From the NCBI RefSeq assembly GCF_964204865.1, contig NC_135263.1, positions 14,367,426 through 14,431,425 on the forward strand: a stretch of 64,000 nucleotides of DNA, given 5' to 3'. Below are positions 1-64,000 of the stretch, in pieces. The position numbers and the translations under genes were made by a program. Under the pieces are notes generated by a model that made no database searches, was not told the DNA's origin, and was given only the letters and a program-made list of their open reading frames with translations. The stretch comes from Styela clava. Taxonomy: Eukaryota; Chordata; Ascidiacea; Stolidobranchia; Styelidae. Position 1 is the first letter of the stretch. Every line of letters starts with the position of its first letter.

Positions 1-553
1 TCTACGTTTACCACCTTATTCAATACGAAAAACACATTGAAAATCACAGAGTCTAAAATACCAAGATTAGTCTAACTACCAACAATCTATGCATTTTTTC
101 GGGTAGCCTACAAAACATTCCCACCTTGATTTCAAATATTCATTCAGACTCAGGCTAATAATTAAATTATTGAGTCTTATTTCCTGATTTAATATTTTAA
201 CCATACACCAGACAACGTAAAACAAAATAACCAATTTTGGAATGTTCTAAAGCTCTATTCTGAATTGTATAAACACCATGACATCTACACAGTATTGCTA
301 TTTTGATTAAAATCTAAGACAAAATATCCAATAAAAAAAGCTGGAAATGATTAAAATCACAAAAAATAATTTCTATTAATATTTATTATATTGATTGCCG
401 CAAGTGTTTATTGTTCTATAATCACGCATATGGAGAGCATTGTTGATCAATTCAAAAAACACTATTTAAAATATCAAAATAACAATTATATTTAAAATAA
501 AAAATAAATAAAACAACAAATAATTGCGTCGTTATAATTCTGTTTCGTGCAAA

Positions 554-1698
554 TCAGGCACAGGCCTCATTTTTCACAACGTTGGAGTTAAACCCAAATT
601 TATCCATCATAAAAGAAAGTCGAGAAAAGAATCCAAAAGAAAATGAAGGTTTTGTTGTTTTCGTAACACAAGGCTTCTCTGTTGGATTTACGTGAGGAGC
701 TGTTGGTTTCTGGTTCGTTGATATTTCTTTGCTAGGTTTCTTTGAAAACTCATTCTTTGCAGACGACTTCGGTACAAGCGGGTTATTAACAATTGGTCTT
801 TGACGACTTTTGTTTGATTCTTTCTTGTCAAAAGACTTCGTAGTCGTTTTTTTAGAGACTGTCCTCTTATTTTGCATTTTTTCATGCTTTTTCTGTTCTA
901 CTGATGACTTCAATTTTTTGATGACGTTATTTTTTGTTGGGTTCTTGCTAGTAATTTTTTTCGTGGATGACTCACTTGGCGAAGTGTCTGGAAAACAATT
1001 TTCGAGCAGTCGTGCTTGTTTCTGAATTTTCTTTTTCGATGAAACTATTTTTGATAATTTGTATTCTTCTGGAATGATACCTTGTGAGGTTCCGGCTAAA
1101 ATATTTAAAAAATACAATATAAGTGAATAAATAAACATACGAAGCCTATTATTGCACTCAAACAATAAAAGCAGACAAACTATTTCATTGTTTAACAAGC
1201 GAAAATTAATAAACACAAAGAAAAATAAAACAAACCTCCTTTAACTATGCAAGAACATTTATAGATACAACAGTGAGAGTACGCTTTGTTTCCACAATCT
1301 TTTGGATCGACGAGTTTCTTGTTACGGAAATCATAGCAAGGAATCGTTTTTCTTTCAAATCCTTTTACTGTATACAGAAATACCAAATGTTATAAATAGC
1401 AATACCTATTACAAAAAAATCTTCTGATTATTTGTTGAAACAAAGCAAGAAAGACGAAGGTATTATAAGATAATATTATATGAAATTGAATAAAAATGCT
1501 TTTTATAATTTATATACGAATAATACACGAATTTTTAATATTTTGAATTGATACGAGAATGAAATATGTGCTGGCATCGTTATTGAACTTACCTGGAGCA
1601 CATTGTGTTTTGCTGATTTTATATCTGAGCTGAAAAGGGGTGAGTGATGCAGCAATATTGCAAATCCCAATGACAACGACAAAAAGTAATAATTTCAT
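554..1698 (-). CDS. Array gene 1A: secreted Cys-core, Lys-rich-tail protein
   Basis: Three exons on the minus strand: 1698-1593, 1367-1236 and 1095-554, 259 aa. Both introns are phase 1, with donors GTAAG and GTTTG and acceptors TATACAG and ATTTTAG. Residues 1-18 form a signal peptide (MKLLLFVVVIGICNIAAS). The mature part has cysteines at 33, 46, 60, 68, 69, 73, 75 and 113 (spacing C-x12-C-x13-C-x7-CC-x3-C-x-C), then a Lys/Ser/Thr-rich tail with Cys222 and Cys258. A hydrophobic block containing SFSFGFFSRLSFMM precedes the C-terminus. The ATG was chosen because it opens the signal peptide and sits 17 bp after a splice-acceptor-like TTTTGCAG. A strongly basic secreted protein is clear; its role is not. 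I do not recognise the family. Binding to an anionic surface, antimicrobial action or a matrix role are only guesses. Confidence 0.8.
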
Positions 1699-1905
1699 TT
1701 TGTTAGGAAGTAATTCTGCAAAAATATACCAGATTTTATTTTACTCTTATGATTAACCAACTTTGAGATGGGAATAGTAGTTGAAACTGTACAATATTCA
1801 TTTGTATCATGACTAGAGCAAGCACTTGAATATTTCAGTAGCTCTGAACATACTTGTTCGAAATACAATAATCGAATCTATGTTGCAACAAGAAATTGTT
1901 TGTAG

Positions 1906-2045
1906 CTTTTATAGTTTCAGATTGACATTTGTGTTTATTGCCTTGAGCAACGATTGCCCTACATTACTATGTAAATTTGCATGCTTGTTACGTTTCTTAG
2001 CCACAAATCGTAATTTCATTTACTTTGGTAGCGTCACAGTGACGC
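1906..2045 (-). promoter_or_regulatory. Core promoter of array gene 1A
   Basis: Read on the minus strand, a TATAAAAG box lies at 1913-1906, about 208 bp upstream of the ATG. A near-perfect palindrome GCGTCACAGTGACGC lies at 2031-2045. Between them is an ATGCAAAT octamer (the POU-factor consensus). The same three elements recur upstream of the other minus-strand genes, which is the main evidence. Factor identities are inference. Confidence 0.6.
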
Positions 2046-5000
2046 ATTTTCTGTAAACCTAAACAAAGTGCTCTTGAACACATACTATTAGTAGACTCAA
2101 AGAATCCGTAGACTTGAATATTGCTATCGCCACGATAAATACGTCATATTGAGTTTAAAAATAGAACAAGATTAAATCGTTGGATTAAGCTTTTCATGTA
2201 AAAATCAGGCTGTAATGGATTAACAAAGATGAAATGAGTCATGAAATTTTGTAAAAGTTTCAAATAACGTCAAGGAGACTTTATTTGCTAGTATTTTTCT
2301 GTCTTTAATCAAATGTAATAAAATAAATTGTCATTAGTTAATGACATCATGCGATATAGCACGACATGGAATATCATTTAAATTAGGATTAGACGTTTGA
2401 CGGTCGGGATCAAACAAAACCTAAAAATTCATTTAATTGAGCACTAGTTTCTCTGCACAATAAATCATATGAATATAAACCGCTTTATAGTTATATTAAA
2501 GTTACATTGTTTATTATTCAAAAAAAATCGATTATGGATTAGTAGATGGATTATCCTGGTTCTATGTCGTAATTTTTTTAAATTGATCCACAGTTTTTGT
2601 TTTAAAGTTGCAGTTTAACAATTATATAAAATTTAAAGATCTATTCTAACCGAGATATTAAAAATATATAGAAGTTTAAATTTTTTATATTCAGCATTTC
2701 AACCGAGTATATTTAATAAAATAATTATTGCAGAATTTGTTAGATTCTTGTAAATCAAATTCCAAAAAAATGGTTTCCCATAAACAAAATGTTTATCAGA
2801 CTCAAAAGTGAATGTAATTAAAGCTTCGCAGCATTAATAAAATCTAAACTAATATTTTAGCAAAATATGAAACTTTCATTTGTGAGTTTCATTGTGAGAA
2901 TACACAATATATTTATTCATACAATTAAAATATAAAACAACAATTTAAAGAAAAAATACAGAAAACGGAAAGGTGGAAATAGGCTGAATTCACTACTGTC
3001 ATGAATATTAAAGTTAAACACGTATATGCATAAGCCCAACACATTCTCTGCGAAAGCTTGATAAAAATTACGCATTTTTATGACAAAGTGATCAGTATAA
3101 CTACATCGTAAGTTACTTCTATTTTAAACAATTTATACCGCGGTTATTAAGCGATTAAACGTTATGTTTCAATATATCCATAGTTTAAATAGAAAATGAA
3201 AAAGTAATTGATTTAAAATATAATTCATCATTTGTATGATTATAATATTTATTACGTCAAGAAGTCTTACTTTTCGTGTTCGAATTTTGTTTGCAATTTG
3301 CTTCAAAAATGCGTCGGTCAAAAATCAATTTGTGGGCAATAAATCTGCTTACGATAAATGCGACAAATGTCATTCTATCACCTTGGATTAAATAAAGTAT
3401 TTATACGTGTGAACTTCACATATATAATTATTGAACATGTGTAAATGTAATCGAATATGTGAATTTATATTTATCCTGAGCCATAAGTTCAACAGAGTAC
3501 ATTTCTGCCTATTTCCGAAATTCATTTTTCTTTTTCTTTTTCCCTAACATTATTCTTTTATATTTTAATTGTATAAATATATTGTGTATTATTGGAAAGT
3601 CACAAATAAAAGTACCATGTTTTGCTATGATATTAGTTTTAAATTTTAGTGATGCTGTAAAGCTTTAATGACATTTACTTTCAGGTGTGATACACATTTA
3701 TTTATGGAGAATCATAGTTAAAGCGGTATATCTTTATAAGAATATTCTTACAAAGACTAGTGCCGAATTAGTTTCATCCCGACCGTCAAACCTGTAAACC
3801 TCTTTAAAATTATTATACCTCATTGCACTAAAATGCATGATGTCAATAACTTACTAATGATAAAAAAATATGCTAATCACAATTGAATTGAGAAAGTAAA
3901 ACGCATTTAAGTAAAGTCTTCCCGGCGTTATTTGGGTATTTTACAAAAATCCCAATCTCATTCTATCTCTATGTTTCGTTAAACATAAATGTTAATCCAT
4001 AACACCCCAGACATTACCATCCACTATAGCTTAATTTTTACCTAAAAAGATTAATCCAATTCAAGACAATGTAGTTATGGGGAACGTCTGTACCCAAATA
4101 TGAAATAACCATTCTAAATAGTGTGATCAAGTCAAAATATTTCTGACTAATCGAACTTGCAAAAATAATCTTTCCACTTATCTACAGAGAGACTCCAAAA
4201 TAGAGAACTTATAAATTTTATGATTACTTGTTAATTTTCTTATCAACCGACCTTCTGTTTTAGTAAGATTGTACCCAAAAGTTTCACGTTGTGCATGAAA
4301 GTTATGTTCTCTTTGGAACATGTTCCAAATGGCCATTTTGGCGTTGAAGACACACTTGCATACGTTGCAGCCTTGAGTTTACCAGTCGAATAATGATTGC
4401 CTTGACCAACTATTGTTTTACAATTCAAATTATGTTTGCATTTCACCAATAGTTTTAAACACAATTTGTAATTGTATTAACATCAGTTGCGTCATAATGA
4501 CGTATTTTCAGTAATCACAAACACACCACATACAAATAAATATCATTAATTAATGCTCCTAAAGAAACACCACACTCGGTGGCGTCATGGTGACGTATTT
4601 TCAATAATCCCAAACAAATCACACTCAAATAAATATCATTAAATAATGCTCTCAAATAATCGACAGACTTGTCTATTGCTATTGTCGGGATTAAACGTCA
4701 TAGCGAGTTTAAAAATAGATCTGAATAAATCCGATAGACTAAGTTTTTTACGTTGGAAATACGCGACAACACAGATAAAATGTGACATGAAAATACATTG
4801 CAAAACTTTTGGATTTAGTCCATCATTTTATCCTTCTTTGACAATGAATGATTGTTAGATTAACTTTAAAAAAATATTGTTGAGGTGATAATGATATGTT
4901 TAATATGTATTGCCTATTAAGGGACCTATATTTTTTCTTGTATAAAAGAATTATTTTTATAAAGTTTATTTCAATTAGGTAGCAAATCAGAAATTAAGCT

Positions 5001-6286
5001 TTTTTGTGATAAAAAAAAATTCTGACAAATTTATTCATATACCTAAATTTAATTATTACACAATAGCGCATGAGATCCTTTTTTTTTATAAACATATTAT
5101 AACAGAAATCTACTGTGTAGAACGTATGGCTCAGGATAAATATAAATTCTCATATTCGATTACATTTACACACGTGCAATAAATATATAGGTGTATAAGT
5201 TCACACGTATAAATACAGTTTTAATCCAGGACGATAGAATGACATTTGTCGTATTTATTGTTAAACAGATTTATTGCCCACAGATTGATGACGCATTTTT
5301 GAAGCAAATTGCAAATAAAGTTCGAACACGAAAATTACGAATTTTTGACGTCATAAATATTATAATTATACAAATATTGCATTATATTTTATTAAATTAT
5401 CCTTTTTTTCAGTTTTTATTAAAACTATTTATTTACTGAAAGTTATAACTGCGTCATAAATTGTTTAAAAATAGAAGTTACTCCTAATGTACTTATCACA
5501 TTGTCATAAACATTCGTGGTTTTTACTAATGTGCAGGACTAATGCATCAACATGCATCAGATGTTGATGTTCAATTTTGGTTTAATATTTATGATATTGG
5601 TGATTTCAGCCTATTTCCACATTTCCTGTATTTTTTCCTAAGGTTGCTTTTTTGTATTTTAGTTGTATAGATATTTGGGATTTCTGGAAACTCAGAATAA
5701 TCTTAGTTTTAGATTTTGATGATGTGGTAAAGCTTTAATGACATTCTAATATCTCGATGTAAATTCTTCATAAATTCATACATTTTAAAACTGCAACTCT
5801 AAAATATAAAATTGTGGATGAACAAGAGTATCTTTTAATGGATACAGGTATATCAATTCCTAATATTCTGAATTAATTTATTTTAAATAATAAACAATGT
5901 AACTTTGGGTATAACTATAAATTTGTATATGATAATAAAATTCGTTATAATGCATTTAAAAGGCATGATGTCATTAACTTACTAATGATAAACACTATGT
6001 TAATCACGATTGAATAAAGACAGAAAAATACTACCTAATAAAGTCTTCTTGACGTTATTAGGGAATTTTACTAAAATTCATGTCACATTTTATGTTTTTA
6101 CATCTTTGTTAATCCATTGCAACCTGATTTTCACGTGAGAAGCTCAATCTAACTTTTTAATCTTGTTTTATTTTTAAACTCACTATGACGTATTAATCGT
6201 GACAATAGCAATAATTAAATCTACGGATTCTTTGAGTCTACTAGTAGTATTTATTCAAGAGGTCTTCGTTTGGGTTTACAGAAAAT
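2046..6286. repeat. Head-to-head spacer of unit 1
   Basis: No gene with a supportable exon structure is visible. The spacer is built from internally duplicated blocks. The block with GTTTGACGGTCGGGAT near 2394 recurs inverted near 3780. A block around 2090-2270 recurs directly around 4640-4800 and inverted around 6040-6240. Stretches near 3420-3480 and 5110-5190 are inverted copies of each other. Two further GCGTCA..TGACG palindromes lie at 4489-4503 and 4582-4595. Positions 4360-4460 resemble the promoter of the flanking genes (ATTGCCTTGA, then TTTGCAT), so a dead promoter copy is likely. Small open frames here are short and lack start context or splice signals. Confidence 0.6.
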
Positions 6287-6434
6287 GCGTCACTATGACG
6301 ATACCAAGGTAAATGAAATTACGATTAGTGGCTAAGAAACGTTACAAGAGTGCAAATTTACAAAGTAATATGGGGCAATTGTTGCCCGAGGCCAGAAACA
6401 CAAATGTCAATCTGAAACTTTGCATCTATAAAAG
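6287..6434 (+). promoter_or_regulatory. Core promoter of array gene 1B
   Basis: The palindrome-like GCGTCACTATGACG is at 6287-6300 and the TATA box (CTATAAAAGC) at 6427-6434, about 223 bp before the ATG. Between them is GGGCAATTGTTGCCC, a perfect inverted repeat with a 3-base centre. The arrangement mirrors the divergent minus-strand promoter. The octamer is degenerate here (GTGCAAAT). Confidence 0.6.
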
Positions 6435-6656
6435 CTACAAACATTTTCTTGTTACAACATAATTCGATTATTGTATTTCGAAAAAATATGTTCAGAGCGA
6501 CTGAAATATCTAAGTGCTTGTACTAGCCGTAAATGATAAATTGCACAAATGGGTATTTATACAGTATTATTCCAATGCTATTTCAACCTTAAATTTGGTT
6601 AATCACAGCATCAAAATAAAATCTAGTTTATTTTTACAGAATTACTTTCTAACAAA

Positions 6657-7888
6657 ATGAAATTATTATTCTTTGTCGTGGTCGTCGGGATTTGCGATAT
6701 TGCAGCATCATTGACCCCTTTTCAGCTCAGATATAAAATCAGCAAAACACAATGTGCTCCAGGTAGGTTCAAGATTTTATTGTCTCATATCTGATATATG
6801 TTTTAGACTATATAAAGATTCCAGCACATATCCTATTCTTTAATTCCCTAAAAAAAAAATGCGTTCAAAATTACAAATAGCATTTTTATTTAATTTCATT
6901 TAATATTATCTTACAATATCACAATGTTTTTTGCTTTGCTTTAACGAATAATCAAGAGAATTCTCGGAAATAGTTATTGTTATTTATAACATATGGTATT
7001 TCTGTATACAGTTAGAGGATTTGAAAGAAAAACGATTCCTTGCTATGATTTCCGTAACAAGAAACTCGTCGATCCAAAAGATTGTGGAAACAAAGCGTAC
7101 TCTCACTGTTGTATTTATAAATGTTCTTGCATAGTTAAAGGAGGTTTGTTTTATTTTTTTTGTGTTTATTAATTTTCGCTTTTTAAACAATTAAATAGTT
7201 TGCCTGGTTTTATTGTAGCCAAAACACAAGAAAATTCCTCAGTTGGTTTATCAGGACATTTTTGAAATTTTATAGGCACAACACTTGTGATACGTTTGAG
7301 TGCGATAATACTCTTTGTAACTTTTACTTATTCACTTTTATTTTTTTTTAGCCGGAACCTCACTAGGTATCATTCCAGAAGAATATAAATTATCAAAAAT
7401 AGTTTCATCAAAAAAGAATGCTCAGAAACAAGCAAGACTGCTAGAAAATTGTTTACCAGACGCTTCAACAAGCGAGTCATATCTGAAAAAGATAACCAGC
7501 AAGAATCCAACAGAAAATATTGTCATCAAAAAATTAAAGTCATCAGTAGAACAGAAAAAGCATGAGAAAATGCAAAATAAAAAGACTGTCGGTAAAAAGC
7601 CGAAAACGAAGTAATAAAAAAGAATTAAACAAAAATCGTCAAAGACCAAGTGTTAATGAACCGCTTGTACCGAAGTCGTCTGCAAATAATAAGATTTCAA
7701 AGAAGACCAACAAAGGAAAATCAACAAACCAGAAACCAACTTTTTCTCACGTGAAGCCAACGAAAAAACCATGTGTTACGAAAACAACAAAACCTTCATT
7801 TTCTTTTGGATTCTTTTCTCGACTTTCTTTTATGATGGATCAATTTGGTTTTAACTCCAACGTTGTGAAAAATGATTCCTGTTCTTGA
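6657..7888 (+). pseudogene. Array gene 1B, tail truncated by a 5-bp deletion
   Basis: Exons 6657-6762, 7012-7143 and 7352 onwards, with phase-1 introns as in the other copies. Relative to copies 2B and 3B, five bases (TCTGT) are missing after position 7611. The reading frame therefore meets TAA at 7612-7614, giving 166 aa instead of 259. The rest of the ancestral frame continues out of phase to 7888. Signal peptide and the eight-cysteine core (through Cys113) are intact; about half of the Lys-rich tail, the C-terminal hydrophobic block and the last two cysteines are lost. It could be a pseudogene or a functional core-only variant; promoter and splice sites look normal. Exon 2 begins VRGFERK where minus-strand copies have VKGFERK. 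Confidence 0.75.
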
Positions 7889-8304
7889 TTAGCATGCAGC
7901 AGAATTTAAAATTTTTTTATAATATTAAATTATTACAACAACAATTACCCTTAAACTTATTTTCACGCTTCTCTGCATTTTTTTTTGTCTTTTGGATAAA
8001 AATATAGTGCTTTTATACTATAACCACTTTCTATTGGATATGTCGGGGTTCATCATCAATCACTGCGGGCGAGATAAAAATCAATATTCAGAAGAGAATA
8101 GTTGACCGGTCTGAATGCATGAAATTCGATGGTCAAAAAATAAGCGGAAGTTATGTGAGCCATTCTGCGGCGACAATTTTTTTCACATAATTGTCTCTTG
8201 TGGAATTCGAATCTCAATAAGCAATATTGATACGATTGCGAGTAAATGAATAGTCTGATGACTCTCCGGAAATCTTGAATATTGCTGAACAAATAGTGTT
8301 GCAG
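7889..8304. other. 3' flank of gene 1B
   Basis: This is the 3' untranslated and flanking sequence of the plus-strand gene and it recurs after genes 2B, 3B and 4B. A minus-strand open frame of 78 codons (8056-8292) is conserved among the copies only because the DNA is nearly identical. It has no splice or promoter context, so I do not call it a gene. No AATAAA is seen until 8318-8323. Confidence 0.5.
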
Positions 8305-8455
8305 TTTCTGGTTTCGAAATAAAACCCACCGGTTCTTGCTATAATTTCAGTAGCAAGAAAATCGTTGATTTAAAAACAGAACAAAGAAAGCGTACTTTTG
8401 TAGTTGAAAACCCGCAGTTTGCATCTGCAAAGCCTTGTGTTAAAATCGGCAAAAT
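8305..8455 (+). pseudogene. Relic of exon 2 (and perhaps part of exon 3), unit 1
   Basis: The stretch around 8330-8400 aligns with exon 2 of the array gene. TTCTTGCTATAATTTC matches TTCCTTGCTATGATTTCC, AGCAAGAAAATCGTTGAT matches AACAAGAAACTCGTCGAT, and AAAGAAAGCGTACT matches AACAAAGCGTACT. The frame is destroyed and both splice sites are lost. A little downstream, AAAGCCTTGTGTTA resembles the AAACCATGTGTTACG motif of exon 3. This is the remains of an older gene copy. Confidence 0.65.
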
Positions 8456-9703
8456 GGACTCTCGTAGATCAGTTTGACTACCACTCTCAAGTAATTTGAA
8501 GGTTAATTACTTATGGATTTTAATCGGTAAGTATGTTGATAGGTATTTGTCTGTCTTTAAGTCTGTCTGTCTGTTAGATGCACGCGATATCTCACGAAAA
8601 CGAGATTGAATCTGCTCCAGATTTTGCATGTGCATTCGTCATATCTCGGACCAGGAGTCTATTGATTTTGGGCGAAATATGTCGTATAATTAGCGAGTTA
8701 TCAATTAATTAGTGATGGGACACAAGGTCACTATGGAATAAGAGCGCTGTTTTGGGGATCCCCCAACTTTCGATCGATAAGTCTTCGGTCTCTGACCGAT
8801 ATTTTCGTTATAGTAGTTATTGCCTCTTGCGTTTATGCTTTTGAATAAGCATTAAACACGTGATTTTCACGTTTTTTGGCGACAGTGATGGTTTCAAAAA
8901 TCGGGAATCGTTGAGAATTGACTTCACATGGTACAATATAATTCTGATCAAACCTTTATTGAAACTACTTTCTATATCTTGATAACAAAATGTTTCCAAA
9001 ACTGTGGTATTTAATTGGGACTGTTTCACATCTAAAATAAATTTTAGTTAATAAAAATTTGAACCTTTAGTACATTGTTTAATTGTCTAATACTAACATT
9101 TAAATTAACAAATTTAGCGGGTAAATTAGTAGTAATTCTAACAACAACTTTCTACGTTTACCACCTTATTCAATACGAAAAACACATTGAAAATCACAGA
9201 GTCTAAAATACCAAGATTAGTCTAACTACCAACAATCTATGCATTTTTTCGGGTAGCCTACAAAACATTCCCACCTTGTTTTCAAATATTCATTCAGACT
9301 CAAGCTAATAATTAAATTATTGAGTCTTATTTCCTGATTTAATATTTTAACCATACACCAGACGACGTAAAACAAAATAACCAATTTTGGAATGTTCTAA
9401 AGCTCTATTCTGAATTGTATAAACACCATGACATCTACACAGTATTGCTATTTTGATTAAAATCTAAGACAAAATATCCAATAAAAAAAGCTGGAAATGA
9501 TTAAAATCACAAAAAATAATTTCTATTAATATTTATTATATTGATTGCCACAAGTGTTTATTGTTCTATAATCACGCATATGGAGAGCATTGTTGATCAA
9601 TTCAAAAAACACTATTTAAAATATCAAAATAACAATTATATTTAAAATAAAAAATAAATAAAACAACAAATAATTGCGTTGTTATAATTCTGTTTCGTGC
9701 AAA
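8456..9703. repeat. Convergent intergenic tail between genes 1B and 2A
   Basis: The first part (about 8540-8830) looks like a dispersed repeat: a short GTCTGTCT run, then GATATCTCACGAAAACGAGA, a perfect palindrome around TTGGGGATCCCCCAA, and CATATCTCGGACC. The remainder to 9150 is unit-specific. From 9151 the 3' flank of the minus-strand gene 2A begins. On the minus strand AATAAA signals occur about 150-170 bp past that gene's stop. Nothing coding is supported. Confidence 0.5.
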
Positions 9704-10876
9704 TCAGGCACAGGCCTCATTTTTCACAACGTTGGAGTTAAACCCAAATTTATCCATCATAAAAGAAAGTCGAGAAAAGAATCCAAAAGAAAATGAAGGT
9801 TTTGTTGTTTTCGTAACACAAGGCTTCTTTGTTGGATTTACGTGAGGAGCTGTTGGTTTCTGGTTCGTTGATATTTCTTTGCTAGGTTTCTTTGAAAACT
9901 CATTCTTTGCAGACGACTTCGGTACAAGCGGGTTATTAACAATTGGTCTTTGACGACTTTTGTTTGATTCTTTCTTGTCAAAAGCCTTCGTAGTCGTTTT
10001 TTTAGAGACTGTCCTCTTATTTTGCATTTTCTCATGCTTTTTCTGTTCTACTGATGACTTCAATTTTTTGATGACGTTATTTTTTGTTGGGTTCTTGCTA
10101 GTAATTTTTTTCGTGGATGACTCACTTGGTGAAGTGTCTGGAAAACAATTTTCGAGCAGTCGTGCTTGTTTCTGAATTTTCTTTTTTGATGAAACTATTT
10201 TTGATAATTTGTATTCTTCTGGAATGATACCTTGTGAGGTTCCGGCTAAAATATATAAAAAATACAATATAAGTGAATAAATAAACATACGAAGCCTATT
10301 ATTGCACTCAAACAATAAAAGCAGACAAACTATTTCATTGTTTAACAAGCGAAAATTAATAAACACAAAGAAAAATAAAACAAACCTCCTTTAACTATGC
10401 AAGAACATTTATAGATACAACAGTGAGAGTACGCTTTGTTTCCACAATCTTTTGGATCGACGAGTTTCTTGTTACGGAAATCATAGCAAGGAATCGTTTT
10501 TCTTTCAAATCCTTTTACTGTATACAGAAATACCAAATGTTATAAATAGCAATACCTATTACAAAAAAATCTTCTGATTATTTGTTGAAACAAAGCAAGA
10601 AAGACGGTGGTATTATAAGATAATATTATATGAAATTAAATAAAAATTCTTTTTATAATTTTATACGAATTTTTAATATTTTGAATTAATACAAGAATGA
10701 AATATGTGCTGGCATCGTAATAAAATCTAAAATATATATCATATATGAGGCAATAAAATTTTGAACTTACCAGGAGCACATTGTGTTTTGCTGATTTTAT
10801 ATCTGAGCTGAAAAGGGGTCAGTGATGCTGCAATATCGCAAATACCGACGACCACGACAAAATGTAATAATTTCAT
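9704..10876 (-). CDS. Array gene 2A: secreted Cys-core, Lys-rich-tail protein
   Basis: Exons 10876-10771, 10517-10386 and 10245-9704, 259 aa, phase-1 introns. The signal peptide reads MKLLHFVVVVGICDIAAS, with His5 and Asp14 where 1A and 3A have Leu and Asn. Exon 2 is identical in protein to 1A. The tail differs by single residues, for example NPTKKPC for NPTEKPC. Intron 2 stays open in frame with exon 3 and contains an in-frame ATG followed by a hydrophobic run (MFIYSLILYFLYIL), so an alternative start inside intron 2 is conceivable. The splice-acceptor-like TTTTGCAG upstream of the ATG is present. Confidence 0.8.
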
Positions 10877-11083
10877 TTTGTTAGAAAGTAATTCTGCAAA
10901 AATATAACAGGTTTTATTTTACTCTTATGATTAACCAAATTTGAGATGGAAATAGTAGTTGAAACTGTACAATATTCATTTGTATCATGACTAGAGCAAG
11001 CACTTGAATATTTCCATAACTCTGAACATACTTGTTCGAAATACATTAATCGAATCTATGTTGCAACAAGAAATTGTTTGTAG

Positions 11084-11223
11084 CTTTTATAGTTTCAGAT
11101 TGACATTTGTGTTTATTGCCTTGAGCAACGATTGCCCTACATTACTATGTAAATTTGCATGCTTGTTACGTTTCTTAGCCACAAATCGTAATTTCATTTA
11201 CTTTGGTAGCGTCACAGTGACGC
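11084..11223 (-). promoter_or_regulatory. Core promoter of array gene 2A
   Basis: TATAAAAG on the minus strand at 11091-11084, octamer ATGCAAAT near 11155-11162, and the GCGTCACAGTGACGC palindrome at 11209-11223. Spacing matches gene 1A. Confidence 0.6.
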
Positions 11224-14200
11224 ATTTTCTGTAAACCTAAACAAAGTGCTCTTGAACACATACTATTAGTAGACTCAAAGAATCCGTAGACTTGAATATT
11301 GCTATCGACACGATAAATACGTCATATTGAGTTTAAAAATAGAACAAGATTAAATCGTTGGATTAAGCTTTTCATGTAAAAATCAGGCTGTAATGGATTA
11401 ACAAAGATGAAATGAGTCATGAAATTTTGTAAAAGTTTCAAATAACGTCAAGGAGACTTTATTTGCTAGTATTTTTCTGTCTTTAATCAAATGTAATAAA
11501 ATAAATTGTCATTAGTTAATGACATCATGCGATATAGCACGACATGGAATATCATTTAAATTAGGATTAGACGTTTGACGGTCGGGATCAAACAAAACCT
11601 AAAAATTCATTTAATTGAGCACTAGTTTCTCTGCATAATAAATCATATGAATATAAACCGCTTTATAGTTATATTAAAGTTACATTGTTTATTATTCAAA
11701 AAAAATCGATTATGGATTAGTAGATGGATTATCCTGGTTCTATGTCGTAATTTTTCTAAATTGATCCACAGTTTTTGTTTTAAAGTTGCAGTTTAACAAT
11801 TATATAAAATTTAAAGATCTATTCTAACCGAGATATTAAAAATATATAGAAGTTTAAATTTTTTATATTCAGCATTTCAACCGAGTATATTTAATAAAAT
11901 AATTATTGCAGAATTTGTTAGATTCTTGTAAATCAAATTCCAAAAAAATGGTTTCCCATAAACAAAATGTTTATCAGACTCAAAAGTGAATGTAATTAAA
12001 GCTTCGCAGCATTAATAAAATCTAAACTAATATTTCAGCAAAATATGAAACTTTCATTTGTGAGTTTCATTGTGAGAATACACAATATATTTATTCATAC
12101 AATTAAAATATAAAACAACAATTTAAAGAAAAAATACAGAAAACTGAAAGGTGGAAATAGGCTGAATTCACTACTGTCATGAATATTAAAGTTAAACACG
12201 TATATGCATAAGCCCAACACATTCTCTGCGAAAGCTTGATAAAAATTACGCATTTTTATGACAAAGTGATCAGTATAACTACATCGTAAGTTACTTCTAT
12301 TTTAAACAATTTATACCGCGGTTATTAAGCGATTAAGCGTTATGTTTCAATATATCCATAGTTTAAATAGAAAGTGAAAAAGTAATTGATTTAAAATATA
12401 ATTCATCATTTGTATGATTATAATATTTATTACGTCAAGAAGTCTTACTTTTCGTGTTCGAATTTTGTTTGCAATTTGCTTCAAAAATGCGTCGGTCAAA
12501 AATCAATTTGTGGGCAATAAATCTGCTTACGATAAATGCGACAAATGTCATTCTATCACCTTGGATTAAATAAAGTAATTATATGTGTGAACTTCACATA
12601 TATAATTATTGCACATGTGTAAATGTAATCGAATATGTGAATTTATATTTATCCTGAGCCATAAGTTCAACACAGTACATTTCTGCCTATTTCCGAAATT
12701 CATTTTTCTTTTTCTTTTTCCCCAACATTATTCTTTTATATTTTAATTGTATAAATATATTGTGTATTATTGGAAAGTCACAAATAAAAGTACCATGTTT
12801 TGCTATGATATTAGTTTTAAATTTTAGTGATGCTGTAAAGCTTTAATGACATTTACTTTCAGGTGTGATACACATTTATTTATGGAGAATCATAGTTAAA
12901 GCGGTATATCTTTATAAGAATATTCTTACAAAGACTAGTGCCGAATTAGTTTCATCCCGACCGTCAAACCTGTAAACCTCTTTAAAATTATTATACCTAA
13001 TTGCACTAAAATGCATGATGTCAATAACTTACTAATGATAAAAAAAATATGCTAATCACAATTGAATTGAGAAAGTAAAACGCATTTAAGTAAAGTCTTC
13101 CCGGCGTTATTTGGGTATTTTACAAAAATCCTAATCTCATTCTATCTCTATGTTTCGTTAAACATAAATGTTAATCCATAACACCCCAGACATTACCATC
13201 CACTATAGCTTAATTTTTACCTAAAAAGATTAATCCAATTCAAGACAATGTAGTTATGGGGAACGTCTGTACCCAAATATGAAATAACCATTCTAAATAG
13301 TGTGATCAAGTCAAAATATTTCTGACTAATCCAACTTGCAAAAATAATCTTTCCACTTATCTACAGAGAGACTCCAAAATAGAGAACTTATAAATTTTAT
13401 GATTACTTGTTAATTTTCTTATCAACCGACCTTCTGTTTTAGTAAGATTGTACCCAAAAGTTTCACGTTGTGCATGAAAGTTATGTTCTCTTTGGAACAT
13501 GTTCCAAATGGCCATTTTGGCGTTGAAGACACACTTGCATACGTTGCAGCCTTGAGTTTACCAGTCGAATAATGATTGCCTTGACCAACTATTGTTTTAC
13601 AATTCAAATTATGTTTGCATTTCACCAATAGTTTTAAACACAATTTGTAATTGTATTAACATCAGTTGCGTCATAATGACGTATTTTCAGTAATCACAAA
13701 CACACCACATACAAATAAATATCATTAATTAATGCTCCTAAAGAAACACCACACTCGGTGGCGTCATGGTGACGTATTTTCAATAATCCCAAACAAATCA
13801 CACTCAAATAAATATCATTAAATAATGCTCTCAAATAATCGACAGACTTGTCTATTGCTATTGTCGGGATTAAACGTCATAGCGAGTTTAAAAATAGATC
13901 TGAATAAATCCGATAGACTAAGTTTTTTACGTAGAAACTACGCGACAACACAGATAAAATGTGACATGAAAATACATTGCAAAACTTTTGGATTTAGTCC
14001 ATCATTTTATCCTTCTTTGACAATGAATGATTGTTAGATTAACTTTAAAAAAATATTGTTGAGGTGATAATGATATGTTTAATATGTATTGCCTATTAAG
14101 GGACCTATATTTTTTCTTGTATAAAAGAATTATTTTTATAAAGTTTATTTCAATTAGGTAGCAAATCAGAAATTAAGCTTTTTTGTGATAAAAAAAAATT

Positions 14201-15465
14201 CTGACAAATTTATTCATATACCTAAATTTAATTATTACACAATAGCGCATGAGATCCTTTTTTTTTATAAACATATTATAACAGAAATCTACTGTGTAGA
14301 ACGTATGGCTCAGGATAAATATAAATTCTCATATTCGATTACATTTACACACGTGCAATAAATATATAGGTGTATAAGTTCACACGTATAAATACAGTTT
14401 TAATCCAAGACGATAGAATGACATTTGTCGTATTTATTGTTAAACAGATTTATTGCCCACAGATTGATGACGCATTTTTGAAGCAAATTGCAAATAAAGT
14501 TCGAACACGTAAATTACGAATTTTTGACGTCATAAATATTATAATTATACAAATATTGCATTATATTTTATTAAATTATCCTTTTTTTCAGTTTTTATTA
14601 AAACCATTTATTTACTGAAAGTTATAACTGCGTCATAAATTGTTTAAAAATAGAAGTTACTCCTAATGTACTTATCACATTGTCATAAACATTCGTGGTT
14701 TTTACTAATGTGCAGGACTAATGCATCAACATGCATCAGATGTTGATGTTCAATTTTGGTTTAATATTTATGATATTGGTGATTTCAGCCTATTTCCACA
14801 TTTCCTGTATTTTTTCCTAAGGTTGCTTTTTTGTATTTTAGTTGTATAGATATTTGGGATTTCTGGAAATTCAGAACAATCTTAGTTTTAGATTTTGATG
14901 ATGTGGTAAAGCTTTAATGACATTCTAATATCTCGATGTAAATTCTTCATAAATTCATACATTTTAAAACTGCAACTCTAAAATATAAAATTGTGGATGA
15001 ACAAGAGTATCTTTTAATGGATACAGGTATATCAATTCCTAATATTCTGAATTAATTTATTTTAAATAATAAACAATGTAACTTTGGGTATAACTATAAA
15101 TTTGTATATGATAATAAAATTCGTTATAATGCATTTAAAAGGCATGATGTCATTAACTTACTAATGATAAACACTATGTTAATCACGATTGAATAAAGAC
15201 AGAAAAATACTACCTAATAAAGTCTTCTTGACGTTATTAGGGAATTTTACTAAAATTCATGTCACATTTTATGTTTTTACATCTTTGTTAATCCATTGCA
15301 ACCTGATTTTCACGTGAGAAGCTCAATCTAACTTTTTAATCTTGTTCTATTTTTAAACTCACTATGACGTTTTAATCGTGACAATAGCAATAATTAAATC
15401 TACGGATTCTTTGAGTCTACTAGTAGTATTTATTCAAGAGGTCTTCGTTTGGGTTTACAGAAAAT
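11224..15465. repeat. Head-to-head spacer of unit 2
   Basis: Collinear with the unit 1 spacer at very high identity, including the two central palindromes and the dead-promoter-like block (about 13540-13640). No coding sequence is supported. Confidence 0.6.
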
Positions 15466-15613
15466 GCGTCACTATGACGATACCAAGGTAAATGAAATTA
15501 CGATTAGTGGCTAGGAAACGTTACAAGAGTGCAAATTTACAAAGTAATATGGGGCAATTGTTGCCCGAGGCCAGAAACACAAATGTCAATCTGAAACTTT
15601 GCATCTATAAAAG
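15466..15613 (+). promoter_or_regulatory. Core promoter of array gene 2B
   Basis: GCGTCACTATGACG at 15466-15479 and TATAAAAG at 15606-15613, with GGGCAATTGTTGCCC between. Confidence 0.6.
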
Positions 15614-15835
15614 CTACAAACATTTTCTTGTTACAACATAATTCGATTATTGTATTTCGAAAAAATATGTTCAGAGCGACTGAAATATCTAAGTGCTTGT
15701 ACTAGCCGTAAATGATAAATTGCACAAATGGGTATTTATAAAGTATTATTCCAATTCTATTTCAACCTTAAATTTGGTTAATCACAGCATCAAAATAAAA
15801 TCTAGTTTATTTTTGCAGAATTACTTTCTAACAAA

Positions 15836-17072
15836 ATGAAATTATTATTCTTTGTCGTGGTCGTCGGGATTTGCGATATTGCAGCATCATTGACCCCTTT
15901 TCAGCTCAGATATAAAATCAGCAAAACACAATGTGCTCCAGGTAGGTTCAAGATTTTATTGTCTCATATCTGATATATGTTTTAGACTATATAAAGATTC
16001 CAGCACATATCCTATTCTTTAATTCCCTAAAAAAAAAATGCGTTCAAAATTACAAATAGCATTTTTATTTAATTTCATTTAATATTATCTTACAATATCA
16101 CAATGTTTTTTGCTTTGCTTTAACGAATAATCAAGAGAATTCTCGGAAATAGTTATTGTTATTTATAACATATGGTATTTCTGTATACAGTTAGAGGATT
16201 TGAAAGAAAAACGATTCCTTGCTATGATTTCCGTAACAAGAAACTCGTCGATCCAAAAGATTGTGGAAACAAAGCGTACTCTCACTGTTGTATTTATAAA
16301 TGTTCTTGCATAGTTAAAGGAGGTTTGTTTTATTTTTTTTGTGTTTATTAATTTTCGCTTTTCAAACAATTAAATAGTTTGCCTGGTTTTATTGTAGCCA
16401 AAACACAAGAAAATTCCTCAGTTGGTTTATCAGGACATTTTTGAAATTTTATAGGCACAACACTTGTGATACGTTTGAGTGCGATAATACTCTTTGTAAC
16501 TTTTACTTATTCACTTTTATTTTTTTTTAGCCGGAACCTCACTAGGTATCATTCCAGAAGAATATAAATTATCAAAAATAGTTTCATCAAAAAAGAATGT
16601 TCAGAAACAAGCAAGACTGCTAGAAAATTGTTTACCAGACGCTTCAACAAGCGAGTCATATCCGAAAAAGATAACCAGCAAGAATCCAACAGAAAATATT
16701 GTCATCAAAAAATTAAAGTCATCAGTAGAACAGAAAAAGCATGAGAAAATGCAAAATAAAAAGACTGTCGGTAAAAAGCCGAAAACGAAGTCTGTTAATA
16801 AAAAAGAATTAAACAAAAATCGTCAAAGACCAAGTGTTAATGAACCGCTTGTACCGAAGTCGTCTGCAAATAATAAGATTTCAAAGAAGACCGACAAAGG
16901 AAAATCAACAAACCAGAAACCAACTTTTTCTCACGTGAAGCCAACGAAAAAACCATGTGTTACGAAAACAACAAAACCTTCATTTTCTTTTGGATTCTTT
17001 TCTCGACTTTCTTTTATGATGGATCAATTTGGTTTTAACTCCAACGTTGTGAAAAATGATTCCTGTTCTTGA
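15836..17072 (+). CDS. Array gene 2B: secreted Cys-core, Lys-rich-tail protein, intact
   Basis: Exons 15836-15941, 16191-16322 and 16531-17072, 259 aa. Both introns are phase 1 (donors GTAGGT and GTTTGT; acceptors TATACAG and TTTTTTTAG). This is the intact plus-strand type. Compared with the minus-strand type the core is nearly the same, while the tail carries class-specific residues: KKTVGKKPKTKSVNKKEL, then VNEPLVPKSSANNKISKK, ending in NDSCS. It retains the five codons that are broken in 1B, which shows that the 1B change is a deletion. Strongly basic, predicted secreted; function unknown. Confidence 0.8.
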
Positions 17073-17487
17073 TTAGCATGCAGCAGAATTTAAATTTTTT
17101 TTATAATATTAAATTATTACAACAACAATTACCCTTAAACTTATTTTCACGCTTCTCTGCATTTTTTTTGTCTTTTGGATAAAAATATAGTGCTTTTATA
17201 CTATAACCACTTTCTATTGGATATGTCGGGGTTCATCATCAATCACTGCGGGCTAGATAAAAATCAATATTCAGAAGAGAATAGTTGACCGGTCTGAATG
17301 CATGAAATTCGATGGTCAAAAAATAAGCGGAAGTTATGTGAGCCATTCTGCGGCGACAATTTTTTTCACATAATTGTCTCTTGTGGAATTCGAATCTCAA
17401 TAAGCAATATTGATACGATTGCGAGTAAATGAATAGTCTGATGACTCTCCGGAAATCTTGAATATAGCTGAACAAATAGTGTTGCAG
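17073..17487. other. 3' flank of gene 2B
   Basis: Counterpart of 7889-8304, without a supported gene. Confidence 0.5.
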
Positions 17488-17638
17488 TTTCTGGTTTCGA
17501 AATAAAACCCACCGGTTCTTGCTATAATTTCAGAAGCAAGAAAATCGTTGATTTAAAAACAGAACAAAGAAAGCGTACTTTTGTAGTTGAAAACCCGCAG
17601 TTTGCATCTGCAAAGCCTTGTGTTAAAATCGGCAAAAT
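17488..17638 (+). pseudogene. Relic of exon 2, unit 2
   Basis: Same decayed exon-2-like stretch as in unit 1, with one substitution (CAGAAGCAAG for CAGTAGCAAG). No open frame or splice sites. Confidence 0.6.
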
Positions 17639-18887
17639 GGACTCTCGTAGATCAGTTTGATTACCACTCTCAAGTAATTTGAAGGATAATTACTTATGGA
17701 TTTTAATCGGTAAGTATGTTGATAGGTATTTGTCTGTCTTTAAGTCTGTCTGTCTGTTAGATGCACGCGATATCTCACGAAAACGAGATTGAATCTGCTC
17801 CAGATTTTGCATGTGCATTCGTCATATCTCGGACCAAGAGTCTATTGATTTTGGGCGAAATATGTCGTATAATTAGCGAGTTATTAATTAATTAGTGATG
17901 GGACACAAGGTCACTATGGAATAAGAGCGCTGTTTTGGGGATCCCCCAACTTTCGATCGATAAGTCTTCGGTCTCTGACCGATATTTTCGTTATAGTAGT
18001 TATTGCCTCTTGCGTTTATGCTTTTGAATAAGCATTAAACACGTGATTTTCACGTTCTTTTGGCGACAGTGATGGTTTCAAAAATCGGGAATCGTTGAGA
18101 ATTGACTTCACATTGTACAATATAATTCTGATCAAACCATTATTGAAACTACTTTCTATATCTTGATAACAAAATGTTTCCAAAACTGTGGTATTTAATT
18201 GGGACTGTTTCATATCTGAAATAAATTTTAGTTAATAAAAATTTGAACCTTTAGTTCATTGTTTAATTGTCTAATACTAACATTTAAATTAACAAATTTA
18301 GCGGGTAAATTAGTAGTAATTCTAACAACAACTTTCTACGTTTACCACCTTATTCAATACGAAAAACACATTGAAAATCACAGAGTCTAAAATACCAAGA
18401 TTAGTCTAACTACCAACAATCTATGCATTTTTTCGGGTAGCCTACAAAACATTCCCACCTTGATTTCAAATATTCATTCAGACTCAGGCTAATAATTAAA
18501 TTATTGAGTCTTATTTCCTGATTTAATATTTTAACCATACACCAGACAACGTAAAACAAAATAACCAATTTTGGAATGTTCTAAAGCTCTATTCTGAATT
18601 GTATAAACACCATGACATCTACACAGTATTGCTATTTTGATTAAAATCTAAGACAAAATATCCAATAAAAAAAGCTGGAAATGATTAAAATCACAAAAAA
18701 TAATTTCTATTAATATTTATTATATTGATTGCCGCAAGTGTTTATTGTTCTATAATCACGCATATGGAGAGCATTGTTGATCAATTCAAAAAACACTATT
18801 TAAAATATCAAAATAACAATTATATTTAAAATAAAAAATAAATAAAACAACAAATAATTGCGTCGTTATAATTCTGTTTCGTGCAAA
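17639..18887. repeat. Convergent intergenic tail between genes 2B and 3A
   Basis: Dispersed-repeat-like stretch with GTCTGTCT run and TTGGGGATCCCCCAA palindrome, followed by the 3' flank of gene 3A from 18335. No gene seen. Confidence 0.5.
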
Positions 18888-20032
18888 TCAGGCACAGGCC
18901 TCATTTTTCACAACGTTGGAGTTAAACCCAAATTTATCCATCATAAAAGAAAGTCGAGAAAAGAATCCAAAAGAAAATGAAGGTTTTGTTGTTTTCGTAA
19001 CACAAGGCTTCTCTGTTGGATTTACGTGAGGAGCTGTTGGTTTCTGGTTCGTTGATATTTCTTTGCTAGGTTTCTTTGAAAACTCATTCTTTGCAGACGA
19101 CTTCGGTACAAGCGGGTTATTAACAATTGGTCTTTGACGACTTTTGTTTGATTCTTTCTTGTCAAAAGACTTCGTAGTCGTTTTTTTAGAGACTGTCCTC
19201 TTATTTTGCATTTTTTCATGCTTTTTCTGTTCTACTGATGACTTCAATTTTTTGATGACGTTATTTTTTGTTGGGTTCTTGCTAGTAATTTTTTTCGTGG
19301 ATGACTCACTTGGCGAAGTGTCTGGAAAACAATTTTCGAGCAGTCGTGCTTGTTTCTGAATTTTCTTTTTCGATGAAACTATTTTTGATAATTTGTATTC
19401 TTCTGGAATGATACCTTGTGAGGTTCCGGCTAAAATATTTAAAAAATACAATATAAGTGAATAAATAAACATACGAAGCCTATTATTGCACTCAAACAAT
19501 AAAAGCAGACAAACTATTTCATTGTTTAACAAGCGAAAATTAATAAACACAAAGAAAAATAAAACAAACCTCCTTTAACTATGCAAGAACATTTATAGAT
19601 ACAACAGTGAGAGTACGCTTTGTTTCCACAATCTTTTGGATCGACGAGTTTCTTGTTACGGAAATCATAGCAAGGAATCGTTTTTCTTTCAAATCCTTTT
19701 ACTGTATACAGAAATACCAAATGTTATAAATAGCAATACCTATTACAAAAAAATCTTCTGATTATTTGTTGAAACAAAGCAAGAAAGACGAAGGTATTAT
19801 AAGATAATATTATATGAAATTGAATAAAAATGCTTTTTATAATTTATATACGAATAATACACGAATTTTTAATATTTTGAATTGATACGAGAATGAAATA
19901 TGTGCTGGCATCGTTATTGAACTTACCTGGAGCACATTGTGTTTTGCTGATTTTATATCTGAGCTGAAAAGGGGTGAGTGATGCAGCAATATTGCAAATC
20001 CCAATGACAACGACAAAAAGTAATAATTTCAT
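18888..20032 (-). CDS. Array gene 3A: secreted Cys-core, Lys-rich-tail protein
   Basis: Exons 20032-19927, 19701-19570 and 19429-18888, 259 aa. The predicted protein is identical to gene 1A along its full length, including the short form of intron 1 that genes 2A, 4A and 5A lack. Identity in introns and flanks as well shows a very recent duplication or conversion between units 1 and 3, or a duplicated assembly segment. Confidence 0.8.
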
Positions 20033-20239
20033 TTTGTTAGGAAGTAATTCTGCAAAAATATACCAGATTTTATTTTACTCTTATGATTAACCAACTTTGA
20101 GATGGGAATAGTAGTTGAAACTGTACAATATTCATTTGTATCATGACTAGAGCAAGCACTTGAATATTTCAGTAGCTCTGAACATACTTGTTCGAAATAC
20201 AATAATCGAATCTATGTTGCAACAAGAAATTGTTTGTAG

Positions 20240-20379
20240 CTTTTATAGTTTCAGATTGACATTTGTGTTTATTGCCTTGAGCAACGATTGCCCTACATTA
20301 CTATGTAAATTTGCATGCTTGTTACGTTTCTTAGCCACAAATCGTAATTTCATTTACTTTGGTAGCGTCACAGTGACGC
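20240..20379 (-). promoter_or_regulatory. Core promoter of array gene 3A
   Basis: TATAAAAG on the minus strand at 20247-20240 and GCGTCACAGTGACGC at 20365-20379; identical to gene 1A. Confidence 0.6.
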
Positions 20380-23300
20380 ATTTTCTGTAAACCTAAACAA
20401 AGTGCTCTTGAACACATACTATTAGTAGACTCAAAGAATCCGTAGACTTGAATATTGCTATCGCCACGATAAATACGTCATATTGAGTTTAAAAATAGAA
20501 CAAGATTAAATCGTTGGATTAAGCTTTTCATGTAAAAATCAGGCTGTAATGGATTAACAAAGATGAAATGAGTCATGAAATTTTGTAAAAGTTTCAAATA
20601 ACGTCAAGGAGACTTTATTTGCTAGTATTTTTCTGTCTTTAATCAAATGTAATAAAATAAATTGTCATTAGTTAATGACATCATGCGATATAGCACGACA
20701 TGGAATATCATTTAAATTAGGATTAGACGTTTGACGGTCGGGATCAAACAAAACCTAAAAATTCATTTAATTGAGCACTAGTTTCTCTGCACAATAAATC
20801 ATATGAATATAAACCGCTTTATAGTTATATTAAAGTTACATTGTTTATTATTCAAAAAAAATCGATTATGGATTAGTAGATGGATTATCCTGGTTCTATG
20901 TCGTAATTTTTTTAAATTGATCCACAGTTTTTGTTATAAAGTTGCAGTTTAACAATTATATAAAATTTAAAGATCTATTCTAACCGAGATATTAAAAATA
21001 TATAGAAGTTTAAATTTTTTATATTCAGCATTTCAACCGAGTATATTTAATAAAATAATTATTGCAGAATTTGTTAGATTCTTGTAAATCAAATTCCAAA
21101 AAAATGGTTTCCCATAAACAAAATGTTTATCAGACTCAAAAGTGAATGTAATTAAAGCTTCGCAGCATTAATAAAATCTAAACTAATATTTTAGCAAAAT
21201 ATGAAACTTTCATTTGTGAGTTTCATTGTGAGAATACACAATATATTTATTCATACAATTAAAATATAAAACAACAATTTAAAGAAAAAATACAGAAAAC
21301 GGAAAGGTGGAAATAGGCTGAATTCACTACTGTCATGAATATTAAAGTTAAACACGTATATGCATAAGCCCAACACATTCTCTGCGAAAGCTTGATAAAA
21401 ATTACGCATTTTTATGACAAAGTGATCAGTATAACTACATCGTAAGTTACTTCTATTTTAAACAATTTATACCGCGGTTATTAAGCGATTAAACGTTATG
21501 TTTCAATATATCCATAGTTTAAATAGAAAATGAAAAAGTAATTGATTTAAAATATAATTCATCATTTGTATGATTATAATATTTATTACGTCAAGAAGTC
21601 TTACTTTTCGTGTTCGAATTTTGTTTGCAATTTGCTTCAAAAATGCGTCGGTCAAAAATCAATTTGTGGGCAATAAATCTGCTTACGATAAATGCGACAA
21701 ATGTCATTCTATCACCTTGGATTAAATAAAGTATTTATACGTGTGAACTTCACATATATAATTATTGAACATGTGTAAATGTAATCGAATATGTGAATTT
21801 ATATTTATCCTGAGCCATAAGTTCAACAGAGTACATTTCTGCCTATTTCCGAAATTCATTTTTCTTTTTCTTTTTCCCTAACATTATTCTTTTATATTTT
21901 AATTGTATAAATATATTGTGTATTATTGGAAAGTCACAAATAAAAGTACCATGTTTTGCTATGATATTAGTTTTAAATTTTAGTGATGCTGTAAAGCTTT
22001 AATGACATTTACTTTCAGGTGTGATACACATTTATTTATGGAGAATCATAGTTAAAGCGGTATATCTTTATAAGAATATTCTTACAAAGACTAGTGCCGA
22101 ATTAGTTTCATCCCGACCGTCAAACCTGTAAACCTCTTTAAAATTATTATACCTCATTGCACTAAAATGCATGATGTCAATAACTTACTAATGATAAAAA
22201 AATATGCTAATCACAATTGAATTGAGAAAGTAAAACGCATTTAAGTAAAGTCTTCCCGGCGTTATTTGGGTATTTTACAAAAATCCCAATCTCATTCTAT
22301 CTCTATGTTTCGTTAAACATAAATGTTAATCCATAACACCCCAGACATTACCATCCACTATAGCTTAATTTTTACCTAAAAAGATTAATCCAATTCAAGA
22401 CAATGTAGTTATGGGGAACGTCTGTACCCAAATATGAAATAACCATTCTAAATAGTGTGATCAAGTCAAAATATTTCTGACTAATCGAACTTGCAAAAAT
22501 AATCTTTCCACTTATCTACAGAGAGACTCCAAAATAGAGAACTTATAAATTTTATGATTACTTGTTAATTTTCTTATCAACCGACCTTCTGTTTTAGTAA
22601 GATTGTACCCAAAAGTTTCACGTTGTGCATGAAAGTTATGTTCTCTTTGGAACATGTTCCAAATGGCCATTTTGGCGTTGAAGACACACTTGCATACGTT
22701 GCAGCCTTGAGTTTACCAGTCGAATAATGATTGCCTTGACCAACTATTGTTTTACAATTCAAATTATGTTTGCATTTCACCAATAGTTTTAAACACAATT
22801 TGTAATTGTATTAACATCAGTTGCGTCATAATGACGTATTTTCAGTAATCACAAACACACCACATACAAATAAATATCATTAATTAATGCTCCTAAAGAA
22901 ACACCACACTCGGTGGCGTCATGGTGACGTATTTTCAATAATCCCAAACAAATCACACTCAAATAAATATCATTAAATAATGCTCTCAAATAATCGACAG
23001 ACTTGTCTATTGCTATTGTCGGGATTAAACGTCATAGCGAGTTTAAAAATAGATCTGAATAAATCCGATAGACTAAGTTTTTTACGTTGGAAATACGCGA
23101 CAACACAGATAAAATGTGACATGAAAATACATTGCAAAACTTTTGGATTTAGTCCATCATTTTATCCTTCTTTGACAATGAATGATTGTTAGATTAACTT
23201 TAAAAAAATATTGTTGAGGTGATAATGATATGTTTAATATGTATTGCCTATTAAGGGACCTATATTTTTTCTTGTATAAAAGAATTATTTTTATAAAGTT

Positions 23301-24620
23301 TATTTCAATTAGGTAGCAAATCAGAAATTAAGCTTTTTTGTGATAAAAAAAAATTCTGACAAATTTATTCATATACCTAAATTTAATTATTACACAATAG
23401 CGCATGAGATCCTTTTTTTTTATAAACATATTATAACAGAAATCTACTGTGTAGAACGTATGGCTCAGGATAAATATAAATTCTCATATTCGATTACATT
23501 TACACACGTGCAATAAATATATAGGTGTATAAGTTCACACGTATAAATACAGTTTTAATCCAGGACGATAGAATGACATTTGTCGTATTTATTGTTAAAC
23601 AGATTTATTGCCCACAGATTGATGACGCATTTTTGAAGCAAATTGCAAATAAAGTTCGAACACGAAAATTACGAATTTTTGACGTCATAAATATTATAAT
23701 TATACAAATATTGCATTATATTTTATTAAATTATCCTTTTTTTCAGTTTTTATTAAAACTATTTATTTACTGAAAGTTATAACTGCGTCATAAATTGTTT
23801 AAAAATAGAAGTTACTCCTAATGTACTTATCACATTGTCATAAACATTCGTGGTTTTTACTAATGTGCAGGACTAATGCATCAACATGCATCAGATGTTG
23901 ATGTTCAATTTTGGTTTAATATTTATGATATTGGTGATTTCAGCCTATTTCCACATTTCCTGTATTTTTTCCTAAGGTTGCTTTTTTGTATTTTAGTTGT
24001 ATAGATATTTGGGATTTCTGGAAACTCAGAATAATCTTAGTTTTAGATTTTGATGATGTGGTAAAGCTTTAATGACATTCTAATATCTCGATGTAAATTC
24101 TTCATAAATTCATACATTTTAAAACTGCAACTCTAAAATATAAAATTGTGGATGAACAAGAGTATCTTTTAATGGATACAGGTATATCAATTCCTAATAT
24201 TCTGAATTAATTTATTTTAAATAATAAACAATGTAACTTTGGGTATAACTATAAATTTGTATATGATAATAAAATTCGTTATAATGCATTTAAAAGGCAT
24301 GATGTCATTAACTTACTAATGATAAACACTATGTTAATCACGATTGAATAAAGACAGAAAAATACTACCTAATAAAGTCTTCTTGACGTTATTAGGGAAT
24401 TTTACTAAAATTCATGTCACATTTTATGTTTTTACATCTTTGTTAATCCATTGCAACCTGATTTTCACGTGAGAAGCTCAATCTAACTTTTTAATCTTGT
24501 TTTATTTTTAAACTCACTATGACGTATTAATCGTGACAATAGCAATAATTAAATCTACGGATTCTTTGAGTCTACTAGTAGTATTTATTCAAGAGGTCTT
24601 CGTTTGGGTTTACAGAAAAT
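20380..24620. repeat. Head-to-head spacer of unit 3
   Basis: Collinear with the unit 1 spacer, almost without change. No gene supported. Confidence 0.6.
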
Positions 24621-24768
24621 GCGTCACTATGACGATACCAAGGTAAATGAAATTACGATTAGTGGCTAAGAAACGTTACAAGAGTGCAAATTTACAAAGT
24701 AATATGGGGCAATTGTTGCCCGAGGCCAGAAACACAAATGTCAATCTGAAACTTTGCATCTATAAAAG
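24621..24768 (+). promoter_or_regulatory. Core promoter of array gene 3B
   Basis: GCGTCACTATGACG at 24621-24634 and TATAAAAG at 24761-24768. Confidence 0.6.
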
Positions 24769-24990
24769 CTACAAACATTTTCTTGTTACAACATAATTCG
24801 ATTATTGTATTTCGAAAAAATATGTTCAGAGCGACTGAAATATCTAAGTGCTTGTACTAGCCGTAAATGATAAATTGCACAAATGGGTATTTATACAGTA
24901 TTATTCCAATGCTATTTCAACCTTAAATTTGGTTAATCACAGCATCAAAATAAAATCTAGTTTATTTTTACAGAATTACTTTCTAACAAA

Positions 24991-26226
24991 ATGAAATTAT
25001 TATTCTTTGTCGTGGTCGTCGGGATTTGCGATATTGCAGCATCATTGACCCCTTTTCAGCTCAGATATAAAATCAGCAAAACACAATGTGCTCCAGGTAG
25101 GTTCAAGATTTTATTGTCTCATATCTGATATATGTTTTAGACTATCTAAAGATTCCAGCACATATCCTATTCTTTAATTCCCTAAAAAAAAATGCGTTCA
25201 AAATTACAAATAGCATTTTTATTTAATTTCATTTAATATTATCTTACAATATCACAATGTTTTTTGCTTTGCTTTAACGAATAATCAAGAGAATTCTCGG
25301 AAATAGTTATTGTTATTTATAACATATGGTATTTCTGTATACAGTTAGAGAATTTGAAAGAAAAACGATTCCTTGCTATGATTTCCGTAACAAGAAACTC
25401 GTCGATCCAAAAGATTGTGGAAACAAAGCGTACTCTCACTGTTGTATTTATAAATGTTCTTGCATAGTTAAAGGAGGTTTGTTTTATTTTTTTTGTGTTT
25501 ATTAATTTTCGCTTTTTAAACAATTAAATAGTTTGCCTGGTTTTATTGTAGCCAAAACACAAGAAAATTCCTCAGTTGGTTTATCAGGACATTTTTGAAA
25601 TTTTATAGGCACAACACTTGTGATACGTTTGAGTGCGATAATACTCTTTGTAACTTTTACTTATTCACTTTTATTTTTTTTTAGTCGGAACCTCACTAGG
25701 TATCATTCCAGAAGAATATAAATTATCAAAAATAGTTTCATCAAAAAAGAATGCTCAGAAACAAGCAAGACTGCTAGAAAATTGTTTACCAGACGCTTCA
25801 ACAAGCGAGTCATATCTGAAAAAGATAACCAGCAAGAATCCAACAGAAAATATTGTCATCAAAAAATTAAAGTCATCAGTAGAACAGAAAAAGCATGAGA
25901 AAATGCAAAATAAAAAGACTGTCGGTAAAAAGCCGAAAACGAAGTCTGTTAATAAAAAAGAATTAAACAAAAATCGTCAAAGACCAAGTGTTAATGAACC
26001 GCTTGTACCGAAGTCGTCTGCAAATAATAAGATTTCAAAGAAGACCAACAAAGGAAAATCAACAAACCAGAAACCAACTTTTTCTCACGTGAAGCCAACG
26101 AAAAAACCATGTGTTACGAAAACAACAAAACCTTCATTTTCTTTTGGATTCTTTTCTCGACTTTCTTTTATGATGGATCAATTTGGTTTTAACTCCAACG
26201 TTGTGAAAAATGATTCCTGTTCTTGA
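24991..26226 (+). CDS. Array gene 3B: secreted Cys-core, Lys-rich-tail protein, intact
   Basis: Exons 24991-25096, 25345-25476 and 25685-26226, 259 aa. Two core changes are seen only here: VREFERK (Glu for Gly, from AGAGAATTT) at the start of exon 2, and Val instead of Ala at the exon 2/3 junction (TTAG then TCGG). The tail equals that of 1B before its deletion (KKTNKGKS). Because 3B is otherwise the twin of 1B but is unbroken, the 1B deletion arose after units 1 and 3 separated. Confidence 0.8.
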
Positions 26227-26642
26227 TTAGCATGCAGCAAAATTTAAAATTTTTTTATAATATTAAATTATTACAACAACAATTACCCTTAAACTTATTT
26301 TCACGCTTCTCTGCATTTTTTTTTGTCTTTTGGATAAAAATATAGTGCTTTTATACTATAACCACTTTCTATTGGATATGTCGGGGTTCATCATCAATCA
26401 CTGCGGGCGAGATAAAAATCAATATTCAGAAGAGAATAGTTGACCGGTCTGAATGCATGAAATTCGATGGTCAAAAAATAAGCGGAAGTTATGTGAGCCA
26501 TTCTGCGGCGACAATTTTTTTCACATAATTGTCTCTTGTGGAATTCGAATCTCAATAAGCAATATTGATACGATTGCGAGTAAATGAATAGTCTGATGAC
26601 TCTCCGGAAATCTTGAATATTGCTGAACAAATAGTGTTGCAG
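26227..26642. other. 3' flank of gene 3B
   Basis: Counterpart of 7889-8304; no gene supported. Confidence 0.5.
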
Positions 26643-26793
26643 TTTCTGGTTTCGAAATAAAACCCACCGGTTCTTGCTATAATTTCAGTAGCAAGAAAAT
26701 CGTTGATTTAAAAACAGAACAAAGAAAGCGTACTTTTGTAGTTGAAAACCCGCAGTTTGCATCTGCAAAGCCTTGTGTTAAAATCGGCAAAAT
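26643..26793 (+). pseudogene. Relic of exon 2, unit 3
   Basis: Identical in form to the unit 1 relic; no frame, no splice sites. Confidence 0.6.
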
Positions 26794-28041
26794 GGACTCT
26801 CGTAGATCAGTTTGACTACCACTCTCAAGTAATTTGAAGGTTAATTACTTATGGATTTTAATCGGTAAGTATGTTGATAGGTATTTGTCTGTCTTTAAGT
26901 CTGTCTGTCTGTTAGATGCACGCGATATCTCACGAAAACGAGATTGAATCTGCTCCAGATTTTGCATGTGCATTCGTCATATCTCGGACCAGGAGTCTAT
27001 TGATTTTGGGCGAAATATGTCGTATAATTAGCGAGTTATCAATTAATTAGTGATGGGACACAAGGTCACTATGGAATAAGAGCGCTGTTTTGGGGATCCC
27101 CCAACTTTCGATCGATAAGTCTTCGGTCTCTGACCGATATTTTCGTTATAGTAGTTATTGCCTCTTGCGTTTATGCTTTTGAATAAGCATTAAACACGTG
27201 ATTTTCACGTTTTTTGGCGACAGTGATGGTTTCAAAAATCGGGAATCGTTGAGAATTGACTTCACATGGTACAATATAATTCTGATCAAACCTTTATTGA
27301 AACTACTTTCTATATCTTGATAACAAAATGTTTCCAAAACTGTGGTATTTAATTGGGACTGTTTCACATCTGAAATAAATTTTAGTTAATAAAAATTTGA
27401 ACCTTTAGTTCATTGTTTAATTGTCTAATACTAACATTTAAATTAACAAATTTAGCGGGTAAATTAGTAGTAATTCTAACAACAACTTTCTACGTTTACC
27501 ACCTTATTCAATACGAAAAACACATTGAAAATCACAGAGTCTAAAATACCAAGATTAGTCTAACTACCAACAATCTATGCATTTTTTCGGGTAGCCTACA
27601 AAACATTCCCACCTTGATTTCAAATATTCATTCAGACTCAAGCTAATAATTAAATTATTGAGTCTTATTTCCTGATTTAATATTTTAACCATACACCAGA
27701 CGACGTAAAACAAAATAACCAATTTTGGAATGTTCTTAAGCTCTATTCTGAATTGTATAAACACCATGACATCTACACAGTATTGCTATTTTGATTAAAA
27801 TCTAAGACAAAATATCCAATAAAAAAAGCTGGAAATGATTAAAATCACAAAAAATAATTTCTATTAATATTTATTATATTAATTGCCACAAGTGTTTCTT
27901 GTTCTATTATCACGCATATGGAGAGCATTGTTGATTAATTCAAAAAACACTATTTAAAATATCAAAATAACAATTATATTTAAAATAAAAAATAAATAAA
28001 ACAACAAATAATTGCGTTGTTATAATTCTGTTTCGTGCAAA
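26794..28041. repeat. Convergent intergenic tail between genes 3B and 4A
   Basis: Dispersed-repeat-like stretch, then 3' flank of gene 4A from 27489. No gene seen. Confidence 0.5.
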
Positions 28042-29216
28042 TCAGGCACAGGCCTCATTTTTCACAACGTTGGAGTTAAACCCAAATTGATCCATCATAA
28101 AAGAAAGTCGAGAAAAGAATCCAAAAGAAAATGAAGGTTTTGTTGTTTTCGTAACACAAAGCTTCTTTGTTGGATTTACGTGAGGAGCTGTTGGTTTCTG
28201 GTTCGTTGATATTTCTTTGCTAGGTTTCTTTGAAAACTCATTCTTTGCAGACGACTTCGGTACAAGCGGGTTATTAACAATTGGTCTTTGACGACTTTTG
28301 TTTGATTCTTTCTTGTCAAAAGACTTCGTAGTCGTTTTTTTAGAGACTGTCCTCCTATTTTGCATTTTCTCATGCTTTTTCTGTTCCACTGATGACTTCA
28401 ATTTTTTGATGACGTTATTTTTTGTTGGGTTCTTGCTAGTAATTTTTTTCGTGGATGACTCACTTGGCGAAGTGTCTGGAAAACAATTTTCGAGCAGTCG
28501 TGCTTGTTTCTGAATTTTCTTTTTCGATGAAACTATTTTTGATAATTTGTATTCTTCTGGAATGATACCTTGTGAGGTTCCGGCTAAATATATATAAAAA
28601 ATACAATATAAGTGAATAAATAAACATACGGAGCCTATTATTGCACTCAAACAATAAAAGCAGACAAACTATTTCATTGTTTAACAAGCGAAAATTAATA
28701 AACACAAAGAAAAATAAAACAAACCTCCTTTAACTATGCAAGAACATTTATAAATACAACAGTGAGAGTACGCTTTGTTTCCACAATCTTTTGGATCGAC
28801 GAGTTTCTTGTTACGGAAATCATAGCAAGGAATCGTTTTTCTTTCAAATCCTTTTACTGTATACAGAAATACCATATGTTATAAATAGCAAAACTATTAT
28901 GAAAAAAAATCTTCTGATTATTTGTTGAAGCAAAGCAAGAAAGACGGTGGTATTATAAGATAATATTATATGAAATTAAATAAAAATTCTTTTTATAATT
29001 TTATACGAATTTTTAATATTTTGAATTAATACAAGAATGAAATATGTGCTGGCATCGTAATAAAATCTAAAATATATATCAGATATGAGGCAATAAAATT
29101 TTGAACTTACCAGGAGCACATTGTGTTTTGCTGATTTTATATCTGAGCTGAAAAGGGGTCAGTGATGCTGCAATATCGCAAATACCGACGACCACAACAA
29201 AAAGTAATAATTTCAT
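28042..29216 (-). CDS. Array gene 4A: secreted Cys-core, Lys-rich-tail protein
   Basis: Exons 29216-29111, 28856-28725 and 28583-28042, 259 aa. Signal peptide of the FVVVVGICDIAAS type. Core identical to 1A. Tail differences include QNRRTVS for QNKRTVS, a Leu for Pro giving KKLCVTK, and MMDQF for MMDKF as in plus-strand copies. Intron 2 is one base longer than in units 1-3 (CTAAATATATATAA), which moves the upstream open frame. Confidence 0.8.
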
Positions 29217-29423
29217 TTTGTTAGAAAGTAATTCTGCAAAAATAAAACAGGTTTTATTTTACTCTTATGATTAACCAACTTTGAGATGGAAATAGTAGTT
29301 GAAACTGTACAATATTCATTTGTATCATGACTAGAGCAAGCACTTGAATATTTCAGTAACTCTGAACATACTTGTTGGAAATACATTAATCGAATCTATG
29401 TTGCAACAAGAAATTGTTTGTAG

Positions 29424-29571
29424 CTTTTATAGATGCAAAGTTTCCGATTGTCATTTGTGTTTATTGCCTTGAGCAACGATTGCCCTACATTACTATGTAA
29501 ATTTGCATGCTTGTTACGTTTCTTAGCCAAATATCGTAATTTTATTTACCTTTGTAGCGTCACAGTGACGC
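29424..29571 (-). promoter_or_regulatory. Core promoter of array gene 4A
   Basis: TATAAAAG on the minus strand at 29431-29424, preceded by TTTGCATC as in the plus-strand promoters (units 1-3 minus-strand promoters lack these bases). Palindrome GCGTCACAGTGACGC at 29557-29571. Confidence 0.6.
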
Positions 29572-30759
29572 ATTTTCTGTAAACCCAAACAAAGTGCTCT
29601 TGAACACATACTATTAGTAGACTCGAAGAATCCGTAGACTTGAATATTGCTATCGCCACGATAAATACGTCATATTGAGTTTAAAAATAGAACAAGATTA
29701 AATCGTTGGATTAAGCTTTTCATGTAAAAATCAGGCTGTAATGGATTAACAAAGATGAAATGAGACATGAAATTTTGTAAAAGTTTCAAATAACGTCAAG
29801 GAGACTTTATTTGCTAGTATTTTTCTGTCTTTATTTAAATGTAATAAAATAAATTGTCACATTGTCATATTAATATTTACGAATATGCAGGGCTTATGCA
29901 TGTTCACATGTTTCAGTTTAATATTTCTGATAGTGGTAATTTCAGCCTATTTCCACAACTCATGTTCCTGCATTTTTTCCTAAAATTGCTTTTTTGTATT
30001 TTAATTGTATAGATATTTGGGATTTTTGAAAACTCAGAAAAATTTTAGTTTTAGATTTCAATGAAGTGGTTGAAGCTTTAATGACACTCTAATATCTCAA
30101 TGTAAAGTCTCCACAATTTTTTTAAATTTTAAAGCTGCAACTTAAAAATATATATATATATATGTATGAATTTAGAAAAATATAAATATATAACCAGGAG
30201 TTTTTAATTTGAATACGTGTATATTTATTCATAATTTTCTGACTTAATTTCTGAATAAAATTTCTAAATTAAATAATAAACAATGTAACTTTAGTATAAC
30301 TAAAAAACGGTATATATTTATAAGAATTGCTATAATGATTCTAGTGCTCAAAGAAATGAATTTTTAGGTTTTGTTTTATCCCTACCGTCTAACCCTTAAT
30401 CCTCATTATAATTATATTTCATATTGGTTTAAAATACATGATGTCATTTACTTACTAATGATTAACATCATGTTAATCACGATCAAATAAAGGCAGGAAA
30501 ATACTACGAAATAAAGTCTTCTTGACGTTATTTAGAACTTTTACAAACATGCATGTCCCTATTTATCTTATTTCATCTTTGTCAATCCATTGCAACCTGA
30601 TTTTCACGTGAAGAACTCAATCCAACAATTCAATCTTGTTCTATTTTTAAACTCGCTATGACGTATTAATCGCGACAATAAAAATAGTTAAATCTACCGA
30701 TTCTTTGAGTCTACTGATAGTATTTATTCAAGAGCACTTTGTTTTGGTTTACAGAAAAT
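29572..30759. repeat. Shortened head-to-head spacer of unit 4
   Basis: The left part follows the unit 1 spacer to AAATTGTCA at about 29859. The right part continues with CATTGTCAT, the equivalent of about 5497 in unit 1. An (AT)n run lies at about 30150-30163. No gene is supported. Confidence 0.6.
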
Positions 30760-30907
30760 GCGTCACTGTGACGATACCAATATAAATGAAATTACGATTT
30801 GTGGCTAAGAAACGTTACAAGAGTGCAAATTTACATAGTAATATGGGGCAATTGTTGCCCGAGGCCAGAAACACAATTGTCAATCTGAAACTTTGCATCT
30901 ATAAAAG
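30760..30907 (+). promoter_or_regulatory. Core promoter of array gene 4B
   Basis: GCGTCACTGTGACG at 30760-30773, the most symmetrical of the plus-strand versions, and TATAAAAG at 30900-30907. Confidence 0.6.
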
Positions 30908-31129
30908 CTACAAACAATTTCTTGTTACAACATAATTCGATTATTGTATTTCGAAAAAATATGTTCAGAGCTACTGAAATATCTAAGTGCTTGTACTAGC
31001 CGTAAATGATAAATTGCACAAATGGGTATTTATACAGTATTATTCCACTTCTATTTTAAACTTAAATTTGGTTAATCACAGCATTAAAATAAAATTTGGT
31101 TTATTTTTGCAGAATTACTCTCTAACAAA

Positions 31130-32353
31130 ATGAAATTATTACTCTTTGTCGTGGTCGTCGGGATTTGCGATATTGCAGCATCATTGACCCCTTTTCAGCT
31201 CAGATATAAAATCAGCAAAACACAATGTGCTCCTGGTAGGTTCAAGATTTTATTGCCTCATATCTGTTATATGTTTTAGACTATATAAAGATTCCAGCAC
31301 ATATCCTATTCCTTAATTCCCCCAAAAATTAAATTACGTTCAAAATTACAAAAAGCATTTTTATTTAATTTCATTTAATATTATCTTACAATATCACAAT
31401 GTTTCTTGCTTTGCTTTTCAAGAGAAGTCTCTGTAATAATTATTGTTATTTATAACATATGATATTTCTGTATACAGTTAAAGGATTTGAAAGAAAAACG
31501 ATTCCTTGCTATGATTTCCGCAACAAGAAACTCGTCGATCCAAAAGATTGTGGAAACAAAGCGTACTCTCACTGTTGTATTTATAAATGTTCTTGCATAG
31601 TTAAAGGAGGTTTGTTTTATTTTTTTTGTGCTTATTAATTTTCGCTTTTTAAACAATGAAATAGTTTGTCTGATTTTATTGTAGCCAAAACACAAGAAAA
31701 TTCCTCAGTTGGTTTATCAGGACATTTTTGAAATTTTATAGGCACAACACTTGTGATACGTTTGAGTGCGATAATACTCTTTACTTATTCATTTTTATTT
31801 TTTCTTAGCCGGAACCTCACAAGGTATCATTCCAGAAGAATATAAATTATCAAAAATAGTTTCATCAAAAAAGAATGTTCAGAAACAAGCGAGACTGCTA
31901 GAAAATTGTTTATCCGACTCTTCAACAATAAGCGAGTCATATCCGAAAAAGATAACCAGCAAGATTCCAACAAACGATATTGTCATCAAAAAATTAAAGT
32001 CATCAGTAGAACAGAAAAAGCATGAAAAAATGCAAAATAAAAAGACTGTCGTGAAAAAGCCAAAAACGAAGTCTGTCAATAAACAAGAATTAAACAAAAC
32101 TCGTCAAAGACCAAGTGTTAATAAACCGCTTGTACCGAAGTCGTCTGCAAATAACAAGTTTTCAAAGAAGACCGACAAAGGAAAATCAACAAACCAGGAA
32201 CCAACTTTTTCTCACGTGAAGCCAACGAAAAAACCATGTGTTACGAAAACAACAAAACCTTCATTTTCTTTTGGATTTTTTTCTCGACTTTCTTTTATGA
32301 TGGATCAATTTGGTTTTAACTCCAACGTTGTGAAAAATGATTCCTGTGCTTGA
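31130..32353 (+). CDS. Array gene 4B: secreted Cys-core, Lys-rich-tail protein
   Basis: Exons 31130-31235, 31478-31609 and 31809-32353, 260 aa. Exon 3 has one extra codon (SSTISESYP for ASTSESYP). Exon 2 begins VKGFERK like the minus-strand class. Tail changes include VNKQELNKTRQRP and NQEPTFSH. It ends NDSCA, as in 5B, where the other plus-strand copies have NDSCS. Signal peptide, eight-cysteine core and C-terminal block are intact. Confidence 0.8.
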
Positions 32354-32767
32354 TTAGCATGCAGCAGAATTTAAAAAATTTTATAATATTAAATTATTAC
32401 AACAACAATTACTCTCAAACTTATTTCCACGCTTCTCTGCATTTTTTTTGTCTTTTGGATAAAAATATAGTGCTTTTATACTATAACCACTTTCTATTGG
32501 ATATGTCGGGGTTCATCATCAATCACTGCGGGCTAGATAAAAATCAATATTCAGAAGAGAATAGTTGACCGGTCTGAATGCATGAAATTCGATGGTCAAA
32601 AAATAAGCGGAAGTTATGTGAGCCATTCTGCGGCGACAATTTTTTTCACATAATTGTCCCTTGTGGAATTCGAATCTCAATAAGCAATATTGATACGATT
32701 GCGAGTAAATGAATAGTCTGATGACTCTCCGGAAATCTTGAATATTGCTGAACAAATAGTGTTGCAG
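32354..32767. other. 3' flank of gene 4B
   Basis: Counterpart of 7889-8304; no gene supported. Confidence 0.5.
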
Positions 32768-32918
32768 TTTCTGGTTTCGAAATAAAACCCACCGGTCCTT
32801 GCTATAATTTCAGTAGCAAGAAAATCGTTGATTTAAAAACAGAACAAAGAATGCGTACTTTTGTAGTTGAAAACCCGCAGTTTGCATCTGCAAAGCCTTG
32901 TGTTAAATTCGGCAAAAT
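32768..32918 (+). pseudogene. Relic of exon 2, unit 4
   Basis: Same decayed exon-2-like sequence (GGTCCTTGCTATAATTTC, then GAATGCGTACT), slightly different in bases from units 1-3. It was therefore present before the units separated. Confidence 0.6.
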
Positions 32919-34154
32919 GGACTCTCGTAGATCAGTTTGATTACCACTCTCAAGTAATTTGAAGGTTAATTACCTATGGATTTTAATCGGTAAGTATGTT
33001 GATAGGTATTTGTCTGTCTTTAAGTCTGTCTGTCTGTTAGATGCACGCGATATCTCACGAAAACGAGATTGAATCTGCTCCAGATTTCGCATGTGCATTC
33101 GTCATATCTTGGACCAGGAGTCTATTGATTTTGGGCGAAATATGTCGTATAATTAGCGAGTTATTAATTAATTAGTGATGGGACACAAGGTCACTATGGA
33201 ATAAGAGCGCTGTTTTGGGGATCCCCCAACTTTCGATCGATAAGTCTTCGGTCTCTGACCGATATTTTCGTTATAGTAGTTATTGCCTCTTGCGTTTATG
33301 CTTTTGAATAAGCATTAAACACGTGATTTTCACGTTCTTTTGGCGACAGTGATGGTTTCAAAAATCGGGAATCGTTGAGAATTGACTTCACATTGTACAA
33401 TATAATTCTGATCAAACCTTTATTGAAACTACTTTCTATATCTTGATAACAAACTGTGTATTTAATTGGGACTGTTTCATAACTGAAATAAATTTTAGTT
33501 AATAAAAATTTGAACCTTTAGTCCATTGTTTAATTGTCTAATACTAACATTTAAATTAACAAATTTAGCGGGTAAATTAGTAGTAATTCTAACAACAACT
33601 TTCTACGTATACCACCTTATTCAATACGAAAAACACATTGAAAATCACAGAGTCTAAAATACCAAGATTAGTCTAACTACCAACAATCTATGCATTTTTT
33701 CGGGTAGCCTACAAAACATTCCCACCTTGATTTCAAATATTCATTCAGACTCAAGCTAATAATTAAATTATTGAGTCTTATTTCCTGATTTAATATTTTA
33801 ACCATACACCAGACGACGTAAAACAAAATAACCAATTTTGGAATGTTCTTAAGCTCTATTCTGAATTGTATAAACACCATGACATCTACACAGTATTGCT
33901 ATTTTGATTAAAATCTAAGACAAAATATCCAATAAAAAAAGCTGGAAATGATTAAAATCACAAAAAATAATTTCTATTAATATTTATTATATTAATTGCC
34001 ACAAGTGTTTCTTGTTCTGTTATCACGCATATGGAGAGCATTGTTGATTAATTCAAAAAACACTATTTAAAATATCAAAATAACAATTATATTTAAAATA
34101 AAAAATAAATAAAACAACAAATAATTGCGTTGTTATAATTCTGTTTCGTGCAAA
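32919..34154. repeat. Convergent intergenic tail between genes 4B and 5A
   Basis: Dispersed-repeat-like stretch, then 3' flank of gene 5A from 33602. No gene seen. Confidence 0.5.
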
Positions 34155-35327
34155 TCAGGCACAGGCCTCATTTTTCACAACGTTGGAGTTAAACCCAAAT
34201 TGATCCATCATAAAAGAAAGTCGAGAAAAGAATCCAAAAGAAAATGAAGGTTTTGTTGTTTTCGTAACACAAGGCTTCTTTGTTGGATTTACGTGAGGAG
34301 CTGTTGGTTTCTGGTTCGTTGATATTTCTTTGCTAGGTTTCTTTGAAAACTCATTCTTTGCAGACGACTTCGGTACAAGCGGGTTATTAACAATTGGTCT
34401 TTGACGACTTTTGTTTGATTCTTTCTTGTCAAAAGACTTCGTAGTCGTTTTTTTAGAGACTGTCCTCCTATTTTGCATTTTCTCATGCTTTTTCTGTTCC
34501 ACTGATGACTTCAATTATTTGATGACGTTATTTTTTGTTGGGTTCTTGCTAGTAATTTTGTTCGTGGATGACTCACTTGGCGAAGTGTCTGGAAAACAAT
34601 TTTCGAGCAGTCGTGCTTGTTTCTGAATTTTCTTTTTCGATGAAACTATTTTTGATAATTTGTATTCTTCTGGAATGATACCTTGTGAGGTTCCGGCTAA
34701 ATATATATAAAAAATACAATATAAGTGAATGGATAAACATACGGAGCCTATTATTGCACTCAAACAATAAAAGCAGACAAACTATTTCATTGTTTAACAA
34801 GCGAAAATTAATAAACACAAAGAAAAATAAAACAAACCTCCTTTAACTATGCAAGAACATTTATAAATACAACAGTGAGAGTGCGCTTTGTTTCCACAAT
34901 CTTTTGGATCGACGAGTTTCTTGTTACGGAAATCATAGCAAGGAATCGTTTTTCTTTCAAATCCTTTTACTGTATACAGAAATACCATATGTTATAAATA
35001 GCAAAACTATTATAAAAAAATCTTCTGATTATTTGTTGAAGCAAAGCATGAAGGACGGTGGTATTATAAGATAATATTATATGAAATTAAATAAAAATTC
35101 TTTTTATAATTTTATACGAATTTTTAATATTTTGAATTAATACAAGAATGAAATATGTGCTGGCATCGTAATAAAATCTAAAATATATATCAGATATGAG
35201 GCAATAAAATTTTGAACTTACCAGGAGCACATTGTGTTTTGCTGATTTTATATCTGAGCTGAAAAGGGGTCAGTGATGCTGCAATATCGCAAATACCGAC
35301 GACCACGACAAAAAGTAATAATTTCAT
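34155..35327 (-). pseudogene. Array gene 5A, nonsense codon in the tail
   Basis: Exons 35327-35222, 34969-34838 and 34696-34155. In exon 3 an AAA lysine codon has become TAA (34517-34515), so the product stops after 139 aa at NNVIK. The remaining frame continues uninterrupted to 34155. The signal peptide and all eight core cysteines (33 to 113) precede the stop, as in gene 1B. Exon 2 has His for Tyr65 (GNKAHSHCC) and exon 3 Asn for Lys (SSTNKITSK). It may be a dying gene or a core-only product; promoter and splice sites look normal. Confidence 0.75.
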
Positions 35328-35534
35328 TTTGTTAGAAAGTAATTCTGCAAAAATAAAACAGGTTTTATTTTACTCTTATGATTAACCAACTTTGAGATGG
35401 AAATAGTAGTTGAAACTGTACAATATTCATTTGTATCATGACTAGAGCAAGCACTTGAATATTTCAGTAACTCTGAACATACTTGTTGGAAATACATTAA
35501 TCGAATCTATGTTGCAACAAGAAATTGTTTGTAG

Positions 35535-35683
35535 CTTTTATAGATGCAAAGTTTCAGATCGACATTTGTGTTTATTGCCTTGAGCAACGATTGCCCTACA
35601 TTACTATGTAAATTTGCATGCTTGTTACGTTTCTTAGCCAAATATCGTAATTTTATTTACCTTTGTAGCGTCACAGTGACGCA
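35535..35683 (-). promoter_or_regulatory. Core promoter of array gene 5A
   Basis: TATAAAAG on the minus strand at 35542-35535 and GCGTCACAGTGACGC at 35669-35683; same form as gene 4A. Confidence 0.6.
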
Positions 35684-38600
35684 TTTTCTGTAAACCCAAA
35701 CAAAGTGCTCTTGAACACATACTATTAGTAGACTCGAAGAATCCGTAGACTTGAATATTGCTATCGCCACGATAAATACGTCATATTGAGTTTAAAAATA
35801 GAACAAGATTAAATCGTTGGATTAAGCTTTTCATGTAAAAATCAGGCTGTAATGGATTAACAAAGATGAAATGAGACATGAAATTTTGTAAAAGTTTCAA
35901 ATAACGTCAAGGAGACTTTATTTGCTAGTATTTTTCTGTCTTTATTTAAATGTAATAAAATAAATTGTCATTAGTTAATGACATCATGCGATATAGCCCA
36001 ACATGGAATATCATTTTAATTAGGATTAGACGTTTGACGGTCGGGATTAAACAAAACCTAAAAATTTATTTAATTGAGCACTAGTTTCTTTGCATAATCA
36101 ATCATATGAATATAAACCGCTTTATAGTTATATTAGAGTTACATTGTTTATTATTCGAAAAAAATCGATTATGGATTAGTAGATGGATTATCCTGGTTCT
36201 ATTTCGTAATTTTTTCAAGTTCACCCGCAGTTTTTGTTTTAATTAAAGTTGCAGTTTAACAATTTTATAAATTTTGAAGATCTATTCTAACCGAGATATT
36301 AAAAATATATAGAAGTTTAACTTTTTTATATTTAGTGCATTTTAACCGAGTATATTTAACAAAATAATTATTGCAGATTTTGTTAGATTCTTGTAAATCA
36401 AATACCGAAAATGGTTTCCCCTAAACAAAATGTTTATCAGACTCAAAAGTGAATGTAATTAAAGCTTTACAGCATTATTAAAATCTAAAACTAACATTAT
36501 AGCAAAATATGAAACTTTCATTTGTGAGTTCCCAATAATACACAATATATTTATTTATACAATAATTAAAATATAAAAGAACAATTTTAGGGAAAAAATA
36601 CAGAAAACTGAAAGATGGAAATAGTCTGAATTCACCACTATCATAAATATTAAATTAAAACATATGTATATGCATAGGCCCAACACATTCTTTGCAAAAG
36701 ATTGATGAAAATCACGAATTTTTATGACAAAGTGATCCGTAAGTACATCATGAGTTACTAAGCGATTAAACGGCAAGTTTTAGTAAATCTATAGTTTCGA
36801 TAAAAAAAAGTAATTGATTTAAAATATAATTCAGTAATTGTATACACATACTAATATTTATGACGTCAAGAAGTCGCACATTTCGTGTTTGCAATTTGCT
36901 TAAAATGCGTCATCAATCTGTGGGAATAAATCTATTTAACAATAAATACGACAAATGTCATTCTATCGTCTCGGATTAAATAAAGTCCTTCTACGTGTGA
37001 ACTTTACATATATAATTATTGCACATGTGTAAATGTAATCGAATATGTGAATTTATATTATCCCGAGCCATAGGTTCTACACAGTACATTTCTGCCTATT
37101 TCTGAAATTCATTTTTCTGTATTTTTTTTTAACATTGTTCTTTTATATTTTAATTGTATAAATAAATATATTGTGTGTGTATTATTGGAAATTCACAAAA
37201 GAAAGTGTCACATTTTGTTATGATCTTAGTTTTAGATTTCACAATGCCGTGAAGCTTTAATGAGATTCACTTTTAGGTGTGATACGTGTCTTTTCTGTCA
37301 AATATACTCGATTGAAAAGTACTTCTTCTTTTTTTTCTAATATCTCGATGTAAAATCTCCAAAATTTATAAAACTTTCAAAATGCAACTTTAAAAACAGA
37401 AAAGTGTGAATGAATTTAGAAAAATTTGAACATCGAAACAGGAATTTCTGTTGACTACAGATATATCTACTAATCCATAATCTGCCAAATCGATTTTCAT
37501 TGAATAATAAACAATGTGAATTTGGTATAACTATAAAGCGATATATCTTTATAAGATTAATCTTGCAAAGACTAGTGCCGAATTAAATGAATTTTTTAGG
37601 TTTTGTTTCATCCCGACCGTTAAACCTGTAAACCTCTTTAAAATTATTATTTCATATTGCACTAAAATGCATGATGTCATTAACTTACTAATGATAAAAA
37701 AAATATGCTAATCACAATTGAATGGAGAAAGTAAAACGCATTTAAATAAAGTCCTCCCGGCGTTATTTGGATATTTTACAAAAATCTTGATCTCATTTTA
37801 TCCTTTGTCTATGTGTCGTTAAACATAAAGTTCAATCTATAACACCATAAATATTCTGTCCATTATAGCCTAATTTTCTACCTAAAAATATTAATTCAAT
37901 GATTTAATCTATTTTTTATACTTGGCAAGTCTGCTGATTTTTTGATTCTACAATTTTTTTCAAAATTTTGTCCAAATCGACTAGAATTACGTCAGTATGA
38001 TGTTATTGAATGCAACAGAATGACGAATTGTTGTAAACATTTTATAATATAAATTGAAAATTGCGTCACACGTCTCTAGGCAAGATTAAAAATATTGTGT
38101 CATTAAGAAAATTCAAGACAATGTAGTTATGGGAACGTTTGTACCCAAATATGAAATTAACATTCTAAAGAGTGTGATCGAGTCAAAAAATATCTGACTA
38201 ATCGAACTTGCAAAAATAAAAATAGAGAACATCAGTTGCGTCATAATGACGTATTTTCAGTAATCACAAACACACCACACTCATTAAAAAATAACATTAA
38301 TTAATGCTCCTGAAGAAACAACACACTCGGTGGCGTCATGGTGACGTATTTTGAATAATCCCAAACAAACCACACTCAAATAAATATCATAATTTAATGC
38401 TCTCAAAGAATCGACAGACTTGTCTATTGCTATTGCCAGAATAAAACGTCATAGCGAGATTAAAAATAGATCTGAATAAATCCGATAGACTAAGTTTTTT
38501 ACGTAGGAACTACGGGACAAGATATAAATTCAAATAACTTAAACACAGATAAAATGGGACATGAATTTTGTAAAATTTCCAAATAACGTCAGCAAGAAGA

Positions 38601-40185
38601 CTTTAATTGTAAGTAATCATATGTCTTTATTTAGTTGTGACTTTTGATGTTAGTTAGTTAATGACATCAACGGTTTTATCCCAGTATGAAATGTTATTGT
38701 AATGGAGTTTAGGCTGGGATAAGATTAAAACCTAAATCCCATTTGATTGATCAATGATCTCCTTTAAAGCAAATTTGAAAAACAGAGAAAGTTTTCACTG
38801 AATTTACATTATTCCTTATAATTATAATAAAAGTGAAAGAAATGTGGTTTCAATACACATATATTCAATTCAAATATGTCTGGTTTGGTATTCTAATTTT
38901 GTCTAAATTCATTCACAATTTTTTGTATTCAAGTGTCTGTTTTGATGTTTTACTAATTTTTGGGTGGTTCGTATCAGGGTATTCAAAATTTATAAAATAC
39001 CATATTATTAGTGCATTTACAGAAAATACATTGCAAAACTTTTGAATTCAGTCCATCATTTTATCCTTCTTTGACAATGAATTTTTTCTTGTATGCGAGA
39101 ATTATTTTTGTATAAAGTTTAGATCAATTACGTAGCAAATCAGTAATCAGGCTTTTTTGTAATAAAAAAAAAATATGGCAAATTTATTCATATACTTAAA
39201 TTTAATTATTACACAATAACGCTGGAGATCCTTGTTTTTTTTTATAAACATATTATAACAGAAATCTACTGTGTAGAACGTATGGCTCAGGATAAATATA
39301 AATTCACATATTCGATTACATTTACACACGTGCAATAATTATATAGGTGTATAAGTTCACACGTATAAATACATTTTTAATCCAAGACGATAGAATGACA
39401 TTTGTCGTATTTATTGTTAAACAGATTTATTGCCCACAGATTGATGACGCATTTTTGAAGCAAATTGCAAACAAAGTTCGAACACGAAAATTACGAATTT
39501 TTGACGTCATAATATTATAATTATACAAATACTGCATTATATTTTAAGTCAACTACTTTTTCAGTATTTATTTAAACCATGTATTTACTGAAGGTTAACG
39601 TTTAATCGCTTAATAACTGCGTCATAAATTGTTTAAAAATAGAAGTAACTCATAATGTGCTGATCACATTGTCATATTAATTTTTACGAATATGCAGGGC
39701 TTATGCATGTTCACATGTTTCAGTTTATAATTTATGATAGTGGTAATTTCATTTATAATAATGATTCTAGTGCTCAAAGAAATGAATTTTTAGGTTTTGT
39801 TTTATCCCTACCGTCTAACCCTTAATCCTCATTATAATTATATTTCATATTGGTTTAAAATACTTGATGTCATTTACTTACTAATGATTAACATCATGTT
39901 AATCACGATCAAATAAAGGCAGAAAAATACTACGAAATAAAGTCTTCTTGGCGTTATTTAGAACTTTTACAAAAATGCATGTCTCATTTTATCTTGTTTC
40001 ATCTTTGTCAATCCATCGCAACCTGATTTTCACGTAAAGAGCTCAATCCAACAATTCAATCTTGTTCTATTTTTAAACTTGCTATGACGTATTAATCGCG
40101 ACAATAAAAATAGTTAAATCTAACGATTCTTTGAGTCTACGGATAGTATTAATTCAAGAGCACTTTGTTGGGGTTTACAGAAAAT
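35684..40185. repeat. Head-to-head spacer of unit 5
   Basis: Homologous to the spacers of units 1-3 but clearly more diverged. It lacks about 270 bp (the dead-promoter-like block) at about 38226 and has about 0.5 kb extra at about 38530-39020. Two central palindromes remain (about 38236-38250 and 38332-38345). No coding sequence is supported. Confidence 0.55.
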
Positions 40186-40333
40186 GCGTCACTATGACGA
40201 TACCAAGGTAAATGAAATTACGATTTGTGGCTAAGAAACGTTACAAGAGTGCAAATTTACATAGTAATATGGGGCAATTGTTGCCCGAGGCCAGAAACAC
40301 AAATGTCAATCAGAAACTTTGCATCTATAAAAG
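40186..40333 (+). promoter_or_regulatory. Core promoter of array gene 5B
   Basis: GCGTCACTATGACG at 40186-40199 and TATAAAAG at 40326-40333. Confidence 0.6.
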
Positions 40334-40554
40334 CTACAAACAATTTCTTGTTACAACATAATTCGAATATTGTATCTCGAACAAATATGTTCAGAGCTAC
40401 CGAAATATCTAAGTGCTTGTACTAGCCGTAAATGATAAATTGCACAAATGGGTATTTATACAGTATTATTCCAATTCTATTTCAACCTTAAATTTAGTTG
40501 ATCACACCATTAAAATAAAATCTGTTTATTTTTGCAGAATTACTTTCTAACAAA

Positions 40555-41730
40555 ATGAAATTATTACTCTTTGTCGTGGTCGTCGGGATTTGCGATATTG
40601 CAGCATCATTGACCCCTTTTCAGCTCAGATATAAAATCAGCAAAACACAATGTGCTCCTGGTAGGTTCAAAATTTTATTGCCTCCTATCTGATATATGTT
40701 TTAGACTATATAAAGATTTCAGCACATATCCTATTCCTTAATTCCCTAAAAAAAAATTGCGTTCAACAATGTTTTTTGCTTTGCTTTAACGAATAATCAA
40801 GAGAATTCTCTGTAATAGGTATCGTTATTTATAACATATGTTATTTCTGTATACAGTTAAAGGATTTGAAAGAAAAACGATTCCTTGCTATGATTTCCGC
40901 AACAAGAAACTCGTCGATCCAAAAGATTGTGAAAACAAAGCGTACTCTCACTGTTGTATTTATAAATGTTCTTGCATAGTTAAAGGAGGTTTGTTTTATT
41001 TTTTTTGTTCATTAATGTTTGCTTTTTAAACAATGAAATGCCTGATTTTATTGTAACCAAAACACAAGAAAATTCCTCAGTTGGTTTATCAGGATATTTT
41101 TGAAATTTTATAGGCACAACACTTGTGATACGTTTTAGTGCGATAATACTCTTTGTATCTTTTACCTATTCACTTATATTTGTTTTAGCCGGAACTTCAC
41201 AAGGTATCATTCCAGAAAATTATAAATTATCGAAAATAGTTTCATCAAAAAAGAATGTTCAGAAACAAGCAAGACTGCTAGAAAATTGTTTATCAGACGC
41301 TTCAACAAGCGAGTCATATCCGAAAAAGAAAACCAGCAAGAATCCAACAGAAAATATTGTCATCAAAAAAATAAAGTCATCAGTAGAACAGAAAAAGCAT
41401 GAGAAAATGCAAAATCAAAAGACTGTCGTGAAAAAGCCGAAAACGAAGTCTGTTAATAAAAAAGAATTAATCAAAAATCGTCAACGACCAAGTGTTAATA
41501 AACCGCTTGTACCGAAGTCGTCTGCAAAGAATGAGTTTTCAAAGAATCCCGACAAAGGGAAATTAACGAATCAGAAACCAACTGCTTCACACGTGAAGCC
41601 AACGAAAAAGCCATGTGTTACAAAAACAACAAAACCTTCATTTTCTTTTGGATTCTTTTCTCGTCTTTCTTTTATGATGGATCAATTTGGTTTTAACTCC
41701 AACGTTGTGAAAAATGATTCCTGTGCTTGA
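40555..41730 (+). CDS. Array gene 5B: secreted Cys-core, Lys-rich-tail protein
   Basis: Exons 40555-40660, 40857-40988 and 41189-41730, 259 aa. The tail mixes features of both classes: KSVNKKEL and THVKP-type residues of the plus-strand class, with SSAKNEFSKNP and PTASHV of the minus-strand class. Exon 2 has Glu for Gly (DCENKAYS) and begins VKGFERK. It could be closest to the ancestral gene, or the product of gene conversion between classes. Confidence 0.8.
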
Positions 41731-41750
41731 TTAGCACGCAGCTGAATTTT

Positions 41751-42951
41751 TAGGAAAAAAATGGAAATATTGGTTTATTACGGTTGGCCATCGTCTTTCA
41801 CAATTACTTTTATTCGTTCTATTTCTTTTATGAATTATTGTTGTTTCGATATTTTTAATAGTGTTTTCTAAATTGATCGAATTTGCTCTCAATAGAACGT
41901 GATTGCGAACACGATCTGACCTGTGGCAATTCATATATTTTATAATAAATATCAACGCAAATTATTTTTATGCTATTTATTCATCCCTGATGTTTGTTTT
42001 GTGGACTTCCATCATTGAGTTAAGGCAAAAAAGCAATGATTAAAATAGGTTACTAAAAAGGAAAGTTCTAAAAAGTATGAAACATATTTAATAAGATTTG
42101 TATCAAATTGATATATTTTATTCACACATACAAGCTTATTTCTTTAACATAAACGCAAGTATACACGTTGTATATAGTTCGGTTATTTCCGCTCAAATTT
42201 ATATCTTGCCAAGTAAGGGGCACAGTTGGATATCACATATACAAGCATCTTAATGTATAGCTTATGTATGGCTGCGGTGTATTTGGATGATACAATTATA
42301 AATAGGCTGGCACTTACAACGTAACACGGATCTCGTTGTATAACGGGATGATTAAGCACAACCAAGATATATGCTCCCCGTTTCCTGAGCAATATTAATC
42401 ATTCGATCGTGAGATATCGTAAAAAAACAAGTGAGGTTTTCGAAACAGGTATCTAAATGCGAACTAACTGAAGAAATTTGGTGATTTGGATGATTCCAAA
42501 CGATCATTTGGATCCAAAATCACCGGCTGAATATATTTTATATTGAATTATTATTGTCGATAAATGTGACTGCGGAACAGTAGGCTATTAATAAAATATA
42601 TTTAAAACATAGCACGGAATGTTGTTAATTTGAACAGAAAACGCATGGAGATTTGAGCGAATAATCAGTAACTGAATAATTATTAGATATCACTTTAGAT
42701 CAGTTACATGAAACTGCATATCTAAGTCTGCATATACTGTGTATTCGGTCGGCTAAAAAACTCCATCATTTTATTGCAATAAAATAAAATGCTAATCTTT
42801 TAATTAGGTTTTATTAAATATAACAAATTGCTGGCTTATAGTAAATTTCTGTCAAAGTTTAAGATGTAGGCTTAACCATCAAATATTTTATTTTACCATA
42901 GTGTTCATCTCCATATATTATTGTATGATCGAAATTGCATTGGAATAGAGG
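41751..42951. other. Intergenic region between the array and the ZP gene
   Basis: AT-rich single-copy sequence. Minus-strand open frames at 41731-41955 and 42183-42392 have no recognisable domain or splice context. I see no gene or known repeat. Confidence 0.4.
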
Positions 42952-45900
42952 ATGATCATATTTCTGTTTTTGCTTGCTGAATTTGTCGCTGTGGGGGCAG
43001 GTGAGGCATCAGTACTGTAGCCTATTACACTGATCGAAACGGCAATTCTCATCACAGATGAATCGCCACTAAATTGTTACATAGTTAAACGAATCTTAAC
43101 AATACAATTTCATGTTCCACTGTTCACAAAACGATGACGCAGTAGAGGGTTAAATATTTTTTATCCGTTTGTTTAGTACGAGACTGCGCTGATGGCAACA
43201 ATGGCGGATGCTCCCAATACTGCATTGATAGGAGTGATGGAAATGATCCTGTGTGTGGTTGCGACTGTTACTATCAACTAGATGGGGATTCGGAGACATG
43301 TGTTCCTATTACTCCTTGTGGCGTGGATATATTATGGCTGAATGATTTCAGCTTTAATGTTATGAACTTATGCGTTTTAATTCAAAATAATTTTGACACT
43401 GGAGTTGACTACACGCCGTTCAACGTGAGCATTTATTTGAGACGTTTGTTTCTAATTGGTATTTATAAATTTATATAGTTTTAACTTTTTTACCAAATCA
43501 ATATACTTGAATGATGAAGGAAGAATAGTATAATTAACGTGTTTGTATTTACATAATCTTGAAAAGCAAAAGCAAACCATTTTTTGGATATATATGTGTT
43601 AGAAGTTAGACGAATTATATTTCTGTTCTGTTTGTAGATTGATTTAAAATGGACGTTATTCTATAATGAATACTGAAACCCATTAACTTTATTGATATGC
43701 TGACAAAACAAAATTAAAATACGTCTTTCACATTATAGGATTGGAAAAATACGGTCTCACAATATATCACAGCTTTCAGTCCAGGAGTAGAGAATGGAGA
43801 TTATGTCGTCGGAACAATGCTTAATGGTAGAACACTCGACGTAACAAACGCGTAAGTTAGATTTCTTGACTCTCATACCTAATCTTTTCTTCCGATCAAT
43901 CATGTGGATTTAAAGCAGGAACAGTATAGGTAAATGCAGAATCTGACACACTGTAGGTAAATTGTTTCAGAAACCGGGAGTTGGGTGGATTATGATCATG
44001 GTGTCGTAGATAAGTTTACATATGTACTTAAGCTAACATGTAACTAGACTTTGTATGAAAAGTTCATGAAAAAGCTAGTGCCAAGTTAGTTCTTCGAAGA
44101 TTATGGATTCAATATTCAAACAATTATTTGAAAATATAATTTTAGAAGCAATATGTTTCAATTTTGATGCTTAGTGCTTAGAAACGCATTGATAAAAGGT
44201 CCGACGACCTTTTGAATCACATTTTTTATACCAAAATGTCCCATCTTGAAGATTTCAACTAGGTTCCAGGAATTAGTTGGTTGTAATGTACCAATCATTT
44301 TCATATTATTGGAGGTGACCATACAACCGGACAACGAAAGACACATTATGACATCCCAGTATAGCATAAAGTTACATTATAATATTCTTATAGGACACAA
44401 TGAGATCGAAATACTTTCTGGTATTGGCGGCAGCCAAAATCAGATCAATAAATAGCATTATAATCATAATATCTTTCTGAACAGGGTGTGATTCATATTA
44501 AGTATTTTTCATGGTACACAATAGGCTTAAAGAAGAATTTGGAGCATCTGTAAAGTCACTATTCAGATCGGGTACTATTATGTACAACACATTTTTCAGG
44601 TATGGCGCTCAGACATCGACAACTACACTGGCATCAGAAATTTCGAGCTTAACTAAAGATGATATATGCGGAAGCAGCAATGTTATTCAGGCCCTCTATA
44701 AAACTTTCGACAGTGGAGCAGCCAATACTGTAGTTCTTGCACCCAGTGGTGCGAACGACGAAACAACTACGACGAGAGTCGGTAGGAATCTCATTTCAAT
44801 CCACATTATTTAAAAGTTATAAAATACAGCCCTAAAGAAACGTTACGATTTTTGACATACAGAATGTAACAAAATGGTAACAGTTTTTGGGCTCACCACG
44901 TATATATATATAACTTTTCGTGGCATAATTATACAATAATTCAACTGAGTAATTTAAAAAACAAATTATTTGATGTTTGGTTTTAGCCGTTGTGGGCATG
45001 GTGTCTCCAGCTTCCACGGCACTTGATAGTGTACTGGATAATTACATATATAAGATACATGAATACTACGATCAAGTTTTTGTCTACGGTCGCACTGATC
45101 AGTCTACACTCGACGCTATCTTGGCACCAAGATATGAACCGCAACTTAGGTACGAATGTTGTTATTGGTTGATTTAAGTTGAGAAACGTTTTTAGTGGAA
45201 TTAACGAACTAATGGGAGTGTAAACATTTTACGAGACCACCTTATGGAAATACGAATCGACTCTAAGTAGATTTACATAAATGGAATCTTTGGAAAATGT
45301 TATTTTGTACCAACCGTCTCAAAATGAAGCGTTGTGCAATTGTTTTGATTTTCAAATGTAGTTTTTGGCGATCATTGTATATCGCCCAAAAATCTATCAT
45401 GAAAAACAATAGACTATCGATAGACTGGGGGGATGTTTTTGACGTTTGAAATACTTGAATCTAGCGTTCAATGCTACAAACCCGATGACAATAAACAAGA
45501 TATATATATATATAATATTCAAAATTTAGGTGTATATATGTAAAAAATAATATCATGTCTACATTATCTGATGGTATAATGTAAATCTGACTGCTTTAAA
45601 GTGATAACTCTTTTTCAATTATTGAAGGTTTTTGGCCTGCAATGACAGCACATTGGCCAACTGTCCTTACCTATTTTATTCCGATGCTGGTAACGACAAT
45701 GGAGCAAATTTCGACAGTGCTACGGTTCTTCCAATGATTGATACATCTGCCTGCATTTCTAGAAAAACCGTTAGTAAGTAAATATTCTATTTTTATACGT
45801 AGGTTCGGCGTGTGCAGTGCCTGTTGGACACGAAAGGTACATGTGGATCGTTTTTTTATTATGTTGTTGTTCTTGTTGAGCACGAAATGTATACATATCT

Positions 45901-48900
45901 ATAGAACGTTTATTTATTATGTTGTTGATAGAATGTTTTTTCATGTTCTTGTGCTTATTTTCTCATAAACTGCTTCCCCAATTGCTTTGAAATTTTCGGT
46001 GGTTGAGGTTTGTATTTTTAGCTGGAGGGCTATTACTTTATTTATCATATATTCCAGTAGGATTCGTTTTTTTGTCATAAAAATTGCGCCCCTTGTGGAG
46101 GTTCCGCTTCGCGTCCACGATCGTTGCGTGTTGGTGACAACTCGAAGTCGGAAAGATTAGATACCCGTACTTCTTCGTTTGGCTTTCGTGTCTATATATT
46201 TGAGCATCGCTCTCTTGTTAGACACAAAATGGGCCTATAAATCGTTTTGGTATTTTGATGCAGCTAGAAGGCTATTACTTTCATTCATTTCAAAGATTCC
46301 TGTGGGCTCTGTGAGATTCGCTTTTGTATCTGAAGTTTTGTGCGACGTCAACGAAATTGAATATCAAAATTAATTGTAGCGGTTCCGCGACCGCAGTTCA
46401 GCGGATCTCGTGCTCAGTTAAATTCGGCGGTTTTTGGGCTTATCGAAAGTCGATATGACTGATATACCGGAAGTTCACTCTGACAGATTGCATAACCATT
46501 TTGGCATTCGTGTCCATATGTTTGAGCATCGCACTAAATATGAAAGTATTAAAAGCGTTTTAAAACGTATGTATACATCGTTACATCTGCTTAACATCTG
46601 AAACAATGTCAACACCTGCCGCGATCGATATGTTTAAATTAATGAAAAAACACTATTAGAAAAATGCAAGAAATCTTTCTTATTTACGAATTCACGTTCA
46701 TTGTTTTAGATGTTCATTCAGTTTCTTGTGGAATCAACGAAGTAACGATCACTATACCATCTTGCCTTCTGGGAGGTCTCAACAAAGCAGATCTTGTTTT
46801 AAACGACGTCAGTTGTACTGGAGATACGAATGCAGTGCTTTCTGGAACTGACATAGTTTTTACCATTGGTCTTACTGCTTGCTCATGGACATTAACAGTG
46901 AGTCATATATATAGAGTGCGATTTTACTCTATGGAGCAGAGTTACAAATAGGTCTAGTCTAGGCAATTCATAGATCGCTCGTGTATCAGCAAAATTGCTT
47001 TGCATGCTGTGATCACGTGTCTTCGAATGCAGAATGTAGCTTCTGCAGTTGTAGTAAAACTTCCACTGAGGGAGTTCTTCAAATTATTAACAATAGGTGC
47101 CGGTACTAAAATATTTTGGGGCAGATTATAAGATATGGAAATAATAATTCGTATACACAGTCTAATGTAGCCTACCCTATAAAAAGTTGGGGGTACATGT
47201 GCCCCAGTTTGGAAACCACTGCTACAAAGAGTGAGATTTTACCATTTCCAAAAAGGGGTATATATCATGTTTTTAAAATGTCCGCCCTATGTAAGGGACA
47301 ATATACATCGTCAATATAGACGTCTTTTGTATGTTTGTACACAGTGACATGCACTGAATATAAAATTAAATGAAAATCTTGCCAAGTGAAGAATAAAATT
47401 CGTCTGTAAAAAAACACTATAGGCCTACATGTAAACAACGGTTCACGTGAGGCTTGAAGCGCTTGTGACACCATCGGCACAAGCATTGGAAACTTTTGTA
47501 TTGCAAATTAGATTAACACACTTCAAATGTTTTCTAGAGCACAACAGTCAACGATATTGAATTTGTCAAATACACTCAAACGGTAGTTACAAAAGATTAC
47601 GGAGTGTCAAGCAATGTCAAGCAAGTTAGCTTTGAAAGTTCATGCACGTACCCACGTTACACCGATGAACAGCTCGGAATAGTGAATCCCGCAGTCCCGT
47701 CACTCACGGACGCAGTATCGGTTATCGGAGCATTTACTGTTGACCTTGCTTTGTACCAATCTAGTTCATACACAACTGCCTATACATCAGGAGACTTCCC
47801 AGTGACTGTAAGTATTTGATATATATAATAAATTGCAAACTATAAATGTCCAAGCATAGTGAAAATGGGGTTGCGTTTCGAAACACAATCAAAAAGCCAT
47901 TACACAAATCTTTTTTTTCAAACATGGGATCTGTTTTAAATCCATTTCCTGTATTGAAATACTCAGAAGAATACTAAAACTCAAATAAAAACAATTTTAA
48001 AGTTAGAAGAGTATTTTAAATAAATTCACGTTCACCTTACTTTGACACCGTATTAAAATTATTCAGTAAAAATGAGCTCGAATACTATATTCCACAAGTT
48101 TTGTGATATTATACAAAATTTTACTTTCAATATATTTCACCTGGAATATGAAGTCGTAATTAAGGGTAAGGATATAAACTTTTTCAGCTTAATGTGATGG
48201 ATCGCATCTATTTCTCCGTGACTTCGACACTTCCAACCGGCCTCAAAGCAATATTAAAGGACATCGTAGTTACTACAGATACAGACAAGGCCTCATCACC
48301 TTCCCATAGTATACTGACAAGCCAGTGTGCTGGTGACACCACATTCACCCTGGGAACTACCACCGATACAGAAGTTCAGTTTTCCGTTATCATGTTTGAA
48401 TTTGCCACAACTGGCTCAGCAGCCGTAAGTTATTCTCATTTTTCATCTATAATTTATTTAGTCTATCCTTTATAACATAGTAACGCAACCGAGTATTAAA
48501 GAAAATATAGAGCCAAATATTATTTTATAGTTATATTTTAATAATGACATAAAATGGACATAGCCGTGCTGTTTGCTGGTAAATGAAAGCATAGACCATG
48601 ATTTTCCAAACTTTTTGTTCATTGGTACCCTTTGTAGAATTTATAAATCGCCTATATATCCCCAAAATTTTCTTATATGTTTGATTATAAAAAGTTTAAA
48701 ATTTGTATTTTTAGTTCGATATTAAAACACTGCGTTATTATTATATACTAATTAAAGCACACAAAGTATTTCACAACAATGTAATCCAAGCTTATACGAA
48801 CAATCAAACTAACAATATATCGGCTGACTAAGCCCCAGTAATCTAAGCTAATTATCAATAAGTTATTTAATACAAAGTAGTGAAACAATGGCAACAGTTC

Positions 48901-51480
48901 TTCTTCGAGCTATTGTCGGTATTTTGATTCAATTCCAAGCAACCCTGAAATGTCGAGTCACACAACCACGTTGGTGGGAACAACGCGAACAAAATGAACC
49001 CCTGGAGGTACATGTATACCCAAGTTTGAAAACCCCTGGCATGGACGATAGAAAAAGCTAAAAAAGGCATTTAAAAACGACATGAATGAGAACACGCAAA
49101 TTGGTTCGCCCTTTTAAAAGTAAATCATCAAAAGTTCAATTGTTACCTACAATTTTTCTGATTGATTGTTCGTGTAGATTTTTGAAATGCTTAAATTTGG
49201 GATTGTTTTTTCAGTTTGCCATTTTAAGTTATAATAAATTTAGATTTACGAATTGACTCAACTTGGTAGTAATCTGTTTCCATTAGATTAATATACACCA
49301 TTTTCAATTTCCTAACAGTAGTCATTAGCAACTTCAGTTTTTTAGTGTTTAATCTTTTTTAGTTAAAATACTTGTGTTATTTATTATCAGATTAAAATGT
49401 TTAAAATAACATTATGAATTGCTGTATTTTTTATCAGCTATTACACAAACTTAAACAAAATATTTCGTATTAACCCGTATAATCGATTCTCAATACTCGT
49501 GTGTTTAGAGAATCTTCCATTTAACAAAAAAATATGTTAAGAAATAACATTGAAAATTCATTTTTGTTTCAACTAACACTAAGCAAGCGTCGACGTGCAT
49601 CAGGTTATACCTAATGTTCAAACAAATCAGTTATTATCATTTTCAGAATGGTGCTAAAGACCCGCTTTATTTCCACGTTACAACTTACATTTGTGAGACT
49701 ACCGACACATCAGCTGCTTGTACACAGTCTTGTGCAGCCGGTAGAAAGAAACGTGACGTATCGGATGCTGATATTCCGGTGGAGCACAGAACGATAGGTC
49801 CAATATACACAGGTGAATAGTTGAAAGAACTTTCACTAAATTAACTCAATAACACTTATTGGTATATTATTTAATCAACTATTCTTGAGAAACATATTTT
49901 GAAAGCCTGAAGTAGTAAGATTCAATAGAATTCCTGAACAAAACAGAAAGTTACCACAAAAACTGCTTTCTGCATGGAATAGCTTGAAAACAACACGTGG
50001 TTTGAATTTCCATTTAGGTAACAAGTCATATTATGACGTGTTTTTATTACCTTCATTAAGAACGAAGGCTAAAATCTACCAGGGAATGAAGCTACTAAGC
50101 TTTGTTGATTTAGAATGTGATTTTAAGCAAACAATTACGACGCATCGTCCGTCTCTAGTATTTTTCTTTTCGGAAAAATGAACTTACGTTTCACAATGTT
50201 TCTGAATAGTACCAAAAGAAGGTTCAAAGACAAAGCAGGACGTACATAAGAAAGTGATAGATCGCACTGCTACAAACTTGGGAAATAATAAGGACGAAAC
50301 CGGCGTTCATTTGACAACATACGAGATTTATCTGCCTTCTCCAAGTCTTGGTGTTCTATGCTATTGGTAAGTTCAAGTACGGAACAGATTTTATGATTCT
50401 AATGATATTTCTTCGATTTGTACGATTAATAAATACAAAAATACATGTTTCGAAAACACATGTACAATAAGTCTGAATCAGGATATCGTCTTTTTCGTTT
50501 GCAGTTGTAATATAAATAACGGCAATATTTGAACGGAAACAATACTTCCTATTGCGTTACATATATAGTAGTAATACGCTTATGTCTCTCAAGCTGAGCT
50601 GCTTATGCACATGGATCCAAATTACGAAACGTACAAAAAGATTTCGATAGTAGGGTGAAGCGTATAGTATTGATGAATGAAGCCTATATTTCTATGATGA
50701 TTAAATTTCTGAAGTTGGAGCAGCAATTCTCTAAACTCTGGGGTTGTAAACGAGACAAACACTAGACACTAGAAACCGAACGATCTTCAAAATTCAGACC
50801 CGCATCACAATTAAGCATAGTAGTCTTTTGGTTATATCGTTGGATTTACCTATGCTAGTATCGCACGTTGTTTGTAATTGAGTGGGTAGGCAAAGATGAA
50901 CTGGAAGGAATACCCTCATTCATTCCCAAATAATAACTTTGTACGTAGCTTGTCATGAATAGGGCCATATTCATGTTGAAGGTGTGGAAACACCTCAAAA
51001 AATTGAATAGCTATGATCATCTTTATTGGCGATTAATAGTGTAGATTACTCGAAATGGATGCTCGAGAGCGTTATAACATGGGAAAAGCAGTCGACAGAT
51101 CCTTTGGAGCTCAAATGCGAGCCCAGTCTGAAAATTTCAATCCAACTTCAACTGCGATTCTTTTGGCTGGAACTATCAAGGAAATTCAAACGATCAGAAC
51201 GATGCATTTATCCAATGAAAATCGGTTGATTTCAATAAAGGACATATTGACTAAATTTCGTAACCTTGAACCTCCATTGATGTCTAAATAACCTTTTTAA
51301 TATTTCATTTTCTTGTTCATCAGGATTCTTTTGTTGGCGTCTACAGCGCTAATGTTTTATCTGATATCAAAATTTTTCTTCAAAAATCATCAGAATACAT
51401 TCAATGCTCCTGCACCGTGGAACAACTTCGGGATTCCAACTGGTGGGTTGGTATTTATGAATCTAATATTAAGGCAATAG
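42952..51480 (+). CDS. EGF-VWA-ZP transmembrane protein
   Basis: Twelve exons with matching phases give 691 aa: 42952-43000, 43177-43424, 43739-43851, 44600-44781, 44987-45149, 45628-45773, 46710-46897, 47538-47807, 48188-48424, 49647-49812, 50210-50366 and 51324-51480. Residues 1-16 are a signal peptide (MIIFLFLLAEFVAVGA). Residues 20-64 form a Cys-rich EGF-like module (C-x7-C-x3-C, then VCGCDCYY). A VWA-like domain starts at 66 (VDILWLNDFSFN); its metal site is degenerate (D-F-S-F-N for DxSxS). The ZP domain spans about 307-560 (ZP-N starts SCGINEVTITI). A furin-type RKKR is at 565-568 and a transmembrane helix at about 634-655. ZP modules of the uromodulin type polymerise after cleavage near such a site, so an extracellular filament or egg-coat protein is plausible. 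Which ZP protein it is remains unknown. Confidence 0.85.
45800..46560. repeat. Degenerate direct repeats in intron 6 of the ZP gene
   Basis: Several phrases recur about 100-330 bp apart. GCTTTCGTGTCTATATATTTG (46183) recurs as GCATTCGTGTCCATATGTTTG (46503). GGGCTATTACTTTATT (46026) recurs as AGGCTATTACTTTCATT (46269). TTTTTTTATTATGTTGTTG near 45850 recurs near 45910. It is an old, locally duplicated repeat of unknown class. Confidence 0.45.
48597..49038. mobile_element. hAT-like MITE in intron 9 of the ZP gene (442 bp)
   Basis: The ends CATGATTTTCCAAAC and GTTTGAAAACCCCTG are imperfect inverted repeats of hAT type. They are flanked by an 8-bp duplication, GCATAGAC (48589-48596) and GCATGGAC (49039-49046), with one mismatch. 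No coding sequence inside. Confidence 0.6.
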
Positions 51481-51514
51481 CACGTTTTTGCTGGTATATA
51501 TTCCGCTGCAGAGC

Positions 51515-51520
51515 AATAAA
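51515..51520 (+). terminator. Polyadenylation signal of the ZP gene
   Basis: AATAAA begins 35 bp after the TAG at 51478-51480. It supports reading the last exon through to that stop rather than splicing at ACTG/GTGGGT. Confidence 0.6.
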
Positions 51521-54417
51521 TGTTGCGACCTGCGTTAAAACCAGCTTTATCTGAGCCCATTTATATAGTCACTTTAATTTTTTTTCAAATTGGTCAACCA
51601 TTTGGCCCTAAAACCTCACTCATGGCTTTTTAAAAGCGTATGCTAAAGTTCTATTCAGCGAAATGACGCTAAAGAGCACGTCTCCTGTGTTTTTTAGATA
51701 TGCGACAAAACGCCCAAAAATTTGGAGAAAACAACTTGAACTTGAATGTTATTGTTTATAGTAGAGGGTTAAACACTAGTTATAATTTATACCGAATTAA
51801 ATTTAATGTTTTCTTGTGTTATTCTCCAACAAAATCATTATTATGGCATAAATCCTTGCCGAGAAATTCACAATTGTATTTATGGAATTTGCAAATTCGG
51901 CGCTTCACGTGACGATTTCGGTGACGTCACGCCCTAATTATTATTGCATAAGAGCTTCGAAAGCAGCGAATGTAATTATTGTCAGTGTTAATATGCACAG
52001 CAAGTCGTAAAAAAAAAAACATGTGCGCGAAATTTGGCAATTGCTCTCACGTTGTATACTTGTATACAACAATTTTACCTCCCACCATGCATGGTAGGGA
52101 GAGGTAAAATATTCACATTTTTAAAAACATTACCGGGCCAAGTATGGAATGGCATTCGTTACCTGGGTATAAATAAGTGATTCATACCTGCTATTCAATT
52201 TTCACACATTAACGACATTTTCTTATCGAATCTGTATATTTTACAGCGGTCAAGGGCTAAACGAACTCTTCATGATGAAATGAGGATTATGGTAGTCAAG
52301 ATAACAACATGTAACAATGGTAGAAACTATAATATATATTAAGTTCAATTGTTCTATTTTAACCATGGCTATTTTATTTTTTTCCCGAATTTTCAATTTC
52401 AAAGTACTTGTAAATTATATATCGTCCCATCCTAATATCACCTGTAGGCCTAGAGCTACAGATATATTCGTTCATTCGTTCGAAAACTTTTAAATACAGA
52501 TGAAAGTCAAATTAAAAAGTGGTGTTCAAACTAGGTGACAATTTGTCACGGCTCCATTTACGTTTACTTCTGCAAATGGCCCCATAAAGTACAATACCGT
52601 GACGTAACAGTGCTCATTCTTGCTAGTCAGTTTGTTTAAATACAACACATCTCAGTGCTTACAACTGGCACATCACGGCCTACAAATTTCTCTATTGTTG
52701 AAATTATATTCACTGTGGCATTGGTTTGACAGCATGCCATAGTGACGGAGTGGCTTGCGATTGTAGAGATGTCACAATTCAAATTATACAGTCGTAGTTT
52801 TATATTCAAGAGTATTTAATTAGATGGTATTACGTATTAACATTTATTCATGTTTAACTGCTTGTAATAAATGGCACCGAAAGATGTGTGTGTATTATAT
52901 AATATGAAGGCTGATGGCGTCCAAGGCCGGGTATCCGCACTCCGCGTGGTTTTGAACAGGAAGGACGGGCGTAACAAAGATAGGAAAAATCTTAGATTAC
53001 ATTCCATGCCGCGTTAGCGAGTTGGGGGCGTCCTCGTAGCCTCACGATAAAAACAAGTTTCAGGACTTCACGCTTTCTGGAACTTTGGAATTGTTTTAGA
53101 ACGATTACGCTCATTACTTTTGTTGTAATTAGAAGTTACTACAAAATATACTTGCGTGATTAATGAACAAAACAAATTGGCAATAAACAATAAATAACAT
53201 TATTACGTCAAAAGTGCAGTGTTTGCTTGCGAGCTTATAGGTGGCACTCATCCTCTATTACTTTGAAATAAAATCATTTCCACTACATCGACAACATATT
53301 GCAAGAAATTTAGCGACCTCGTTCAGAACAGCGCACTTTATGGCTGTTTACGTTCGTCGAGGCAGCGTGCATCCGATTACTGGTTCAGTTTTGACATTGA
53401 GCATGCAGCTACAATCCATCGAAGATTTTAAATTTTTGAAAACACATACAATTTTCGAGTGCATTTAACGGCGAACCAACCTTTTGTGGCACAAAAACCA
53501 ACCACATCGCAAGCAGTATCGAATTTCTATATGACCGCAACTTGATATCAGTCAATAATTAACAGGTAAACTGCCGACAACGCTGCAATTTTGCTGATGT
53601 CATGAAAAACAAGCGATAGTAACAAGAGAAGTGAGCAGGTACAAGTGTCGCTATTTCACAGCGCGTAATATGGTGTTTTATTATGAGACATTTAGGTATT
53701 GGAAATTAAAAGTGTGATGTGTTGCTTTGTTATAATATGTGTGTTCTATTTGACTGTGTTCAGAATAGATTCGAGGCGATATTATGTCATAACATTACAA
53801 GCTGAATTATTAGTCAGCTGTGTTAGTAATGTCATTATTATACTCTATGCTACGCTATATCTCTATTCACCAATTGGGTAAATTTAATTATTATTACACG
53901 CGTAGAATGTTAAAGTTACACGTCGTATGGTTTTAATCAATGTCATAATACGTAAAAATAAAATGCCTTGTCATCATTATTGTTCATTCCGTCTTGCCAT
54001 CAAATTGATCCATAAGGCTTCGGCAAAACGGCGATATCCATTTCTGATAGAATATTCAAAGCAGCTTTTAATGAGGTTTAAATTTTTAGTATGTTTCAAG
54101 TAGCTACAGGCATATTACTTATGTTCCCACAGAAAAGCCAAAAATAGTAAGTGAATATTTAGCGTCAGTTAAGTTGATATTACGCACGGTTTTTATAGAC
54201 ACGCTAGGTTGTGTGCACACTTATTTATGTACTGTACAATGCTAGTGAAATGATATGAAACTGTAATTATCAATACGTTCATGTGAAATCGACCTATGGA
54301 ATCGGATTGAATATGATTTACTCGAATATTGTTTTGAATACAATTCTTTCAAAATACTTATTGTCAATATTAATCGTCAAGTTGCCAAATCTTAGAAAAA
54401 TCGTACCATATTTCCGT
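51521..54417. other. Intergenic region with hairpins
   Basis: No supported gene. Two adjacent hairpins lie at 52051-52070 (GTTGTATAC, TT, GTATACAAC) and 52072-52110 (ATTTTACCTC pairing with GAGGTAAAAT around ACCATGCATGGT). Short open frames at 53241-53468 and 53699-53881 have no domain. The latter contains a hydrophobic run after an ATG near 53717 that could be a leader, but no downstream exons follow. Confidence 0.4.
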
Positions 54418-55029
54418 TTGGCGATCGATAGGGTTGGTACCGTGCCATACATATACTGCCAAGAATATGCATATACAGCCAATTAATATCCATATACAGC
54501 CATTTTGGTGATGTACAAATACTGCCAAGTCCTATGCATATATAGCCAAATCAATATACAAATAAAGTCATCAAGATAGGATTTACATATTTATACCGGG
54601 AGAGAGGAAAGCCGATAAGACGGCTTAACCATATGGCGAACCACGGTCGCTCGTCCGGTTACCATTCCATGTCGGGTATGGGATTAGCTAGTTATTTGTT
54701 TTCGGAAGCATGGACTTGATGGTGGAGGAAGCCATAACCGACAAGCGGTTACTTGATCCACCCTACAGCAGCAAGGAGTCCAGCAATCCTTTCGCACATA
54801 ATCATCCCTGCATGGGATTGATAATGCAAGAAATGTGATGGTTGAAAAACTTATTTGAAAGAACTATTCTTTGGCTATTGGTAATAAATTGCATAAAATT
54901 AATCAAATTAACGTTTGGCAGAAACTATCATTGCACACCTTGCATTTTGTTTAAGTTACTACGTGTTACGCGTACAGAAACTCTAAAAAAACTTTTGATT
55001 GAAATATGAAAAATGAGCATCATTCAACA

Positions 55030-56990
55030 TAAGACATGAAACTGCCGGTGAGTAGTTTTTGAGAAATATCCAATAGGCCCCAACTGTTTCGTTTCTTAAT
55101 TGGTATCTGCTCAGAATAGAAACTCGTATACAACTGAACTCCTTTTATTGAGAAAAGCGGCACAACTTGAACAATACCACTTAAAACAGCGATCATAATC
55201 AAACGTCTACAAGATAACACAACTGTATATCGACTGGCGGACCAGACGAGTAGATGAGATGCATTGCGCCGCAACAATTAGGAGTTGTCGCGCTACTCAT
55301 CATTCGAGTAATCACATTACGTCACATCTTCCCGTCAAACAAGAAATAGCATATTAATACAAATAGCATTAATAAATGTACAATAAAATTAAACATTATC
55401 AATCAATACTTATATCTATCAGTTTTTTTAACAGTGCTTGTAGATCTGCGAAGAGGGGGGGGGGGGGGGTGATCTATGTTCTATTTGATCAGATACACTA
55501 TGATTAACTGAAACACTGCCATCGGGACTAATATTATCATTAATAATTGGGCCATGTTGCGTTTTCATATCACCATTGTTATAGGAGGATGTGTATGGAT
55601 CATAAATATTACAATCGTAATTCCTTGTGAAGGGGTGGAACTCATCAGGTTCGCTTGTATGCCTCAAATGCCCTCGATTTCTTCGATAAAGACCACCATA
55701 TTCAGTTCGGATTCGATACGATCTGATGTCAACTTGTCGTTCAATTCTACCTTTGCGCCATCTTTTCCCACGGTCCGGCTTCATTCTGACTTCTGATTCT
55801 GGTACAATTTCATCAGCTCCCTCGTTCCCTTGTTGTAATATTCATATTGAATGTCTTTACGCTTCTTTAAATGTGGTTCGATATTCGTAACAATTTTCGG
55901 GCGAAGAAGAGATTTTGATGTTGGAAGCAGTGTTTTTGTGCGTCTTCCAAATAACCTTTGTGCTTGTGAACCTGGTATTCCTTCACTCGGCGTATTACGT
56001 CAATCGAGCAACGCAAGAAATACATCACTCTTACTCTCAATAGCTTTTATCATCAAGCTCTTAATTTGTTTAACGGCGGACTCTGCTTTGTCGTTGCTTT
56101 GGCTATATGTAGGAAAGCTTGTAACATGCTGAAATTCATAATCTTCAACAAATTTTCTAAATTCCTTGCTACTATATTGAGGAGCGTTGTCAGAAATCAA
56201 TTTTTTTGGTAAGCCGTGTCTAGCCATGTGTTGTTTCAATGCTTCGATAACTTCCGCAGATGTGGTAGTATGAAGTTCGCAACTTCGCAAAAAGTGGAGT
56301 AAAAATCAACGGTCACAAGATAGTTTCTGCCTGCAGTTCAAATAAATCGGACGCAATAATTTGCCATGGTCGAGAAGAAATCTCATGGTGAATTATCGGC
56401 TCTTTTTGTTGATTGGGTTGAAACACTCGGCAAGTAGTCGTGACGAGAGATAATCATGTATGTCACTGGGGCCATTTTTGGCCAGAACAGAACCTCTCTT
56501 GCTCTACGAATGCAAGCCTGTATCCCTATGTGACTTGCGTGTATGCGCTGCAGAACATATTGTTTGGCAGATTCTGGTACAACAATGCGACATCCTTTCA
56601 AAATTAGCCCATTTTGAACAGAGGTCTTCTCTAAAATTGAAATATCCTTGCATGGACCGTGGAAGCTGTTTCTTGGTAATCGGCCATCCATCTTCAATGA
56701 TGGCTCTAAGACAGTGTTTCCCAACCAGAGTCCGCGGTCTCAAATGAGTCCGGCCAACTTCCGATTTTGATTCAATAAAATTCGGTTGTGTTTGGTTTTA
56801 TTGCTTCTTCACACAGAGTGCGGTTGCAATAAACGCACATTGAGTCCGCAAAGGTTTTCGCCGCTGAGAAAATAGTCCGCGTCAAAAAAAGGTTGGGAAA
56901 CGCTGCTCTAAGAGTTTGCATTGTCGAATCTTTCTCTGCAGATTTTTGCAAAATATAAACGTAATCTGGCGATGCTTTCTCGAATAATCA
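55030..56990 (-). mobile_element. Broken Ty3/Gypsy retrotransposon (integrase end and 3' LTR)
   Basis: On the minus strand the order is: a connector segment near 56990-56920; a zinc-binding H2C2 segment (RRAREVLFWPKM, about 56600-56470); the integrase core with VTVDFYS (first Asp), LISDNAPQYSS (second Asp) and DKAESAVKQ (Glu); and a C-terminal part with GGLYRRNRGHLR at about 55700-55650. It is disrupted by a frameshift near 56285, a stop at about 56001 and another frame change near 55830. Downstream, GACGGGAAG resembles a polypurine tract and TGTGACGTAATG (about 55325) an LTR start; AATAAA is seen within. Gag, protease, reverse transcriptase and the 5' LTR are absent. A G-run lies at 55457-55470. 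Confidence 0.7.
56712..56905. mobile_element. hAT MITE inside the Gypsy fragment (194 bp)
   Basis: Terminal inverted repeats CAGTGTTTCCCAACC and GGTTGGGAAACGCTG (one mismatch) are flanked by the perfect 8-bp duplication CTCTAAGA (56704-56711 and 56906-56913). Removing the element and one duplication restores the flanking minus-strand frame of the retrotransposon, so it inserted after the retrotransposon. Confidence 0.85.
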
Positions 56991-57663
56991 ATATGTAATG
57001 TGAGTAATGATAGTTTGCACCAAACTTTAATTTGATTAGTTCGTTGACAAAATAACCAAAGAAAACCAAATATAAAAAAAAACGAATAACCAAAAGAGAT
57101 TTTCAATGTCCTCGTTGGCAGCGACACATTTCGCATGCTATTACAATCAGCTGCTGTGGGGCTTTATCTTATGGCATTATGGATTGCAACCTATTGTATG
57201 TATTCATGCACCACGAGACATTGGCTGACATTATAGGCTTTGAACAAATAACATGTAGAGACTTAGTTGTCACTAGAGACTAAATGATGTTAATATCACA
57301 ATATTTTATTACATATATTTTACACTTATTGTAAGTAACTTCATCAAAAGCCGTTTTTGAGTTTCTGAGAGTTATTTTGAAAACCCTAACTCTAACACAC
57401 TTATTATATCATAGGTATGTATATCTAATTGGCTGTACATGCATATGACTTGGCAGTATTTGTACATCACCAAAATGGCTGCATTTGGATATTAATTGGC
57501 TGTATATGGATATTTAGTTGGCGCTATATGTATATTTTCGGCTGTATATGTATATCACGTTACCAACCACACTCTTGGCGATTACACATTTGTAATGATG
57601 AAAACATTGCAAAATTGTACAATGTCTTGACGCCGGGTAGACAGGGCAGGCTATAGTATAGGG

Positions 57664-58435
57664 CAGGGGTGGGCACACCGCGGCTTTTTGTGCGGCTCTC
57701 CTCGCTAAAATAAATTATTACCCAAATTTTAACTAAGAGAAAAACTTTAATGTAAACTCATTTAATTTATTAAAAGTCGTAAAGAAGTTTTCGTCAATGA
57801 TTAGGACAAATTATGTTTCAGTATGAAAATCGCTGTAGCGTTGAATTCTGAATTTAAGTCAGTCAAGTCAGCAAATCTTTCGTCACAATGGTCAATGTTT
57901 ATTGATGCGTCGGCGGTTTTGCAGCTTGATTGCGGTTAGTTAGTTTAAGTTACTGTGCGATATGTCCTCAATTGAAAAACGAAAGTACGAAGATGAAAAC
58001 AGAGTTGTCAAGTCAGAATGGGAAAAAGAATACGCATTTACCAGTCAGGAGAATGGACCTTTGTGCTTAATCTGCTAAAACCTACTAAGTGAGAATAAAG
58101 TCAGCAATGTTGAACGGCACCATGAAACGAATCATGAAAACTTCTTACGAGACTACCCTCGTAAATCAGCTATAAGAAAACACAGATTAAATGAGCTCAA
58201 ATTGTGCATAAATTTGAGCATAGCTGCCTGCATCATTTATTTATTGTTATTATACTCTTGTGTGAATTTCTTTTCTGTTCATGGCATTTTAATAATAAAG
58301 AGGCGAAGAAGAAGAATTTCTTTAAAAAAAAAATAAAAAAAATTTAATAATAAAATAAATTACGAATTCTGCGGCTCTTTTAAAGTTCTGATTTGCAGCA
58401 TGCGGCTCTTACACAAAAAATTGTGCCCACCCATG
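57664..58435. mobile_element. Non-autonomous hAT element with BED-finger relic (772 bp)
   Basis: Ends CAGGGGTGGGCACA and TGTGCCCACCCATG form inverted repeats, flanked by the perfect 8-bp duplication GTATAGGG (57656-57663 and 58436-58443). From the ATG at 57962 a plus-strand frame resembles the N-terminus of hAT transposases of the ZBED group: KRKYEDENRVVKSEWEKEYAF, then LCLIC and a downstream H..H pair, with DYPRKSAIRKH following. A TAA right after LCLIC breaks it. The catalytic domain is missing; the element is a deletion derivative. Confidence 0.8.
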
Positions 58436-58443
58436 GTATAGGG

Positions 58444-59393
58444 TGTCAGTGTGAGAATAATCTTGTTATTTTAGTTAGATTTTACTGTTATTTTTCAAAT
58501 TTATAATATGAATAACCAGTGAAGTCAGATTCCTTAAAATTATAAGATGTCACAACCTGCTTAGTTACTGGACATAACTAAGTTAAATAGCCCTAAGCCA
58601 TTTCTTAATGACAAACCAGTTTTAATATAATTTATCTATGCTCCATACTTGATTAGTACATTTACATCTATTAGTAATTAGTATATAAGCTACCCAATAT
58701 TAATGATTGTGATCCTATCCGGTTGGATCATTCTATTGTATCGTTGACAATAAAGACATTGCCTCGTTAACGTGTGTCGGACAGACTGGGGGATCGGCGC
58801 AGGCGTCAGAGTGGTATTCGTCGTCTGACAACAAAGGAAACATCCTCAATCAAACATTAGCCAGAATATACGTTCTTGGTTATATTAGTACAGTTATAAA
58901 ACAGCTCAAAAGCTCTAAAATTTTAGCTATTAATATAAAGCATATTCTGAAATATAGATTTATCATTTTGACCTGGTAAACTGCGCAAGGAGTGAAGAGG
59001 TACACTTTTCTCGGTATGTCCTACCTCAACGACTTATTAATAATTACACAGTTGAGGCCGGAAGCGTTTCTAGAAATCATTAGCAGCCATAAAAACAAAA
59101 TAAATAGTGTCGTTTTTCACCATACGCGAGCAGTTATTTAAGTGGGGAAAACGACCTTGCGACAAATCATAATTATCGCTATTACGGTTAAAAATGTACA
59201 AATTTATTTTCTGCCTTCGGAATTTTCAGGATTTAAGAAATTTGTTTCAAGTAAAGATGTATTTAAAAACACTTAAGATACAAATACAATGTGCATAGAA
59301 TTTACGATAAAAATGCTGCTTTTACTTCACATTTTGCAGGCATTGATGCAAAATCCCGGATATTATTATGAAATAAAAACTATTAGTTAAAAT
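58444..59393. other. Region upstream of the deiodinase gene
   Basis: Without a recognised gene. A TGTCACAAC at 58548, a TATATAAGC at 58682 and an AATAAA at 58749 are arranged as in an LTR, so a solo LTR up to about 58850 is possible. I could not find a terminal duplication. The rest to 59393 is presumably the deiodinase promoter; no clear TATA box seen. Confidence 0.3.
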
Positions 59394-62302
59394 ATGGGAA
59401 GACAGGAATTGGTCAGCCGATTCCTAAAGAACCTCTGGTTCTTTATCTCTTGTTTACTTTCCGAGTGGAGAGAAGATATCAAGATTTATTTTCGTAACAA
59501 AAGAATCGAGGGTATGTTTTTCTGTTACTGATATATTTTGTTTTTAGTGAAGTTACGAAATTATATTACAACGATACCATACAGAATCTTATATAGAATG
59601 AGGTGCCTTTTTTTACTAAGGTTTCATTCATTTCTAACCCTAGTCAATTTGTTCAATTTAAAAAAAAAGATTTATCTGACTGACCCATAGATTGTAGGAG
59701 TCATTGCAAAGTTCGAGCAGTATCCATCAATTATATTTCAGCATTGACTATATATATACGTATATATATATTTTTTTGTCACTGATATATTATGAAATAC
59801 AGATTAGTGTAACTAGACGTAATGTGAATTTAATTCCATTCTACAATATATTAACATAACTTACTTTACCACATAATTTAAGTAAGTTGTGAATTTTTTA
59901 ACCCCTTTTCAAAAAACGCAGAACAGTTTACTTTACAAGCCAAAGCTTTATCAGGACATTAGTTTTCCAGCTTTCGGGAACTTTGATTTGATTCCTTTTA
60001 CTTACAATTTGGACTCTGCAGAAATCTGTGCTCTCAAGTATGTCGTCGACAGTGCGTGATTTACCACTGATTGTTGTTGCCTATTCCTGTGAATTCGTTA
60101 CTGCATATATCAGTATAACCTTTACCCAGAGGTGGGATTCAGCCGGTTCGCACCGGTTCTATAGAACCTTCTCACGGAATTTTATGAGATCAGCGAACCG
60201 GTTAGCATTACTGGTTACTGTCAATATTTTGTTTGTAACAGAACCGGCTGAAAAATTTAACTTTTGTGAGGGAACCGACTGACAAAAAATTTGAATCCCA
60301 CCACTGCCTTTACCTCAAAATACACAATAAAAACAACTAGCCTACTGGATCAGGAATGTTCAACCCGCGGCCCAATAGGAAAACTTGTGCGGCCCGCGGA
60401 GAAGCGCCAATTTTGAATGGCGTGCGGCCCGCGAAACCAGTTTTTGATTTAATCTAGTATGTGCGAGTAATTCCAATTTTTTTGCGTTGCAATGCCTACG
60501 TCTGAGCTTGTGCAAAGCGAACAACGCATGTCACAAGATCGATAACCAAAATTTCTGTGTCTAGAACTACTAGAAAGCCTAACGCTAAGTAAATATGCGG
60601 CCCGCGGTTTCATACAGTTATTTGTATCTGGCCTCGTGTATTGTAGGTCGCACATCCCTGTATTAGAGTATAGTTCAATATCTTTAATATAGCTCTTGTG
60701 CGAGTATCACTTTTGGCAACTTAAAATCGGATGCGCAAAGTAATGTCCATTTATCCACAGAAAAAAGCGAGAAATCACTTGATCCATCCACAAGGAAGGG
60801 CAGAATATTACAGACGACTGGCGTTGATTACCGAAGGCAGACAATCATGACGTAAGTTGTTCTGTAATCGAGATAAATTTAAACCACTCCGACTTCCGAA
60901 CCGGACTCGATAAAATATTTTAATGTGAATAATAATAATAATTATGTTTAATACTTGTTTCCGGGTAATACTCCAATGCAAGAACATATTTTTTGGTTTA
61001 GGTCAGTAGCGGCTATAAAGTCATTCGCAAAGTCAGTTTTTGTTATCGACATGTCTCGTACTGCAGTTATCGGGGGTGATGCTCCAGATACCAAAGTTAT
61101 TGATTTCAAAACTAAAAAGCAAACAAGGTATGTAGAATATTGGGATGCAGATGGTGTTTCTTTGAGTTTGCAATTTTAATTAAGAATTCAAAATAGGTGT
61201 CTCACATACGGAAAGGTTTCAAGATTTACAAATGACATAGCCATTATTTTTTCGTTTTGTATGCACGTATTTCAACCTTAAAACTTACAATGATGTGCTT
61301 TTTCTTATCATTTTTTGTTGTGTTATTTTCATATTTTTCAGTGTATTCAAATACATGAAGAAGGGAAGACCGCTCGTATTGAACTTAGGATCCTGTTCCT
61401 GACCTCCGTACATGGCTGACATGCTGGTTTGATATAAAAAATATTTTGCAATACATTACTGCTCCATCCACTTTTGCAACAATCGCCCTACTAGCAATTG
61501 TAACAAATTTCCAGTATGCTACCTGTTAAAATTTAGGTAACACAAATGGGTCTTGTCAACCATCGGTTCAAGGCCTATTACGTAACCTTGAAAATAACGG
61601 AAACTTACCAGATAAAAGCGTGCGTTTAGGACTGATAACTGAGTCTTATTGTTGATAATATATATATTATCCAATTTTTGTTGCAGTTTTTCAAAGACAT
61701 TGTCAGCAAATACGGAGACAGAGCAGATTTTGTTAATATTTATATCGAAGAAGCCCACCCAATTGATGGATGGAAGATGAATAAAAACGAGTAATATTTG
61801 GAATTATCTGTTTATTGAATACTAAATGGGCTTTGAAATCATTTTGCTAGAATAATGTTGCGGGGAGATGAACCGTAGGACATGCTCTCTCCGAGAACCG
61901 TAAAACAAATCTCTTCCAAACTTGAATATATTTTTTTCGCATTTTTAAGCTTTAAATCCTAGCTTTCTCAACTTTTCTTTCTTCGAAATCAATTATCAAT
62001 TCTAAATTGATATACCCATATCAACTCATTTATTTATTGTGTATAGGTATGCTTTGTATCAACATGTTTCCATGGATGATCGTCTGAGAGCTGCAGGTGT
62101 ATTTCAAGAAAATATCGACCTAGATTGTCCGTTACTCGTCGACGTGATGGGGGATGACACTAATCGAGCTTACGGTGCTTTACCAGAAAGATTGGCCATT
62201 ATTCAGGATGGTAAAGTCAAGTATATCAGCGGAATTGGACCTTACATGTATAACATGGATGAGATGGAAACGGCACTTGTAAAGATAATCGCGAGGAAAT
62301 AA
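59394..62302 (+). CDS. Iodothyronine deiodinase (selenoprotein)
   Basis: Six exons with matching phases, 259 aa: 59394-59511, 60761-60851, 61002-61127, 61342-61426, 61687-61790 and 62047-62302. The family removes iodine from thyroid hormones by reductive deiodination, as membrane-anchored thioredoxin-fold enzymes. Residues about 10-22 are a hydrophobic anchor (FLKNLWFFISCLL). The active site is LVLNLGSCS-U-PPY with selenocysteine 132 encoded by TGA at 61400-61402; the same frame continues for 127 codons. The conserved histidine follows in EEAHPIDGW (His164), and PERLAIIQDGKV matches the family's C-terminal strand. Length and Sec position fit vertebrate types 1-3. The exon 4 donor (CTG/GTTTGA) is weak but phases agree. 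Substrate type (outer- or inner-ring) cannot be told from the sequence. Two MITEs lie in intron 1. Confidence 0.93.
60127..60306. mobile_element. hAT MITE in intron 1 of the deiodinase gene (180 bp)
   Basis: Ends CAGAGGTGGGATTCA and TGAATCCCACCACTG form inverted repeats with one mismatch. Perfect 8-bp duplication CCTTTACC at 60119-60126 and 60307-60314. Internal GAACCGGTT-type repeats; no coding capacity. Confidence 0.85.
60351..60660. mobile_element. Second hAT-like MITE in intron 1 (310 bp)
   Basis: Ends CAGGAATGTTCAACC and GGTCGCACATCCCTG are imperfect inverted repeats, with several GCGGCCCGCG motifs near both ends as in hAT elements of this type. The presumed target duplication TACTGGAT/TATTAGAG matches at only five of eight positions, so it is older or the borders are slightly off. 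Confidence 0.55.
61400..61402 (+). other. UGA selenocysteine codon
   Basis: In-frame TGA between TCC and CCT in the deiodinase active-site exon. The reading frame, splice phases and conserved motifs continue on both sides, and a SECIS is present downstream, so it is read as selenocysteine rather than stop. Confidence 0.93.
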
Positions 62303-62870
62303 CTATTGCTTAACATGAAGTATCGTTCGTTGTATGGAAGTCAACTTAGTCATCTGATTAGTCACGGATTTGAATATTTGTTATTCATTTCCATACCTAG
62401 GCTGAGCAAAAGATGTAATTACTTATATGCTCAAAATGCCGTATCAGCGGGAAAATTCAATCATTTTTTAATTCAAATAATTTAACTCAGCTTTCAGCCC
62501 GGGTAGCGAATTCGATATGTATGAATCACATTTAAAGGGATTTAAATTTGTACTGTCTGCTTGTCTATCGACTTGGTTTGAACGTATGCGGGACATATAA
62601 AACTTACTTTGAACAATTGGGGAACATAAAAATGAATACAAATAAGTTTTAAATTATATGATATATTAATGTAATTATTAGCAACAATCAAGTCGATAGT
62701 TGGTGCGTAGTCCCATACGATATATCTATACATTTATGTCGTTTTTGGAACGTGGCACATCAACGCCCATGGTCAACTTACTACCTATTGCATCCGAGAC
62801 AACAGAAGCAGATTTATTCACGCATATGTGTGCATGTTAATGCAAAATCATTTTTTTTTTTGTATATGCG

Positions 62871-62938
62871 GCCTGGCAGCTGATGATGGATCGTTTAAAA
62901 CCAAATGGAGAGAACGTGTCTTGAATGTTATGCCAGAC
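62871..62938 (+). ncRNA. SECIS element (selenocysteine insertion)
   Basis: Helix I pairs CTGGCA (62873-62878) with TGCCAG (62931-62936). After an internal loop come ATGA (62883-62886) and the opposing GA (62923-62924), the non-Watson-Crick quartet. Helix II pairs TGGATCGTTT with AGAACGTGTCTT, with one bulged T and wobble pairs. The apical loop opens with AAAA exactly 10 nt after the ATGA. This matches the eukaryotic SECIS pattern recognised by SBP2, and it lies about 0.58 kb past the stop. Confidence 0.85.
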
Positions 62939-63081
62939 TGCAAGAAAAAGTGAGACAAAGGAATCTTTAAACATTCTTGTTGCGTTATTTTATTTTCTTC
63001 CTCGGGGAGGCATCACAACGATCGTGCATCTGCTACAGAGCTGATACTGTTTAAGTTTTCCTGTCTTATTGCGTAATTGGA

Positions 63082-63087
63082 AATAAA
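63082..63087 (+). terminator. Polyadenylation signal of the deiodinase gene
   Basis: AATAAA about 145 bp after the SECIS, the first such signal downstream of it on the plus strand. Confidence 0.55.
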
Positions 63088-63105
63088 AGTGCTTGAAATT
63101 GATAT

Positions 63106-64000
63106 TGTTTTTAATATTATACAATATCAATACTACAAAAGTGTACAACAAAATAGTATTTGAGATTAATTCATGTTCTATTCCAGAATTAGCTTTATCT
63201 AATTTCCCTGAATATTAATATTCAGACAGATCGGGTAATTAAATGATTGTGTTGGAACATTGCCCGAGGGCGGGTACTTATCTCATCTTTGAGAATCGTA
63301 GTGGCTACGCAAGTATTAGAACGTACTAAGGTACTTTCGCTAAGTATTCAACAGGCAGATACACAATAATGCTATACAGTGTAGTAAATATAGCTCATAT
63401 TATTGTATGCAGGGCATGGTTTAGATGTTAAATCGTCTTACGAATGTGTTTCCTGAAGCGACTGGTGACAAGTCTGTTCAGTTAAATTTAAGTCGGAAAA
63501 AGTATAAGTTAGTTTTGAGCTATAGGAAGGATAGAGTACTCGTGGGTTTAGTTTCAACAGGGGAATATTATATCGAAAAAAATGTGTCACTGACCGCATT
63601 ACAGAGTCTCAGCTATATCCATTCGTGTCATTTTATGAAGAAGTTTGTCAGGAACTTCCTGGTAAAGGCCAAAACCATGTTTTATTGATACCGATTGAAT
63701 TTTTTGAACATGAAAACAATGAATCCAGACACGATCTAATGTAAAAAATGAAAGCCAAGTATATGCAACAAACTATATTCCTTCCACCAGAGTTACAATG
63801 AGATAGACTAAATAAGACGAATCAAGCGATAAAATGCTTACTGGTAACAAGAAAATTGGGATATCGGGTAATCATGCTAGGCCGACAAGCACGGCTACAC
63901 ATTCGGGGGAGAATAAAATGAAGGGATTGTCAAAAATTCGCACCATTTAATATTTATTCACCTGGAATTTGGTAGACATTTGTATAAAACAAACCACTAT
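63106..64000. other. Right end of the window
   Basis: An open frame of 87 codons at 63425-63688 begins right after a TTTAG acceptor-like sequence (GCATGGTTTAGATG). It encodes a basic peptide without a motif I recognise. It may be chance or part of a gene running off the window. Nothing else is seen. Confidence 0.3.

Follow-up and report, generated by a model that had tools for sequence, protein, structure and literature searches.

The analysed window, a stretch of 64,000 nucleotides of the Styela clava genome, holds ten copies of one three-exon gene between positions 554 and 41730. Five copies lie on the minus strand (M1–M5) and five on the plus strand (P1–P5), and they alternate strictly, head to head (Table 1). 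The preliminary description had reported a ten-gene array of three-exon genes with these limits, and it is borne out: the final stop codon ends at 41730, and all ten copies have the same exon structure with common splice sites and GT-AG introns. The structure of the array as read from the sequence is very probably right. The window begins within the spacer on the far side of M1, and the array may therefore extend further leftwards; within the window, a tblastn search detects no relative beyond the array at an E-value lower than 6.6. Eight copies have intact frames of 259–260 aa, the coding sequences of M1 and M3 being identical, and two are broken in exon 3. P1 has a 5-nt deletion that leaves a reading frame of 166 aa, ending at 7614, with homology continuing to the limit of the copy, and M5 has a stop codon that leaves 139 aa, ending at 34515, again with homology continuing. 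Because of these two lesions, the earlier statement that all copies have the basic tail turned out to be too strong.

Table 1. Gene copies and associated features of the array (positions in the window; TATA string, CTATAAAAGCTACAAAC, on the strand of its gene).
Feature	Span	Strand	Exons or arms	TATA string	Remarks
M1	554–1698	-	1698–1593, 1367–1236, 1095–554	1898–1914	intact, 259 aa
P1	6657–7888	+	6657–6762, 7012–7143, 7352 onward	6426–6442	frame broken
M2	9704–10876	-	10876–10771, 10517–10386, 10245–9704	11076–11092	intact, 259 aa
P2	15836–17072	+	15836–15941, 16191–16322, 16531–17072	15605–15621	intact, 259 aa
M3	18888–20032	-	20032–19927, 19701–19570, 19429–18888	20232–20248	intact, 259 aa
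P3	24991–26226	+	24991–25096, 25345–25476, 25685–26226	24760–24776	intact, 259 aa
M4	28042–29216	-	29216–29111, 28856–28725, 28583–28042	29416–29432	intact, 259 aa
P4	31130–32353	+	31130–31235, 31478–31609, 31809–32353	30899–30915	intact, 260 aa (1 extra codon)
M5	34155–35327	-	35327–35222, 34969–34838, 34696 onward	35527–35543	frame broken
P5	40555–41730	+	40555–40660, 40857–40988, 41189–41730	40325–40341	intact, 259 aa; right end of array
TGCGTCACTRTGACG of P4	30759–30773	+			conserved promoter element (example)
Unit 1 palindrome	532–7909		532–2352 with 7909–5963; 3167–3507 with 5441–5103		imperfect

The predicted product is small (about 27 kDa), cysteine-rich and strongly basic, with a pI near 10 as judged by charge and composition analysis, and is probably secreted. 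A signal peptide had been proposed for all copies. The hydrophobic 18-residue N-terminus, e.g., MKLLLFVVVVGICDIAAS, judged by eye, agrees with this, and a cleavable signal is a candidate only. The core described before as having eight cysteines needs a small correction: its pattern C-x12-C-x13-C-x7-CC-x3-C-x-C counts seven, and the eighth cysteine within residues 19–113 is C113, encoded by exon 3. Ten cysteines are present in the mature protein. The head of 61 residues (pI 9.4) contains seven of them, and exon 2, which is symmetrical (132 nt, phase 1-1) and near-invariant among the ten copies, encodes six. The tail of 149 residues is basic and rich in Lys, Ser and Thr, as had been stated, with 36 Lys/Arg vs. 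11 Asp/Glu, and the conserved block SFSFGFFSRLSFMM is found in all ten tails.

Each gene appears to have its own promoter. The window contains exactly ten occurrences of the 17-nt TATA string CTATAAAAGCTACAAAC. Every gene is preceded by one on its own strand, correctly placed at 230–231 bases from the ATG in plus genes and 216 bases in minus genes, and the string is absent from all 100 shuffled sequences. This one-per-gene occurrence, together with the contrast between exon and intron divergence described below, argues that the array signal is not due to chance. A second element, TGCGTCACTRTGACG, is likewise present once per gene, ten times across the window; conservation upstream of the genes extends over 650 bp. 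The ATG-to-ATG distances within the five pairs are 4959, 4960, 4959, 1914 and 5228 bases. A spliced-leader sequence of Ciona is absent from the window, an observation that carries no weight for the taxon.

The five tandem units with a divergent pair, as described earlier, were all found, although unit 4 is short (6.1 kb vs. 8.2–9.2 kb). Unit 1 forms an imperfect palindrome, and the same pattern is seen in units 2, 4 and 5; unit 3 is 99.92% identical to unit 1. In a tree, the plus copies group apart from the minus copies, each set in a clade of its own (support 100/100). Judged from these clades and from the repetition of whole units, the array is shown to be what one inverted duplication, yielding a head-to-head pair, and subsequent tandem amplification of that pair would produce. 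One gene together with its promoter was copied a single time into the opposite orientation, and unequal exchange then multiplied the pair to five units or more, the youngest of which is very recent. The preliminary description took the strict alternation as a sign of selection for dosage. This inference is not supported, since an inverted pair that already existed yields the alternation once it is duplicated in tandem; selection for alternation per se is unnecessary when the copies fall into two clades and the units repeat whole.

Such a layout has known precedents. Mouse class B Mups (PMC2533699) are divergent head-to-head pairs of secreted protein genes that arose by inverted duplication followed by tandem amplification. 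The present array resembles them in its inverted founding pair, its tandem amplification and the presence of pseudogenes in the cluster, and its alternation, inverted arms, plus and minus clades and tandem units match this type of organization. However, in the Mup unit of ~45 kb (PMC2533699) one partner is a pseudogene, whereas in the present array most members of either kind are intact and the units measure 6–9 kb. Moreover, the Mups are a known characterised family, whereas a Pfam scan of the whole protein gives no Mup match. In the silkmoth chorion HcA/HcB genes (PMC4639761), many pairs, all strictly head to head and encoding secreted proteins rich in cysteine, follow one another in a long tandem series with pseudogenes interspersed; the likeness lies in the tandem head-to-head pairs, the cysteine-rich products and the broken copies among them. 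Chorion pairs consist of two types (A/B) with one common promoter region of 330 nt, as given there (PMC4639761), whereas here the two ATGs are 1.9–5.2 kb apart and each gene has its TATA string, which does not correspond to a shared promoter. Both systems are precedents for tandem-amplified pairs encoding abundant secreted proteins (PMC2533699, PMC4639761).

The mean plus/minus divergence is 2.4–14.9% in the exons, and 20.3% and 24.9% in the two introns, which also contain many gaps. The mean dN/dS over all plus/minus pairs of the eight intact copies is 0.25 (core 0.09, tail 0.28). The lower divergence of exons and the low mean dN/dS support purifying selection on the protein. The ratio climbs to 0.42 for P5 vs. 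P2–P4.

As far as tested, the protein has no recognised family, and its earlier description as unrecognised stands within Pfam, the PDB, and viral and prokaryotic contigs, where no significant match was obtained. Pfam searches with the 62-aa core and with each of the ten exon-2 copies return no family up to E = 10, bearing in mind that the HMMER filters hide most very weak matches. For the tail, all Pfam matches are below the curated cut-off: BORCS8 (E 0.013; 15.9 bits vs. 25), BROMI_C (E 0.021–0.026; 14.4 and 14.0 bits vs. 25) and ASD2 (E 0.45; 10.5 bits vs. 26.4). These coiled or basic matches were rejected as the identity of the tail. The PDB gives chance-level matches only (best E 0.35); a SOD heterodimer (E 0.43), IscB and others (E 0.35–4.7) and two further matches of the profile search (E 1 and 1.6) were discarded as low-complexity or short. 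Pattern matches among viral and prokaryotic contigs (7, 90, 58 and 11) yielded no confirmed relative, and peptide strings of the protein were not found in open-access PMC text.

We tentatively favour an account, a little short of an even chance as a whole, in which the array originated as above and encodes a secreted matrix or coat protein. The functional part, a lineage-restricted protein of the extracellular matrix or a coat, is conceivable but rather doubtful, and the roles named in the preliminary description (defence, tunic, egg coat, adhesive) are still no more than guesses. The disulphide-rich head would serve as a stable module, while the tail might bind polyanions (glycosaminoglycan, sulphated polysaccharide, mucin) or be cross-linked via its lysines. 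The hydrophobic C-terminal block and spare cysteines could aid assembly, and several near-identical genes with near-identical promoters could provide a bulk supply of the protein. Against this reading, two of the ten copies are broken, so there seems to be no strong demand for every copy, and the dN/dS of 0.42 is relaxed for a structural protein. With just 6 Tyr and no Trp in P4, there is no specific hint of an adhesive or silk-like protein. It is quite unlikely that this is a lineage-specific family which combines a new cystine-stabilised fold with a polycationic, hydrophobic-capped tail, and that its palindromic pairs were amplified to supply the animal with an extracellular material in bulk, be it tunic, egg coat or adhesive.

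A host-defence protein seems unlikely. Its cationic tail, together with the hydrophobic block at the C-terminus, would act by disrupting microbial membranes, and the array would evolve like an immune multigene family, as the pI near 10, the cysteine-rich head, the copy-number turnover and the broken copies might suggest. Defence families often show a diversifying pattern, and here the core is nearly invariant (one fixed plus/minus difference per 132 exon-2 positions) with dN/dS well below 1. Ascidian precedents are cysteine-rich antimicrobial peptides (PMC13208793) and a basic secreted blood-cell protein (PMC6339383). The latter, rusticalin of Styela rustica, is similar in its 18-residue signal peptide, basic character (pI 9.33) and cysteine-rich N-terminal part (PMC6339383). 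However, rusticalin has Cx6Cx6-7Cx8Cx7CC and a C-terminal peptidase domain, and the St-CRPs have CC-C-C-CC, whereas the present protein has the pattern given above and a low-complexity basic tail.

That a very divergent known disulphide module of TSP1, PLAC, WAP or ShK type is fused to a new tail also appears improbable to a similar degree; this would fit either function, matrix or defence. Exon 2, phase 1-1 with six cysteines, suits a shuffled cassette, and R-x-x-I-x-C-x-D and C-x4-Y-x2-CC are reminiscent of stretches in TSP1 and PLAC domains. Against it, none of the four modules was found in the Pfam scans, in which weak matches may be lost to the HMMER filters, and the PDB profile search yields only chance matches.

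The array may in part be an assembly duplicate, with haplotypes or units placed side by side, fewer true genes and broken frames that may be errors; we consider this fairly improbable. Divergence among units ranges from 0.08% to 6.5%. Between units 1 and 3, 0.08% of 9149 positions are different and there are two indel events, of which the P1 lesion is one; units 3-4 repeat units 1-2 with 99.4% identity along 11.5 kb. The near-identity of units 1 and 3 means that copy number calls for long reads. However, the sequence has no Ns, and units 4 and 5 differ by 4–6.5% from units 1–3 with large indels, which means that no fewer than three kinds of unit must be genuine. Midkine and pleiotrophin have a cysteine-rich core and a Lys-rich tail, and a secreted heparin-binding signal protein working like them, unrelated by descent, would share this broad architecture with its signal-like start, but it is very unlikely: the cysteine arrangement differs, Pfam gives no match to that family, and a growth factor is not usually encoded by ten near-identical copies.

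Lineage-specific materials and defences of animals originate in secreted multigene families that are young, near-identical and of unknown fold. Should the fold be new and the product abundant, the locus would offer a compact case for the amplification and in-step upkeep of an inverted pair, with two sequence classes, matched promoters and five units at one place, and would yield a candidate polycation-tailed extracellular material.

Exon 2 might also be hyper-conserved at synonymous sites, for which short gene-conversion tracts or an RNA-level constraint could be envisaged. In seven of the ten copies (P4 was excluded because of its extra codon, and P1 and M5 because they are damaged), fixed plus/minus differences number 1/132 in exon 2, 23/145 in intron 1, 27/132 in intron 2 and 47/537 in exon 3. 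By synonymous differences alone, the same copies show no difference between the core (2 of 36.3 sites) and exon 3 (14 of 114.7; p = 0.36). The pairwise mean dS, 0.11 for the core and 0.41 for the tail, leans instead towards a more conserved core.

A six-frame search of the window places the C-terminal block of the predicted secreted protein at ten sites, five per strand and alternating. Aligning against a single copy located exons 1 and 2, and the splice acceptor located exon 3, which yields ten models, M1-M5 on the minus and P1-P5 on the plus strand. All ten share an exon 1 of 106 nt, an exon 2 of 132 nt, GT...AG boundaries at both introns, the intron 1 acceptor ATACAG and the intron 2 donor GTTTGT. 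Exon 2 is a phase 1-1 cassette with six cysteines, its ten copies being 95-100% identical to the first. The ten-gene array with alternating strands proposed in the preliminary description is thus confirmed. The claim that every copy has the long basic tail holds for eight frames (259 or 260 aa), but P1, with a 5-nt deletion relative to P3, reads for 166 aa, and M5, with an in-frame stop, for 139 aa. So corrected, the initial observation is sound.

Array genes and neighbouring features in the window
Feature	Position	Strand	Remarks
M1	1698-554	-	gene model
P1	6657-7614	+	gene model, broken frame
M2	10876-9704	-	gene model
P2	15836-17072	+	gene model
M3	20032-18888	-	gene model
P3	24991-26226	+	gene model
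M4	29216-28042	-	gene model
P4	31130-32353	+	gene model
M5	35327-34515	-	gene model, broken frame
P5	40555-41730	+	gene model
ZP gene	43180-49812	+	adjoins array; multi-exon, borders set by eye
Retroelement remnant	55428-56800	-	rve integrase core E 1.5e-08; Integrase_H2C2 E 3.6e-06
Iodothyronine deiodinase gene	61241-62302	+	last exon T4_deiodinase, E 2.3e-18

Comparison of the copies indicates that the genes are real. Averaged over plus/minus comparisons, exon 1 diverges by 6.2%, exon 2 by 2.4% and the halves of exon 3 by 14.9 and 12.0%, while the introns differ by 20.3% and 24.9% (with 14 and 33% gaps) and the sequence past the stop codon by 39-56%. Over the eight intact copies, plus/minus-pair dN/dS is 0.25 overall, 0.09 for residues 19-79, 0.28 for the tail and 0.32 for the C-terminal block; P5 against P2-P4 gives 0.42. 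Since dN/dS is low and exons diverge less than introns, the reading frame is maintained by selection, strictly in the cysteine-rich head and with more latitude in the tail.

One inverted duplication came first, creating a head-to-head pair, with tandem duplications of that pair following, some very recently. This order is argued by the coding-sequence tree, which separates plus and minus copies with support 100/100, by palindrome arms and by the divergence of units 1-5, the tandem repeats of one minus and one plus gene. Unit 1 is an imperfect palindrome (arms 532-2352/7909-5963 and 3167-3507/5441-5103), and arms of this kind recur in units 2, 4 and 5. Units 1 and 3 differ by 0.08% (9149 positions), 1 and 2 by 0.91%, and 4 and 5 by 2.8%; unit 4 differs from units 1-3 by 4.3-4.7% and unit 5 by 6.1-6.5%. 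With the inverted pair duplicated as a whole, strand alternation follows automatically. The array ends about 19 bases past the P5 stop codon, where homology to the other plus copies ceases.

Units 1 and 3 (1-9150 and 18335-27488) are 99.92% identical, with about 7 substitutions and 2 indel events over 9.15 kb, and unit 2 between them is 0.9% different. This A-B-A order points to a recent duplication of two units or to an assembly duplicate, the latter being permitted by such near identity. Exon 1 of M1 and M3 (1592-1698, 19926-20032) is much more divergent from its counterparts in M2, M4 and M5 than the flanking sequence is (5.1% between units 1 and 2 in this block, 0.2-1.9% around it), as if converted from a paralogue outside the window. 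A 96-codon minus-strand open frame is retained in four tail-to-tail spacers (8056-8346, 17239-17529, 26394-26684, 32519-32809), perhaps by chance in near-identical DNA; its first copy matched no Pfam family.

Plus and minus copies can be aligned over about 650 bases upstream of the ATG. The window contains ten occurrences of CTATAAAAGCTACAAAC, one upstream of each ATG on the gene's own strand (230-231 bases away in plus and 216 in minus genes), and it appeared in 0 of 100 shuffles. TGCGTCACTRTGACG, an inverted repeat of TGACG, is present once per gene. Because the copies are homologous, these counts reflect conservation, not independent origin. An acceptor-like TTTTT(A/G)CAG lies 18 bases before all ten ATGs, so the 5' leader may contain an intron or be trans-spliced.

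The paired organisation has known counterparts, and it is the protein that stays unassigned. Mouse Mup class B genes are described as divergent head-to-head pairs that arose by inverted duplication and then multiplied in tandem (PMC2533699), as here. The silkmoth HcA/HcB chorion array of one strain has 21 pairs, all strictly head to head with 330 nt between the two genes, and shows both pseudogenes and gene conversion (PMC4639761); paired layout and broken copies are likewise shared with the present array.

Mature P4, taken as the sequence past residue 18 (cleavage site set by eye), would have 242 residues, 27.35 kDa and pI 9.98, with 45 Lys, 7 Arg, 8 Asp, 9 Glu, 10 Cys and no Trp. Its 61-residue core holds seven cysteines, and its 149-residue tail has 36 Lys/Arg versus 11 Asp/Glu. 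No significant match was found in Pfam, PDB, viral contigs or prokaryotic contigs. A rigid disulphide-bonded head that bears a long cationic tail, encoded by several near-identical genes, would fit a bulk extracellular protein gripping polyanions; the nearest rival is a host-defence protein. Many ZP proteins are described in ascidian egg coats (PMC9265791), but the position of the neighbouring ZP gene (Pfam ZP-N E 5.5e-08, ZP-C E 3.9e-19) is by itself weak evidence for an egg-coat role. That gene also has an RKKR site and an EGF-like match under the cut-off (E 0.0064).

In the deiodinase gene, an upstream exon reads GSCS-TGA-PPYM, and this TGA, at 61400, is probably a selenocysteine codon. A weak SECIS_1 match (20.4 bits against a gathering value of 35, E 0.83) lies at 62873-62936.
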